Shown piece by piece: positions 1 through 64,000 of a stretch of 64,000 nucleotides of DNA (positions are counted from its first letter, which is position 1; every line of letters begins with the position of its first letter). The position numbers and the translations under genes are program-made. Below the pieces are notes generated by a model. That model was given only the letters and a program-made list of their open reading frames with translations. It ran no database searches and was not told the DNA's origin. The stretch comes from Tridacna crocea (taxonomy: Eukaryota; Mollusca; Bivalvia; Cardiida; Cardiidae), in contig OX031072.1 in NCBI GenBank assembly GCA_943736015.1, positions 17,511,501-17,575,500 on the forward strand. The letters are read 5' to 3'.

Positions 1-47
1 AACTTTGAAAAAGCAATATTTCGGTTTTTACTATTGTATTGAAAACT

Positions 48-145
48 TCATTTAGTTAATTTAGTTAAGTTTAAACATATTTAGGGCCTACTTTACATCG
101 ATTGAGAAACAAGTTCTTTTGCTAATTTCTCTCGATTTAGTCATT
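48..145 (-). repeat. 3' fragment of a tRNA-type SINE (family S1)
   Basis: On the minus strand this ends with the same tail as the complete SINE at 21231-21443: the block ACTTGTTTCTCAATCGATGT followed by a run of TAAACT-like repeats (here 48-75). The tRNA head is missing. The fragment ends shortly before the TTAA element at 160. Confidence 0.6.
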
Positions 146-159
146 GTGCAGGATAGGGG

Positions 160-384
160 TTAACCTTTTACTCCATAGATACTCATTTCTACGCATTGCT
201 TGTAGGAGCCTTTGGAAAACATTGTGGAAAAAGGTGAAATTGCTCGTGATAATTTCATCTTTTGCCACAATGTTTTCTACACTATCAAAAGGTGTCATAT
301 ACACATAAGAAACGGCTTCATCCTTGCTGTTATTTAGGGTCAATTAGAGATACTATAGAAATGCCTTATGTGATAAAGGGTTAA
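160..384 (-). mobile_element. TTAA-flanked palindromic MITE, family B (copy B1)
   Basis: The element is bounded by TTAA at 160-163 and 381-384, with inner ends CCTTTTACTCC and TGATAAAGGG. It is an inverted copy of the elements at 53576 and 57887. The central stem is built from AAACATTGTGG and CCACAATGTTTTC around GGTGAAATTGCTCGTG. TTAA target duplication with CCC-type ends is typical of the piggyBac superfamily; the non-autonomous piggyBac assignment is inference, since no transposase is present. Confidence 0.8.
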
Positions 385-539
385 TAAGTTAGAATGAAAG
401 GTAAAAATTGTGGGGGGGGGGGAAATACACGTAACGTTAATAAATTTAGGACTACCTGTAGAGCTAATTCTATCAGTTCTGTGCAAAATTTAGAATCGAA
501 TCGAAATTTTCTTACTTTGCGTAGAACATTGTTCATTAT

Positions 540-785
540 CTGTTGTTGCACAGCATTCTGGGAAAAAAGGAATTCAATATATCTTTTTAATGCATTATAC
601 CAAGCAACATAATTACTGATTGATAAAATCCATTTTGTGTCAAAACTGACTGAATCATAAGGTAGAATGATCTGCGGACATGAAGAAAACCAATAGCAAA
701 AGGTATCGACTCGAGTCAGCCTTCGTGGACTGCGCAGGCTGACCTGGGTCAATACTCTTTGCTTCTGCATTTAACCCCAGTCCCC
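540..785. mobile_element. Palindromic MITE, family J (copy J1)
   Basis: It holds the family core: AAGGTATCGACTCGAGTCAG, a GC-rich hairpin around GACTGCGCAGGC, then TGACCTGGGTCAATACTC. The left side carries AAAATCCATTTTGTGTCAAA, also seen in the copies near 23100 (inverted) and 48000. Outer ends are not sharply defined. A poly-G run lies at about 411-422, just upstream. Confidence 0.5.
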
Positions 786-859
786 CCTGTTCAGAGAGCA
801 GGACTCGATCACAAAGCAACTTTGATACATGTATATTGACCCCTTATCTTCTACACATT

Positions 860-1065
860 ACTTAATCCTTATATAGGCTGCTACGGACGGCTCACAGACC
901 TTTTGAGGACAGCGTAGATCAAGACCAGACTGTACAGGACTTGCTTTATGATCGTGGATCTAAACTGTCTGACAGAGAAATATTATTCCCCAAATAATAA
1001 GTTAAAGATAGCAATATTTGGATTTTTACTATCTAATTGCAAATTTAATATTTTTTTTTTGTTTA
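860..1065. mobile_element. Degenerate TTAA-type MITE, family D (copy D1)
   Basis: The order is CTTAATCCTTATA, GGCTGCTACGGACGGCTCAC, GTAGATCAAGACCAGACTG, a degraded right arm, then TCTAAACTGTCTG. This matches the better copies at 5837-6047 and 28596-28800. The palindrome is decayed. Confidence 0.5.
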
Positions 1066-1300
1066 GCAGGACAAGGGTCAAGGTTAGAGTACACAGAACA
1101 TTGCGTTTAAACTATCCACTATCTATTTAGAAAACATCACTATTTCTGAATGGCTAAACAATCCGAGTAGAAATTGTGCTTCTCTGTAATTTCGAAAACT
1201 GAACTGAGAACTCGAATTACACAAAGGATACTAGCCGAATACTTCCACTCAATACTTTGTAGGGCAATGCTATTCATTAGAAAACTTGAAAAGGGAAAGA

Positions 1301-1505
1301 TTAGCCCATTACCACACAATTCCTACTTTAGAGGACCCTTGGAAAGAAGCCTTTGGAAAACTGGTATTCAGCATTTTCTCCTCTTCCCACAATTTTTTCT
1401 ACCCTTCACAAAATAAATTTCAAATTTTCAGTCACTTATTTTTGTCGCCTGCAAATGCTTTCAATTTTGACAAGCGTAAAACTTTGTCGTTTGGTAATGA
1501 GTTAA
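1301..1505 (-). mobile_element. TTAA-flanked palindromic MITE, family A (copy A1)
   Basis: Begins TTAGCCCATTACCACACAAT and ends TTTGGTAATGAGTTAA, the family A termini in reverse orientation. Most of one arm of the central stem is gone; CAGCATTTTCTCCTCTTCCC of the other remains. The body word GCAAATGCTTTCAATTTTGA is the family A core in reverse. Confidence 0.75.
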
Positions 1506-4384
1506 GGGGCGGAGGATATAATTAGAGAGAAGTAGAACCAGTAAATGGGACGAAACAGGGAAAAAAAATGCTATATATACACTAAAGTGATTATTTCAAA
1601 GATGCTTTGCCGACAATAAAGCTGTCTGGCATTATGCCCCGCTTCATGGCTATTATGGGAGGAGCAAGACAAATTTTATATTTGAGTAAGTAGTAAAGAC
1701 TACTTAGACTACTACAGTCATAATTGCTTTCTGTCACTTGGGACAAATTTGGGCGTTTGATACCTATGTTCTTATACCAGAAAAATGCTTAAATTATGCC
1801 ATTATGCTATTTGTTAACGAAGGTTTTATTCCTAGGGAGTCATAAAGAGTTTTCTTTTCATATTAAGAAAATAAAAGGTTTTTTTTAAGAAGCAGATACA
1901 TATATGTAGTCGACATACTAAAAGCTCGCGATCGGTAATTATACCAGTACGAATGTTTTCTCGGGATACAGTCGAAAAATCAAAATCCTGTCTATTTGTC
2001 CGCCTGCAGCTAGCAGTGAAAGAGTGTACAAAACAATGTACAACTTTCCCAACAAAATCACTAGCTCACGTATGAGGGTGCACGCTGTTTGTCTTCTTAA
2101 ACAAACTAATTATTACTGCATGATTTAAAAAAATAATTTCTATTTTCTTCGTCCAACAGTGTATGAGGCAATTTCAGTAAGAATTCAAGTAAGATTTTAA
2201 GTGCAATGTGATGTATTAAAGCTGCATCACTTGCCTAATTATTTCCGGTTTCTTTCACTGTGACTTGTCTTGAAAACCACGTGACCTTGTTATTTAATCA
2301 TGTGGTTTTTGTATAGCTTCCGGTTTTTCAGACTTAGACTTGGATCTGAAAATGGAAATTTAATAAGTTGCATATATTGTTTCTAAACTTTGTTTTAATA
2401 CTCCGAAATTTTCTAGATAATTTCATTAAAGGTCAAATATATATCAAATACTAACTCTATACCAAACAACAACAGTGTACGATCACCCAGATTCAAAGTA
2501 CTGGCAAACAATAAATTGAAAGTTGCTTAGATGATAAGAATTGTCCCTAACAGCATAGAAAACGTGCGAAAGAGGAGAAAATGATGGTTTACCAGTTACC
2601 AGTATTTCCTCCTGTTCGGATCAAACCGTTTTCCAAAGCCATCTTCATCAGATATTTTTTTTAGGGTTAAGATTATGATTTGTCTTTTTCCTATAATCGA
2701 TTTAATAAATATAGGGTATTACCTTCATCATTGAAGTCTAAAGAGAAGGGGAGATAAATACAGTATGAAAACCGTACTTCAATATTGAACGTCCGTTGAA
2801 ATTAAGGCCATTAGAAAACAACCATTTTCACTATAAAATTATCCTACAAAATTTGCTATGATTAAAATGAGTATTATTGTACTACTTTCACCGAGTCACT
2901 TTTATAATCCTAAAACTGCTATACTCTCATTACAAATGGAGATAATAATTACCACTCTTTTATGGAAACTTACAAACGTATCAACAAATAATTTCAAGAT
3001 GGGCATCAAAGGAATTTCTGGTCGGTTAAAAATGTGCAAAATATATCTGTACAAGTCCGTATTAGTTAAGTATCAAGACATTTTATACTGATTAATATAT
3101 TATAAATATTCTGATAAGTGATTAAAGATGTGCCATTTTCGCCTGACCATGTCTATTTTTTTTTCAAGAACATTTTTTTTTATCATGGCCCCATAAAATC
3201 TGTCGTCTCCGAATCAGCTGTTACTTTGGACGAGTTCAAAATTGTGCGGTCCGGGACAGATTTTTCATCCCCTATTGAATAGATTTTACTATTATTTTTC
3301 AGCACACAGTTCCACGCTACAAACATGAGCGGTCTGGCTGCGATTTTGAATAAAATACATGGATATCTAGTGAATGGTGTATATCCTAGATCAGACTCCA
3401 GGTTATATGTGGCCTCATCTTGATCTGCGTCTTCATCATAGACTTCTTGTGTCGGTTCAAGTCGTGAAAACTTTTTCTCATCCACTCACTCATACGCAAG
3501 TACGAATTTATTGATTGGTTAAATGGCATTTACAGCGGTATGTAACCCCGAGGCTGCTGGACAATTGGAAAGTAAGGTAGAAACGGCTAAAAGTACTCAG
3601 TCCAAGACGTTGTGATTTTTTTTTCAAAAATTAACTGACATTTTAGAATCAATTCTAAGTGTGCGCTGTCTTTGTAATCTGCTTCCCATTGCGATCACAA
3701 TACAAAAGTTGCATCAATCAGGATCCCGGAAACGCTTTCATCAGGAGAGAGCAAGCGGCACGTAGTCTGAGTAATTCAATTAAGACCAAATTTTGTCAAA
3801 GTTCTATACAATCTGCAGCGAATTATTCAATTCCGCTGCGTACCGCTTTGATATCAGGCTCGCTTGTTGGAAGCGTTTTGTTGGTTGAAGAATAATGTAG
3901 ATAGATATTGTGGGATTTAGAGATAAAACCTTTCTGCAGAAACATTACGTCGTCATTAAGGTTGTATTGTACTCTTTAGTAATTGGAGGAAAACATTTGC
4001 CTCTGTATTTGCCATCAAAAGTTGAAGTTGATGTTTTCCGAGAAAAAAATGAGTTTAGAGGTTTTATGTGCTATTCTTCTAGAACTGTTTCTCACGATAT
4101 GGAAAATTGGCTGAAAATAGTTTTAGAAAAAGGCCATTGTCTAATGAAGTCAAAAGTCCGTTTGAGGGATGTTGTTCATCACTTTCAATAGTGTCACTGT
4201 TATATAAAGGCAACAGATTAGACGTGCTTCTTCCCCTATTTTTCTTACGTCAACACAGAGCTAGGCTTTGTTTGGTGTTAACACCGTTTTTAATATAATT
4301 TCAGTTATATTGCAGTGTATCTAGCCTATTTTTTCTAGAGATACAAATCTAAAATCATTTTTTTGAGCTGTTTATATAGGGATG
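1506..4384. other. Gene-poor stretch
   Basis: No recognisable gene or repeat family. It is AT-rich, with homopolymer runs and one open frame at 3183-3485 listed separately. Other short frames here (for example 2858-3091 and 3659-4191) match no family I know. Confidence 0.5.
3183..3485 (-). CDS. Unrecognised 100-residue open frame, coding status doubtful
   Basis: It opens MDEKKFSRLEPTQEVYDEDA and ends DSETTDFMGP. The first 30 residues are acidic; a middle segment is hydrophobic and aromatic (ILFKIAARPLMFVAWNC). It is less AT-biased than its surroundings, the only hint that it might be an exon or decayed gene. There is no recognised domain and no confirmed splice sites or paired exons. A chance open frame is at least as likely. 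Confidence 0.15.
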   Translation of the reverse strand: MDEKKFSRLEPTQEVYDEDADQDEATYNLESDLGYTPFTRYPCILFKIAARPLMFVAWNCVLKNNSKIYSIGDEKSVPDRTILNSSKVTADSETTDFMGP

Positions 4385-4579
4385 AGACAAATGGCAGGGT
4401 CTTTGCCAACACAGTCGACCAAAGTCCATACAACTTGGTAACCAGCATTTTCTCCTTTTCCCACAATGCATTCTACCCTGCTGGAAACAAATTTCAGTTT
4501 TTAAGTTACATTTAATTTGTTATCTGCAAGTGCTTTCATTTCGACCAGTCTAGATTTTTGTTGTCAGGTAAAGAGTTAA
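4385..4579 (-). mobile_element. Degenerate family A MITE (copy A2)
   Basis: Contains GGTAACCAGCATTTTCTCCT and CTTTTCCCACAATG, the right half of the family A palindrome, then GCAAGTGCTTTCATTTCGAC and a terminal GGTAAAGAGTTAA. The left end is worn. Confidence 0.6.
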
Positions 4580-5584
4580 AGCGATCTAACATTACACCGT
4601 CCAACCTAATCGATTAGTTTGCCCAATTGAACCAATTTGCCCACTAAATCCTGTTTTTTTTTTCCAGGAAAAAGGGGAAAAAAATGTCCCACATACTGTA
4701 CTATTTAAAGCATGACCTTTCTTTTTTCGGGACAAAACTTATTAAGGTGAAACTCAAGCTCTGTCTACGAAAGGAAAATCTAAATCTGTTTGAATGAACA
4801 GCCAATGGTTTCTTTCCACAATAAAATGGAACTAATGAATGGATTTGGCATAAAGGGCGAGGCGTTCCCGTGAAAAAAAAATCATGATTGGACGGCAAAA
4901 AACGAGCGTTATCTACAGATGACAAATTAATGACACAAATGTCAACTGACCTATATATTTATATTCGGGGGTCTAGAATAACCAAATATCGTTCATGAAT
5001 TATACATTTTTGGTCAAGTTATATCTCTTACCGTTGTCAGTTGGAATATTCCACGCTCCAGGAGGTATACCTGGTACTCAACGCAGTTTGATAAATTTGT
5101 CGACTTTTTGGCCAAACAATTTGGAAACCATTCCCCTATAATTAAACCTTTACCGGGTGATGCCTTGATCAAAGAACTCGGAGGAAGACGGTTTTTCTTT
5201 TTTAAAACGTTTCCACTTTTGCAACAACATCCTACCCTTAGAAAGAGGAACTATATCATTCAAGCCATCTATGATTTGTGGTCAACAAAAGCTATCAATA
5301 TGGACGAGTCTACACGTTTGTAATCTGATAAAGAGCAAGAGATCGTAGATTTCTGTGATAGACTGAATAAGTGATCGAAGCCACATATCTCGTATTTCTT
5401 GTCTAAAATTTAACGTATTACCGCCTGCTCTCGCCTCTTTTATCTCGAAAAAGGTAACATCTGAAAATATTTTGCCGAAAGGAGAAATTCCTCGCCACGA
5501 ACAATTTTTTATTTTTGCAAAACATGCTTACATGTATAAACAAATCTTAACAGAGGGTGCATTATCCATTTTAGTACCTAATGT
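4580..5584. other. No gene seen
   Basis: AT-rich DNA without a recognised gene or repeat. The frame at 5108-5323 (71 codons) resembles no family I can name. Confidence 0.4.
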
Positions 5585-5813
5585 TTAATTCTTTCCTAAA
5601 CGACAAAATTGCAGACTTTTCTAAACTTACATCAATTATAGACGACAACAAATATCTCGTAAATGGTGGAAAATATTTTTTTGAAAGAGTAGCAAATATT
5701 GCGGAAAAAAAAGAAAAAATTTGGTAACCAGCATTTTCTCTCTTTCCCATCATATCTTAAGAGCCTTCATTCTCATGGTCGTGAAAACTCGGGTTTGTGT
5801 GATAAAGGGCTAA
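5585..5813 (+). mobile_element. Family A MITE (copy A3)
   Basis: Starts TTAATTCTTTCCTAAACGAC and ends TGTGATAAAGGGCTAA. The 229-bp length fits the family. The central palindrome is partly decayed, but GGTAACCAGCATTTTCTC is intact. Confidence 0.7.
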
Positions 5814-5836
5814 AGGCCGTCTGCTTGCAAATTTGT

Positions 5837-6047
5837 CTAACCCTTAGGCTGCTAAGCACGACTCACTGACCTTTGGCGGACAATGTAGATCAAGATCAGA
5901 CTGCACAGAATGTGCAGTCTGATCTTGGACCTACACTGTCCGCTTAGGAAATATCTTTCATCAAAATAACCATTGAAATACCAATGTTTGGGTTAACGCT
6001 ACCGGCTTGAAAGTTTCATGTTAGTTATTTAGGAAGATAAGGGTTAA
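5837..6047. mobile_element. TTAA-type palindromic MITE, family D (copy D2)
   Basis: The ends are CTAACCCTTAGGCTGCTAAG and GGAAGATAAGGGTTAA. An almost perfect hairpin sits inside: AGATCAAGATCAGACTGCAC, the loop AGAAT, then GTGCAGTCTGATCTTGGA. The CCCTTA ends next to TTAA resemble families A and B, so a piggyBac-type origin is inferred. It lies only 24 bp after copy A3. Confidence 0.7.
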
Positions 6048-6942
6048 GACGCTATCTGTTCCCCTCGGCCAACAAAAAGATGTTATATCTATGACATTTA
6101 TTGTTCTGTTTGTGGAAGGGTCGGGTTCTCTTCCGACTTCTCAAGTAATGCTTTATTCAATTCCATCGCGACCGACATTTTTGCCAAGTGCAGCCAAAAC
6201 GATCAATAACTATACAAAAGATGCCTGAATGACACCAATTTCATCTTTCCTTATCCATAAAAGGTTTTACAAGGCATGCATTCGTAGCTCCCAACAACTG
6301 ACTTTTCCTGGCTTGCTGTTTACTGTGTTTTTGTCTGAAAGCCACAGTTCTTTTTTTTCTGTAATGATTTGGGGGACAAGCAACCAATATTTTCAAACAC
6401 GTAGACTAATCTGTTTAGATTATTTACATAATAAACGCCTTTAATGAATAGCGTATAATTATATTTATGTATAATAAAATGTAGTTCTCGGATGGTTTGG
6501 TTATTTTGTGATGTTTTTTTTACAGTTATAATGGGAAAGTATATCATAAATGGGCCAGTCTGCGTTTCTGTGTGGTCGGATCATGCCTCAGTGCGCGTGT
6601 AAAGAGTAGCTCATCAGATTCGATCTTCGGTCTCATCTTATACGCTCCCCTTTACACAAGCAATTAGACATGATCCAACAAATCAGAATTGCCGACTGTT
6701 GCCGACTGTTGTATTATTCTATTAGTGATATCGAATATATATATATATATGTGTGTGTGTGTGAAAAGGATTCTGGTACCTAATGCCCTTCCTTTTAGTC
6801 CTTTACAGTACATCTTTTTGTCCACGCTTGTACCCAGTACCTATGTAAACTGGAAGAAGTCTAGAGAAGCAAACGATCTGGCAAATACTGTCCCTCCCTC
6901 TGGGGCTTAGCAGTGCGTTAAATATACCATCGCTAGTACCAA
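6048..6942. other. No gene; short (TA)n(TG)n microsatellite
   Basis: A short TA then TG dinucleotide run occurs at about 6735-6763, and a tandem GCCGACTGTT pair at about 6690-6710. No gene recognised. Confidence 0.5.
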
Positions 6943-7030
6943 TTAACCCTTTACCATACAATCTCTGGTTTTCAGGACCCTGAGAAAGAAGCATTCTGAA
7001 AACATTATAGGAAAATGAGAAAATGCTGTT
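6943..7030 (-). mobile_element. End fragment of a family A MITE (copy A4)
   Basis: TTAACCCTTTACCATACAAT is followed by GGACCCTGAGAAAGAAGC and the first palindrome arm up to AAAATGCTG. The remainder is absent. Confidence 0.65.
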
Positions 7031-7191
7031 TACTATGGACGCCGTTTACACTTTTTTCTTTCCAGAGGATTTGGTAGAGACAGGGCGCTTTATGTTATCA
7101 TAGGTTATCCTGCCGTTTCTCAACTACTTGTGCTTACACAAGGGCAGGAATCAATCCGACAGAGGATAAATTACGAAACGAATGAGAAGGA

Positions 7192-7406
7192 TTAACTCAT
7201 TATCAAACGACAATATTATAGAAAGCATTTGCAGACGACAAAACAAAAGTGACTGAAAATTTGAAATTTGTTTTGTGAAGGGTAGAAAACATTGTGGGAA
7301 AAGGAGAAAATGCTGGGTACCAGCATTTTCTCCTTTTCCCACAATGTTTTCTAAAGGCTTCTTTCTCAGGGGCGTCAAAAGAAAGGATTGTATTGTAATG
7401 GGTTAA
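7192..7406 (+). mobile_element. TTAA-flanked palindromic MITE, family A (copy A5)
   Basis: Bounded by TTAA at 7192 and 7403. It has the family body GCATTTGCAGACGACAAAAC and a nearly perfect stem of about 32 bp per arm: GAAAACATTGTGGGAAAAGG continuing to AAATGCTGG, then the mirror. It ends TTGTAATGGGTTAA. Confidence 0.85.
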
Positions 7407-8767
7407 CCAGATACCAACCTTTTTACAGTAAAATCAGTTGGACAAACTCTGGGCACAAAAACTTCAGAATTATACAGCACAAAATGGATGGCATTCTTCC
7501 CATTATAGTCTCAAATATGCTTCACTCTCAAGTAATCTGATTTAATGATTGGCTTTTTCCTCGCAAAAGGCTTAAAGGCGTGAAATATTCTTTTTCATGG
7601 TAACTTGATATTAGAGTCGGGTTATAAACCCATGTCGAGGGGGAAATTTTAATGGAATTTCAGGCGATAAGTTTGTGGTGAAATAGCGTAATAAAAATAT
7701 TTCTGTTCGCTTTTCCTTTTACCCCCTCCTCTGAGAAAAGAAAAAACACACACACAAAACACATTTGAGAAATACAAAGAAAGAAAATCAGAGTTTAGAT
7801 AAATGGGAAAAAAATGTTATTGTCGTTAAAAAAATTAAAAAAATAAACATATTCAGTGGCACGAAAATTTTGTATTGAATTTGATTCTGGCCGTCCCACA
7901 TTTGTCACTTTTGTTTCCCTGCCATCATGCCAAAAACGACTTAGAAATAAGCGTGTAAAATATTGATGACAGGTAAGATTTATACTGTTGAACCTTTTTC
8001 CTAACGACAAACTTTACATTTTGCAAAATTCAAGATATCTACAGACTAGAAATTCTAAAATGAGTATAAATGAGTCAAAGTTCTCTGATGGGGTAAAAAT
8101 TGGGGAAAGGAGAACAAGCTTGTTATCAGCATTATTTTCTTTTCTTTAATACATGTTGCCAACAGTAGTGTCCCTCAGGATCGTTCAAAGTCAGAATTGT
8201 TTAGTAAAGGGTTTATACATGAATAGATATGAAAACACTGTAGCAAATTAGTAATTTTCCCAGAATTCTTATCACATGAGGGGACCCTGTTGAGGTTTCA
8301 TAGTCACACCAGTTAACAATCTCAATCTGTTTTAATGCGGTAACCATAGGGTGTCATAAGCCATCCTTAATTATTGGGAGAGCTTTATGTCTTTGTGTGG
8401 ATAGGGTATATCAAGATCAAAGGGCACAGAACGTGTAAGGTGAACTTGAATCTGCATGGCCAAATACTATGTGATATCAACTAAAAACAGGTCTTGAATC
8501 CAAACACCTCTTGATTGCTGCCTTACTTTTTCTTTGTACGTTAATCCAAGAGTATGTTCTGTTCATAATAGCGCGTGTAAAGAAAATTAAAGAACAAAAT
8601 TTAATTACATGTGGATCTAGTTGTACAGATCCGACTCGAACTTGCGCAGAAGGCCAAGTTTGGTAATATACGAATAATAACTTTGACGTAACTGCCTGAA
8701 CCTCACAAGTCATTTATATAGCCAACTCTATTTTCAACTAGCCATCTGCCTGAGAAAGAAAAAAAGC
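7407..8767. other. No gene; one decayed family A copy
   Basis: A worn family A element is visible at about 8000-8215 (ATCAGCATTATTTTCTTTTC, CTCAGGATCGTTCAAAG, TTTAGTAAAGGGTTTA). The rest is unassigned. Confidence 0.4.
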
Positions 8768-8851
8768 ATCTCGTCGGTTTACTGCAAACACCTCCTAAAG
8801 ACAGCTTGTTTCAAGTAGTTGTTACGAGGTATTTGAAGTAAACCGATGATC
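8768..8851. repeat. 85-bp foldback hairpin repeat, family E (copy E1)
   Basis: A diverged copy: CTCGTCGGTTTACTGCAAAC at the left and GAAGTAAACCGATGAT at the right, with GTTACGAGGT in the right arm. See the cleaner copies at 23201 and 38581. Confidence 0.65.
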
Positions 8852-9749
8852 TATAAATTTCAATCATGTGGCCTTTCCTGGAAGTAAGAATTTGAACAAT
8901 ATTTAGATAAGGTCCAAGATGACGAAAAAGTCAGATGACGTCATGGCTGTCGGAGTGAGAAGCTCTCGTTCGTATTGGATTTCGGTCAATCAGAAAGCAT
9001 TGTGGGAGAAATCAATTCGTCAAAAGACGGTGTTTTCATGGGATATTTGATCAAATTGTTTCCAATGTATTGAATGCTGTGATACTACTGCGCGGATGTT
9101 CATTACGGGAATAGCTTCTTTATTGAATGAGTTCGTTACTTCCTTCCTGTGCGAGTACCTTTTCGCTAATTTGCCCAGCTATCCCAACATATGTACTATT
9201 TTCCTCCCGACCTCTATTTGCGAATTCTTTCGCCGGTTTTGACTTGTATGTGGTACAACTGGTTTGTAGGGTTTACTGTTGAAAATATAGTAGAAAACAA
9301 TCATGTTGACACATTTCTTCTTGCCCGGAAGTGACTTTCGCTTCTCTAATTTGCCAGGCAATCCATGTATGCGCATTATATCTGTTTTATCCATTTATGT
9401 ATTCTTTTGCGAGGTTAAAAGGCAACTGCACTGCACGTTTTACTGGTCAATAATCCTAAAAGTTTTTATTTCCGTCTTCGTGCATGTAATTGATTTAATC
9501 TACCCCCAAAAACTGATTTAAGGTATTTCGACTGACCAGTTTACAATTGATACTGAGGAGCACATAAGGCATTACCAATTCCTCCTTTCTACAGCTTCCC
9601 TTACTCACCAATTAGATAGTACATGAAAACTTACCATATGCCCAAAATATAATGCATTTTCCGACGATTTGTATTTATTTCATAGCGTGTGGGTTAGAAG
9701 ATATGTAAATGTGCCTTTCTATTGACGAACGGTTCGATAACTCACTGAA
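8852..9749. other. No gene seen
   Basis: Unassigned AT-rich DNA. The short frames at 9179-9394 (minus) and 9303-9521 (plus) overlap each other and show no domain. Confidence 0.4.
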
Positions 9750-9951
9750 AGTAACTTTTTACCTGACAACAAAATGCCTTGCAGACGAAAACATCAGTAT
9801 GGCTCAATGATTTGTCTTAGGAAGGGCAAAAAACATTGTGAGAAAAGGAGAAAATGCTGGCTACCAGTATTTTCTCCTTTTCCTACAATGTTTTCAAACG
9901 GTTTCTTTCTCAGGGTCGTTAAAAGTGGGGGTTGTGTGGTAAAGAGATAAT
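9750..9951 (+). mobile_element. Family A MITE (copy A7)
   Basis: Carries TTTTTACCTGACAACAAAAT, CTTGCAGACGAAAAC and the central stem AAACATTGTGAGAAAAGGAG with its mirror. It ends TTGTGTGGTAAAGAGATAA. The left TTAA is not intact. Confidence 0.7.
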
Positions 9952-10214
9952 AGCGCATATATACATATGGATCTATGCCATAGTGGACCAAACATAAATA
10001 TGATACTCTGAACACATTTATTTTTGAAACCGGCTTTATTTATTTGCAAGAAGTATATATACAAGAACATTTATAAACACAATTTTTCATTTCTTTTTCA
10101 GCAATTGTATCAGAATTCACCCGCGGTGAAACCAGTAGTGATTCTGTATAGTAATCATTAGGTAAATTAACCACAGACATACGAAGGTAAATATCAACTT
10201 TTTTGTTCAAAACA

Positions 10215-10265
10215 TATATCTAGATCAGACTGCACAGAAAAAGCAGTCTAGTAAATCTAGATCTA
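10215..10265. mobile_element. Fragment of family D palindrome (copy D3)
   Basis: AGATCAGACTGCACAGAAAA is followed by GCAGTCTAGTAAATCTAGAT. It directly abuts the family C element that begins at about 10266. Confidence 0.5.
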
Positions 10266-10456
10266 GGGTCGTATTCACCAACCATTCTTAAGAACATTCT
10301 TAGTCTTATTATTCAGAATTTTGTAAATGTGAAAGTAACAGAACTTTTGATTGGCTAAATCATTTGGTTTAGCCAATCAGAAGTTCTGTTTCTTTCACAG
10401 TCAGGAAATCTTGAAGAATAAGACCAGGAACGTTCTGAAGAATGATTGGTGAATAC
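10266..10456. mobile_element. Near-perfect palindromic MITE, family C (copy C1)
   Basis: The whole element folds on itself. The outer ends are TCGTATTCACCAACCATTCT and AATGATTGGTGAATAC. The centre is GATTGGCTAAATCATTTGGT then TTAGCCAATCAGAAG. About 190 bp, no internal coding capacity. Confidence 0.8.
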
Positions 10457-10559
10457 AGACACAGACAGTACAAGAAAAAATACAGTCCAGTTTTGATTCA
10501 CGCAAACAATTCTGATTTCTAACAACCCTGAATAAGAAAAACTCGGAAAAAATACAGAG

Positions 10560-10730
10560 AAAGGGTAAAAAGATAGTAAGAAGCATTTTCTCCTGTTCCC
10601 AGAATGTTTTCTACATGTTCAAAGACTTATCCTATCTGTTGGAAAATATTTGAACTGTTGTCGGCAGATGCTTTGTATTCGGAAGAATCTAAAATATTGT
10701 CTTACGGAAGAGACTAGATAGTTTAACTAT
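10560..10730 (-). mobile_element. Degenerate family A MITE (copy A8)
   Basis: Retains AAGCATTTTCTCCTGTTCCC, AGAATGTTTTCTAC and GGCAGATGCTTTGTATTC in family order. The ends are not recognisable. Confidence 0.45.
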
Positions 10731-11207
10731 TGCCTACAGAACAAGTCACTCTCAATTGAAAACTTTATGGATACAAAAAAAAAAAAAAATTCCCTGTATT
10801 CAACTTTAATTCTTTGGAGAAATTACTGTATTGTTTTTAAACTTGTCTGCTGCGGTTTTGTATCAAGAGGTAGTAAGTTAAACAAAAAGAAGACGAAAAT
10901 CAAATGGCCGAGAAAACAATTTTAGAATAGCAAACACATGTTTAACAGTAGTCATATCAGAGTATTCTGTCTACGGAAAAAATGTAATTCAATTCGAATT
11001 TCTATTTGTTGTACATTATGACAGGCAAGGGGGAAACACGCTCACCTTTGAAATTCAAAACACAAATTTAGCTACTTTCGAAGACGATGTAAAACCCTAT
11101 CAAACTATACAAACTTTTAGTCTGAAACCAGATCTACACTAAATAGATATTTTGTGGATTATCTAACGGATTATCCGACCGAAGCTCGGATATTTCTAGA
11201 TTTTGCT

Positions 11208-11436
11208 TTAACCCTTTCCCAAACAGCAAATTTTGGACCAGACTAAATTGAAAGCATTTGGCAAATGACAAATTAATGGTTGCTAAAAAGATGATTTTCT
11301 ATATGGTAGGGTAGAAAACGTTGTGGGAAAAGGAGAAAATGCTGGTTACCAGCATTTTCTCCTTTTCCCACAATGTTTTCAAAAGGCTCCTATTCCTGAC
11401 CCGTAAAAAACCAGGGATTGTTTGGGAAAGGGTTAA
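11208..11436 (+). mobile_element. TTAA-flanked palindromic MITE, family A (copy A9, reference copy)
   Basis: Exactly 229 bp including TTAA at both ends (11208-11211 and 11433-11436). The termini are CCCTTTCCCAAAC and GTTTGGGAAAGGG, an inverted repeat of about 13 bp. The central palindrome runs from GAAAACGTTGTGGGAAAAGG through GCTGGTTACCAGC to the mirrored arm. This is one of the best preserved copies. Confidence 0.9.
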
Positions 11437-11504
11437 CTCAACACGCACACTTCAGATGATATTTTTTGAATGATGTAATTAAATTAAAATTTTATGTACT
11501 TCAC

Positions 11505-12022
11505 ATTGCAAACCTAATTTGGAATACAATTCAGATTTTAAGCCTGAACGGTTATTGAATTTCGGTTGTGAACCTACACGGTTGTACGGTTCAGATGGCG
11601 AACCTACACGGTTATATAATTCAGATGGCGAACGTAAACGGTTATACGGTTCAGATGGCAAACCTACACGGTTATATAATTCAGATGGCTAACCTAAACG
11701 GTTATGCGGTTCAGATGGCAGACCTACACGCTTAAACAGCTGAGATGGCGAACCTGCACTGTAAAACTGTTATTATTGCGAACCTACATGGCTATAGTTC
11801 AGTTTGCAAACCTACACGGTTATACAGTTCAGATGGCGAACCTATACGGTTATGTGGTTCACTTGGCGAATCTACACAGTCACAGAGTTCAGATAGCGAA
11901 CTTTCACGGTTATACAGTTCAGATTGCAAAACTAAACCGTAAATTAACCCAGACTGCAAATCCAAAAGGTCATATAATTCAGACAGCACATCTAAATAGT
12001 TACATGTACAGATGTATACATG
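11505..12022. repeat. 30-bp minisatellite
   Basis: About 17 diverged tandem units built on TTCAGATGGCGAACCTACAC then GGTTATATAA. More degenerate unit-like pieces continue to about 12560. Because 30 is divisible by three, several frames stay open on both strands; the minus strand reads as a decapeptide repeat like SPSELYNRVG. This is a property of the array, not evidence of a gene. Confidence 0.8.
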
Positions 12023-12098
12023 TGTTACTTTCAAATACAGGAGATTCTGGAAATCAAGACAAAGAACATTCTTAAGAATAGTTGGTGAATACGGGTCC
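12023..12098. mobile_element. Right arm of a family C MITE abutting the minisatellite
   Basis: GTTACTTTCAAATACAGG, then CTGGAAATCAAGACAAAG, CATTCTTAAGAATAGTTGG and TGAATACGGGTCC match the right half of family C. The left arm is missing; the 30-bp array sits in its place. A second, shorter right end occurs at 12443-12472. Confidence 0.65.
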
Positions 12099-12442
12099 TG
12101 CTCTTTACATAAAGTGTGTCAGACTGAAACTTTAATTTCAAAACCTCTTTGAATCTTATTTCATTTTGAAAAAACGTAAGCGTCAAAGGTTCGGATATCA
12201 TATTACCGCTATGGGTGGCAATTTGAATCCTTCGACCGTTTAGGTTTACAAATAGATCGTGTATACATGTTACTATTCAGCTTTGCAGTGTAACTCATAA
12301 AAACCATTAATCAGAAAAGGAACTGAAGTATTTTGACATTTAAATTCATGATCTGAATCGTATAACAATTGAGGTTTGCAATCTAAACTGTATAACCGCT
12401 AATGTTTGCAACCTGAATTATACAAATAGGTTAGCCTATAAA

Positions 12443-12472
12443 TTCCTAAGAATGGTTGGTGAATACGGGCCC
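12443..12472. mobile_element. Terminal fragment of family C
   Basis: CTAAGAATGGTTGGTGAATA followed by CGGGCCC is the family C right terminus. It lies within degenerate minisatellite units. Confidence 0.6.
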
Positions 12473-13156
12473 AGATTGCATTTCGAAACGGTTATGCAGT
12501 TTTAGTTTCAATTTATAAAAGGTATGCAAGTTAGATGGCAATCCTACACTCTGACGTAATCAGAATGCATTCCTTAATGGCAATGTGTTTCAGATGATTA
12601 CAATCTGAAACCATTATAGCTTAAATAACAATTTTATCTGCCATTTAAGTCGATCATCTCAGCCAGTGTTGTTGGTTTTGTACCCATAATATCATCGGCA
12701 AGAATCATGACAATTTAATGTTTCTGGGAGTCGGAAATCGAAGGAAATTTTGAACTGAGAGTAATAATTTGCAAGACGAAACGTGCGCGTGACATTCTAA
12801 TATCTCAGAAAATTTGGGCAAATTGTTCAAAATATTGAATTAGAAGACTCAGTGCGTTACAGACAAGCTTTCGTGAAGATATTCTATTGAGGCATTATGA
12901 TATAACTGACAAAGTATTTTTCGCTAGATAATTTGGTCAAAGGACAAGCACGGTACTCCATTTTGATAATCTTCAGTAGATTAAAGTACCTGAGATTTCT
13001 GTGTCAGTCAGCTCTCTAGACATTCAGAGGACAGATGAAGAAAGATAGGTCAAATCTATCAGTAACTTTTTCACCACAATTCTGTCCTGTTGTTACAGTA
13101 GGTATACTCTGCTTCATTGTGTAGATCCGTTTTGGATTTGTGCTTGACTCTCTGGC
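12473..13156. other. No gene seen
   Basis: Decayed minisatellite units continue to about 12560. The rest shows nothing recognisable. Confidence 0.4.
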
Positions 13157-13312
13157 CTTTATGCACCAACCATTCTTATTTCATTGTAACCACAGTTCTA
13201 GATTTAGAAAGTACCAAAGTACCGCAGCTTCTGATTTGCCAAGCCATTTGGCAGATCCAATCAGAACTTGTGTAACTGAAGCACAAATATAGCTTTAAAA
13301 AGCGTTTTTTAA
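13157..13312. mobile_element. Degenerate family C MITE (copy C6)
   Basis: TGCACCAACCATTCTTATTT on the left, with centre CTTCTGATTTGCCAAGCCAT then TTGGCAGATCCAATCAGAAC. The right end has decayed. Confidence 0.55.
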
Positions 13313-14395
13313 TCTCTGTTCCACTATATTGTCTCTTTTTTAAATCTCATCAATATCATAATCGGTGAGAATGAACTGATTTTTTTACACACGAGATCCG
13401 TGTATATATTAACCTTCGATTTTATGAATCATTTCAATTCGTCAAAATACAAAGATTATTTTAATCTATTACATATTCTATTTTCTTAATGAAGCTGTTT
13501 CGTTCGTAATATGTTACCATTTCCGATGGGTAACTGTCATAGTAAATGCAAATTGTTTCTCATCTGCTGTTTTACTTACACTTTACAAGAGGTCAAATTC
13601 CAACTATAGCGCCGTGATGACATTTTGTCTTTCCACTGTCTTATAAATCAATGAGCTATAGCTTAACTAGCATAGGTACAGACAATTGTCGTAGAAAGAT
13701 TTCCGCGCGAACATAGGTCAAACTAGGTGAAAGGTAATCTTTTCTCCAATTTGATGTCAGTGAATAAGGAGGTATATTAAAGCAGGATTTCACTTTAAAT
13801 AACAATCAAATCTGACATGAAGCTTTTAAAAATATGTCTTTTTCCTTTGGCATGACATGTAGACTTTTGAAAAAAAAAAAAAAATGATATAGCCTTAACG
13901 TCGTGTGAAGTATTAACAAACTTTAGCATGACCTAGGTTACAAGAAAACGGATCGTTTTCCTTCCAGATAATTTTTCATTTATATGACCCCCTTAAAATA
14001 AAATTCCATACAAGAAAAGATATGTAAAAGATGCCACACTTATGTTTCACACTATATTGTCCAAATGATAGATATTTATGTGTCAAAATAAAATTACTTG
14101 TACAGTTTTTATTAAGCACAAACTATTTCTGCTTTCTCATCAACATATGTATGACTGTAAAGTTATTTCTGTACAAAACTCTAAAAAAAGAAAATTGTAA
14201 CCGTAGTTTTTAGAAGCTTTTTCTTTGTATACTTTATTTAAAAAAATGTAACGATTAGCACACACAAGATAATAGTAGTAATTTATGTCGACACTTTCCA
14301 TCATTTTCCCAACGAACCTAAATAGTTTTTTTCCATCTAGTTACAAAATCGTCAAAACAAAACCTCAAGGTCTCAAGTATCCTTGACCTGATTTG
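13313..14395. other. Downstream flank of the receptor gene
   Basis: No repeat family or second gene recognised. It includes a poly-A run near 13870 and probably the 3' untranslated region of the minus-strand receptor at its right end. Confidence 0.4.
14233..14238 (-). terminator. Candidate polyadenylation signal AATAAA for the receptor gene
   Basis: TTTATT on the plus strand reads AATAAA on the minus strand, about 160 bases after the receptor stop codon. The position is plausible for a short 3' UTR, but in AT-rich DNA the hexamer alone is weak evidence. Confidence 0.35.
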
Positions 14396-15604
14396 TTAAA
14401 CCTCCGAATCACGTGTTCCAACCATGGTTGTTACGGTCACGGGTTTTCGGCCCTCAACAAACTTGGGACAACAGCGGCAAAACACAGCAATGAATGTATC
14501 TCGGAACTGTTTACTCATTGTACAATATAGTACAAAGTTTATTCCATTATTTATCAAGGCAAGTATATCCAGAAGGTCCCCTAGGGGCGCATAAACGTTT
14601 TCAAAGAAACCATGAATGAGGCCACACAAAAGATTTAGGACCCCTTGTGGCGTTTCAGTCACTAGAAATAATATAACTACGGCTAGAAGCATCCTTGTCG
14701 TCCTCTGGGAGCGACGAGATCTTTTAGCGCCTGTCCCTACCGGCTGAGTTTCACCATCAACGACAGAGTTTTTGTTCATCATTTTCTTCCGCCTCTTTTC
14801 CGCATCTTGCATCGTCCGGACCAGAAGTACGCTGAATATCGTTAGCAATAAACAAGGCAGTAGTTTGATCAGGGTAGCTTGAACCCAAAAATTGAAGTTC
14901 TGTAAGATTATTTCAGCTTTTGTATCTTCCTTAATTCCAATCCAGAAGATTGTCTTGTTCATATTTTCTGGACTCAAATTTTTTGCTACCAAATGCGCCG
15001 GAGAATTTTGAAGTCTGTATACCGTCGAGTTCGGTATACAGATTACAGCAACGACAAAAGAGACTGCTATGACAGCAGTCTTGGCTCTTTGAACATTACA
15101 CCACCTAGCTCCTCGTCTAGGAAACCGAATAAATACATAGCGGAAAACGGCAAGCGTAACGGTCAACCAGATCGAAATAGAGTGCATGATGACGCTGACG
15201 ATTGCATAACTCAGCTGGAACTTCGCACAGCTCTCGGTGTCTCTCTCTGGGGAGACGTCTGTGCCATGAATGACGTACATTTGTAAAGCGTAGGGCAGAT
15301 AAAAAGCCATGGTTATGCCATCTGAAATTGCCAAGCCTGTGAGAATTATATTTGTTGAAGAGACCATATTTTTCCTCGTAAGTATTATGATATTCAGAAC
15401 ATTTGCTATGACACCAAACACGCACACAATGGTAGCTAGGTATCCATGAACAGATTTATACGTTTCTTCAACCGATTGCAATGGCGGTTGCTTAGTAACT
15501 TCCGATAGATAATTACCCATATTGTAGTATTTTGTGATATTATCATAATACAGTTCTGGACCAATAGATTCTGTGACATTGACATAATATCCAGCTTCGC
15601 TCAT
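14396..15604 (-). CDS. Myosuppressin/FMRFamide-type neuropeptide receptor (rhodopsin-class GPCR)
   Basis: This 402-residue protein is predicted to be a plasma-membrane G-protein-coupled receptor for an amidated neuropeptide. Seven hydrophobic segments lie at about 53-76, 84-109, 131-156, 174-191, 240-264, 304-329 and 340-362. Visible class A landmarks are N68 in TM1, LAISD with D95 in TM2, C126 before TM3, FRY (154-156) in place of DRY, P250 in IKLLPC of TM5, VTETPQG (315-321) in TM6 and INFVLY (355-360) in place of NPxxY. WLTVTLAVFRY, IKLLP, TETPQG and NNGINFVLYC are typical of the protostome myosuppressin/DMSR receptor group; that placement comes from family knowledge. N9, N22, N192 and N216 are N-glycosylation sequons. 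FCRCCPK (375-381) could be palmitoylated, and the C-terminus DSEV fits a class I PDZ ligand. The second extracellular loop has no cysteine. The start is bounded by an in-frame TGA 33 bases upstream. The coding region is one exon; the ligand is unknown. Confidence 0.93.
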   Translation of the reverse strand: MSEAGYYVNVTESIGPELYYDNITKYYNMGNYLSEVTKQPPLQSVEETYKSVHGYLATIVCVFGVIANVLNIIILTRKNMVSSTNIILTGLAISDGITMAFYLPYALQMYVIHGTDVSPERDTESCAKFQLSYAIVSVIMHSISIWLTVTLAVFRYVFIRFPRRGARWCNVQRAKTAVIAVSFVVAVICIPNSTVYRLQNSPAHLVAKNLSPENMNKTIFWIGIKEDTKAEIILQNFNFWVQATLIKLLPCLLLTIFSVLLVRTMQDAEKRRKKMMNKNSVVDGETQPVGTGAKRSRRSQRTTRMLLAVVILFLVTETPQGVLNLLCGLIHGFFENVYAPLGDLLDILALINNGINFVLYCTMSKQFRDTFIAVFCRCCPKFVEGRKPVTVTTMVGTRDSEV

Positions 15605-16496
15605 AATATTCAGCCTGATTTCTGGCTCAGTTTCTCACACCTATCCTTTGACCTTGACCTCGACTTTAACCTTGAAGATCTTTTTTAAGAGAATTGGAGA
15701 AGTGAAAGGCGTCAACCTGAAATTAAAGAAAACAAATTGTGAATAAACCAAATGACGACATTTCTTTTTAAAGTAGTCCTGTATGTTTTTGGCACACCAA
15801 GCAAACTCTGTGTTGACTGCCAAAGGTATGTCAAAAGCGACGATAAGGCAGTCTGTGCGCCTTGTTAAAACATGAAAAGGAGCTGTATAAGTAAAATTAT
15901 TGATAGTAATATATATTGACGATTGGTGTGTTCAGTTACATACGAATACGGTTGAAAACATAAATTCTAGATGGCAATGTGGAGAAGGTGTTCATCATGC
16001 CGAATTTCTGCTTTTGCCGGAATGCTTCCAGGTTGACAAGTGATAAAGTATGCTAAAAATCAGCAAATGGCTTTGTGCGAAAAAAAAAGCAAGAAAAGAA
16101 ATTAAGATTCCTTACAACGAAGAAGCCGCAGAGAGGGAAGCTTTTACAGCAACCCATGGCTTCTTAATCATGAGAAATTCGATTTTTGTACTACAATGAC
16201 AGGGGAAAAACTCAGTAGAAAAAAGTAATCATGTATTTTTTGCCAACAATGACCACATTAATTCTGAAAACCCAAATCTTCATCAATCAGAGGGAAATTT
16301 CTAAACTCTCCACTACTCGGCGATATTTTAGATTTGCCCAAATTCAAAGTACTTGCAGATGACAACTAAGATATGATTTGAAAGAACGGATCGTCTACGA
16401 AAGGACAGAAAATATTGTGGGGTAAGGAGAATATGCTGTTTCCTAGCATCTTCTTCTTATATTATACACGTATTTCATGAGTCTTTTTTTAGAAAT
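15605..16496. other. Upstream flank of the receptor gene
   Basis: Presumably the 5' UTR and promoter side of the receptor. No core promoter motif stands out. Short CCTTGACCTCG-like repeats occur at 15645-15675. A decayed family A piece may lie at about 16320-16460 (AAAATATTGTGGGGTAAGGA). Confidence 0.35.
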
Positions 16497-16800
16497 GTTA
16501 TCGGTAATTTAAGCTGGGGAACTATTTCCCCGTCAGAGTAAATATTTTCCTCCTGTCGAAAATCTGGAACTACTTTTTTTGTTCAACTTGAGATCTATGG
16601 TTTTAGAAGTGGCATTCGTTGACAAAATAATCAGAGAAAATTTAATATATAATTTATTTCATCAGATTGTGATTAATATGGAGAAATGTTTGCCTCAAAA
16701 GGGAAAGGTCCGCGAAAATAACTCGTTATTTTTGCATACCTTTCCCTTTTTCGGCAAATATTTCCCCATATTAACCACAAGCTGATGAAATAAACTATTT
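16497..16800. mobile_element. Palindromic repeat, family H (copy H1)
   Basis: The right part is a foldback: TTTGCCTCAAAAGGGAAAGG, CGCGAAAATAACTCG, then ACCTTTCCCTTTTTCGGCAA and ATTTCCCCATATTAACCACA. The left part includes GTGGCATTCGTTGACAAAAT, which reappears inverted next to the copy at 51334, so the element is about 300 bp. Confidence 0.65.
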
Positions 16801-17040
16801 TTCTCAAAATGTCTTTTAAGGTTCGTTTAAACACGGGACTGTTTGCTAAATGGTTTTATTAAAAAGAAATAAAATAGAGGGCGTGGTACATAAACTAGAG
16901 CGCCTCATTTTGCCCCATGAATTGTAACATCCCTTTTTTCACCAGTACACGTATTCAACAATCCCGAATTATACTTTGTTAAAAATACAAAAGTACAGTG
17001 AATTATAATGATTATATTATATTATTATATTTAAATATAA

Positions 17041-17500
17041 ACAAGAGCGAATAATTTTCGCAAGATACGCCCGTCCCAACGCCAGTTGTCTAGTGGTGTT
17101 GATAATCGTAAAGGGCAGGTAGAGGAAAATAGTAGTGCAGCAGAAATCATATAAGTGATTGAAATAGGCATGAATGTCCCCTGTAATGTTAAGGACACAT
17201 GTTGTAGTCATACAGCCATATGCCGGCTGAAAGTTCTGTTCCGGACAAGCAAGAAATACTGTAAAAATGAAGATCGAAGTGGAATTACTCAAAATCCCTC
17301 TAAGTAAAGTTATTGTTCTTGCGCAATGCACTCCGTAATACTGTAACAAACATGCATACCAAGTTTGAAGTCGTTCTGACTTGAGATGACAAAGTTATAT
17401 TCCGGACAAGCACTAAATGCTAAAAGTGACCATCAAAGGAAAATAAATCAAAGACAGCAGGAGGAAGAGTTACAGTTCCTCCGCACTGCACTTTCAAATA
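17041..17500 (+). mobile_element. Helitron-like element, fourth core type (delta), 3' end not found
   Basis: It begins ACAAGAG followed by the hairpin GCGAA-TAAT-TTCGC, the arrangement seen at the 5' ends of the elements at 23761, 40932 and 55873. Inside are two diverged tandem units of about 159 bp, each marked by TTCCGGACAAGC (about 17240 and 17399). No hairpin-CTRR end was located. The minus-strand open frame of 110 codons here is not gene-like. Confidence 0.45.
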
Positions 17501-17667
17501 TTGCAACAAATAGGCAAACACTGCAGCAGAAGACTTTGAAAACATACTTGTAGTAAAGGATGACAAAAATGAATGGGAGTTTAATTCATGGAATATATTG
17601 TGACAAGAAGGGAAAATCGTTATAAGCAAAATTATGATCTTGAATCTTCACGCTCTACTTTTATTCA

Positions 17668-17778
17668 AACCTTTTGCACACAATGACGACTTTTGAAGAC
17701 CCCTGGAAAGAAGCCTTTTGAAATCATTGTGGAAAAATGAGAAATGCTGGCAACCACAATTTTTCCCACAATGTTTTG
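17668..17778 (-). mobile_element. Partial family A MITE (copy A10)
   Basis: CTTTTGAAGACCCCTGGAAA, GAAGCCTTTTGAAATCATTG, then GAAATGCTGGCAACC and CCCACAATGTTTTGG. The distal half is missing. Confidence 0.55.
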
Positions 17779-17941
17779 GTACGCAGAACAAATGAATAAT
17801 TAGAGTTTGTGATTGGTAAAAAATATAGACATGTGTATTCTAAGGGCCCTTGTGGGACAAAACAGTAGACATGTTTATAGTTAGTGCTCTGCTTATTTTC
17901 TGGAAAATTTATGCCGTCTGTCTTTTTAAAAAGTATATTTT

Positions 17942-18654
17942 GTTTCAAATAGACTGTCGGTGCACCCTAAAAATAACACCAAATGTAAATCCGCTAAGCT
18001 AACCGTCCTCCAGAAAAGAATCGCTCGCATTATTCTAGGCGTTACCCCAAGAACACCGTCGAAAAATCTTTTTTCCCAACTTAATTGGTTAACGTGCGAT
18101 AATAGATGTAAGTATCACACCGGCGTTTTAATTTACAGATGTCGTAATAACCTATCGCCTAGATATATGAGTGACATTATTTCGTTTTCGTGTAACACGA
18201 ATTATAATTTAAGGTCATCTGCTCGTAGTGACATCGTAAACTCTAGATTTAATACATCGTACAAGAAACGGGCATTCTCGTATTTCAGCATGGATGTGTG
18301 GAATGAAATTCCTACTTCCATCAGAGATGCGAAATCAATAATTAGCTTCAAAAAACAGTTCAAACAACATTTATTGAACGCACAGTCCTCGTTATAGTTA
18401 CATTATCATACATCTATACGAAAAAACGTGTATCTGTCCGTATAACTCATATTCCAACATTATTTTGCTATTAACTCATCTTCTGTATTTTCAAACACTA
18501 CAATCATCAGTATCACCAACCATTATCATCTTTATTATTATTATTATTATCCTAAATATTATCGTTACTATCGTTGTTCCACTCATCTTGAAGGCAACAT
18601 TGTAAAAAAGACTTTGTAATATGTCTGAATGTTTTAACCTTCACTAAATAAAGA

Positions 18655-18687
<33 letters not shown>
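17942..18687 (+). mobile_element. 5'-truncated non-LTR retrotransposon (LINE)
   Basis: A polymerase C-terminus is followed by an untranslated tail, AATAAA at 18647-18652 and a TTA-trinucleotide tail to about 18687. The 8-bp word TATATTTT occurs on both sides (17934-17941 and 18688-18695), a plausible target-site duplication. Truncation at the 5' end and a microsatellite tail are usual for CR1- and RTE-type LINEs; the clade is not settled here. Confidence 0.75.
17960..18397 (+). pseudogene. C-terminal fragment of LINE reverse transcriptase/polymerase
   Basis: The reading frame is open for 145 codons and extends upstream to the truncation point with no start of its own. It has the conserved layout of the LINE polymerase tail: LQKRIARIILG, then NLFSQLNWLT, CKYHTGVLIYRC, YNLRSSARSD, then RAFSYFSMDVWNEIP and SFKKQFKQHLL. 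The endonuclease and reverse transcriptase catalytic domains are absent. The frame has no internal stop, so the insertion is probably not very old. It is a dead fragment, not a host gene. Confidence 0.85.
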
Positions 18688-18692
<5 letters not shown>

Positions 18693-18894
18693 TTTCTCCT
18701 GCTAGATGGCATTCTACAATATGACATGCGCCACAACGTTCCTATGCTGTTTTGCTAAATTGAGAAAGCCTATTTTTAATTACCGTTATATTATTATTCT
18801 CCGTCTAATTCAAAGTTAAAAAAAAATAAAGAAATCTGTTACAGGGTAATGGTAAGCCTATTAGAAATTGCGTTACTTAATACTAGTATTTAGA

Positions 18895-18957
18895 CACTTT
18901 TTGAGAACAGAACTATAAAAGCTTCTTCTGATTGGTTAGTAAATATGGGCCCTGGTG
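18895..18957. mobile_element. Decayed family C fragment (copy C7)
   Basis: TTTTTGAGAACAGAACTATA, CTTCTTCTGATTGG, then TTAGTAAATATGGGCCC retain the order of family C motifs with a large internal deletion. Confidence 0.35.
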
Positions 18958-19203
18958 ATGCCCTTGTTCACTACCGTATCCCGTTAGCGAAGATAAACCT
19001 GTCAATGTGATAGAAAGACGCTTATCTGATTCAAGACAAATAAAATGAAAATGAATGTGCTTGTCTGAGGGATAATTTATTTAATATATTGGCAATCTGT
19101 TTTCATAAACTTCGTGACGAGGGCTGTTAGAGTCGATATTGGGCGAAAATACTTTCTTCTTTTGCGTAAGACGTATCGTTCTGACTTACAAAATTCTAAA
19201 AAT

Positions 19204-19245
19204 CGAGAGGGTCATGATGGCCTCATGTCGCTCCACCTATTTATG
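19204..19245 (+). mobile_element. 5' end fragment of a Helitron-like element (gamma-type end)
   Basis: GAGAGGGTCATGATGGCCTC is followed by ATGTCGCTCCACCTA. The hairpin and the GCTCCAC sub-terminal word match the 5' end of the element at 55873. No array or 3' end follows. Confidence 0.5.
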
Positions 19246-19381
19246 AATAAATGTGCCATTCATGTTAACTGTAAGAAGCCGTTATTTAAATAAAGTTCTA
19301 TAGAGAAAACAGGCCTTTCAAAAAGAGTCCTCCCTTTTTCAAGGCGTGTTGACCAGAATTTCGAAGCGAAGCGCAATCGCG

Positions 19382-19683
19382 ATTGATTGATTGAATTTGC
19401 GTTTACATCGTCGCTACCGGTTGCCCATCTGAGCGACGCTCCCAGAAGACGGTTAGTTGTTACAGGGGATAGTGCAAGGATACAGGTCGAAACTACTGAG
19501 AGCTTCGCCTGGTTCTTTAACGTGCTCGGCGTATAGCACCGTCACACGGGACCTCGGTTTACCGTCTCATCTGAAGGACTATTAGTAATTTTAGTTGGCC
19601 AGCCGGAGATTCGAACCCACAACCTGTAGTGACCGGAAACATTGTATTCACGAGTCCTACGCTCTACCTACTGAGCTATATCG
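19382..19683 (-). mobile_element. tRNA-derived SINE, family S2 (copy S2a), with target-site duplication
   Basis: Read on the minus strand it starts with a tRNA-like head: ATAGCTCAGTAGGTAGAGCG as box A and GGGTTCGAATC as box B. A conserved middle follows (ACGGGACCTCGGTTTACCGT on the plus strand); the far end is rich in CAAT repeats. A perfect 9-bp duplication GCAATCGCG flanks it at 19373-19381 and 19684-19692. It is an RNA polymerase III-type retroposon, not a functional tRNA gene. The shared middle domain may place it in a domain-sharing SINE superfamily; that is inference. Confidence 0.85.
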
Positions 19684-19692
19684 GCAATCGCG

Positions 19693-19764
19693 GCCAGCAG
19701 AATGGGGATATAAATCGCGGCCAGAAGAATGGGGATATAAAGGAGAGTGAGAGGTTTGAGGCGT
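19693..19764. repeat. Short direct repeat
   Basis: GCCAGCAGAATGGGGATATA is followed 28 bp later by GCCAGAAGAATGGGGATATA, each preceded by TCGCG. Confidence 0.6.
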
Positions 19765-19848
19765 ATATCATCGGTTTACTTCAAAAACCTCGTAACTGCA
19801 GCTTTTGAAACCAGTAGTTACGAGGTTTTCGAAGTAAACCGACGATAT
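19765..19848. repeat. 85-bp foldback hairpin repeat, family E (copy E2)
   Basis: Arms ATATCATCGGTTTACTTCAA and TCGAAGTAAACCGACGATAT, with CCTCGTAACT and AGTTACGAGG nearer the centre. Confidence 0.8.
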
Positions 19849-20516
19849 TTCACTTTCAGTAAACATGCTGATAATATTTCACGGCAATTACGCTGACAGT
19901 TGTATGTCAAGAAAAAACTGCACAAAACAACCAGTCTAATATTTGAAAATGATCAATCTCTATTTAACAAATACTGTTAGATTTGAAACAAACACCTGCT
20001 CTATAGTGAACCTACACATTACCCTCAATAATGTTTAGAAATTTTCTGGAACGTTTTATTGAATTCATCTACAAATTGGAAGGTTAATTCAGTCGGATAA
20101 ACGCATTTCTATTTCTCTTTTGACAGAATTTCAAACAGATCCAAATTGAAAAGATTTGCAGACGACAACTTGATCACACATGACGAAATTGATGGTAAAG
20201 TGTGAACTTTTAGCGAGACTATTGTTCTTTCAGGCAGATAACAATTGTCTCATGTCGACAAAAATCTGTCAAGTTGGAATAAATGTGCAGAGTAAGTATA
20301 ATTTTGTCGCTAAGATATCCGGATTTATATCCGAAAGGGGAGAGAATAAAGTAAGAGTAGCAAATACAGATTCTTTTACTCCTTTTCTCACATTATCTTT
20401 AAAGTCTTTCTCTCTCAGGGATCTAACAAGCACGAGAACGTTGCTCAAGGCTTTCAGATTTTTATCTAAAATGAGCACCCCTTATACTACTGCTAAATGA
20501 GCACGTTATCTATAGG
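19849..20516. other. No gene; traces of family A
   Basis: Pieces such as TCCAAATTGAAAAGATTTGC (about 20138) and TCTCTCTCAGGGATCTAAC (about 20410) look like scattered family A sequence. The 106-codon frame here spans them and is not gene-like. Confidence 0.35.
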
Positions 20517-20745
20517 TTTTATTTCATTACCAAATGACAATATTTTAGGCTTGTACAAATTGAAAGAATCTGCAGACGACAAATTAAAAGTGACTGAAAT
20601 TTGAAATTTGTTTTGTGAAGGGTAGAAAACATTTTGGGAAAAGGAGAAAATGCTGGCTACCAGCATTTTCTCCTTTTCCCACAATGTTTTCTAGAGGCTT
20701 CTTTCTCAGGGTCGTCAAAAGTAGGGATTGTGTGATAATGGTTAA
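20517..20745 (+). mobile_element. TTAA-type palindromic MITE, family A (copy A11)
   Basis: Body CATTACCAAATGACAATATT, GAATCTGCAGACGACAAATT, a near-perfect central stem around GCTGGCTACCAGC, and end TGTGATAATGGTTAA. The left TTAA is mutated. The length is 229 bp. Confidence 0.8.
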
Positions 20746-20819
20746 ATCTGGAAAGAAGCCAACTACATTCAGCCAGCAATATAGATTTGCGTTCATTATA
20801 CAAAATCGTAAAGGTCTTG

Positions 20820-20885
20820 ACAAAAAAATCAGACTACACGGTCTGTGTAGACTGATCTCATTCTGCAGTGTCCACGTAAGGACCA
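20820..20885. mobile_element. Family D palindrome fragment (copy D4)
   Basis: AATCAGACTACACGGTCTGT, GTAGACTGATCTC, CTGCAGTGTCCACG. Only the central hairpin and one flank are recognisable. Confidence 0.5.
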
Positions 20886-21211
20886 ATAAGGCTGTTCTTT
20901 GAATACTAAAGTTTAGACAGAAAAATACAAACGGCTAACAAAATACATTTTATCGTAATCTATTTTGCACCAGGAATATCTTCTTCGTGATGCATTGTGA
21001 CAACTGAAAATAGATGATTTGATGGGCTTTAGAAACTTAAGATACTCCCATGGCGACATTTTGCATCAATTTTGGTTTAAAAGTCTAGCACTACCGATAC
21101 CATGCTTCAACAAATCTGTTTTTTCTTTTTCTGAGACAAGCTTCTTGTTTTAACTCTAACCCTTCCAGTGTCATAGATAAAACAAATCTATAATTTTCTG
21201 GAGACGACATC

Positions 21212-21490
21212 GAGTAAGATCAAGACCACAGTGGTGTCCGTGGGCGTGGGGAAGCGCGTCTGTCTCATAACCTAAAGGTCACGAGTTCGATACCCGGTAG
21301 CGGGTGTAAACTTTGGGATTTTTCATTGGCCCATTGGTGCGAGTACTAGTGTAGTTCCCTGGAATCAGAATCGGGAGAGATTAGTTTAAGTTGTAAGAAC
21401 TTGTTTCTCAATCGATGTAAAATAATTATGTCTAAACTAAACTAAGATCACAGAACACGTAGTCTGATCTTCTAGCCACACCGTCTGCTT
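21212..21490. mobile_element. Family D MITE interrupted by a SINE (copy D5)
   Basis: The left part GTAAGATCAAGACCACA ends at 21230. The right part AAGATCACAGAACACG then TAGTCTGATCTTC resumes at 21444. Together they rebuild the family D hairpin, split by the SINE at 21231-21443. Confidence 0.65.
21231..21443 (+). mobile_element. tRNA-derived SINE, family S1, complete copy with target-site duplication
   Basis: The tRNA-like head contains a box A region (GTGGGCGTGGGGAAGCGCG) and a box B region (CACGAGTTCGATACCC). It is followed by about 130 bp of body and a tail of TAAACT repeats. AAGACCACA at 21222-21230 and AAGATCACA at 21444-21452 form a 9-bp target duplication with one transition. The tail matches the fragment at 48-145. 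Confidence 0.8.
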
Positions 21491-22599
21491 GCTTAGTCAG
21501 ATCTTATAAGAGAAGAATCTTTCTGGATTTACGTGATATGGAATTTCAGCTGTCGATAGAAGTTGACTTTATGCTCTTTGAAAAATTTGGCTTAAAGACG
21601 TTAATGACAAATTCTTCCAACGGACAGATTTTTTTAAAACTTTGCACATACAAAGCTCATCATGTCTCTTGTAGATTATAATGATAGAAAAAGGGGGTAC
21701 CCGTGCTCGTTTCTGAGAAATTCGCTTTTGAAAAAGGTATATACAGTTCCAAAATTCAGCATATACTAGATTTAACACACTTTCCTTTAATAGTCAATTA
21801 AACAGGAAAATTGCCAGAAGAATATACAAATATACATCACTTTAAAGAAAAATAATTCAGTTTTGCACAAAAAACATACGAAAGCCTGGTTCTGAGCATG
21901 GTAAATGTACCAATATGCATTTTACATATAGACTATTGAGTTAAAAAGGGAGATAATTTGACCGGGTTAAGGGTTAATTTTCAATAAAAACATACTTTCT
22001 AACGGACAGATTTTTTTTTAAATTTCCACAATCTTAGTACTTATAAATCTTGACAAGAAGAAAAAATAAAAATGGCACCTACCCGTGCTTCTTTCCCCAG
22101 GAAACAGGGATGAAGGTCACGTTGGACGTTAATTTTTTCCAAGGAAAACTATATAATAGAAGCTCAGCAGACATAGTGGGAAAGAAGAAATTGCTCATGC
22201 TTATTGAAAGCGATTTCTCCTTTTCCCACATTAATCCTATACTCCTTCAAAAAATGAATATAGCGTATATACCTCAAATTTATATCAAACCGTTAATTAT
22301 CTACATGTTTTTTTTTTTTTTTTTATAAATTTGCATACATGATTACGGCTCATAGAAATGCAAAAAACAAGAAATATCTCTGGAAAAAATGGGATAAAAG
22401 CTCAGCAGACATGATGGAAAAAGGAAAAATTATTCAGTATAAGAAATTTCTCCTGTTCCCACAGAATTTTTCAAAGAGGAAATAGCCATACTTCCAGAAA
22501 TATGTATACTTCAACAGCTTCAATTTTCTGCCTGTTTCATTGTTTGCTGTGTAACTGGACTTTTTTTCGAGCTAGTTCTTTACCAGTCATATCATCCTT
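21491..22599. other. No gene; diverged low-copy duplication
   Basis: The block around 21620-21720 (CAACGGACAGATTTTTTTA ... TACCCGTGCTCGTTTCTGAG) recurs in diverged form at 22000-22100 (CTAACGGACAGA ... CTACCCGTGCTTCTTTCC). Palindromic scraps similar to family A (GTGGGAAAGAAGAAATTGCT with CGATTTCTCCTTTTCCCAC) lie at 22175-22235 and again, weaker, near 22415-22470. Confidence 0.4.
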
Positions 22600-22671
22600 A
22601 CACTGGCAGGCCAGTTTTGATGCTATCACCTTCATCCTGAAAGGATAGCATGACAACTGGCCTGCCAGTGT
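22600..22671. other. 72-nt imperfect hairpin, pre-miRNA-like geometry
   Basis: The 28-nt arms 22600-22627 and 22644-22671 pair at 26 of 28 positions around a 16-nt loop. The arm begins ACACTGGCAGGCCAGTT. No second copy was found by eye, unlike the other hairpins in the window. It could be a small MITE relic or a transcribed hairpin; expression cannot be judged from sequence. Confidence 0.5.
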
Positions 22672-22964
22672 CAGGAAAATGTCAGAAGCTGTATCATTTT
22701 CAGCGTTGGATGGCTGACATTGCGTAAAAAACTTTCTTTTTCCACGACAAATAAGCATTCGTTTTGATGAAAACTTCCCCTTTTTATTTCGACCATAGAA
22801 TACCATGGCTAGTGCAACCGTGCTAGTACCATCCGTAGAATGTTCGGTCCGCTGTTGCTTTTGCCATATGTGCGAAAAAATACACATTAGCGCTGATAGT
22901 TTTACTTTCTGTGAGAAATACAGATGCGCAGTATGAATGCGCGTAAACATTTATACCAAACGTC

Positions 22965-23130
22965 GTTAACGCATAAGCAAAAAGTATCGGCAAAGGTCGG
23001 CCTGCGCAGTCCGCGCAGGCCGACCTTTCTCGATACTTTTGCTACAGGTCAATTTTCTGCACGTGAAAAGACCCCTACCTTCAGGTACACTATGTTATTA
23101 GACAAAGTGGATTTTATGGTTCCATAATCA
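22965..23130. mobile_element. Palindromic MITE, family J (copy J2), best preserved core
   Basis: AAAAGTATCGGCAAAGGTCG, then the 19-bp hairpin core CCTGCGCAGTCCGCGCAGG, then CCGACCTTTCTCGATACTTT. The stem is about 28 bp per arm. The flank contains AAAGTGGATTTTATGGTTCC, shared with copies J1 and J3. Confidence 0.7.
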
Positions 23131-23200
23131 TGTGACGATTAGTCTAGCATAATGAATCATGGATATTCATTTAGCCCTCTTTTCACAGAATATGGCTAAC

Positions 23201-23285
23201 ATATCGTCGGTTTACTTCCAAAACCTCGTGACTACAGCTTGTTACAAGGTGTAGTTACGAGGTTTTGGAAGTGAACCGACGATAT
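23201..23285. repeat. 85-bp foldback hairpin repeat, family E (copy E3)
   Basis: ATATCGTCGGTTTACTTCCA at the left and GAAGTGAACCGACGATAT at the right. The arms are almost perfectly complementary for about 40 bp each. Confidence 0.85.
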
Positions 23286-23760
23286 ATAGTTTTCATGTAT
23301 CTCGTGGCAGATTAATGCCACTATACTATAATTACCTAAAACTTACGCAAATTTTGGCCATAACTACCTTAGTGAAACGGGGCCCTGGCGATTTTACCTT
23401 GATTAGATGAAAAGATAGAAATTCCTAGAATCTTTCATTTATCACAATAGTTTTCTTAAACAATAATCAATTTCATAGTTATCTCGTGTCTCATGGTAGA
23501 AATATGTCACAATACTGTAGTAAGGTAAAACTTACGCATGTTTTTTGTGTTCGTAACTACCTAGTTGAAAAGCGACCCTTGATCCTATATAAGCCTAAAC
23601 ATAGATGACCACCATTTGACAGGGACACTTTCTGAATTACCAAACCGACTAAATACAAAATAGAACTTTCACAAGCCGACGACAACCCCAACCAGATTCC
23701 CTGTCACTGGACCTGCAGTTAAAATCAAAGGGTCCTTACTCTTGTATTAGTCAATCAATA
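23286..23760. other. No gene; diverged direct repeat
   Basis: Two diverged blocks about 180 bp apart contain AAAACTTACGCA followed by TAACTACCT and GTGAAACGGGGCCC or its decayed equivalent (about 23330-23390 and 23520-23580). Confidence 0.4.
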
Positions 23761-25438
23761 ACAAGAGGGCCAAGATGGCCCTGGATCGCTCACCTGAATT
23801 TTTGAGATGACCATAGCCTATTTTTTACTGAGGTATTGAAACATTGGAACCAAATTTATAATTTTCCCAAGCAATTTTCAAAAGGAATTCTTCATTTCTG
23901 TATAAGAGCAAGTAGCCCCCATCCACGAGAGCCATGTTTCTTGATGGATCAAAATTTACGAACAAGTTTTGAAAAGGGTCACCCGAGGAACATTTCGGAA
24001 AATTTCTTTTAAAATCTGACCAGGGGTTTCAGAGAAAGAGAATTTTCGAGAATTTCATCATGTCCATATAGTACAAGAGCCATGTTTCTTGACGGATCAA
24101 AATTATATGTACAGTTTTCGAAAAGGGGTCACCCAAGGAACATCTCTGTCGAATCATTTTAAAATCTGACAAGGGGTTTCAGAGAAGAAGAATTTTCAAG
24201 AATTTATTCATTTCCATATAGTGCAAGTAGCCCCGATTCACCAGAGCCATGTTTCTTGACGGATCAAAATTTCGTGAACACATTTTGAAAAGGGTCACCC
24301 AAGGATCATCTCTGTGAAATCATTTCAAAATCTGTCCAGCCGTTTCAGAGAAGAAGAATTTTTAAGAATTTCTTCATTTTCGTATAGTGCAAGTAGCCCC
24401 CATTCACAAGAGCCATGTTTCTTGACCAATCAAAATTTCGCGAACATATTTTTAAAAGGGTCACCCAAGGAACATCCCCGAGAAATTATTTCAAAATCTG
24501 ACCAGCGGTTTCAGAGAAGAAGAAATTTTAAGAATTTCCTCATTTCCGTATGGTGCAAGTAGCCTCCATTCACCAGAGCCATGTTTCTTGACCAATCAAA
24601 ATTTCGCGAACAATTTTTGAAAAAGGTCACCCAAGGAACAACTCTGTGAAATTATTTCAAAATCTGACAAGCTGTTTCAGAGAAGAAGAATTTTCAAGAA
24701 TTTCTTCATTTCCCTATAATGCAAGTAGCCCCCATTCACCAAAGCTATGTTTCTTGACCAATCAAAATTTTGCGAACATGTTTTGAAAAGGGTCACCCAA
24801 GGATCAACTCTGTGAAATTATTTCAAAATCTGACCAGCAGTTTCAGAGAAGAAGATCTTTTAAGGATTCCTTCATTTCTGTATAGTGCAAGTAGCCCCCA
24901 TTCACCAGAGCCACACTTTTTGACGGATCAAAATTTCACGAACACTTTTTGAAAAGCTTCACCCAAGGAACATATCTGTGAAATTATTTCAAAATCCGAC
25001 CAGTGGTTTCAGAGGAGAAGATTTTTAAAGAATTCCATCATTTTTGTAAAGTGCAAGTAGCCCCCATTCGCCAGAGCCACATTTATGACGGATTAACATT
25101 TCACGAACAATTTTGAAAAGGGTCACCGAAGGAACATATCTGTGAAATAATTTCAAAATCCGACCAGCGGTTTCATCAGAGAATATTTTTAAAGAATTTG
25201 CTAAAAAATCCATTTGGTTGCCACGGCAACCAGAGGTTTGATGGAATCAATTTCGGTGAACAATTTTTAAAGAGGACCTCCCAAGGAACATTCCTGCGAA
25301 GTTTGGTCCAAATTGGCCCAGCGGTTTAGGAGGAGTTGATGTTTAAAGAATTGTTGACGACGCACGACGGACGACGGATGACGGACACCGGGTGATCCTA
25401 AAAGCTCCCCTTGATCACTTTGTGCTCAGGTGAGCTAA
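23761..25438 (+). mobile_element. Helitron-like element, core type alpha (copy alpha-1)
   Basis: A 1,678-bp element. The 5' end is ACAAGAG followed by the hairpin GGGCCAAGATGGCCC and CGCTCACCTGA. The middle is about eight tandem units of roughly 165 bp, each with CAGAGCCATGTTTCTTGAC, GAAAAGGGTCACCCAAGGA and TTTCAGAGAAGAAGAATTTT. After the array comes a unique tail with GGTTGCCACGGCAACCAGAG and an ACGACGGACG-rich run. It ends in a short stem TGATCA-CTT-TGTGCTCA, the inverted word TCAGGTGAGC, then CTAA. No protein is encoded. A 3' hairpin before CTRR, sub-terminal inverted repeats and a tandem core match non-autonomous Helitron/Helentron elements (DINE-1 and bivalve pearl elements in style). 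No Rep/helicase gene is present to confirm it. Confidence 0.75.
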
Positions 25439-26733
25439 AAATGAATATTACAGGTCAATAAAAGTTCTTATGGCAGGACGGCTGCCATGAAGATTTCAGC
25501 CAAAATGACTGAATGATGCAGGAGAAAAGGACAACAGCTATTGCTCATACGGCATGACGGATAGGCAATCCGATTCTGATATAGTCTTCAAACTTCGTAG
25601 TGAATGTGTTTTGTGCGGATGTTTTTGTATATGTACGGATGTGTTTGTATACTTTTTTTTAGGAAAGAGGGGGAGTGGGAGGTATGGTAACGAATATTTT
25701 CAACTGCGATCTTATCCAATTGAATTAAAGCCGATTTATTTACATTTATGGTTAAACCGATCGTAAAACTTTTGATATAGTGCATGAGGACTGCGTCCTG
25801 CAAGAAACTGACGCGGCTTTTGATGGAATTCGAACCCAAAACATCTTGTACGAGGATCTGATGTTTTTTACCTAAACTTGTGTCTGCCAAAGACTTTTGT
25901 CTCAAATAATTGATGATGATGCTACTTCAAATTGTTCAGTCTGACAGTGCAAAGTTTAATCTCTATAAAATGCTTGCATGTGAAACAAGATTTCAACCAA
26001 TGAGGCACTAATGAAAAACTTTTGATTTTCCCTTTAACAAAGCAAAGACAGCACTAAGAAGATTACAGAAATGTAACACCAGGTTAAGAGGCTTAATCAA
26101 GAACCCTTTTTTATGAAATGTTCTCACGCTAATAACTGAAGAAAATAGTAAAGACGGCCTGAGACTATCAGATGTCCCCGATGAAAGTTCTTTGCTGCAC
26201 ACAGTAAATCAAAGTGCTGATAGTAACGAGTTTGGTTGTGTGTTGTTAAACACTGATTTCGTATATGAACTTTATTCTGGCAAATGAGGGCTTCTTGCTT
26301 CGTTGTAAGCCTTAACATGATTATGGATCCATCAGCACGTTTTCTAATTACCGACTGAATCATGTGCTAGCATGTACCTTTGAAACGCAAAAAGTTGATC
26401 AGAAGAAAAAAAAAAGTTTTGTCCCATGTCAGCCAGGACTTTTTGCAGATCTTTTCAGTCCCATTTTCACATGGTGTGGCTCATATCATTTATTACGTCA
26501 CCAGTTCACATTTTCAATCTTTTTTTGGGGGGATTAATTAATCCCAATCTCGGACTCTGTGGTGCCTCGTTTATAAACACTCCATTATGAAAAGCGCCAC
26601 CCACGGAAATTAATCTAAGGAATATTTTTCTAATCAAGACGTAACGCCTTGAACCACGTTTTCTAACCAAGATCAAACCTGTCTGCAGAATCAACTGAAG
26701 CCGGTTTTAACTCTTTAAGATTTATAGTGGGCC
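25439..26733. other. No gene seen
   Basis: No repeat or gene family recognised. Overlapping short frames on both strands (25588-25905, 26124-26363, 26506-26694) show no domain. Confidence 0.4.
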
Positions 26734-26941
26734 TTAACCCTTTCCCAAACAAACCATGGTTTTTACGTGTCTGCGGTACAAGTCCTTAGAAAACAATGTG
26801 GGAAAAGAAGAAATCGCTCGTAACGAGCAATTTCTCCTTTTCCCACAGTGTTTTCTAGCCTATCGAAAAACTTTCTGTATTGTCATCTGCAAACACTTTT
26901 AGTTTGGGACAGTCTAAAATTTGTCACTGGGAAAGGGTAAA
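26734..26941 (-). mobile_element. TTAA-type palindromic MITE, A/B intermediate (copy A13)
   Basis: Starts TTAACCCTTTCCCAAAC and ends GGGAAAGGGTAA (last TTAA mutated). The outer parts follow family A. The palindrome centre GAAATCGCTCGTAACGAGCA then ATTTCTCC is closer to family B, which makes it informative for how the families are related. Confidence 0.75.
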
Positions 26942-27548
26942 AAGGGCACATGATCTGACTTCGCTTCGCAAAATGTAGGAAATCGTTATGCACACATTTG
27001 CTTTTTTAAGGAGAATCAATATGATTATATTCGTGCGCAGGCTTGTATTTCTAATTCACCTGTATAGATGGCAGGAAATTTAGATGTATTAAGAAATTAA
27101 GGTATTTATGTTTTTTTTTTCATGAATAATCCATGATAAATACATTATGAGTATGGTGGCAATTCTTTTCAACAAGATACGAGATAACTATCGTAATAAT
27201 TTTAGAAAACTATCGCCATAAATTGAAGTTTCCTGGAAATTTTATCGAGATAGTGAAAAGTTCCAAAAAAAAAAAAAATCACAATAAACTTAATATTTTA
27301 AGGCAGAATTTCTTAATCGAGCGCGAAACTGACATTCAAGATAAAATTTTCTCGATAATTCTTTTTGTTTCTCGATATCTATCAATAAAAAATTTATACA
27401 TATAAATATACGTATTATATTTTAATTTGGATGAACTCGATGGACTTTGACTTCACAAGATCGCATTTAGTAAAAATTCGAATCGTTGAAAATTGTAGCT
27501 TAATAGGTACATTTTGACAAGACTCGAAATGAACAGAAGTCTGTAAAA
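26942..27548. other. AT-rich, no gene
   Basis: A poly-A run lies near 27270, with a high density of short AT words. Nothing recognised. Confidence 0.4.
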
Positions 27549-27979
27549 CAACAGGGCCAAGATGGCCCTGGTTCGCTCACCTGAATTTTTGAGAGGACCA
27601 TAGCCAATTTTCTCACAATCTAAACAACCAGTTCAGAGGAGAAGAATTTTTCAGAATTTATTCATGTCTTTTTATTTGTAAATAGCCCACAGCCATCAGA
27701 GCCATGTTTCTTGATGGATCAAAATATTTCGAGCAATTTTTGAAAAGGGTCAACTAAGATACATTTCTGTGAAATTATTTCAAAATCTGACCAGCCGTTT
27801 CAGAGAAGAAGAATTTTTAAGAATTCCTTTTTTTCTGTATAGTGCAAGAAGCCCCCATTCACCAGAGCCATGTTTCTTGACGTATCAAAATTTCACGGAC
27901 AATTTTTGAAAAGGGTCACCGACGGACACCCAGTGACACTAAAAGCTCCCCTTGAGCACGTTGTGCTCAGGTGAGCTAA
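27549..27979 (+). mobile_element. Short Helitron-like element, core type alpha (copy alpha-2)
   Basis: A 431-bp relative of the element at 23761. The 5' end has GGGCCAAGATGGCCCTGG and CGCTCACCTGA. There are about two core units (AGAGCCATGTTTCTTGA twice). The 3' end is the perfect hairpin GAGCAC-GTT-GTGCTC, then AGGTGAG and CTAA at 27976-27979. It shows that array length varies while both ends are kept. Confidence 0.75.
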
Positions 27980-28324
27980 AAATCAGCTGCTCGTCAAGCT
28001 CTGTCGATAATGAGGATGGGTTTCAGCTTTTAGACATGGGTTTGAATCCAATCGGAGAGATTTTTCGCAATTTTTATCTTCAAAATTAGTAAACAGTCAC
28101 ATCCCAATGATTTTTTTTATTTAATGTATAAACTTATCCCCCTCACCGAAAGACCCACCCCCTTTCCACTTACACACACATACTAAAAAAAAAAATTACA
28201 AGCGGTGTCATTCTAATTTAACTCTCCTTTCCAAGAAAATAAATCACACTTTTTCATTGGCTACAAATATAGTTCCACTACAAAATAAAGAGACATGTAG
28301 GCCTTAATCTAACATAACGTATAG
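27980..28324. other. No gene seen
   Basis: Unassigned AT-rich DNA. Confidence 0.4.
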
Positions 28325-28565
28325 TGGACAGTATAGATCGAAGATCAGGACCCGTATTCACCGACCAGTCTTGAGAACGTTATTGGTCTCAGCCTCCAGA
28401 ATTTTCTGAATTTGAAAATAACATAACTTCTGATTGGCTAAACCATTTGGTTTAGCCAATCAGAAATTGTGTTACTTTCAAATTTATAAAATCTTGGAGA
28501 ATAAGACTAAGAATGTTCTTAAGAACGGTTGGTGAGTACAGGCCCAGACTACACTGTCCACAAAG
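28325..28565. mobile_element. Family D MITE interrupted by a family C element (copy D6)
   Basis: Left remnant GTGGACAGTATAGATCGAAG then ATCA; right remnant AGACTACACTGTCCAC. The central hairpin of D has been lost at the junction, where family C (28348-28545) is inserted. Confidence 0.6.
28348..28545. mobile_element. Palindromic MITE, family C (copy C2)
   Basis: The ends are GGACCCGTATTCACCGACCA and GGTTGGTGAGTACAGGCCC. The centre is GGCTAAACCATTTGGTTTAG with GATTGG and CCAATC outside. The whole 198 bp folds on itself. Confidence 0.85.
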
Positions 28566-28595
28566 GCTTCTGCTGACGTCAAAGTAAGAAAAGAG

Positions 28596-28800
28596 TTAAC
28601 CCTTATCCTGCTAAATAACTAAAACGAGATTCTTAAATTGATCGTAAAAACACAAACATTGGTATCTTAAAATAATGTTTTGACGGAACAGTATCTTCTT
28701 CTCGGACAGTGTAGATCAAAGATCAAACTGCACGTTCTGTGCAGCCTGATCTTGATCTATACTGTCCGCAAACGGTCGGTGAGTCGCGCATAGACCCATT
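28596..28800. mobile_element. TTAA-type palindromic MITE, family D (copy D7)
   Basis: Starts TTAACCCTTATCCTGCTAAA. The inner hairpin is GATCAAACTGCACGTTCTGT then GCAGCCTGATCTTGATC, preceded by CGGACAGTGTA and followed by TATACTGTCCG. The right terminus is not sharp. Confidence 0.65.
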
Positions 28801-29189
28801 ACAAGTATAGGAAAGCATCTATCCGATTCATGGTATAATAAAAACATACTGACGAACTTGTCGTTATCTTAACGAAATTTTTTGTTATTCATCCGTAAAT
28901 GGATTTAAACAAATAAGGATAAAATGCTACAGTAACCCCCAGCCCCTTTCCCTCTGAAATAAACTTCGGAAACCGTTTTTTTTCTTCTTTTCTGCAAATA
29001 AAACTGATTTTTGGGTCATGGTAACGTTACAGATACACGTAGGGAGTAGATCAGAGCCAAGATTTATTTTCAGATCTTGACTCCGTCCGCAAGAGGTGCT
29101 AAATGATACTGAGGGCGAATTGAAAAGTTATCAAAGTTTGCGTTAACTGTATGCCAGTCTGTTTCAAATTAAAGGCATTTGCACTCGAG

Positions 29190-29353
29190 AAATAGGGCTA
29201 AAACGATCGAATATGTTCTTGAAAAGATTGAAAACATTGTGAGAAAAGGGGAAAATGCTAGTAATCAGAGTTTTCTCTTTTAACCCACAATGTTTTTTCT
29301 ATGCAGTCTTTCATGGAGGCATTAAGTCACAAAAGTGTTTTGTAAGGTGTTAA
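29190..29353 (+). mobile_element. Partial family A MITE (copy A14)
   Basis: GGGCTAAAACGATCG, the arm GAAAACATTGTGAGAAAAGG, GGAAAATGCTAGTAATC, the opposite arm TTTTCTCTTTTAACCCACAA, and an end GTAAGGTGTTAA. Confidence 0.6.
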
Positions 29354-29549
29354 AAAAAGAATTCCATTTGTCATTTACAGTTACTGCTTCGAGATGAAAC
29401 TTTAATCTGATTAGTTCTTTCTCCAGACCGAGTTATCTTCTGTAAGGGATTTTAATGTTGCAAAATACGGTTTGTTCTTGCAACAGGAATTTGAAAACGA
29501 AATCATTTGTTAGTTATAGAATCGCTCAATGTTTAATTTGAATGTTCGA

Positions 29550-29551
29550 GC

Positions 29552-29583
<32 letters not shown>

Positions 29584-30065
29584 GAGAGTCAGAGAGAGAC
29601 AGAGACAGAGAGGAAGAAACTGAGAAAAGTTGCAATGGGTGAGGGAAAGTCAAAGAGAATGCAAGAGACATGGAGGGGATAGACGAAAAAAAAAAAAAAA
29701 ATGATTTAAATGAAAGAGGAAAAGAAGGAAAGATAGCAAGAAAGACAACGTAAGAGAGGTACGCAAAACGGCGGAACAGAAGATAGAGAAGGGAAAAAAG
29801 GAGAGAAGAGGAGAGAAGAGGGAATAGAAGAGTCGCTGGAAGGACAGCAATGGAGACAAATCAACAAGAGAGGAAAAAGAAGATGGTGTTTCTTTTAGGC
29901 GGGAAGATGGAAAGAGTGGTTGTCAGTACTGGTGCAGGGTACAGACAGCCATTGCAGGAAGAACAGGGCAGACCGTGAAAGAAATAAGAAATATAAAGAA
30001 GGGATATAGAAGAGATGAATAAAGAGTAAGCAGGATGAGCAGAGGAAAGCAAGAGGAGATATAGA
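29550..30065. repeat. (GA)n microsatellite inside a long purine-rich tract
   Basis: A (GA)n run at about 29551-29608 leads into some 450 bp in which the plus strand is overwhelmingly A and G (GAGAAGAGGAGAGAAGAGGG and similar), with few pyrimidines. Open frames on the minus strand here (Ser/Phe/Leu-rich) are by-products of the strand bias. Confidence 0.75.
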
Positions 30066-30160
30066 GGCACCATAAACGCGGAACCTAGTGACAGCACCAT
30101 ATATGCGGACTGCAGCGACAGCACCATAAATGCGAACTACAAGAAGGCACCACATCGTTG
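30065..30160. repeat. Small array of the 27-bp minisatellite
   Basis: About three units of GCACCATAAACGCGGAAC type, the same unit as the larger array at 30505-30895. Confidence 0.7.
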
Positions 30161-30504
30161 TCTGCGCATGTCATATTCTTCGAAGAATCGACTGTCCTAT
30201 ATGATGCATCACTAGCCCCGAAAGCGGACAGAATGTAATATTAAGCTCTATAAAGTAGCAATGTAGAAAATGGCTTTTATCAATACGTTTCAGGAGAAAT
30301 GAGACCTGATTTAGCTCCAGATTTCTCCAAACTGCTGATCATAGCTGAGTGAATTGCACTAGGTAGCGTTTTATTGAGTAAACGTTTAATTTTAGTTTGA
30401 AATTCAAAGTAATGGTTGTCGCGTAGGAAAATGGTTCAGTTCTGTACCCAGGATGCCCAAATTAGATAGATGAGTATTTACAGAATTTCATCAAGCGGGA
30501 GATA
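30161..30504. other. Unique spacer between two minisatellite arrays
   Basis: No gene or repeat recognised. Confidence 0.4.
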
Positions 30505-30895
30505 ATGGGCACCACATACGCCAACGGAAGAGAAAGCACCATAAACCCGAACTGCAACGAAAGCACCATAAACACGAACGGCATCGAAAACACCATAAAC
30601 GCGAACTGCAACGATAGCACCCTTTGACGCGGACTGCAGCGACAGCACCATGAACGCGAACTGCATCGAAGTCACCCTTTAACGCGGACTGCAGCGACAG
30701 CACCATAAACGCGAACTGCATCGAAGGCACCATAAACGCGAACTGCGCCGAAGGCCCCATAAACGCGAACTGTAGCGAAGGCACCAAAAACGCGAACTTT
30801 AACGAAGGCACCATAAACGCGAACCGCATCGAAGGCACCATATACGCGAACTGCAACGAAAGCACCATAAACCTGAACGGCAACAGAGGCACCAT
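30505..30895. repeat. 27-bp minisatellite
   Basis: About 14 units of the pattern GCACCATAAACGCGAACTGC then AACGAAA, with unit variants such as CACCCTTTGACGCGG. The 27-bp period keeps minus-strand frames open as a nine-residue repeat (FMVPSLQFA-like). The absence of a defined start, end or codon bias argues against a protein. Confidence 0.85.
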
Positions 30896-30919
30896 TTTAC
30901 GGAATCCTGTTTCCGCCAT

Positions 30920-31222
30920 CCACTTTTCGACTTACGAGGAACTAGGGACACTAACTTCCACTTTTCCAGCAAGAAAGTTACCCCGAAAAGTAGAAAAGTT
31001 GAAGATTTTGACCAGACAGTTGTCAAAAAACTTTCCATTGTTCGATCTCAAGTTTAACTAGAAAAATAGAAATTAGAAAGCACTAATTTCAACTTTTCAC
31101 GTTTAAATGTTAGGTCGAAAAGTGGAAGTTTTTCACATGACAATTGTCAATAAAACATCCACTTTCGACCAAGAAAAGACAAAGTCGAAAAGTTGAAAAG
31201 TCGAAAAGTTGAAAAGTTGTCT
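30920..31222. repeat. Cryptic repeat with AAAAGTTGAAAAGTCG units
   Basis: CGAAAAGTTGAAAAGT-type words repeat at 31172-31220. Related words (TCCACTTTTCGAC, GAAAAGTAGAAAAGTTGAAG, GTCGAAAAGTGGAAG) are scattered in both orientations back to 30920. ACAGTTGTCAA/ACAATTGTCAA recur as well. Confidence 0.5.
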
Positions 31223-31513
31223 GGACATTACTACTACTATAAAGTTATTATGTGCTGAATAAAATGCATGTATTCTCAATAATTTCGCGGAAATAAATGA
31301 GATTCTTTTTTTATTTTGCACGTAATCAATCATTTGAGGCGACCTGTCTCTTATATTAGTTTCATCAGCCCTGTCAGTTATAGAAGAAAGAAAAACGGTG
31401 CTATTTTCCTTTATACTCGAAACTCCCTCTCTAACTCTTTCACCGCCAAATATATAAACTCGATCCCTATCGATGCACGATGCCTGAAAATGGAATCAAC
31501 TGAGACTCCAATT
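31223..31513. other. No gene seen
   Basis: Unassigned AT-rich DNA. Confidence 0.35.
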
Positions 31514-31700
31514 ACAGAGTTTCAGATAAGAGGGTATTCTAATTTCTAAATCCATTATTTCTCTTCAAAACCGTTGTGGGTACTCATTAGAATCGTCTCG
31601 ATGAGACAATTCTAATGAGTACCTATAAAATAAGGTTTAGTGGAGAAAAATTAATATTTTCAATTTTGAAATCAAAATCACATCCTCTATCTGGAGCTAT
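31514..31700 (+). mobile_element. Palindromic MITE, family G (copy G1)
   Basis: The centre is GGGTACTCATTAGAATCGTC then TCGATGAGACAATTCTAATG AGTACC. The outer ends are AGAGTTTCAGATAAGAGGG and CCTCTATCTGGAGCT. The right flank TATTTTCAATTTTGAAATCA is shared with the other G copies. Confidence 0.75.
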
Positions 31701-31739
31701 GGCAGAAAGCATTTTCATCATACAAGCTTGACTAAACAA

Positions 31740-31808
31740 GCGGATGGAATAGATCCAAGATTAGACTGCACGTTTTGTGCAGTCTAATCTTGATCTATGT
31801 CGTCCGCA
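31740..31808. mobile_element. Family D palindrome (copy D8)
   Basis: AGATCCAAGATTAGACTGCA, CGTTTTGTG, then CAGTCTAATCTTGATCTA and GTCCGC. It is a clean hairpin lacking the outer TTAA ends. Confidence 0.6.
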
Positions 31809-31839
31809 AAAGTCCCTGTTTTTGCATTTGCCGAAAGGA

Positions 31840-32058
31840 TTAAACAGGCAACAATATTCGGAATTGTCCAAATTGAAAGCATTCGCAGACGACAAATTTA
31901 ATGTGGCTGAAATCATTTGTCACAGAAATACTACAAACAGTACGTACAAGAGACAAAATGCCGGTTTCCAGGATTTTCTCTCTTTCCCTAAAAAGAGAGG
32001 ACAGAGACACTCTTTGTCATGGACGTCAAAAATAAGGATTGTTTGGCAAAGGATTTAA
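31840..32058 (+). mobile_element. Family A MITE with degraded palindrome (copy A15)
   Basis: TTAA at 31840 and 32055. The body CAAATTGAAAGCATTCGCAG is clear, but the central stem is eroded (AAAATGCCGGTTTCCAGGAT). It ends TTTGGCAAAGGATTTAA. Confidence 0.7.
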
Positions 32059-32378
32059 TCTTTTGGGTTTCACGAGCTTGAGTGATGAAGATATAGATTT
32101 CTATCCAAGTGGCCACAAGTTCAATCCTCACTGAAGGCACCGGGATTGCCCTTGGGTGAGACACTTCAAAGTTCTAGCATTGTGCATCTGGAACACAGGA
32201 CATATACGAATAAGTGGGCTTACACCTTGATATGACTGAAATCATGTTCAAAACGTCAAAGAGTACTATTGAAACAGTTCTTACCCCCTTATCAGATAAC
32301 ATTTTTACCCAACGAATAAAACGTGACTCAAAAGATAACACTAAAGCAATGTGGCAAAATGAAAGTCTTCGAGGGTTG
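32059..32378. other. No gene seen
   Basis: Unassigned. Confidence 0.35.
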
Positions 32379-32575
32379 AATGAATGAATGAATGAATGAA
32401 TGAATCAATCATTTAACAACCAACAATTTAACCAACCGACCGACCGACCGGCCTTTCGGCTCGCTAACCTCCCCATCCACTCACCAACCAACCAAACATC
32501 AACCAAGCAACCAACACACCAATCAACCAAACAACGTACCAATCAACCAACCAACACACAACAAACCACCAGCCA
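32379..32575. repeat. (AATG)n tract followed by CAAC-rich cryptic repeat
   Basis: Six or so AATG repeats at 32380-32404 are followed by about 150 bp of CCAACCAA and CAACCAAC words. The plus-strand open frame here (Asn/Gln/Thr/Pro-rich) reflects the simple sequence. Confidence 0.8.
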
Positions 32576-32764
32576 AACAAACAAGTTGCTTAGTCTTACA
32601 TACAAAAATTGACAGCTTATAAATGTATAAATTGATTTCGGAGCTCGATCGAATTTCTTAAATTCTGAAAAAAAAAATTCTTTATGAAAAACCCAAGAGA
32701 TCGCCATCGTCTTATGTCTATTTGAATTTACCCATCGGGTACAGCGAAAACCGCAGCTTAAACA

Positions 32765-32825
32765 TAGATCAAGACTGAACAAAACTGTAGAGCAGTCTGA
32801 CCTTGAATCTATACCGTCCACTGTT
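32765..32825. mobile_element. Family D palindrome, decayed (copy D9)
   Basis: ATAGATCAAGACTGAACAAA, GCAGTCTGACCTTGAATCTA and TACCGTCCACTG keep the family order. Confidence 0.5.
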
Positions 32826-32922
32826 TTTTGTAAAGATAGAAATCTGTCTTAGTTTTACTGGGTTTAATTGTCAGTCGCTGAGAGAGATCACATATACATC
32901 TGGGGCTGAAAGAGATAATGGC

Positions 32923-33151
32923 TTAACCCATTACCAAACGACAATATTTTAGACTGGTCCAAATTGAAAGCATTTGCAGACGACAAAATAAAAGTGACTG
33001 AAAATTTAATATTTGTTTTGTAAATGGTAGAAAACATTGTGGGAAAAGGAGAAAATGCTGATTACCAGCATTTTCTCCTTTTCCCTCAATGTTTTCTAAA
33101 GGCTTCTTTCTCAGGGGCGTCAAAAGTAGGGATTCTGTGGTAATTGGTTAA
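32923..33151 (+). mobile_element. TTAA-flanked palindromic MITE, family A (copy A16)
   Basis: 229 bp with TTAA at both ends and termini CCCATTACCAAACGAC and GTGGTAATTGG. The central stem around GCTGATTACCAGC is nearly perfect. Confidence 0.9.
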
Positions 33152-34891
33152 CGTCCTTATTTTAGACCAAGATTGCCTGATCGATACTATGTCTTCATTT
33201 TTCTTATAGACCCGAGCGCTGAAAAATATAACTCAACCTTTATTAAAGGGAAAATGCTTATTTATTCTTTTTTCTTACTCTCAGTGGTACCAGGGGCAGT
33301 AAACTCCATAAAAATGATAAGATGCGACCTCACAGCCTGGACGGAGCAGTGACTGAGGGAACAATTTGAAGGCAAACCTCCTTCATAAAGAGCAACTTCC
33401 AATACCATTTAAGTGCCAGACCTCTTTCATAAAAAACAAAGTCCACTTTTTGTGCAAGTCCACAAAAGCTAATCAAATTCCCATTGCCAGCTTTGGAGTG
33501 ATTCCATGCTTATTATTCATACTTACAAGGATATTTTTCAAACTGGTCTACTACACTTTGTCCTTACGGGTAAATGTATAAAAACCTAGGAAATACAACA
33601 ACAGGAAGTCTGTTGCAGGCTGTTTATCTTTTTTTCCCTAAAAATTCATCAAGTCTTGACATATAAGAATTGTAAACTTGGCAATATTGAAACAGCTGAC
33701 TGTATCTCCTCAAAAGAGCGAAAATAGGAAGTACGTCTGCTAAAACCGGAAATTCAATTTCTTTACGAGACATATATTGGACCGCTTGAATTGGTCAAAT
33801 TGATTCCTGCTATTTTGAATCAGGACGTAAAACTCAACAAATGACCATAAAACTTAATTTGCTCCTAATGTTATTCTTCTCAGAGGCACTGGTGATCTTT
33901 CTTCGTTTTTTTTTTTTGGTAAGGAAGTTTGTCGTGAACAATATCTCAAAACGAGGCTGTCACTGTAAGAGACAAAGTAGTGATGTAAAACGATTCGCAT
34001 GTTGCTCCATAGCGATGACCAACGAAGCGTTGGGAGAAAAGCTCTTACCCTTTTTGTCTTGTCTAGAATTCAAGAAGAAACTAATCTACCGTCTACATAC
34101 ATTTCAATCCATTCAAAAAACAAATGTTCTTCTATGTGAGAAACTGCTTTTCTCCCACATCCCCCAATGAGAATATCTCGTGAAAAGTAAAACTTGAATC
34201 TTTTGAAAGCGCAAATGTTTAATATAAATATATATTTATGTCTGCAGAGAGTTGTCTATAGAAAAACGACAGAATAATGATTGCCTAAAACACAAATATA
34301 TAAGGCACGTCTAGCCGTACCACCCTTATCTCTTCCTGGAATGTACCTTCAAATATACTGGAAGAAAAAGTGTAGAGGTAATTTGCAAACAAAATATGAT
34401 ATCTAAATTATTATTTGATTCCTTAAATTATGTGCTCGTTTTATGAAAATATTTGATTTTCACAAATTTAAAAAAAAACAAACAAACAAACTATTGATTG
34501 CTTGCAAGCTACATGGTGACAAAGAGAATTAAATGTTGTGTAATGAAAGTAGTCTCGTTTAGAATGATTAATGTTTTATGCGGAGCAATATATTTATTAT
34601 CCGGGCCATTTAACGCTTCTGATTTTTATTTTCATGTCTCTCCGGTCTATTTGTCGGCCGTAAAGGATAAAACACTATAAAACCGTGCTATTTCTGGTGA
34701 TGCCACGTTTGCAGGATTACAAAGTTTACTGCATTGTTACAAGAGAGCGGAAATTGGAGGAAAAATGATAATTACATAACTGGTTACCATACAGATTTGT
34801 ATAAGAGACTCAATGGAGAACTGATTGACTGATATGGGCATGTTCAGGATGGAAGGACAGCAACAGGCTTTGTCAGAGCCTTATGCCAATG
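33152..34891. other. Longest repeat-poor stretch, no gene recognised
   Basis: A 109-codon plus-strand frame (33841-34170) has a hydrophobic start but no domain. It spans a loose inverted pair (GGGAGAAAAGC with GCTTTTCTCCC at about 34030 and 34147). No other feature seen. Confidence 0.4.
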
Positions 34892-35096
34892 CTGGTAAGT
34901 TCTTTACCACGCGACAAGTTGTCAGACTGGTCTATTTTGTAACTATTCACTAACAACATATCAGAAATGGTTTTAGTTATGGCATTTGGCAATGAAAGGC
35001 AAGAAAACATTAGGGGAAATGGAGGCAATGCTGGTTACCATTATCAATGCTTGGTAACGGCCAGTAAGAATTAGGAATTGTTTGGTAAGGAATTAA
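34892..35096 (+). mobile_element. Degenerate family A MITE (copy A17)
   Basis: GTTCTTTACCACGCGACAAG, AAGAAAACATTAGGGGAAAT, AATGCTGGTTACCATTATCA, then TGTTTGGTAAGGAATTAA. Confidence 0.6.
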
Positions 35097-35289
35097 ACTT
35101 CTCTTTTAGGTTCTGACAAGCCGGAATGTTCAACTCACGGCTTATGTTTGAATCCATAAACCATCTAGAAGGACCCAAAGGGAGAGGACGCCTACTATAG
35201 GGCAGTTTTGAGCCGCAGGCTTGTAGGAATGCTGCAGAATTGTTGTTTCTAGCACAATCTCATGCTAAACAAGAGACGGTATCCAAAGA

Positions 35290-35683
35290 CCGTATTTACC
35301 AACCATTTATGAGAATATTCCTAGTCTTTTTCTCCAGGGTTTTCTAAATTTGTAACTTTTTAATGGCTAAACCGAATGGTTCAGTCAATCAGAATTTCAG
35401 TTTCTTACAAATTTAGAAAATTTAGAAGACAAAGAACTTTCTTAACCCTTTCCCGAACGGCCAAATTTTAGACTGGTCCAAACTGAAAGCACTGCAACCG
35501 ATTAAATAAATGTAATTCAAAAAATGAAATTTGTTTCCAGTATGGTAGAAAACATTGTGGGAAAAGGAGACAATGCTGGTTACTAGCATTGTCTCCTTTT
35601 ACCACAATGTTTTCAAAAACGATTCAGTCTCAGGGTCCTAAAAACCAGGGATTGTTTGGTAAAGGGTTAAGAATGGTTGGTGA
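35290..35683. mobile_element. Family C MITE split by a family A insertion (copy C3)
   Basis: The left end CCGTATTTACCAACCATTTA, centre GGCTAAACCGAATGGTTCAG and right arm are followed by TTTCTTAA, where family A copy A18 is inserted. After it, TTAAGAATGGTTGGTGAA completes family C. Uninterrupted C copies carry TTCTTAAGAATGGTTGG at this spot. Confidence 0.8.
35442..35669 (+). mobile_element. TTAA-flanked palindromic MITE, family A (copy A18), nested in family C
   Basis: 228 bp between TTAA at 35442-35445 and 35666-35669, with ends CCCTTTCCCGAACGG and TTTGGTAAAGGG. The host site in family C holds a single TTAA, so this directly shows TTAA duplication on insertion. Confidence 0.9.
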
Positions 35684-36337
35684 AATGAATTATCGTTGAA
35701 GTCTTGAACAAACAAACAAACAAACTGACTTTAAGAAGATTCAAGGAGGAGTCAACCAACTCTGTAAAAAATCACGCGCTTCAAAATTCCTTTTTTTCAT
35801 CAATCTGAATGAATTTGATTTGATGATTCTCCGCTGAATTCATTTCAGAAGTGATTTTGTTCTTGTTGTCAAAAACGTAAAAAATATGGTTCCCATTGGT
35901 CAAAGAAAGTCCTAAGCAAACTCTTAGACCTGTAAATTACGTCAAATGAATACGTGCATGTTATGTACTAGATTGGTTACCTGCATTGATGCAACAAAGT
36001 GTATAGGTACATATACATGTATCTGTCCGTGTGCAAGGACAAGTTAAGTTGTAAGCATACTGACTTAGGCCTTCTTGTCAAAAGATCTTGAGAATTATCA
36101 GAAACAGTATCGGACAGACTGCACGCAATAAAAAATTGTCCCTGAATAGGGTAAGGTTTTAAGATCCGATCAAACCTCCATAAAAATGTGAAATCCGCAA
36201 GAATTATTACAATATCAGGAAAATCGTAAGGAGGGGTGGCATCGAACCACCAGAGATGTCTCTAGAGTACATTCCCTTCCAAACAGTGGAGTAGATTTTG
36301 TGCATCAGCGGCCTCTGTAACCATTATCTGTAACATC
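35684..36337. other. No gene seen
   Basis: A run of about four AAAC repeats lies near 35712-35725. Nothing else recognised. Confidence 0.4.
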
Positions 36338-36527
36338 AGAACTCCAGATAAGAGGGACTAATAGTATTCTAATTCCGTTATTTCTCTTCCAAACCCTATG
36401 TTGTGGGTACTCATTAGAATCGTCTCGATTAGATGATTCTAATGAGTACCCACAACACAAGGTTTAGTGGAAACTAATTTATATTTTCAATTCTGAAACC
36501 AAGATCACTCCCTCTATCAGGAGCTCT
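36338..36527 (+). mobile_element. Palindromic MITE, family G (copy G2)
   Basis: Ends CAGAACTCCAGATAAGAGGG and CTATCAGGAGCTCTG. The central palindrome GGGTACTCATTAGAATCGTC is mirrored after TCGATTAGATGA. Confidence 0.8.
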
Positions 36528-36560
36528 GTAACATGTATAATATTGTTTGCTCGATAATTG

Positions 36561-36750
36561 TTTTACCATTTACCAAAGAGAATTTTGAAAACAGTGGAAG
36601 GAAAAAAATGCTGGTAACCAGCATATTCTCCTTTTTCTACACTGTTTTCTAACATTTATAAAACAAATTCTACCACATGTGCCATATTTGATTTCTCGCA
36701 CAGCTTTAAAATTTGACCTGTTTAGAATATGTCGTCAGGTAGAGAGTTAA
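36561..36750 (-). mobile_element. Family A MITE (copy A19)
   Basis: TTTTACCATTTACCAAAGAG, central GCTGGTAACCAGC, TTCTCCTTTTTCTACACTG, end GTCGTCAGGTAGAGAGTTAA. Confidence 0.65.
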
Positions 36751-37270
36751 TGTTGTTTTCAGTAATTAAGTCATGTTAATAATGACAGCCAGTGAACCTA
36801 TCAAACCATTCCATGAGTTTACTATCAGTACTATATTCAACACTTTTTTCGATACAACTGGCTTCTGTCAGTGCTACTGGCTGCTGTTTTAGTTGTAAGT
36901 GTCCAAAAATGTGTACCATGACTTAATGTAAAAGAAACCGTATGAACAATAATTTTTTTTTTCCATTTTATACATGTATACCCTTACTATTATCGCAAAA
37001 TGACAATTTATTTTTAATGAGACAATCACAAATTTCACAGTTTTACCTTTTTTCCTAAAATGTTATTAAACCTTTTTTGCCTAGAGTTGTGGCGGGCAAA
37101 AGAAAATTACTGTATTATGTGTTTGTTTGATAAAGGGGGCTATTTTTAATGTCGATTCGTGTGGTTAAAGCTTAGATGTCGATTCGACAAGTTACACTGA
37201 TCTCTTGACCTCGAAAATACATGTATTTTTCATCCTAGACGAACACTTCTCTCAAGAAATGAGACATCTA
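36751..37270. other. No gene seen
   Basis: A weak inverted pair TTAAGTCATG and CATGACTTAA lies at about 36770 and 36917. Otherwise unassigned. Confidence 0.35.
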
Positions 37271-37342
37271 ACGAGGTTGGGAGAACTGATAATTATTGAG
37301 TCTTGGCCAGACAATTATCATCAATTCTCACAACCGAGTTAA
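37271..37342. other. 72-bp imperfect foldback
   Basis: AACGAGGTTGGGAGAACTGA on the left pairs with TCAATTCTCACAACCGAGTT on the right, around AATTATTGAGTC and GACAATTAT. No second copy noted. Confidence 0.45.
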
Positions 37343-37649
37343 ATATTTTTGACATACGACAGCACTGTGTATGCATTCTATTTATCTTTTTAATGTCTTC
37401 TGTGTTGATGTTTATTGTAAACATTTGAATTACAAATACAAGTTGAAAATGAATGTCTATCGGACCTCTCATTTTAAAATCACTCTCATATAATATTTTA
37501 TAATGGTAAATAAACGTCCATTATTACGATTGAGATCGCACTGGATTGTTCTATTTGAGAAAACACGACAAACAGGCATTAAAACACCTAGGAAGGAATT
37601 TCGTTTGCAAAAAATCGGAAATTAGGACGCGTTCTATGATATCATGCTT

Positions 37650-38304
37650 TTTTCGATAAACTACGTCACTAAGTAAAATCAAAGCAATACCTTGTGGGCA
37701 CTCTAGAGGCCATATTTTTCTCAACTGACTTGAAAATTGGTCAGATTGTTTGTCTTGATAAAATCTCTAATGAGTTTGAATGTGGGTCCCGTGGGATTAT
37801 AAACTAGTCACTAGGTCAAATTAAAGAAATATATTGTTGGTACTCTAGAAGCCACATTTATAGTTCAGATGATACGAAAATTGGTTTAAAATTTTCGTAA
37901 TCCAGGTCACTAGGTCAAATTAAAGAAATGCCTTGTGGGCACTATAGAGGCCACATTTCTTTCTCAATTGACTTGAACATTGGTCAAAATGTTTGTTCTT
38001 GATGAAATGTTGGATGGGCTTGAAATTGGAATTGATAAATTAGGTCACTTTGTCAATGTAAAGAAATACCTTGTAGGCACTCTAGAGGCCACGCTTATAG
38101 CTCAGTTAACTTGAAAACTCTTCAGAGTGTTTGTCGCCATAAATTTTATGAAGAATTCTAAACCTGGTCACGTGGGGTGATAAACTAGGTCACATTTTAA
38201 GCTCAACTGACCTGAAAATTGGTCAGAAACTGAATTATGCAAGTGGAGTGAAATTTCACCTATTGACTCAGGTGAGCGATGCAGGGCCATCATGGCTCTC
38301 TTGT
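37650..38304 (-). mobile_element. Helitron-like element, core type beta, 3'-truncated (copy beta-2)
   Basis: Read on the minus strand it starts ACAAGAG at 38304, then hairpin AGCCATGATGGCC, then CGCTCACCTGAG. Four to five units of about 130 bp follow, with GACAAACATTCTGACC-type and TGTGGCCTCTAGAG-type words, homologous to the element at 44303. No hairpin-CTRR end exists before about 37600, so the 3' part is missing. Confidence 0.7.
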
Positions 38305-38580
38305 TATAGATAATAGAATAAACGATAAATTCTGAAATATTGTAAAATATCAGAAAACGATTGGGAGAAAGTGACAATTTTTGGTGAGATACTTCCCATT
38401 ATTTCTCTTCAAAATGAACTACGTGCTCTTTATATTCGAATACATAAAAGTTTGTCATAGTGTCTTTGATAAAGATTTTTCTGGTTTTGAATCGTTTCAT
38501 GGGTTTTATGACTTCTCTCAAAGAACAAATTTTATGAAATACTATTATCGTCTTCTTGAAATATTAAGATTCTAATCACT

Positions 38581-38665
38581 ATATCGTCGGTTTACTTACA
38601 AAACCTCGTAACTACAGCTTGTAACAAGCTGTAGTTACGAGGATTTGGAAGTAAACCGACGATAT
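38581..38665. repeat. 85-bp foldback hairpin repeat, family E (copy E4)
   Basis: ATATCGTCGGTTTACTTACA to GGAAGTAAACCGACGATAT, with an inner AGCTTGTAACAAGCT turn. The arms pair almost completely with almost no loop. Confidence 0.85.
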
Positions 38666-38938
38666 GAACCTTCACTTGGACACACACCGAGGCAGCAAGA
38701 GAACCCTAATGAAGAAAGCCAATCAGTCCTAATGAGGCTTAATGTGTGTTATTAGATCAGATGTTCTCCACTGCACAATCCCGAAAAGTACAGATATCTT
38801 TGCTAACGCATTAAACAGTGTTTTCATTCGGCTCTAGATAACTGAAGCCATTGAAAGTTCTGACTCAGCGCAATGTGTGACTTTTGTATATAGGGTTGGA
38901 AAATTTGTATGTCGACCTTAAGGATTGTCTGACATCTT

Positions 38939-38939
<1 letters not shown>
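38666..38939. other. No gene seen
   Basis: Unassigned DNA before the microsatellite. Confidence 0.35.

Positions 38940-39002
<63 letters not shown>
38940..39002. repeat. (CA)n(GA)n compound microsatellite
   Basis: Five CA repeats are followed by about 25 uninterrupted GA repeats. Confidence 0.95.
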
Positions 39003-39004
<2 letters not shown>

Positions 39005-39181
39005 AATCAAGGAAAACAAAATCTGCTGTGAGATCGGTTGCATTTTAAGAATGTGAATAAGAAATAAGAATCTCCCTAAAAACCAATCCTGCTTTTCAAA
39101 ACTTTTTTATTATTAAACCAGTTTTAGAAAAAAAAATTACGTACCCATGGGCTAGCCACTAAGATGAAACTTGTTTCTAGC

Positions 39182-39330
39182 TTAACCTTTTACCTGATGA
39201 TAGAATTTTAGACTTATCTTATTAAAAAAGAAATGACGGTAAATTATATTTGATACAGAAAATAAGACGTGTTTCTGAAAGTTTTGAAACAAAAAAAAAA
39301 ACATTGTAAGGATGGGTAAAAATATTGTTT
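39182..39330 (+). mobile_element. Left part of a decayed family A MITE (copy A20)
   Basis: TTAACCTTTTACCTGATGAT then AGAATTTTAGACTTA is the family A left end; AAACATTGTAAGGATGGG near 39300 may be the first arm. The rest is missing. Confidence 0.45.
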
Positions 39331-39507
39331 ACGATATTGCGCCTTACAAATGCTTTTAAAGAAGGATATTTCACAGTTGTTTGTAGTAAATTGGTTTCAT
39401 GTTGTAAAAAGATTGAGATTTCGTTCTCAAATTGTACAAAGAAGACCATTTAATTTTGTTGTTTCAACTTTTTGTCTCACTGAGAGGAGAAATTTGTTCA
39501 AGGACAT

Positions 39508-39728
39508 CTAATCTTTTACCAGATGATCCCGTGTTTTAACGACCCTGATTTAGAAAGCTTCTGAAACATTGCAGGAAAGGAAGAAAATGCTGATTACTAG
39601 CATTTTCTCAGTCCCGCAAGATGTTTTCCACCCTTTTATTGACAAATCCGACACATTCGATCAGTCGTCTGCAAATACTTTCAATTGAACAAATCTAAAA
39701 TTTTGTCCTCTGGTTACGAGTCTTTAAG
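39508..39728 (-). mobile_element. Family A MITE (copy A21)
   Basis: CTTTTACCAGATGATCCCGT, GACCCTGATTTAGAAAGC, GCTGATTACTAGCATTTTCT, GTCTGCAAATACTTTCAATT, end TCTGGTTACGAGTCTTTAA. Confidence 0.65.
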
Positions 39729-39789
39729 TATGGAACGTCCCATTCAGAATTCATACTGGTACCTTATTAACTATTTGAAATATCAGTAT

Positions 39790-40018
39790 TCAACTCTTTA
39801 CCAAATGACAAAATTCTTGACTAGTCCAAATTGAAAGCACTTGTAGACAACAAAATAAACGGAACGCAAACACTGGAATTCCTTTCCAGCAGGGTAGAAA
39901 ACTTTGTAGGAAAAGAAGAAAATGCTGGTCGACAGCTTTTTTTCCTTTTCACACAATGTTTTCAAAAGGCTTCTATCTCAGGGTCGTAAAAACCAGGGAT
40001 TGCTTGGTAACGGGTTAA
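39790..40018 (+). mobile_element. Family A MITE (copy A22)
   Basis: 229 bp. CTCTTTACCAAATGACAAAA, GAAAGCACTTGTAGACAACA, central GCTGGTCGACAGC, end CTTGGTAACGGGTTAA. The left TTAA is mutated to TCAA. Confidence 0.75.
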
Positions 40019-40393
40019 TAAAGATGTTTTCAGTGACGTCTCCCGCAGATTTATTTTAGGAAGTGGGCAATTATTTCAGGTTCAATGGCTTTTCTTTGAA
40101 AACCGGATGTGACCAAAAAGTGATTTCATTGAAGAATTATTTTGCCCAAGTGGCTTTTCGTCGAAAAAGACTCCTCGCCAAAATTTCAGTACTTCATTGG
40201 AAATTCAATTCTTTAAACCGAATTAGTTGCAAAAAGACTTAAATGAACAAAAATTCGTCGTGACAAAATATCTGAACAAAGAAAAAAAGACAGGCGAGGA
40301 GTAAGGCAAAGCTCGAGTTGCTGATGGTCCATACACTAATACATGTACATCAAGTACGGATATAATTTATGAACCAAATGAAGTTTAAAATCA

Positions 40394-40590
40394 GGGCCCG
40401 TATTCATCAACCATTCTTAAGAACATTCTTTGTCTTGTTCTTCAAAATTTTCTAACTGTGAAAGTAAAAGAACTTCTGACTGGCTAAACCAAATGGTTTA
40501 GCCAATCAGAAGTTCTGTTACTTTCACATTGACAAAATTCTGGAGAATAAGACTAAGAATGTTCTTAAGAATGGTTAGTGAATACGGACC
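40394..40590. mobile_element. Palindromic MITE, family C (copy C4, complete)
   Basis: 197 bp from GGGCCCGTATTCATCAACCA to AATGGTTAGTGAATACGG. Each arm carries TTCTTAAGAA, and the centre is GGCTAAACCAAATGGTTTAG. It is essentially one large hairpin with no loop. Confidence 0.9.
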
Positions 40591-40931
40591 AAGATATCGG
40601 TCACTGTCGACAGAACGTCGCATTCGACAAAACATGGTATCGGAAAGATGTCGAATTCGGCCAAATGTCCTTTCGGCGAAATTATTTCCAATTCAAGGAC
40701 ACGTTTGCAAACCTACTCATATTTGGTACGGATGTTTTCAGTGTCTTCTGCTGCTAACTTTTCTCTAGAGGTAATCAGGTCGCATTTCGTTCTCTATGGT
40801 CATAATGTAACTGACGGCTGACCGTTGTCATCGACATTTTTTTCACTTAGTGATGTAAATTGTTCATGAACACGAGGATATTGGTTCTGGTTTAATCCTT
40901 TCCTTTAAAATGTAATTATTAACGCATACAT

Positions 40932-41320
40932 TACAAGAGGACCAGAACGGTCCTGTGTTACTTACATATAAATACATTTATATCTTTTAGAAAAAAAAAA
41001 AAAAAATTACGTTCATTCATCAATACCAGCTGTATTCCATCATATACTTTAATAATGACAAACTTTCTATATTTCATGAACATTGTGAAAAAATTCAAGT
41101 CTCAAATGGCGCAAAAAGTTCACAATGTGAATTACTTTTTGTTAAAAACCAAAGTGATTAATTTCTGTAAACATTAAGATACCTGTTTAGAAAATGTAAC
41201 TTTTCGAATGCACTTAATTTTTTTTTCAAGGATTTGAGCTACCGACCTGCTATTGACCGGATGTGATCCATTTTCAAACTCGGCTGACATATTTTCTGTA
41301 CCATGTTTTACAAGAATTCG
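40932..41320 (+). mobile_element. Helitron-like 5' end with one beta-type unit (copy beta-3)
   Basis: ACAAGAG, then the hairpin GGACC-AGAAC-GGTCC. Downstream at about 41225-41300 is one recognisable beta unit (AAGGATTTGAGCTACCGACC, GACCGGATGTGATCCATTTT, CAAACTCGGCTGACATA). The 5' hairpin sequence differs from other copies, but its pairing is intact. Confidence 0.5.
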
Positions 41321-42002
41321 TTTTAAGATATGACCGCTAAATTAAACACAAGATAAAAGTTAACGGGAGGCGAAACATGGAGGACACAAACCGACAAAAG
41401 CTCACTCTAAGTACGTTCTGCAACCAGCTTTTGTACACTAAAGCGGTACCACCTTCTACAGTCGGTAGGTAGCAAAAATAACTTAATCAATTAATAACTA
41501 TGTCACTGTCCAATTTCGGAACACGAGTTGGATTAAGATTCAGAATGGTTAGTTCCCCTTCTGTCTCAGAATGATGAATTGTTGTCTAGAACTTTTTTAT
41601 CATTAAAATCCAGTAAGAAGTCGTGTTTTTTTTCTTGCAATTAAAGAAAAAGAATAAAGAATATATTTCAACTGAAAATTTGAAACTGACAATATTCATT
41701 GCGCATTTCACAACGGATACTGATGCTTTTACATATTCATAAAATTGTGACTGTTCACTACTTTACTTTAGATAGCTGATAAGCTTTTATCAGCTAGAAA
41801 GGTTAATTTGCTTGAAGAAAGGAACAAGTCAATCTTATAATGCTCACAAAAAACTGCAGGTTTTTTTTCTGACAATGGAGATTAAAATCAGAACAGATTG
41901 TATAGAAACCTTACACTACAATAAAAACAATCTAGATTATTCTCATACGAAAGCATCTGTATGCAAAGAAAAATATACGGATCAAGGAATCCCGTTTGTC
42001 AG
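41321..42002. other. No gene; small perfect hairpin
   Basis: TAGCTGATAAGCTTTTATCA then GCTA at about 41773-41796 is a perfect 10-bp stem. Nothing else recognised. Confidence 0.4.
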
Positions 42003-42207
42003 TTAATCTTTTATCATAGGACACGTTCCGAATTTTGTTAAAATGAATGTGTGTGCGAACAACGAATTTGAAAGAGGTAAACTGAATTGAAAGTCTTTGA
42101 CAGTGTAGAAAACATTGTGAGAAAGGAGAAAATGCTGGCAACCATTTCTTTTCCAAAGTCTTTCACTTAAGCGTTTAAAAAAAAAAAAAACGGGTTACGG
42201 TGGTTAA
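42003..42207 (+). mobile_element. Family A MITE, degraded (copy A23)
   Basis: TTAATCTTTTATCATAGGAC, GTGTAGAAAACATTGTGAGA, AAATGCTGGCAACCATTTCT, end GGTGGTTAA. Confidence 0.6.
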
Positions 42208-43544
42208 CAGATCTTATATGTTTATCATTCAGTGTTTGCGGAAAGATTTTGAAAGTCGTCTTACTCAAATTTGTTTTAAAAAAAAAGGAAAATTTTCTTG
42301 CGGACTGAACGTGTTAGTTTAATCTGTATGTACTCAGAAGGGTAAAAGAGGATTGAAGAAATAAACAACAATACCTTTTACGGTAACAGTTGATAACGTC
42401 TTCAAAACAATGATGCCTACAAGGCTAACAGAAATAGAACCTATGATGTAAGATCTTTTACGAATAAAAGATGTTTTCTCACAATTTAATTTCCTTTTAT
42501 CTGATTTTTATGAGTCATGCACCTTGAAAAGGTGACCTAATGCTCTACGTAATTATCGATTCTGTGTGAAATATCGATTTAGGTCAGCCTGCACAACCCG
42601 CGACAGTTGACCTGAATCGAAACCTTTTGTTAAAAGTTAACTTTGGGGTTAACGAAATAGTAAACCGCCTTATGCTGTAGAACGCCTTATGATTTTAGAC
42701 AGAATAGTTCCATAGTACTCGTATGTGACGCCTTGTATTATCATTATGTGTAACAAAGATGCATTTAAGTCGCTTTTCCCAGTGTACCATTCATACATGT
42801 GAAGAACTATTCTAGAATTGTAATGATTTCCACAGCATCTATACAGCTGTTGTTATCGGCGTTTGGCCAAAATAAAGTGAAAAAAAAGTATGTAAATTTA
42901 TGAGAGTAGCATCAAAAACAGCTTTCCGACGAAACAGGAAACAGCCTAGAGAATGATAACCTAGGTGTGATACATATCTATTTGCTTTGGTGCGCACTTC
43001 AATATCGTGTAGATTCTTATAAGAACACTGTCAAGACCAAATAAGTAACAATTTGCTATAAAAGTTCTTTTTTGAAGAAAAATCAAAATGTTCTGTGCAC
43101 TCTGATCTTCATCTACCCACTCTGCAAAACAGCATTTAGTATGATTGAGCAGCCTGAAGGTTTAAGTCGTCAGGAGCGTGAAGTTTGAGGGCGCGAAAAG
43201 TGTAAAATGTAATGTGAAATTTAAGTAAAAAATAATCAGTTTTAATTAGCATCTCCAAATGCTTGCAATCTGGACAAGACTTTTTTGTCATTCTAGAAGG
43301 ACTAAATATAGCTGACGTTTTCCGGGCAATTATCCAGTTTATTTCCACGAACATTGTGTGCGACACCATTCAGTTGTGACCTACAAAGTCCCAAAATCAA
43401 ATTTTCTTGGCTTCGTTGGACGCAATTAATTTGCACGTATTTTGTTAACGTGTGAGTACACAAACGGAACACAAAAACCCTGCCATCTGCCTAAATGGAG
43501 ATGTATATCCTCAATGCCGCTGAGCGCGACACAATGTTCTTTTG
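42208..43544. other. No gene; fragments of families J and D
   Basis: A decayed J core lies at 42560-42640 (ATCGATTTAGGTCAGCCTGC, GACAGTTGACCTGAATCG). A D fragment lies at about 43090-43130 (TGTGCACTCTGATCTTCATC). The remainder is unassigned. Confidence 0.45.
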
Positions 43545-43605
43545 CGGCAAGATCAAGATCAGACTGCATGAGACATGCAGTCTTATCTTGGATCTCACTT
43601 TCCCA
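43545..43605. mobile_element. Family D palindrome (copy D10)
   Basis: AGATCAAGATCAGACTGCAT, GAGAC, then ATGCAGTCTTATCTTGGATC. A clean 20-bp stem. Confidence 0.6.
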
Positions 43606-44302
43606 TTCGGTGAGGTTTTTTTAGCAAGCAGCAACCGCTTTGTAATCGCAAAGCTTGGCTGGAAATCCCCTATTTATATAGAAATTTGAGAGATAGATAG
43701 AACCTAATTGCATTTTTGAATCATTCCCTAAAATCAGTATCTTGAATCCTTAAATTCGGAGTTGCCTTTTTGTTTTAACGTCTTCTGGAACAAAGACAGA
43801 AGAGTCAAAATCTGTAATACTATGGATTTCAGCGGAATATATGTATATTAGTTTATTCAAAACGTTTTTCTTTTTCGGAACCGAAATCATTTTCTAAATT
43901 ATAAAACACTTGAACTTCGTTCGGCCTAACTAATTTGCACCTAGCCCCATATTTTGTGTTAATGTTTGGGCGCCCAGCAGAACACCAGAAACGTGTTATA
44001 AAAATTATGGGTCTGAATAAGAGTTGATGGAATTCTGAGTCCTCGTGTCCTAAAATAAAAACAATATTTAGGCTTCCTATGGTGCAGTGAACTTGTCGGA
44101 GTCAGGCTTGTTAACGCAAACGGATAGTATGCAGAATCAGACGTTAAACATATAAGTGTAGGTCTAACCAATCTCAACGGAAATGAGCCAAGCTCTAGCA
44201 AAAAGAGATTAACTACATCTTCGTGATGCACTGAACAAAGGAAGTCATTCAAACTTCTGAACAATATTCGATTTTAAGTTACCCTCTTGAAGTAAGTTTT
44301 AG
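43606..44302. other. No gene seen
   Basis: Unassigned. The 101-codon minus-strand frame at 43959-44264 shows no domain. Confidence 0.4.
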
Positions 44303-45963
44303 AAAAGAGGGTCATGATGGTCGCTCACCTGAGCCTTTTGACCAAACATGACCCATTTTCAGTCTCTTTTGAGATAATAGTGACAGAAATTCTACCAAGC
44401 TTTTATAATTATTGGACTAAAAATTTGGTCTCACTATAATCTCTAAAGCTTGAACACGAGCCTTTTTTAGACTCAGCTAGACATTGTTGATGTCATCAAG
44501 ACAAACATTCTGAGCAAGTCTCGTGAGTATTGAACTTAAACCGTGGCCTATAAAGTGTACACAAGTTTATTTTTTATTTATTTAAAGATCTGACATAGTC
44601 ATCCAGTTATTGACCTGACATGACCCATTTGCAAGTTTATCGAAGATGTTGTCAAGACAAACATTCTGACCAAGTTTCATGGGTGTTTGACTGAAAATAT
44701 GGCTTCTAGAGCTAACACAAGGTTTTTCAAAGATTGATTCTAGTGACCTAGTTTTTTAACGGACATGATCCATTTTCAAAATCCTCTTAGATAACATTAA
44801 GATAAGCATTTTGACAAACTATCACGTGTACTGTATTTGACTGAAAATGTGGCCTCTAGAGGGCACACAAGATCTTTGTAAGATTTGACCTTGTAACCTA
44901 TTTTCTATACCTCACCGGACCCATTTTCGAACAAGTCTGATATATTTTCCAGACGAACATGCCGAGCAAGTTTCATGAGTATCGAACCGATATTGTGGCC
45001 CTTAGAGCATACATAACGTTTTTCGAAGATTTGACATAGTGACCTAGTGATTGATACTACATGTCCCACTTTCAAAGTCATCCGAGTTAATATCAAGACA
45101 AACATTCTGACCAACTTTCAAATGTACTGGTCAGAAAACATGGCCAAAATCTTTTTTCCAAGATTTGACCAAGTGACATAGTTTTTGACCTAAACATTAT
45201 GCATTTTCAAACTCGTCGGAGATATTATCAAGACAAACATTCTGATCAACTTTCAAGAGTTTAAGACTGAAAATCAGCCCTCAAGAGCTTACAAAAGGTC
45301 TTTCTTTGGTTAGGTACCTAGTAGCCAACGTTTTTTTTACCTGACATGACCCATTTTCAAACCAGTCCAAGTAATCATCAAGACAAACACTCTGACAAAC
45401 TTTCAAGAGTTTTGGGATAAAAATGTGGCCCTTAGAATGTACACAAAGTTTTTCTAAGATATGACCTTGTGACCTTATTTTGACTGAAAATAATCCATTT
45501 TCAAACTCGTCCAAGATATAATCTAGACAAACGGTCTGAGCAAGTTGCACGAGTATCGGACTGAAAATGCGGCCTCTAGAGCGTACACAAGGTTTTCCTA
45601 AGATTTGACCTTTTGACCTATTTATTGACTAGCCGTGACCCAAACTCGTGCAAGATACTATCAAAACACAAAACATTCTGACCAACTTTCGAAAGCATTG
45701 GACTGTTATAAGGTCTCTGGAGAGTACCTGCGATTTTTCTTTATTACGACCTAGTGACCTAGTTTTTTATTTGACCTTACCCATCTTAAGTCGTTATAGT
45801 ATCAAATCAAACATCCTGAGCCAATTTCATGAGTATCAGACTGAAAATGTGGCCCTTAGAGCGTACACAAGGTAAAAGTTACCGACGGATGAAACACGAT
45901 CGACGACGGAAACAGCACTATCACAAAAGCTTACCTTAAGCACTTCGTGCTCAGATGAGCTGA
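44303..45963 (+). mobile_element. Helitron-like element, core type beta, full length (copy beta-1)
   Basis: A 1,661-bp element. It starts with GAGGGTCATGATGGTCGCTC then ACCTGAGC. The body is about ten diverged units of roughly 145 bp with CCATTTTCAAACTCGTC, ATCAAGACAAACATTCTGAC, AATGTGGCCTCTAGAG and ATTTGACCTAGTGACCTA. It ends AAGCACTTCGTGCT (a 5-bp stem), CAGATGAG and CTGA at 45960-45963. The CTRR-type end after a hairpin and the GCTCACCTGA / TCAGATGAGC inverted pair match the alpha elements although the array is unrelated. No protein is encoded; the minus-strand frames are array by-products. Confidence 0.75.
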
Positions 45964-46667
45964 AAATGTCAAAGAAAAAAAAAGGAGAAAAATGTTGATA
46001 ATTCTCTTTATATGTCGACTGCAATTGCTTTAAAAACAGAGGAGTCCAATAGTCTGTCATAAGCTGTAAATGGATCTTGATTATTCATATCAGCAAGCAA
46101 ATTGCTTCTGCACTGTTTTTATGAAGGTCAATATAGACTCACTATCAAAGAACACGCTTATCTTTTCACACATCACAATAGGAACATCTCTTTTGTCTGT
46201 CATTTTGCTTAAAGGTCATTCATCTTGAATGGTGCCTTTCAACATCGTTCCGCCACTTATGTGCTGCTTTCAATACTTGAACAATATAATATTGTAAGCT
46301 TGAGAGAGAATGTAAATTGTGGTGTTCGGTTTAAGACTTTATAAGATTATATCATAATCTCGCATTCCTATATTCTGGGCAGCAATGGGGAGACAGAGGT
46401 TCGGAGAACTTTGTCGCTCGATTTTTTCTTCAAAACATTTATTTCAAATTTAATTCCTAGATGCCGCTTTTTCCGCCTCTGCCATAATAATTCTCGAAAA
46501 TATCACTGGAAACATTTGTTTTGACATGATTGACAAAATTTTATCCCAAACGCCAGCGAGTGTCAGATTCTTTTCATCACATAACGATATTTCACTAATA
46601 ACTAAAAAATCCAATCACTTCAGGTAAATACGTGCAAACATTACATAAAAAATGACGTCATACAAAT
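45964..46667. other. No gene seen
   Basis: Unassigned AT-rich DNA. Confidence 0.4.
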
Positions 46668-47360
46668 TGGATCCGTGAAATTCACGCTCAGTAATCGACA
46701 TTCAGCTCAACACCAGCCTTGTTGAGCCAGCTCGACATTCCAGCTCAACGGTCACCTCAACAGCCAAAAATACATGTACATATGCATGTGAAAATGTACA
46801 TATACATGTCAAAATCAAAGTTGAGCCAGTATTTTTGCTGTTGAGCTGGAATGTCGAACTGGCTAAACGGATATTGATCGAAATATATGTATAAGTATTC
46901 TTGCTGTTGAGCTGGCGGTTGATCTGGAATGTCGCGCTGGCTCAACGGACTTTGATTTTGGCATATACATGTATATGTATTTTTGCTTTTGAGCTGGCCG
47001 TTGAGCTGGAATGTCAAGCTGGCTCAATGAACATTGATCGAAACATACGTATTATTTTTACTGTTGAGCTGGAATGTCGAGCAGGCTCAACGGACTTTGA
47101 TTTTGACATATATATATGTATTTTTACTGTGGAGCTGGACGTTGAGGTGGAATGTTGAGCTCACTCTACGGACATTGATCGAAACATATGCAAAAGTATT
47201 TTTTACTGTTGAGCTGGCCGCTGAACTGGAATGTTCAGCTGGCTCAACGGACTTTGATTTTGACATATATATGTATTTTTGATGTTGAGCTGGCCGTTGA
47301 GCTGGCTCAACAAGGCTGGTGTTGTGCTGAATTACTGAGCGTTCATCCAACTTCACGGAC
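46668..47360. mobile_element. Terminal-inverted-repeat element with internal tandem array
   Basis: The left end (GGATCCGTGAA, CGCTCAGTAATCGAC, AGCTCAACACCAGCCTTGTT) is mirrored at the right end (AACAAGGCTGGTGTTGTGCT, TTACTGAGCG, TTCACGGACCC). The inverted repeats are about 60 bp. Between them are six or seven units of 63-90 bp with GTTGAGCTGGAATGTCGAGC, TGGCTCAACGGAC, TTTGATTTTGACATATA and ATACATGTATATG words. Both strands stay open as Val/Glu/Leu repeats, but no gene is indicated. The superfamily is unknown, and no clean target duplication was found. Confidence 0.7.
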
Positions 47361-47694
47361 CCATACAAAATTGATACCAAACATGTATAGGAAAAATTCG
47401 CCATCGGTATATATATTATACTGAAAACAAGTTGTGTAATGAAAACCGAGCTCATCAAGAGCTCACACACTTTTAGGTATCAGAACGATATACAAATGTG
47501 TTAGGTAATGTAATTTGTGCATTTGGACGTTCAACTAGTAAACTTTTAAAGTGCCCTCAAGGTTGAACATAAATGGAACAATCATTAGTAACAACATTAT
47601 GTAGTCTCATGTGGGAGTTTATATTGATAGAAATCTGTATTAAACTTATTGTGAAACAACTCTTCACGTGGACGTCCATTTGAAAATATTGTGT
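47361..47694. other. No gene seen
   Basis: Unassigned. Confidence 0.35.
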
Positions 47695-47853
47695 TTGGAA
47701 AAAGAGAATATGCTGGTAAGAAGCATTTTCTACTTTTCCCGTTACAACGCTTCTTAACCTTAGAACGACATATTACTTTGAGCCAAACTTAATTTGTCGC
47801 GTGGAAAAATGTACATTATGGACTAGTCTAAGATTTACGGCTGGTAAAGAGGT
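47695..47853 (-). mobile_element. Decayed family A MITE (copy A24)
   Basis: AGAGAATATGCTGGTAAGAA, AGCATTTTCTACTTTTCCCG, GACTAGTCTAAGATTTACGG and TGGTAAAGAGGTAA. Confidence 0.5.
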
Positions 47854-48034
47854 AACGCTTTCGTTACTAAACAGGCCTATACACAACTTCACTATCCTTA
47901 CTGCTCATGCTTAGGGAAAATTGCGTCTCCCTGATACAATATACAACTCAAATCATCACAAAGTTATGGAATCGTAAAATCCATTTTACGTAAATGCTGA
48001 AGTAAAATGGTCTTTTTTTGCATGCATGACCAAT

Positions 48035-48115
48035 GGCAAAGAGTATCGATTCTTCAGGTCGGCCTGCATGGATTTCGAAGGCTGACCCTAGTCGATGGTT
48101 TTTGCGGATACATTA
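48035..48115. mobile_element. Family J MITE core (copy J3)
   Basis: AAAGAGTATCGATTCTTCAG, GTCGGCCTGCATGGATTTCG, AAGGCTGACCCTAGTCGATG. AAATCCATTTTACG lies about 75 bp upstream, as in J1. Confidence 0.5.
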
Positions 48116-48184
48116 AACCCCATTTTGTCAAAGCTGACTCAATTCTCCGAAATATCAAGGATTTTGGTCATGTTTCAAAGTAAA

Positions 48185-48235
48185 AGAGGCGGCCTGTGCA
48201 GTCTGATCATAGATTTACACTGTTTGAAATTTCAC
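48185..48235. mobile_element. Family D fragment (copy D11)
   Basis: GCGGCCTGTGCAGTCTGATC then ATAGATTTACACTGTTTG is the right half of family D. Confidence 0.4.
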
Positions 48236-49181
48236 TGTATATGTCACTAGTATTAATAAAATGGTAATTCAAATCGAGGTCATTTGTGGGCCGCATGAGC
48301 CATTATTGTTTACTAGGATTCCAGAGGTTTCGTACCTAGGTTATCTCGTATCTAGGCCATCTGTACTTTTTCTTTTTGTCTTTTCGTACTCACTTTGATC
48401 ATTTCGTACCCACTTTGCTCATCTCATACCCAGATTTTAATATCAATTTGGTAATTTAGTACTCCATTCTTGTGGGTACCATGAACTTCTGTAATGACAT
48501 TGTAATATTATAAACTCATGTTTTGGTAGCAACAGTTCATTACGTGAAACTTCGAGGTTTTTCGCCTTTTTGTCGCATGCTTGAGAATGCACTGAAATGA
48601 ATATGAATCAAATGTGGTATAATATTCAAAAGCACGATTCTTCAAAATGTATTCTTCACCTCATTTAAAATTAAGTTTGGCTCAAAGTAATATATCTTTC
48701 TAAGGTTAGGAAGCGTTTTAACGGGAGATCTTGGTGGCAAAAAGTAGAATTTGAAGATACTCAAAAAATCTTCCAACCATTTTATGAGGTTTCAACGATC
48801 ATATTAAAAATGGTAACCTGCTTCACATCGACACTGTCATTTACGTGTAATAATTAATGTATTACACAGTTTTATTCTGTACTTTTACCGCACTACGATT
48901 TCTGCTGGTTACCACTATTTTCTCTTTTAATCAGATTACTGAATATCAAGAATCAAATCTTCTTATACATGAAAACATAAACCTCATATGCATGTCAAAG
49001 GTAAACTTGTTTATTGAATTTTTCGAGTAGATAACTGAGACATCTTCTCGTCTTTAGCAGTTAGTATGACAAGGATGAAAACTAGTTCTAAAGAAGTTTA
49101 TTGTATTGTATAATAAGTTGAACTTAAACCTAAAGATAAAAAAAATGTATCTTTGTTACAATCATTAATTCTGACTGCTGA
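48236..49181. other. No gene; cryptic CATTTCGTACC-type repeats
   Basis: TCGTACCTAGG, TCGTATCTAGG, TTCGTACTCACTTTGATCAT and TTCGTACCCACTTTGCTCAT at 48330-48440 form a short diverged tandem array. The rest is unassigned. Confidence 0.4.
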
Positions 49182-49380
49182 ATTATCCCTTTGCAATACA
49201 ATCTCGAGTTTTAACGAGCCTGCTGAAGAAAACTTTTGAAAACACTGTGGGAAGAGGAGAAATGCTGGTAACCAGCGTTTTGTTCTTGTTCCACATGTTT
49301 TCTCCACTGAAAAGAAAAGTAATGTTGACTACAATTTTGGACTTGTCTAAAATTTTGTCGTGTCGTAATGACTTCACAGA
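49182..49380 (-). mobile_element. Family A MITE (copy A25)
   Basis: ATCCCTTTGCAATACAATCT, AAAACTTTTGAAAACACTGT, GCTGGTAACCAGCG, GGACTTGTCTAAAATTTTGT. The end is worn. Confidence 0.6.
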
Positions 49381-50854
49381 GAAATGTTGTGCAGCAATGC
49401 TGTACAAATAAGGTCTATGAATACAAAACTGTGGCTATATTACATTAGAAATAAGACTACACATGTGATAAAAACCATTTCAGAGAGTTACTGCACATAG
49501 ATATCTCAATTTGCTTATAACAGCGTGGGATGACAACAGCTTGTAAAAAGCACGTAAAAATTTCCAGAAGCATCATCCTGAATAGCAATTCCCTGCGATT
49601 ATAACTGAAATGCAAAAAAAACTTGCACAAAGTTCATGTCAATGCGCTCGTTTATTGCATGATTCTGAAAGAAATTGAATGACAGAGGCATTATGTTATT
49701 AGGATTACAGCCAATAACAATCTTGCCGTTCCATGATGCCGAATGCGTTTTTGCCATATAACTTGAGCATTACGGTCGCAATAAAAACAGGAATCAAGTC
49801 ATTTGATGGCCATCTTTCATCGAAATTTTCAAAAGCTGATTTAAGAACTATCCTCTAGTGTGCAATGTTTTAAGGCCACTGCCATTACAGTCAAATAAGG
49901 TGAACTAGTTCCTCTCAAAAAATTCGCTTTGCTTTGAGTCATATATTGAAGCATGTGTATAAAAAATACAAAAAAACTGAATGAATAAATCCGAGATTTT
50001 CCTAATGGTGGAAGAATACAACTGTACTGTTCTTACGAACATGAAAGTTCACAACAAATAGATGGCTGAAATACAAACCTCATTTGGCGGGATTCTACGG
50101 ACAATTATCCTCGTTTTCGAGGTTTGAAAGAACAATACCATAACCACTGAACTGAAAAGATATCTCCCTAACGCAACTGTTAGATATTGTATTTAAATCG
50201 GGACAAAGCAATGCGTGAAGGAGTGGTCTCCCGTAACACTGTAAATATAGATAGGTTCTTTTTTTTTTGTCATAATGAAATCTTTACCAAACGAATTTTT
50301 TTTAAGAGGAGCCCAACATTAAAGCGTTTGCATTCCAGGGCCAGTCTCTCATATCAAAAGTTGCAGGAACTAGTGAAGTTTGATCTAGTGGTGAGTGGCA
50401 GAAAGTATTCACCTTCCTAAACCAACAAGTCTAAAACACGGTCAATGGAGTGATTTTAAAAGATTGTCCTAACACATCTTTTCAGGTTATTAGATAAGTT
50501 CTAACTCTAACTAACAGTCTATTAGTTTTTAGATAACAACTTATTATCAACTTTACAATACGGCACAAAGAATCTTGTTTCATAAAATTCTTTCTTTTGT
50601 AATGAATTTCGTCTGTGATTATGTTCTATTTGAAAAAGTAATACGTCTATTATAGACCTTCTTTGAGCTATGCATCTTTGCGTATTTGTAAGGCAGAACT
50701 GAATAAACTTATTCTATACAGTCATTATTCTAGTATTATGAATTCTTTCAGCATTGAAGATATAAACTCCAGTTCTTTCGATTCCTACATACGTATGAAA
50801 TCCATCGAAACAAGGAAATACTCTGTTGCACACGACTGATAAAAGAATCGTAGA
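49381..50854. other. Repeat-poor stretch without a recognised gene
   Basis: No repeat family, RNA gene or convincing coding region seen. The 77-codon frame at 50187-50420 lacks a domain. Confidence 0.4.
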
Positions 50855-50920
50855 GTTTAGATTCAAGATCAGACTACACGTGCTGTACAGTCTGATCGTG
50901 AATTATACTGTCAGCATAAG
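50855..50920. mobile_element. Family D palindrome (copy D12)
   Basis: AGATTCAAGATCAGACTACA, CGTGCTG, then TACAGTCTGATCGTGAATTA and TACTGTC. Confidence 0.55.
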
Positions 50921-51077
50921 CCCATGTCTTTGCTTTGAAAGCGCTGATGCACAGTAAGATAGAATGCATCCGCGGTATCTAATTTCATCTGAAAATCTCC
51001 GTATAACCAGGAAAAAAATATACATTTACAATGGAAAACTAATCTGTGTAATTTATATAGGTCCTTATTATAGCCTA

Positions 51078-51239
51078 AAGCACTGAGAAAAATTGAAATT
51101 TGTTTTGTGAACGGTTAGAAAACACTGTGGTAAAAGGAGAAAATGCTGATTACCAGCATTTTCTCATTTTCCCGCAATGTTTTCTAAAGGCTTCTTTCTC
51201 AGGGACATCAAAAGTAGGGATTGTGTGGTAATGGGTGAA
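51078..51239 (+). mobile_element. Left-truncated family A MITE (copy A26)
   Basis: Starts inside the body (TTGAAATTTGTTTTGTGAAC). The central stem around GCTGATTACCAGC is intact, and the right end runs GTGTGGTAATGGGTGAA (TTAA mutated). Confidence 0.7.
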
Positions 51240-51333
51240 ACAGGAACCAACAAATAATTAGGAGCAATTATAATATATAGGTGACACTCTTGGTTCTTGT
51301 ACATTTTGGAGAGAAAATAGGTGTTTATTTCAT

Positions 51334-51640
51334 CAGCTTGTGGTTAATATGGGGAAATACTGCCGAAAAAGGGAAAGGTATGCGAAAATAACGAGTGCCG
51401 TAAGGCACAAGTTATTTTCGCGGTCCTTTCCCTTTTGAGGCAAATATTTCCCCATATTAACCAGAAGCAGATGAAAAAATTATATATTTCCTCTGATTAT
51501 TTTGTCAACGAATGCCACTTTTAAAACTAGTGATCTCAGGTCAATTAACAGGATAACCGATATTTTAAAAAAAAGTAGTTCCAGATTTTCGGCAGGAGGA
51601 AAAAATTCACTGTGACGGAAAACTTCTTTCCCCTAGCTTC
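51334..51640. mobile_element. Palindromic repeat, family H (copy H2)
   Basis: TCATCAGCTTGTGGTTAATA, GCCGAAAAAGGGAAAGG, CGAAAATAACGAGTGCCG, then the mirrored ACCTTTCCC-type arm and CCCCATATTAACCAGAAGC. The right flank ATTTTGTCAACGAATGCCAC is the inverse of the left flank of H1, so the two copies lie in opposite orientation. Confidence 0.7.
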
Positions 51641-51839
51641 AATTACGACATTTCTTTACCCATAAGATTTCTTCTAAAAATAGACACATGAAATATAATA
51701 TAAAAGGTTCGTCTACAAAATGTAAATAAAAAAACATTCTATCAAAAGGCGGCATTGCTCGTTACGATCAACTTCTTATGTGCAAAAAAATCTTCTCAAA
51801 CAAAGCGAGCCTTGCTTTTTGAAAAGAAAATGTTTTAAT

Positions 51840-52067
51840 TTAACGCACTACCACAGAATCCCTACTTTTGACGACCCTGGGAAAGAAGCCTTTAAAAAAC
51901 ATTGTTGGAAAAGGAGAAAATGGTGATAAGCAGCATTTTCTACTTTTCCCACAATGTTTTATACCCTTCACAAAACAATTTCAAATTTTTATCCACCTTT
52001 ATTTTGTCGTCTGCAAATGCTTTCGATTTGGAGAAACTTTAAATATTGTCGTTTGGTAATGAGTTAA
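51840..52067 (-). mobile_element. TTAA-flanked family A MITE (copy A27)
   Basis: 228 bp between TTAA at 51840 and 52064. GACGACCCTGGGAAAGAAGC, a central stem with GTGATAAGCAGC, GTCGTCTGCAAATGCTTTCG, end GTTTGGTAATGAG. Confidence 0.85.
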
Positions 52068-52079
52068 TGCATCTGCAAA

Positions 52080-52340
52080 AAAGTAGATATTCAGATCAGG
52101 GTCCGTATCACCAACCATTCTTAAAAACGTTATTTGTCTTATTCTTCAAGATTTCCTGACTGTGAAAGTAACAGAACTTCTGATTGGCTAAACCATTTGG
52201 TTTAGCCAATCAGAAGTTCTGTTACTTTCACAATGACAAAATTTTGAAGAATGAGACTAATAATGTTCTTGAGAATGGTTGGTGAATACAGACCCAGGTG
52301 TGCAGTCCGCACAGACTGACCTGTGACGAAAATGTTTGAT
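52080..52340. mobile_element. Family J MITE interrupted by family C (copy J6)
   Basis: Left AAAAAAGTAGATATTCAGAT corresponds to the J arm. Right GTGCAGTCCGCACAGACTGA then CCTGTGACGAAAATG resumes J after the family C element at 52099-52295. Confidence 0.55.
52099..52295. mobile_element. Palindromic MITE, family C (copy C5)
   Basis: GGGTCCGTATCACCAACCAT to GGTTGGTGAATACAGACCC. Centre GGCTAAACCATTTGGTTTAG flanked by TTCTGATT and AATCAGAA. Inserted in a family J copy. Confidence 0.85.
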
Positions 52341-53064
52341 ATTTCTAAGTTTTCTACATGTCCATGGACCTATCTACCTCATGATTCAAGTAATTGTGTG
52401 AGCAAGGGAATTTTATGGATCTATTATAATGCAACGATTGCTTTGTATAATGAATGCATCAGGGAGATGCAGTAAGCATCCTTATTCCAGAGTGCCGCTA
52501 CAGTACAAATGAAAACTAAAGCTGTCCCTATATGTAACTTTATAGAAAAAAGTGTCAAGTTCATTGGGAGATGATTCCTTAACCAGGAAGAGTTGACACT
52601 TGAAAATTGCGTCTTACAAATCTTCAATATATGATCAATATATGTGCAAAGTTTAAATACAATTGAAGGAAAACTGAGGAGAAGTTTGCGACACAAAAAT
52701 TACAAGTATTATGTACACAGACGGACACACGGACAAACATTCCTTTTGCGGGGGTATAAAAAATCTTGGCATAAAGAGAATTGCCCACTGCGAATAATAT
52801 CTCTGTTTACCCTAACATTTCCGCAAGCGATCTGCCATAAGACGCGAAAAGTTTCGTCTGCAAGACGTAATGAGATAGGTTCGATTTGAGTCATTCGACT
52901 TAAGCCAATAATTTGTTGTATTTTTTGAGAGGTTAATCAACATCAGACATGCGAAAGCTGTCAGATTGAATATTTTTGTGCGTTCAGACTCGTTATCGGA
53001 AGGAAGCCCAAAGCCCACTATACTGCAAACATGTTCAATAGTTACGACTGTCTCCAAAACCACA
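52341..53064. other. No gene seen
   Basis: A J-like flank (ATTTTATGGATCTATTATAA) lies near 52410. The rest is unassigned; overlapping frames on both strands lack domains. Confidence 0.4.
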
Positions 53065-53485
53065 GTGATTTAGACCTGTCCAAAATTGAAAGCACTTGCA
53101 GAGGACAGTATATGGCTTCGGACATTTGCGTAAAGTGTCATCTCGGATCAGCCTGCGCAGTCCGCGCAGGCTAATCCGAGACGGCACTTTACCAGTTCAT
53201 TAGATTTTGTGTAACAATAGACTTGCACCTGTAAGACAGAAAATTACATAAAAACGGAAAAGTGTCGTTTCAAATTTGCTTGCGCAGACTGCGCAGGCTG
53301 ACCTGAGACGACATTTTACGCAAATGAACAAATGCCCCTTTTCGCGTGTTGCAAGCCATATTAAACATCGTAGGGGGAAAAGAAGAACCTGCTCTGGTAT
53401 ATAGTTTTATCTCCTTTTCCAACGATGTTTTCATAATACTGCCTTTTCAGGGTCGTTAGAACTTCAGATAGTTTGATAAGGGAAT
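53065..53485 (+). mobile_element. Family A MITE interrupted by a family I element (copy A28)
   Basis: Left part GATTTAGACCTGTCCAAAAT, TGAAAGCACTTGCAGAGGAC. After the insert at 53111-53360 it resumes TAAACATCGTAGGGGGAAAA, GAAGAACCTGCTCTGG, TCTCCTTTTCCAACGATG, and ends TTTGATAAGGGAATAG. About 50 bp of the A body is missing at the junction. Confidence 0.65.
53111..53360. mobile_element. Two-hairpin MITE, family I (copy I1)
   Basis: The ends are TATGGCTTCGGACATTTGCG and GTGTTGCAAGCCATA. Two GC-rich foldbacks lie inside: TCGGATCAGCCTGCGCAG with its mirror, and GCTTGCGCAGACTGCGCAGG CTGACC. The left end has lost part of the 50-bp terminal repeat seen in copy I2. Confidence 0.75.
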
Positions 53486-53575
53486 AGTTGGGTGATACTG
53501 TTTTTTCAGCTTATGTTACGCACCATCAAACAACTTCATGTCGTTTTCAATAGACACAAAGTCTTAACAGATTTT

Positions 53576-53804
53576 TTAACCCTTTACCCTATATAGCATT
53601 TCTATGGCATCTCTAATTGACCCTAAATGACAGCAAGGATGAAGCCGTTTCTTATGTGTAAATGACATCTTTTGATAGCATAGAAAACATTGTGACAAAA
53701 GGTGAAATTGCTCGTGACGAGCAATTTCACCTTTTGCCACAATGTTTTCCAAAGGCTCCTACAAGCAATGTGTAGAAATGACTATCTGTGGAGTAAAGGG
53801 TTAA
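53576..53804 (+). mobile_element. TTAA-flanked palindromic MITE, family B (copy B2)
   Basis: 229 bp with TTAA at both ends. CCCTTTACCCTATATAGCAT, CATCTCTAATTGACCCTAAA, a perfect central stem GGTGAAATTGCTCGTGACGA then GCAATTTCACC, and end GGAGTAAAGGG. Confidence 0.9.
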
Positions 53805-54157
53805 AATGAAATTTCTGTTCGACATCTTGCGTTTTTCAGGGACATCTATCAACTTTGACGTCTTTTTTTAAAAACATTTTCGTAATATTACTATTGAAGA
53901 GATGTCCGAAACGATCTAAAAGACCATATAGTTGTATGTACACAGGTACCTTACCAGGATGGAACTTTACACAGTATTTTCAAAAGACTCTTTCCGTATA
54001 GTCCTTCATTTGAATTAGGACTGAACAGCCAAGTTGAGTAGAACTAGAGACAAAGTTTATTTAGTACCAACATCTGTAGCAAGTAAACATCAACAACACA
54101 TACAACAAACAGGAGAACAGAGCTAACGATAGGCCAATTACACTCTATACTGAGAGC
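53805..54157. other. No gene seen
   Basis: Unassigned. Confidence 0.35.
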
Positions 54158-54320
54158 AGAGCTCCAGATGAGAGGAAGGGTTTTCTAAATCCATTATTTT
54201 TCTTCGAAACCCTATGTTGTGAGTATTCATTAGATTCGTCTCAATGAAACGATTCTGTTGAGTACCCATAATGTAGGGTTCAATGCAGAATAATCATCAA
54301 TTGATAATTTTCAGTTATTT
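54158..54320 (+). mobile_element. Family G MITE, right end degraded (copy G3)
   Basis: AGAGCTCCAGATGAGAGGAA, CCATTATTTTTCTTCGAAAC, GAGTATTCATTAGATTCGTC, then the mirror GACGATTCTGTTGAGTACCC. Confidence 0.65.
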
Positions 54321-54349
54321 ATCGAGAAATAACGGGATATTTTATGCTT

Positions 54350-54495
54350 TTCAAGAGTCGACTGTGCTACGATATTATCGCGATAGTACGATGATGATAA
54401 CGCGAAAGTGCGATTGTTATACGAGATAGTGCGATGATGATAACGCGATGATGTATCATACTATTATCATCGTACTATATTGTTATCGTCGTCGT
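54350..54495. repeat. Cryptic CGATGATGATAACGCGA repeat with inverted section
   Basis: Words like GCGATAGTACGATGATGATA and GCGATGATGATAACGCGA repeat on the plus strand, then appear inverted (TATTATCATCGTACTATA, TTGTTATCGTCGTCGTAC), so the region can fold. Confidence 0.6.
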
Positions 54496-54602
54496 ACAAT
54501 CGAGCATCGCGTTTTAAATTGACAAATTCATAGGCGATGGCCCTACAGGTATTCCGTAATAAACAAATATCCCCTACATTTTTTGATTTTATAACCAAAC
54601 TC

Positions 54603-54622
54603 ACTTTCTCTCTCTGTCTCTC

Positions 54623-54654
<32 letters not shown>

Positions 54655-54667
54655 CCTCTCTCTCTCG
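54603..54667. repeat. TC-rich microsatellite (TCTC / TCTG)
   Basis: About 60 bp of TCTC and TCTG repeats. A minus-strand Arg/Glu-rich frame across it is an artefact. Confidence 0.9.
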
Positions 54668-55119
54668 TTTCCTCTTTCTCTGAAGCTCTGATAGAGAATT
54701 CAAAATGTGTTGCAGAACCACACAGGAACAGACAATGTCTCATTTAATAGTCTACACGAGTGCCCTGAGGCCAACGTGACGGAACGAGATCGTCCTCTCT
54801 TGTATGTCTATGTCCACACAAGCAATAAAAATCGGAAGATCTTTCAATGACCAATATTGACTTCTGCCAGTTCTAATGTCTAGGAATATAATCTTCGCTG
54901 TTCATACTTGAGCCATTTTCTGGCAAAACGGGATTTCATGTATCTCCGTGACCCGTAGTACAAAGTAGAAGGCATAATATAATTATGGATACGAAAAATC
55001 CATGTTGTATAACAGGCGACTTAGTCATAAGCTAGAATGGTACCTGGAATGCGCAGGCTGATATGGGTCTGTATTTTTTCTGGTGCATTTTACCCCTTTT
55101 TCTCAGAGATTGAACCGTA
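54668..55119. other. No gene; degraded family J copy
   Basis: J remnants at 55020-55100 (GAATGCGCAGGCTGATATGG then GTCTGTATTTTTTCTGG), with AAAATCCATGTTGTATAAC upstream. The rest is unassigned. Confidence 0.4.
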
Positions 55120-55393
55120 TATGGCTTGCAACACATGAAAAGGGGCATTCGGACATTTGCGTAAAGTGTCGTCTCGGATCAGCCTGTGCGGACTGCGCAG
55201 GCTGATCCTAGACGGCACTCTACGACTACATTAAATTTTTATGCCACAGTAGACTTGCGCAAAACAGAAAATCTTATAAATTACGGAAGGTGTCGTCTTG
55301 GATTAGCCTGCGCGGACTGCGCAGGCTGCGCTGATCCTAGACGACACTTTACGCAGATGTCCGAATGCCCCTTTTCACGTGTTGCAGGCCATA
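55120..55393. mobile_element. Two-hairpin MITE, family I (copy I2, complete)
   Basis: 274 bp between TA dinucleotides (55118-55119 and 55394-55395). The terminal repeats are about 50 bp: TATGGCTTGCAACACATGAA, AAGGGGCATTCGGACATTTG and CGTAAAGTGTCG, mirrored at the right end. Two GC-rich foldbacks inside share GCCTG(C/T)GCGGACTGCGCAGG. A TA target duplication would suit a Tc1/mariner-type origin; that is inference. Confidence 0.85.
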
Positions 55394-55872
55394 TATTCAT
55401 GATAAAGTGGTGACAAATAACTTCGATGCTTTTGGATTCAATAGCTCTGCCGATCTGTTGGGGAAGATGAGAGTGAAGAGTCAACTCCCTGTTGGCACGA
55501 CGAACAAAGAACTCGGTAACAACAGTCCGAACACTATATTAAAGCACGTGCTCGGATCGTCGTTATCGACATCTGCATTCTCACTTCCTAAACCTGTGCT
55601 TGAACTCTTAATATCTGCGATCCTTTGTACAAATGTAACATTTCCAGTAGCCCTGACGAGGTTTGTCAACTTCGAGTACTGACGGCATTGTTAGGCTGCC
55701 TTTCTGGTTCCGAAAACGCATAGCTCTCGTCCATTCGGCAGACCTCTGGTAATCTGTAGATCAAATCCCATGGTTGTATTACGGTGGCTGATATGCATCT
55801 ACGTGGCAAATATATTCGTTGGAAAGATACTGTTTTACCGTTCTTATGAATAACTATAAGGCTACTTAAAAA
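55394..55872. other. No gene recognised
   Basis: Less AT-rich than average, with overlapping open frames on both strands (55365-55682 plus, 55481-55669 minus), but no domain or splice pattern I can support. Confidence 0.35.
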
Positions 55873-57560
55873 ACAAGAGGGCCATGATGGCCCTGTATCG
55901 CTCCACTGGCTTTTTACTCCTTTACCACACAAATTGAAGTGTTTCTGACCATGAAAAAGAGGGCCTTCAAAAACAATGAACACTGTCAGGCAATACAAGC
56001 AGGTTATTTCATTAGCAAGAAAGGTAAAATCCTTGGAAAAATAAGCTGAATGAAAGAAACCTTACTCTGAATTCATTATTCAACTATGCTCATGTGAGCA
56101 TAACTATTAGCATCAAAATGAATCACACCTTGAAAACAGAATATTTTCTATCAAAAAACTTAATGTCTAGCACAAATCATGTATCACTGCAGTTTGATAA
56201 TCAAGGGAGGTAAATAGTAACAAACTTTATCTTTCATAAAAAGAGTTATTTCCCTTGATCAACGTTTGAATTGAAGTGACTATATTTTGAAGCCCATGTT
56301 AAACTTTTGAGCCAATTTTGACCCCAGACCTACAGTATGAAACTAGAATGTGTGGTTATAAACAAGAAAACCTTTTAATCTTGCCCAATCAAAAGCCCTG
56401 TAAAACAAGTTTGCTCAATAAAAGGCCCTGTAAAATAAGTGACCCATGAGACAGACTTATCAAGGTTTCACTATAAAAGCCAATGTAAAACTTGTGACCT
56501 CTGGGGTGGGTTCAAACTTGACCCCCAAAGTTAAAATCCGGGCCCTCTTGGTAGAGGCCCATTAGATAAAGCTAGATGCAAAATTTGGTAGCCCTAGGCC
56601 TTATGGCTATGTACGAGTAGATTATTAAAGTTTCCCTATATAAGCCTATGTAAAACTTAAGAGCCCCTGGGTAGGGGCTAAATTTGACCCCAGGTCTATA
56701 ATTTGGGCACCCTTGGTAGAGACCCCCTAGGTAAAGGTACATGCAAAATTTGATTGCCCTAGCCCTTATAGCTAGGTGCCAGAAGATTTTGAAAGTTTTC
56801 CCCATATAAGCCCATGTAAAACATGTTACCCCCCGGGGCAGAGCCAAATTTGACCCCTGGGCTATAATTTGGACACCCTTGGTAGAGGTCCACTAGATAA
56901 AGCTACATGACAAATTTGGTAGCCCTAGGCCCAATGGCTAGGTCGAAGAAGAATTTTAAAGTTTTCCCTATATAAGCCCATGTAAAACTTATTACCCACG
57001 GGGCAGGGCCAATTTTGACCCCAGGGCTATAATTTGGACACTCTTGGTAGAGGTCCCCTAGATAAAGCCACATGCCAAATTTGGTAGCCCTATGCCCAAT
57101 GGCTAGGTAGAAGAGGAATTTTAAAGTTCTCCCTAAATAAGTAAAACTTGTGACCCCCCAGGGCGGGGCCAATTTTGACCCCAGGGCTATAATTTGAAGA
57201 AACTTGGTAGAGGTCCACTAGATAAAGCTACATGCCAAATTTGGTAGCCCTAGGCCTTACGGTTTCAGACAAGAAGATTTTCAAAGATTTTCAAAATTTT
57301 TCAGTTTTGTTGCCATGGCAACCAGAGTTTTTGAAGGAATTAAATTCTTTCAAGAATTTCTGAAGAGGACCATGGCAGGATCATTTCTGTGAAGTTTCAT
57401 CAAAATTGGATGGGTAGTTTCTGAGAAGAAGATGTTTTAAAAAAAGTTAACGCACGGACGGACGGACGGACAGACGGATTGACGGACGGACGGACGTACG
57501 GTCGCACGACGGACAACGGGCCATGACATAAGCCCGCTGGCCTTCGGCCAGTGGAGCTAA
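55873..57560 (+). mobile_element. Helitron-like element, core type gamma, full length (copy gamma-1)
   Basis: A 1,688-bp element starting ACAAGAG, hairpin GGGCCATGATGGCCC, TGTATCGCTCCACTGGC. It has a unique left part of about 600 bp. About five units of roughly 163 bp follow with TATAAGCCCATGTAAAACTT, GGGCTATAATTTGGACACCC and GGTAGCCCTAGGCC. A tail holds GTTGCCATGGCAACCAGAG and a GACGGACGGACG run. It ends CTGGCC-TTC-GGCCAG, TGGAG, CTAA at 57557-57560. The hairpin-CTRR terminus is the best in the window. The sub-terminal words GCTCCACTGGC and GCCAGTGGAGC are exact inverse repeats. No transposase is encoded. Confidence 0.8.
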
Positions 57561-57666
57561 AAAAGGAAAAAAATGACTGACAGTTTTCATATAGAAATTT
57601 TTCTAAATGCATTTCCGTGGGCAAACAGTTTGTATATTCACTTTTTAACGTGGTTTATCAGTTCTC

Positions 57667-57858
57667 AGAGCTCCAGATAGTGGGAATGATTTTGATTTCA
57701 AAATTGAAAATATCAATTAATTCTCCATTAAACCAGATGTTATGGGTACTCAGTAGAATCGTCTCATTGAGACGATTCTAATGAGTACTCACCACAAAGG
57801 GTTTGGAAGAGAAATAATTGATTTAGAATACTATCACTCTATCTTATCTGGAGCTCTG
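57667..57858 (-). mobile_element. Palindromic MITE, family G (copy G4)
   Basis: CAGAGCTCCAGATAGTGGGA to CTTATCTGGAGCTCTG. Its left arm matches the right arm of copies G2 and G5, so it is inverted. The central palindrome GGGTACTCAGTAGAATCGTC is mirrored across CATTGA. Confidence 0.8.
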
Positions 57859-57886
57859 AATTCTGTTGGCAGATTTCACCAACAGG

Positions 57887-58115
57887 TTAACCCTTTACCC
57901 CATAAGGCATTTCTATGATATCTCTAATTGACCCTAAATAACAGCAAGGATGAAGCCGTTTCTGATGCGTAAATGACACCTTTTGATAGCATAGAAAACA
58001 TTGTGACAAAAGGTGGAATTGCTCGTCACGAGCAATTTCACCTTTTGCCACAATGTTTTCCAAAGGCCCCTACAAGCAATGTGAAGAAATGAGTATCTAT
58101 GGAGTAAAGGGTTAA
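57887..58115 (+). mobile_element. TTAA-flanked palindromic MITE, family B (copy B3)
   Basis: 229 bp with TTAA at both ends. Nearly identical to copy B2 (CCCTTTACCCCATAAGGCAT, GGAATTGCTCGTCACGAGCA, GGAGTAAAGGG). Confidence 0.9.
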
Positions 58116-58274
58116 GAGATATGGATACATGTATTGTGGAAGTTGATGTCGTTAATCGATAAACTCGCATGCTTCTATGTTTAAGATCATGTGACCGACA
58201 GTGCTTCGAAATGGATCTATGATACGGACAATGCAAAACATAGTTACGAAATCGGCCGAGTTGTGACGATCTAG

Positions 58275-58566
58275 TTTGAACTGAATTGGAATTTGCGTTT
58301 ATTTATCGTCGCCTCAGGTTTCCCAAATGGGCGACGCCCCGTGAAGGTTGTTAGTATTGTTACTGGGGAAAGTGCAGATACAGGACGAAACCCATCCTAA
58401 GTTTCGTCTGGTTCTTTAACGTGCTCGGTGTATAGCTCCGTCACACGGGACCTCGGTTTAACGTCTCATCAGAAAGACTTTTAGTAATTTTAGATATCCA
58501 GCCGTGGGGATCGAACCCACACCCTTATGAACACGAGTCCTACGCTCTACCAACTGAGCTATGCAG
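58275..58566 (-). mobile_element. tRNA-derived SINE, family S2 (copy S2b)
   Basis: On the minus strand the head reads ATAGCTCAGTTGGTAGAGCG with box B GGGTTCGATCC. The middle domain CACACGGGACCTCGGTTTAA (plus strand) and CTGGTTCTTTAACGTGCTCG match copy S2a, in the same orientation. ATCTAGTTTG (about 58269) and ATCTAATTTTG (about 58577) may be a worn target duplication. Confidence 0.8.
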
Positions 58567-58858
58567 GCTGGTCACTATCTAATTTTGAGGAACAACCGCC
58601 ATATAAACATTGGCACGAGTTCTCGACCAGACTTCGAGACATGCGTATTTAAAGCTACGTGGTCATCTCCGTGTCCAATATTGTACGAAATCGGTATTTC
58701 AACTATCCTTTGGACTTCTATGTTCCTGATACACTCTCCTGAATTTAGCGCACTGAGTCGTGCTTAGCCGCTTATGGGTGAAACAGCACTTTCCATTCGG
58801 AGTGGGGCATTTATTATACAACAGATAAGACAACAGAGGGCGCATTTTACTATATTAG

Positions 58859-59000
58859 TTGTACGGTCAGGTGGCAGAGAACTTGGAAACTTGTTCACGG
58901 CTGTGGTGAATTATGTCCTCACCACACCTTCGGCTACGGGCGACATGATTCGACACAGCCGTGAACAAGTTTCCAAGTCCCCTGCAACCTGACCGTACAA
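58859..59000. other. 142-bp foldback with 47-nt arms
   Basis: Arms 58859-58905 and 58954-59000 pair at 44 of 47 positions around a 48-nt loop. The outer arm is TTGTACGGTCAGGT and the inner arm ACTTGGAAACTTGTTCACGG. The three mismatches fall together in a short segment. No other copy is visible in the window. It may be a young foldback transposon, or a hairpin that could be transcribed; sequence alone does not decide. Confidence 0.65.
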
Positions 59001-59342
59001 CGAATTTATTATACTGCAAAGTTTTACCCTTTCAAAACGTGTTAAGCGAAATCTTCCTGTTCTATAATCTCACGAATCGAATATATGCTGACGAAATAGA
59101 AGTTCCCTTCTGAGTGCCCCAATTCAATAAAAACTGACGTCACTGGAACTGACGTCACTAAAACGTGCAGTTTGGCGCATAAACGTGCAGTCTGGTGATC
59201 GATCGACGCCGGCATTTTGGATGTTGTGTTGCAAGTGTAGTGATGTTCACTGGGCACTTAAAAGGGAAACTGGTTTAACGTGGTTTTTGCCAGGGTACAT
59301 GTTCACCAATCAGATCACGAGAAATTTCTTTGCAGTACAATA
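59001..59342. other. No gene seen
   Basis: A tandem pair of AAAACTGACGTCACTGGAAC / GACGTCACTAAAACGTGCAG type words occurs at 59130-59195. Otherwise unassigned. Confidence 0.35.
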
Positions 59343-59546
59343 ATAACCCTTTAAAAAACGACAAACGACAAGTTTTAGACTTCCAAATTCGATGCATTTG
59401 CAGACTAGTCGTACAATCAAACTGAAGTTCTTTGACTGTGTAGAAAACTACAATTAGAAACGCTGGTTACCTGCATTTTCTATGTTTCCCATAATGTTTC
59501 AAAAATACCCCTCCTTTGTGTCATTAAAACTCGAGATGAGGGTTAA
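59343..59546 (+). mobile_element. Family A MITE (copy A29)
   Basis: AATAACCCTTTAAAAAACGA, GCATTTGCAGACTAGTCG, CGCTGGTTACCTGCATTTTC, end GATGAGGGTTAA. Confidence 0.6.
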
Positions 59547-59877
59547 CCCGTGCGCCTGTATAAAGCGAGGTCGTCATTCGCTGACTATAAATTTAAATAA
59601 AGTAGGTATACAAGCACTGATTGTATGATGAATAAAAGATTTTGCCGTTATCATTAGGATCAATATCTGCTGTAATAGTCTGATCTTTATCGTCACACAA
59701 GGGATTTGTTCCAGTATCGCATCTATCTGTATTGTTTATATGCGAATCCCTTGATGAATCCGTAATTTCCAGGATGGTTATGTATTCTCCATGTGGTTTG
59801 TTTATATGCACCTTTATGCTCTCCCCAATCAGATTAAACTGTTTTTATCCTGAATCTATCATCTATTTAATTCTGTA
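59547..59877. other. No gene seen
   Basis: Unassigned. Confidence 0.35.
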
Positions 59878-60081
59878 ACACAGGACTTTAGCAATGTCCG
59901 AAGTGAAAACAGTTGCAGACGACAAACAAAATGTTTCTCAAGTAACGAAATTCGTCTCGAATGAAAGAAAACGTTGTAGGTGAATGAGAAATATGAATGC
60001 TAGTTACCAGCATTTTTTTCCCTTTTCCAACTATTTAATCCTCGGGTTGTCATAACATGGGACTATAAAGTGAAGAGCTAA
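59878..60081 (+). mobile_element. Degenerate family A MITE (copy A30)
   Basis: AACAGTTGCAGACGACAAAC, AAAGAAAACGTTGTAGG, GCTAGTTACCAGCATTTTTT, end AAGTGAAGAGCTAA. Confidence 0.55.
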
Positions 60082-60684
60082 AATCGCAGACAACGTGTAG
60101 AAGATTTTCGAACCAACAAAAATTAACAACCAATTCATTCGGGCAGAATTCTGTCTGGAATTTCAGTAACTGATATCGAGAGCATGCAAGACTGAAAAAT
60201 TATAGTTTAACAAGTTTTTATGTTGTGTCATTCAATTTTCTACCCAGGCGCCATCTCTGTGATACATGTATATATATTAATTTTTGGGTGAATTGATAGA
60301 AGTAGGCGGATCCTTTTATGCTCCCCTTTAAGAAAAGGCTTACATCTACCACGTTCCGTCGGTCTGCATGTCCATCCGTCCGTCCGTCCACAGTCACGTT
60401 TGCCAGCTATTTCTCAGCAATCACTGGATGGAATTCAATGAAACTTCATTGACATCTTCTCTACCAGGACATACATATCATAAGAGGAATTCTTTGGCCC
60501 TACAGTTCAATGCTACTTTTCTGGTAGCACCAGATTGAACTCATGGAAGGGAGGACATGCCCATATTGTTCGTATTTTTCAGTTTCACGATTTCGCCAAA
60601 GCTATGGCCTTTTTATCTGTACGTCCCAAATATCGTATCCGCTATTTCTAAATATTATATTTTATGTGTCTATATACAATGCAA
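60082..60684. other. No gene; short (CCGT)n-type repeat fragment
   Basis: TGTCCATCCGTCCGTCCGTC at about 60370, followed by AGCTATTTCTCAGCAATCAC and ATGGAATTCAATGAAACTTC, looks like the edge of a tandem-array repeat similar to the Helitron-like tails in reverse. Not assigned further. Confidence 0.4.
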
Positions 60685-60785
60685 AAGGGAAAGGTCATTA
60701 CGGCACTCGTTATTTTCGCGTACCTTTCCCTTTTTCGGTAAATATTTCCCCATATTAGCCACAAGCTGATGATATAAACTCTATT
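60685..60785. mobile_element. Family H fragment (copy H3)
   Basis: AAAAGGGAAAGGTCATTACG, CACTCGTTATTTTCGCGTAC, CTTTTTCGGTAAATATTTCC and AGCCACAAGCTGATGATATA correspond to the right half of H1. Confidence 0.65.
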
Positions 60786-61411
60786 TCTAATATGCTCCAG
60801 CCATTACTTGTCCACAACACATTCTTAACTGTCAGGACTTGGCAACACAAAAACTGGGCTAAGGTTCTACAATGCATTGCCCAAGGGCGCTCTAAATCAG
60901 CAAGCAGAGCCGCAAGTGAAAAACAAAACACGACTTCCTTATTACAAAGCCAATGCCTTGACCAATGTGTTGTGGAAGACCCTGTACTAATAGCTTAGTT
61001 CCTTTAGCGCCATATTTATATACTGAACCTCCGTTCGATGACTCAAAAGTAACATCAACTGACATCCTGGCAAACGTTTATCTTCTAGCCAGGACTAAAC
61101 AAGTGGATTGTAAGGCGCCAAGATTAGGCTGGACGTTCCTTGCAGTCGGACCCTCATCTGTACCATCCACACATAGTTGTATTCGCTAGAGTAAAGTGTC
61201 AGTTGCTAATCATTTATCTTCGGTATTTTCTCCTATATTGCGCCTGTCTTCGTATATTGAATATTGGCACGCAGGAAGAAAAGAAAGTTAATAGCCAATA
61301 AGAAAGAAAAACAATTACTCTTTCGCTTGCTTGCCTTGGCGCTCCACACAACACGAGTGTTACAGTGACCCTTGCAGCATAAAACAGGGCTTATGTTACT
61401 TTGGTGGACGG
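60786..61411. other. No gene seen
   Basis: Moderately GC-richer, with short open frames, but no recognised product. Confidence 0.35.
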
Positions 61412-61470
61412 TGCAAATCAAGATCAGACTACGCAAAGTGTACAGTCTGATCTTGGATCTACACTGCTCA
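61412..61470. mobile_element. Family D palindrome (copy D13)
   Basis: AATCAAGATCAGACTACGCA, AAGTGT, ACAGTCTGATCTTGGATCTA. It directly adjoins copy A31. Confidence 0.6.
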
Positions 61471-61471
61471 T

Positions 61472-61668
61472 TAAGTCTTTACCACACAACCCCCACTTTT
61501 AACAACCCTGAGAAAGAAGCCTTTAGAAAACAATGTGGTAAACAGCATTTTATGTTTTCTATTCATCCAAATAAAAATTTAAACATTTCGGTCACTTTTA
61601 ATATGTTGTCTGCAAATGCTTTGAATTTTGACAAGTCTAAAATGTTCTCGTGTGAACAAATGAGTTAG
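61472..61668 (-). mobile_element. Family A MITE with most of the stem deleted (copy A31)
   Basis: TAAGTCTTTACCACACAACC, CCCTGAGAAAGAAGCCTTTA, GTAAACAGCATTTTATG, GTTGTCTGCAAATGCTTTGA, end near AACAAATGAGTTA. Confidence 0.65.
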
Positions 61669-62150
61669 ACAGACTGGAATAACCAAATTTTGACTTTATT
61701 TCCAGTTGGTACATCTATGTCATTTATTATACACTCTAAGCGTAACTTGCAGATAGTTTCATATCAAGTTCAAACGTCAAATGTCTATGGAATTAGTAGT
61801 GAAAGGATAAAGGGTTGGAACCATTCGCCAAATGTTCTCAGTTCGATTTTCTTGTTGAGCTGTGTCACCCTTCAGAACACACTATATGGGTCGAGTACAG
61901 GGTGAAGTTCCACGGAGCAATCATCAAGAGTGATTGATATAAGTTGTAATGAATGAGCGGATGTATATCTGATACAAAACACGTCAAATATGCTTGTAAA
62001 TAAACGGAATTGTCAGGAATACCGCTGTATCAAATCAATGAACTTTTGCGAAAAAAAGAGGTTAAGTGTACTCTCGCTGGGAGGACTTGGACAGGTATGG
62101 GGCGTCCTTTGGTAAAACACTTTTGTAGTACTGTTGTCAAAGCCCAGGAC
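61669..62150. other. No gene seen
   Basis: Unassigned. Confidence 0.35.
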
Positions 62151-62341
62151 CAGAGCTCCAGAAAAGAGGGAAAGGTGGTATTCTAAATCCATTATTTTTC
62201 CTTGAAACCCTATGTTGTGGGTACTCCTTAGAATCGTCTCAATGAGACGATTCCAATGAGTACCAACAGTCTAGTGTTTAGTAGAGAATGATGCATATTT
62301 TCAATTTTGAAATCAAAATCACTCCCTCTATCTGAAGCTAC
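62151..62341 (+). mobile_element. Palindromic MITE, family G (copy G5)
   Basis: CAGAGCTCCAGAAAAGAGGG to CCCTCTATCTGAAGCT. The central GGGTACTCCTTAGAATCGTC is mirrored by GACGATTCCAATGAGTACC. Confidence 0.75.
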
Positions 62342-63526
62342 ATGTATGCAAGGACTTTTATGAATATATGACCTGTCTTCGCGATATCAATGATTTAATA
62401 TTCAAAGCGGTGTAAAACACGAATCACTCAGTTATGTAGTCATATTTGCCATATTATCTTGATCAATTTGGGTTGTTACACACTTTTAAGTACAGAACCC
62501 ATCTTGTACTAGGCGTAATGGTGTCTTTTTAATCATCAGCTCAATCAGTTTCTGGTATTAATTTCACGGTATCTTCTCGTTTTGACAGGAGAACATACAA
62601 TTCCCATCGGAAAGGTCAAAGGACAGTGAACGTTTGTATTGTGTTCCGAGATTCTAACGTGTGTATATGTCACTCTTGCCGGGTGTCTCTTGCACTATCG
62701 GTATACTTGTTAGTTTGGTATAGATTGATCGCTTTACTACAAAATTTCCAGTGTAAAGGTGGCCCTTCAGATTTTGAGACGAAAAATTTACAAAGTTACA
62801 AAACAAAATCTTCCTTAAACTCCTAAAGCCTTTTATTTTTCATTCATAAAACTCCTGTAGTCAAAAACAACTGGACAACAACAGAAATTAGAGATTTACT
62901 ACGGCCCAGGTCGACACGGACAGGAAACATGATCTATTTTTACATGAGCAACTCGCTCATTTAGATACCGGAAATACACAGACGCTTCAAACATAGCGTC
63001 CGAAGAAGACATTATGGAAAATAATTGCATGTTTGTTATGTTATGGAATTTAAGTGTCATTAGTTGCCTGCCAGACACTTGACATTCCCATAATGCTTTT
63101 TTTATTTTCGGCGCGAAATCTTTATTTTAAGAGAATACCGTCGATTTTTTCGTAATTCTATAATTCTTGATTATTGATGATTTGCATTTTTTTTTTTCAC
63201 ATGAGTTTCAGTGCCCCATTAAACATAATTCAAAACATTGTAGGAATCTGACAAATAAATATGAATATACGGAGAACTGGGTCAATTAAAAAAAAAACTG
63301 AAGACAAAAATTGTTAAAAAACAAAGTATAACAAATCTAAGCAGTTTGTTACAAAAAAAATACAGATTAAAGTCCAACTTTGTTTTGGTCATAAGCTTTT
63401 TAAAGCAAACAAAGCATTGGAATGAAGTAAATATGCTTTCCTGCATAAAAAACGTATAATTGAAAGCATAGAAAATTCATTTATTTCACTTTTCTATTTT
63501 GAAAAGCATTTGGTCAAAACGTCACA
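62342..63526. other. No gene seen
   Basis: AT-rich with several A or T homopolymer runs between 63110 and 63400. No recognised repeat or coding region. Confidence 0.4.
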
Positions 63527-63745
63527 TTATGCTGTCCAAAACGTCCGTGGCCAAAACGTCCAGGCCAAAACTTTCGTGGGCAAAACGTCCTGGCCAAGAC
63601 TTCCGTGGCCAAAAAGCCCTGGCAAAAACTTCCGTGTCCAAAACGTCAGTGGCCAAAACGCCCTAGCCAAAAACGTCCGTGGCCAAAACTTCCGTGTCCA
63701 AAATGTCCCAAGCCAAAACGTCCTGGCCAAGACGTCAGTCCAACG
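63527..63745. repeat. About 15-bp minisatellite (CCAAAACGTCCGTGG)
   Basis: Roughly 14 diverged units alternating GTCCGTGGCCAAAAC, GTCCTGGCCAAGAC and TTCCGTGTCCAAAAC. Both strands stay open as short peptide repeats (QNVRG-like), typical of an array with a period near a multiple of three. Confidence 0.8.
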
Positions 63746-64000
63746 AAACAAACTCGTCGGCCTCCAGTGTAAAGAGATGACTACATTCCAGTTGCGTGTA
63801 CAGTAAGGTATAATTGCTCAATGACAATAACCAGGCCCAATATGATCGCGAATTATACGTTCATATTATAGCCTGTAATCGTATTAGCCAGAGGAAAAAT
63901 GACGTCCTTCTCATTTAGAGGAATTGTAAGTACTGATATGATATTTTCTATGATCTATTTTGGACATTAACATTTAGTTTAAGAGGCATCATCGCATTTT
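63746..64000. other. Right edge, no feature seen
   Basis: Unassigned AT-rich DNA to the window end. Confidence 0.4.

Follow-up and report, generated by a model that had tools for sequence, protein, structure and literature searches.

Probable Helentron-type non-autonomous elements (HINEs) around satellite-like arrays in Tridacna crocea, and candidate autonomous partners

The window analyzed here is a 64,000-nucleotide stretch of the Tridacna crocea genome (contig OX031072.1, positions 17,511,501 to 17,575,500) in which one set of ends surrounds several different bodies. It raises the question of which transposons these elements are, in which direction they run and what their bodies are. A sequence-only reading had taken them for Helitron-like elements, with ACAAGAG and a hairpin at the 5' end and a hairpin before CTAA or CTGA at the 3' end. 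They are very probably HINEs, non-autonomous Helentron (Helitron2-type) elements, lying in the opposite orientation and accompanied elsewhere in the genome by candidate autonomous partners. The copies are listed in this orientation (subTIR, sub-terminal inverted repeat; IR, inverted repeat).

17041..17560, minus strand: partial HINE, body D (2 units, 161 bp apart); inner limit set by eye; 3' palindrome GCGAA/TTCGC plus TCTTGT; 5' end not found.
19204..19245, minus strand: eroded 3'-end remnant only, CGAGAGGGTCATGATGGCC... GCTCCACC.
23761..25437, minus strand: complete HINE, body A; both ends match Rep-encoding loci E8 and E9; 3' end at 23761 (reverse complement of ACAAGAG), palindrome 23766-23782, 3' subTIR 23788-23797, 166-bp array 24076-25199 (6.8 copies), GACG-type microsatellite about 25355-25390, IR about 25404-25414, 5' subTIR 25426-25435, 5'-terminal T at A25437.
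27548..27978, minus strand: short complete HINE, body A (about 2 monomers); 10-bp subTIRs perfect, palindrome intact, 3' tag worn to ACAACAG.
37650..38304, plus strand: HINE 3' part, body B; inner limit set by eye; no matching 5' end found within 4.5 kb.
40933..41440, minus strand: eroded HINE, B-type body; variant 3' palindrome AGGACC/GGTCCT; 5' end degenerate, limit set by eye.
44303..45962, minus strand: old HINE, body B (monomers of about 144 bp, about 9-10 copies); 5' subTIR AGCTCATCTGA; 3' palindrome eroded.
55873..57559, minus strand: complete HINE, body C (165-bp BIV160-like array 56465-57259); ACGG microsatellite 57450-57514; subTIR pair GCTCCACTGGC/GCCAGTGGAGC, 11 bp perfect.

ACAAGAG was confirmed at 17041, 23761, 38304 (minus strand) and 55873; the fifth site is at 40933 and not at 40932 as first given. 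The heptamer was rejected as a signal by itself, its frequency being at chance level (15 matches against 9.9 expected, with 15 reached in 7 of 100 shuffles). When a perfect stem of 5 bp or more is required behind it, 5 sites remain, whereas 30 dinucleotide shuffles gave 0.37 on average and never more than 2; the stem at 38304 is imperfect, and this site is outside the five. One of the five, at 35269, lies outside the elements first described and was set aside because it may have arisen by chance. At 25435, 27976, 45960 and 57557 the far ends are present as first described, and the sub-terminal repeats pair between ends over 10 bp perfectly in the 23761 and 27548 elements, over 11 bp in the 55873 element and with one mismatch in the 44303 element. 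DNA folds were scored at both ends, with z of -2.0 and -3.4 for 23761 and -1.5 and -2.6 for 55873, the 3' ends being modest; neither end of 44303 folded better than shuffles (z 0.21 and -0.44). The claim that worn copies keep the hairpin thus holds, by sequence, for 27548 and fails for 44303, and the end at 19204 is heavily eroded.

The end taken for a 5' ACAAGAG with hairpin is in fact the 3' end (palindrome plus CTCTTGT), and the supposed 3' hairpin before CTAA or CTGA is the 5' end, T-AGCTC..., whose subTIR is paired with an inverted repeat. CTAA and CTGA are the reverse complements of 5' TTAG and TCAG, and with the polarity reversed there is no CTRR end. Read 5' to 3', a HINE begins with a T and the subTIR AGCTCACCTGA or AGCTCCACTGG, followed by an IR that can pair with this subTIR; after a GTCC-type microsatellite comes a short array whose satellite-like monomers measure 140-167 bp, and the element closes with the 3' subTIR, a palindrome (e.g., GGGCCATSWTGGCCC) and CTCTTGT-3'. 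Both the 5' subTIR/IR hairpin and the palindrome between the 3' subTIR and the 3' end are present in the 23761 and 55873 elements. The subTIRs are placed asymmetrically (5' copy 1 nt and 3' copy 27-28 nt from the end); in the sample, both ends were found for 14 elements, of which 13 had subTIRs of one type at the two ends and the other (L033) was without a 3' copy. On the coding strand, the four candidate partners described below have the order 5'-TTTT-TAGCTCACCTGAGC...IR...(GTCC)n...array...ORF...TCAGGTGAGC-palindrome-CTCTTGT-3'. Because some Helitron2 elements encode Rep in the opposite direction (stated in the available part of PMC3627910), the Rep strand alone does not fix polarity; the CTRR polarity was ruled out by Rep-strand order together with empty sites.

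Across the 1.05-Gb genome, 19,379 matches to the 3' end and 19,814 to the 5' end were found, and among 20 sampled elements the first base past the 3' end was T (14), C (5) or A (1). Judging by the few empty sites found, the elements insert into a T-run that precedes C or T and duplicate nothing beyond what the T-run leaves ambiguous. Among 21 candidates, junction-spanning paralogues were clear for L043, L044 and L050 and approximate for L045 and L048. The L050 insertion, in a MITE, reads GGAG|...|AAAAATGC when filled and GGAGAAAATGC when empty, and L043 and L044 are similar. The filled side carries one or two extra Ts; since L043 has two and not one, a 1-bp duplication inside the T-run stays compatible. 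One set of 18 candidates used for empty sites contains at least one false pairing (the 616-bp one in E9, inside the long unit), and the supposed empty site of L038, which is a neighboring HINE, was dropped. The exact terminal pattern had 0 matches in viral contigs; a search of the literature with exact element strings gave one match, in an unrelated human cancer paper, and five further strings gave none.

Autonomous partners with the same ends, which the sequence-only reading had proposed looking for, were found at 4 of 10 inspected Rep loci; the ten, most of them with long ORFs, were chosen from 32 matches, some of which are pieces of one locus. The four (E2, E8, E9 and E11) are units of 14.7-16.7 kb with window-type ends on the Rep strand, the 3' end lying 2.0-3.6 kb past the ORF and a matching 5' end upstream. 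Each has one Rep/helicase/endonuclease ORF of 2534-2728 aa free of internal stops. Among the ORFs scanned, Helitron_like_N and PIF1 were found in E8, E9 and E11 and a C-terminal Exo_endo_phos-type domain in E9 and E2. The Rep motif of all four, FYRVEFQQRGSPHIHM, bears the S that is diagnostic of Helentrons in the available part of PMC4067079. In comparisons of unlinked copies (E2/E11, E2/E9 and E11/E9), the 5' end bounds the co-linear homology, as does CTCTTGTTT for E2/E11; other matches outside the partner ends have inconsistent offsets, like dispersed repeats.

At the remaining 6 of the 10 loci, the coding unit was without window-type ends. The 3' ends near E1, E3 and E12 were assigned to short HINEs (966, 871 and 516 bp) and not to coding units, the 3'-like end at 18661 in E1 being part of the 966-bp one; the 3' end near E17 is on the opposite strand, and no window-type 3' end was found for E7 or E15. 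A second Rep family, E12/E15 (99.77% over 11.6 kb, its ends fixed by this identity), has the same asymmetric end layout, and the Rep motif of E12, E15 and E17 (RGMVHWH, RGMIHWH) fits neither published type. A head-to-tail junction was observed in E15.

The first assignment therefore stands in part: the elements are rolling-circle-type, non-autonomous and Helentron-like, with subTIRs and a tandem core and with end-matched Rep loci, while its polarity and CTRR end do not hold. That they are canonical Helitrons (Helitron1), running from a 5' ACAAGAG to a 3' hairpin-CTRR, is highly improbable. A hairpin does precede CTAA/CTGA on the strand read, but the CTRR adjoins the 5' subTIR, and the Rep ORFs with these ends run the opposite way. 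The Rep strand has T-AGCTC and CTCTTGT in place of a 5' TC and a 3' CTRR, the target is the T-run before C or T and not A|T, and the Rep motif has S, not L. It is scarcely credible that they are TIR-type MITEs, as pearl elements have been called: inverted repeats do lie close to both ends, but they are sub-terminal and asymmetric, the empty sites found lack a target duplication beyond the T-run, and the partners encode Rep/helicase, with no DDE transposase domain listed for the scanned ORFs.

The bodies had been called unrelated, which applies to B and D (no clear relation to A or C was found for either) and not to A and C, which have 402 bp in common at 65% and whose monomers are linked through a third array; by sequence similarity, A and C are distantly homologous. 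The two body A copies (27548 and 23761) match in stretches of mostly 73-90%, with one of 63%. Since 38304 and 40933 carry B-type bodies, the eight copies represent about four body types (19204 left out). Published Dt-BIV160 primers match body C, of period 165 bp, with 2-3 mismatches. The commonest body in the sample is B (14 of 20), for which none of the four end-matched loci is an autonomous partner.

Each partner carries a microsatellite and a 158-167 bp array behind the 5' end and before the coding region. These arrays match body A at 81-88% in E8 and E9, body C at 69.6% over 1110 bp in E11 and body D at 78-83% in E2. Because partner arrays match bodies A, C and D, the window bodies are read as largely Helentron 5' array modules. 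On balance we favor autonomous Helentrons here as satellite carriers, with a conserved 5' end and a lineage-own, exchangeable array (A, BIV160-like C or D) upstream of the Rep/helicase/endonuclease gene. The array-coding link consists of same-strand co-location and matching ends in E2 and E11, not contiguous homology, whereas E8 and E9, on different chromosomes, agree in the order of array and coding part and are homologous from the 5' end onward.

This order argues against the arrays being independent HINE insertions or remnants upstream of Rep ORFs, in which case the window elements would still be HINEs but autonomous Helentrons would not be satellite carriers. HINE 5' ends are frequent (about one in 106 kb on each strand), E11 has additional HINE-like 5' ends upstream of its ORF, and E8 and E9 each have two 5' ends before one coding unit, leaving the true 5' end ambiguous by about 1 kb. 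At that density, though, only about 0.06 right-strand 5' ends would be expected per locus in the 6 kb upstream, yet one was found at 4 of 4, and end scans found no 3' end between array and ORF; we consider such insertions improbable. Capture of HINE arrays from genomic satellites, independent of any autonomous element, a model discussed for oyster Cg_HINE in the available part of PMC7492417, is rather unlikely. BIV160 and its kin are also satellites in other bivalves (PMC5139131, available part), body B is without a partner here, and bodies D and C stand behind different ends in HINEs and Rep loci; against this, three of four body types recur, at the same place and with the same orientation, within the 5' part of units that encode Rep.

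As a mechanism, the partner Rep would nick at the 5' T, next to the subTIR/IR hairpin, the helicase would peel off a single strand, and the 3' subTIR and palindrome would end the copy, which would be joined into a T-run before C or T. HINEs, retaining the two ends and the array only, would use the partner protein in trans. For body A, the best reading is that it derives by deletion from Helentrons of the E8/E9 type, and bodies C and D would derive from, or have been exchanged with, other lineages bearing their own arrays. Under the satellite-carrier reading, HINEs with one end set around several bodies would be coding-deleted shadows of satellite-carrying lineages, and Helentron 5' modules would be the vehicle, and perhaps the birthplace, of widespread bivalve satellites such as BIV160. 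How these satellites arose and spread could be tested directly with a monomer phylogeny that spans autonomous and non-autonomous copies.

The window elements are of a known kind, and in T. crocea they are accompanied by candidate partners with matching ends and arrays. In an oyster genome paper, no autonomous element was reported, and CTAG-ended copies with subTIRs were taken as possible Helitron/Helentron intermediates. Read on the wrong strand, the 5' end of a Helentron looks like the 3' end of a Helitron (hairpin plus CTRR), and we infer that wrong-strand reading may explain these intermediates.

The comparisons that follow refer to the available parts of the sources. Cg_HINE of Crassostrea gigas is alike by description in its 5' subTIR, IR, GTCY/GTCC microsatellite, 140-180 bp array, 3' subTIR and palindrome, in T-rich targets without duplication and in related flanks around unrelated arrays (Cg_HINE group 2; PMC7492417). 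Autonomous elements could not be related to Cg_HINEs in oyster, whereas T. crocea array modules also occur inside Rep/helicase/endonuclease-encoding units with the same ends (PMC7492417). Helentrons and HINEs/DINE-1 share the subTIRs, 3' palindrome and T-rich target, and Helentrons the Rep/helicase fused to an endonuclease and the S in Rep motif 2; unlike them, the T. crocea Rep-encoding units themselves bear satellite-like arrays, and three scanned ORFs match Herpes_teg_N N-terminally, with no OTU match listed (PMC4067079). Helitron2 likewise has inverted repeats in asymmetric positions, one close to the 5' end and the other about 20-30 bp inside the 3' end, a hairpin at either end and the target TTTT then T or C, but Helitron2 proper is without the endonuclease that the T. 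crocea partners have (PMC3627910, PMC5148889). The bivalve elements pearl, CvA, MgE and DTC84 and the bivalve satellite BIV160 are likewise described with short arrays of about 160-bp monomers in mobile elements (PMC5139131, PMC7492417).

The end sequences named in the sequence-only reading, ACAAGAG with a hairpin at one side and a hairpin with CTAA or CTGA at the other, were found in the window, which is listed first below with two features inside it recognized by eye.

G000:C17:17511501-17575500: the window, within the 1.05-Gb assembly
Window 14396-15634 (-): GPCR-like ORF
Window 17930-18397 (+): reverse transcriptase C-terminus of a non-LTR retrotransposon, then a TTA microsatellite

By itself, the ACAAGAG heptamer occurred at chance level (15 in the window versus 9.9 expected); followed by a perfect stem of ≥ 5 bp, it occurred at 5 sites, above chance (shuffle mean 0.37, maximum 2, 30 shuffles). 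Perfect sub-terminal inverted repeat pairing covered 10 bp in both elements with body A (23761 and 27548; bodies are the array types between the shared ends) and 11 bp in the body C element at 55873. Passages in PMC7492417, PMC4067079, PMC3627910, and PMC5148889 give the HINE (non-autonomous Helentron)/Helitron2 order as a terminal 5′ subTIR and the IR that pairs with it, followed by a GTCC-type microsatellite, the array, a 3′ subTIR, and a palindrome. The window elements matched this layout solely on the strand opposite to the one used in the reading, whose polarity is reversed; its 3′ CTAA or CTGA then becomes the reverse complement of a 5′ TTAG or TCAG.

The genome was searched for Rep with PF14214, giving 32 hits (some of them pieces of one locus), and 20-kb contexts were inspected for 10 Rep loci picked mostly on long ORFs. 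Four of these (E2, E8, E9, and E11) carried TCAGGTGAGC-palindrome-CTCTTGT on the Rep strand, 2.0-3.6 kb past the ORF. After 5 kb of upstream sequence was added per locus, TTTT-TAGCTCACCTGAGC with an IR and a GTCC microsatellite was found upstream on the Rep strand at 4/4 loci. By our own estimate, chance would supply ~0.03 3′ ends downstream and ~0.06 5′ ends upstream per locus. Candidate autonomous partners sharing ends, for which the reading had proposed a search, were present at 4/10 inspected loci, with its ACAAGAG to CTRR polarity reversed on the Rep strand of these four units. The 3′ ends close to E1, E3, and E12 were parts of short HINEs, the one close to E17 lay on the opposite strand, and no such 3′ end was seen in the 20-kb contexts of E7 and E15. 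E12 and E15 were a single family with ends of its own type. The 11.6-kb Rep-encoding element at E15 (G000:C17 near 42260958) shared 99.77% identity with a C16 copy and ran directly into the 5′ end of a further copy, forming a head-to-tail junction.

The edge of shared, co-linear homology coincided with the 5′ end in the E2/E11, E2/E9, and E11/E9 comparisons, and for E2/E11 also fell at CTCTTGTTT; matches beyond the ends had inconsistent offsets, as in dispersed repeats. E8 and E9 matched in the same order from the 5′ array through the coding part. In both, one coding unit was preceded by a pair of 5′ ends that each had an array, and the inner junctions lay at differing monomer positions. HINEs are probably mobilized in trans, and rolling-circle movement is likely.

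Proteins of E8, E9, and E11 contained Helitron_like_N and PIF1 in a Pfam family scan, and the C-terminal domain of E9 and E2 matched Exo_endo_phos (5e-6) and Exo_endo_phos_2 (2.8e-7). Rep motif 2 was EFQQRGSPHIH in E1, E2, E7, E8, E9, and E11 and EFQNRGSPHIH in E3; judged on sequence, it is of Helentron type in all seven by the diagnostic in a passage of PMC4067079. E12, E15, and E17 had RGMVHWH or RGMIHWH, which fits neither published type. Three Rep ORFs (L015, L017, and L019) had an N-terminal match to Pfam Herpes_teg_N (E 1.2e-8 to 2.4e-12), and one of the other Rep family (L021) an OTU match (2.3e-6).

Arrays were present behind the 5′ ends of all four Rep-encoding units. The A array matched the window element at 88% over 681 bp in E8 and at 81% over 1623 bp in E9. 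The window element covered approximately the first 1.6 kb of E9 together with its last 66 bp, a pattern expected of a simple deletion derivative. E11 held a 167-bp array (69.6% over 1110 bp to body C) and E2 two arrays of 161 bp and 158 bp, the latter matching body D at 78-83%; in both units the arrays appear to be integral. The C-like array of E11 stood behind a GCTCACC-type subTIR, C HINEs instead having GCTCCACTGG, and the 3′ palindrome differed between E2 and window D. These mismatches suggest that arrays and ends are partly exchangeable or that ends have diverged; array exchange between lineages may have occurred.

The bodies had been called unrelated. A profile of six E11 monomers gave 7 hits to body C (best 1.6e-32) and 10 to body A (best 4.8e-10), against 1.0 for the best shuffled control, so A and C are distantly related; the direct C profile against body A was unconvincing (0.19). 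For body B, profile comparison with the other arrays gave nothing better than 0.02 (best control 0.13). Outside its D-like stretch, E2 gave one weak hit each to the E11 and C profiles (5.5e-4 and 0.002). Body C matched published bivalve BIV160 primers.

In oyster, satellite-bearing HINEs with common flanks around unrelated arrays are described in part of PMC7492417, where ten autonomous elements could not be related to the HINEs; a section of the oyster genome paper likewise reports no autonomous partner. In the passages and sections covered of the open-access papers listed, no link of autonomous Helentrons or Helitrons to tandem repeats in bivalves or mollusks was found.

End structure and copy number were observed directly. 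Genome-wide, 3′ pattern matches (≤ 2 mismatches) numbered 19,379 and 5′ pattern matches (≤ 1 mismatch) 19,814, with 0 for both reversed-pattern controls and ~1 end per 106-108 kb per strand. Twenty 3′ ends were hand-picked at near-regular intervals among the first 100 exact matches on C1, using a pattern biased towards GCCATGATGG and against body A; 14 had body B and 6 body C. Both ends were located in 14/20, with an identical subTIR type in 13/14; one element (L033) lacked the 3′ subTIR copy. Among the matches listed, 19/61 exact 3′ ends had a 5′ end ≤ 3 kb away and oriented as expected, versus 1, 6, and 0 for the three other arrangements; C elements could not pair in this count because the list held only GCTCACC-type 5′ ends. 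The 6/61 on C1 with a same-strand 5′ end ≤ 3 kb beyond compare with ~1 expected by our own estimate. In one stretch (L038), two HINEs stood head-to-tail with a T-run alone between them.

Empty sites were sought for 21 candidate elements (18 + 3, at least one of the 18 being a false pairing). Three insertions in a MITE (L043, L044, and L050) had clear empty sites, two (L045 and L048) agreed approximately with a repeat as empty site, and the remaining candidates gave no usable match across the junction. The palindromic MITE-like repeat GGGAAAAGGAGAAAATGCTGGTAACCAGCATTTTCTCC, which is very common, occurred at window ~26730-26950 and 35460-35670, and stretches that resembled it by eye lay near 17690-17760, 36560-36660, and 42110-42160; two queries gave 198 and 199 junction-spanning hits, palindromic copies being counted more than once. 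Its T-run was the HINE insertion site in L043, L044, L045, and L050. The insertion point was a T-run preceding C or T. L050 had one extra T, which was ascribed to the element itself as its 5′ T; L043 had two and L044 one or two, where a 1-bp duplication within the T-run is possible. No target duplication longer than 1 bp was seen at the empty sites found. The base following the 3′ end was T in 14, C in 5, and A in 1 of 20 elements, mostly agreeing with the Helitron2 target of TTTT then T or C listed in passages of PMC3627910 and PMC5148889.
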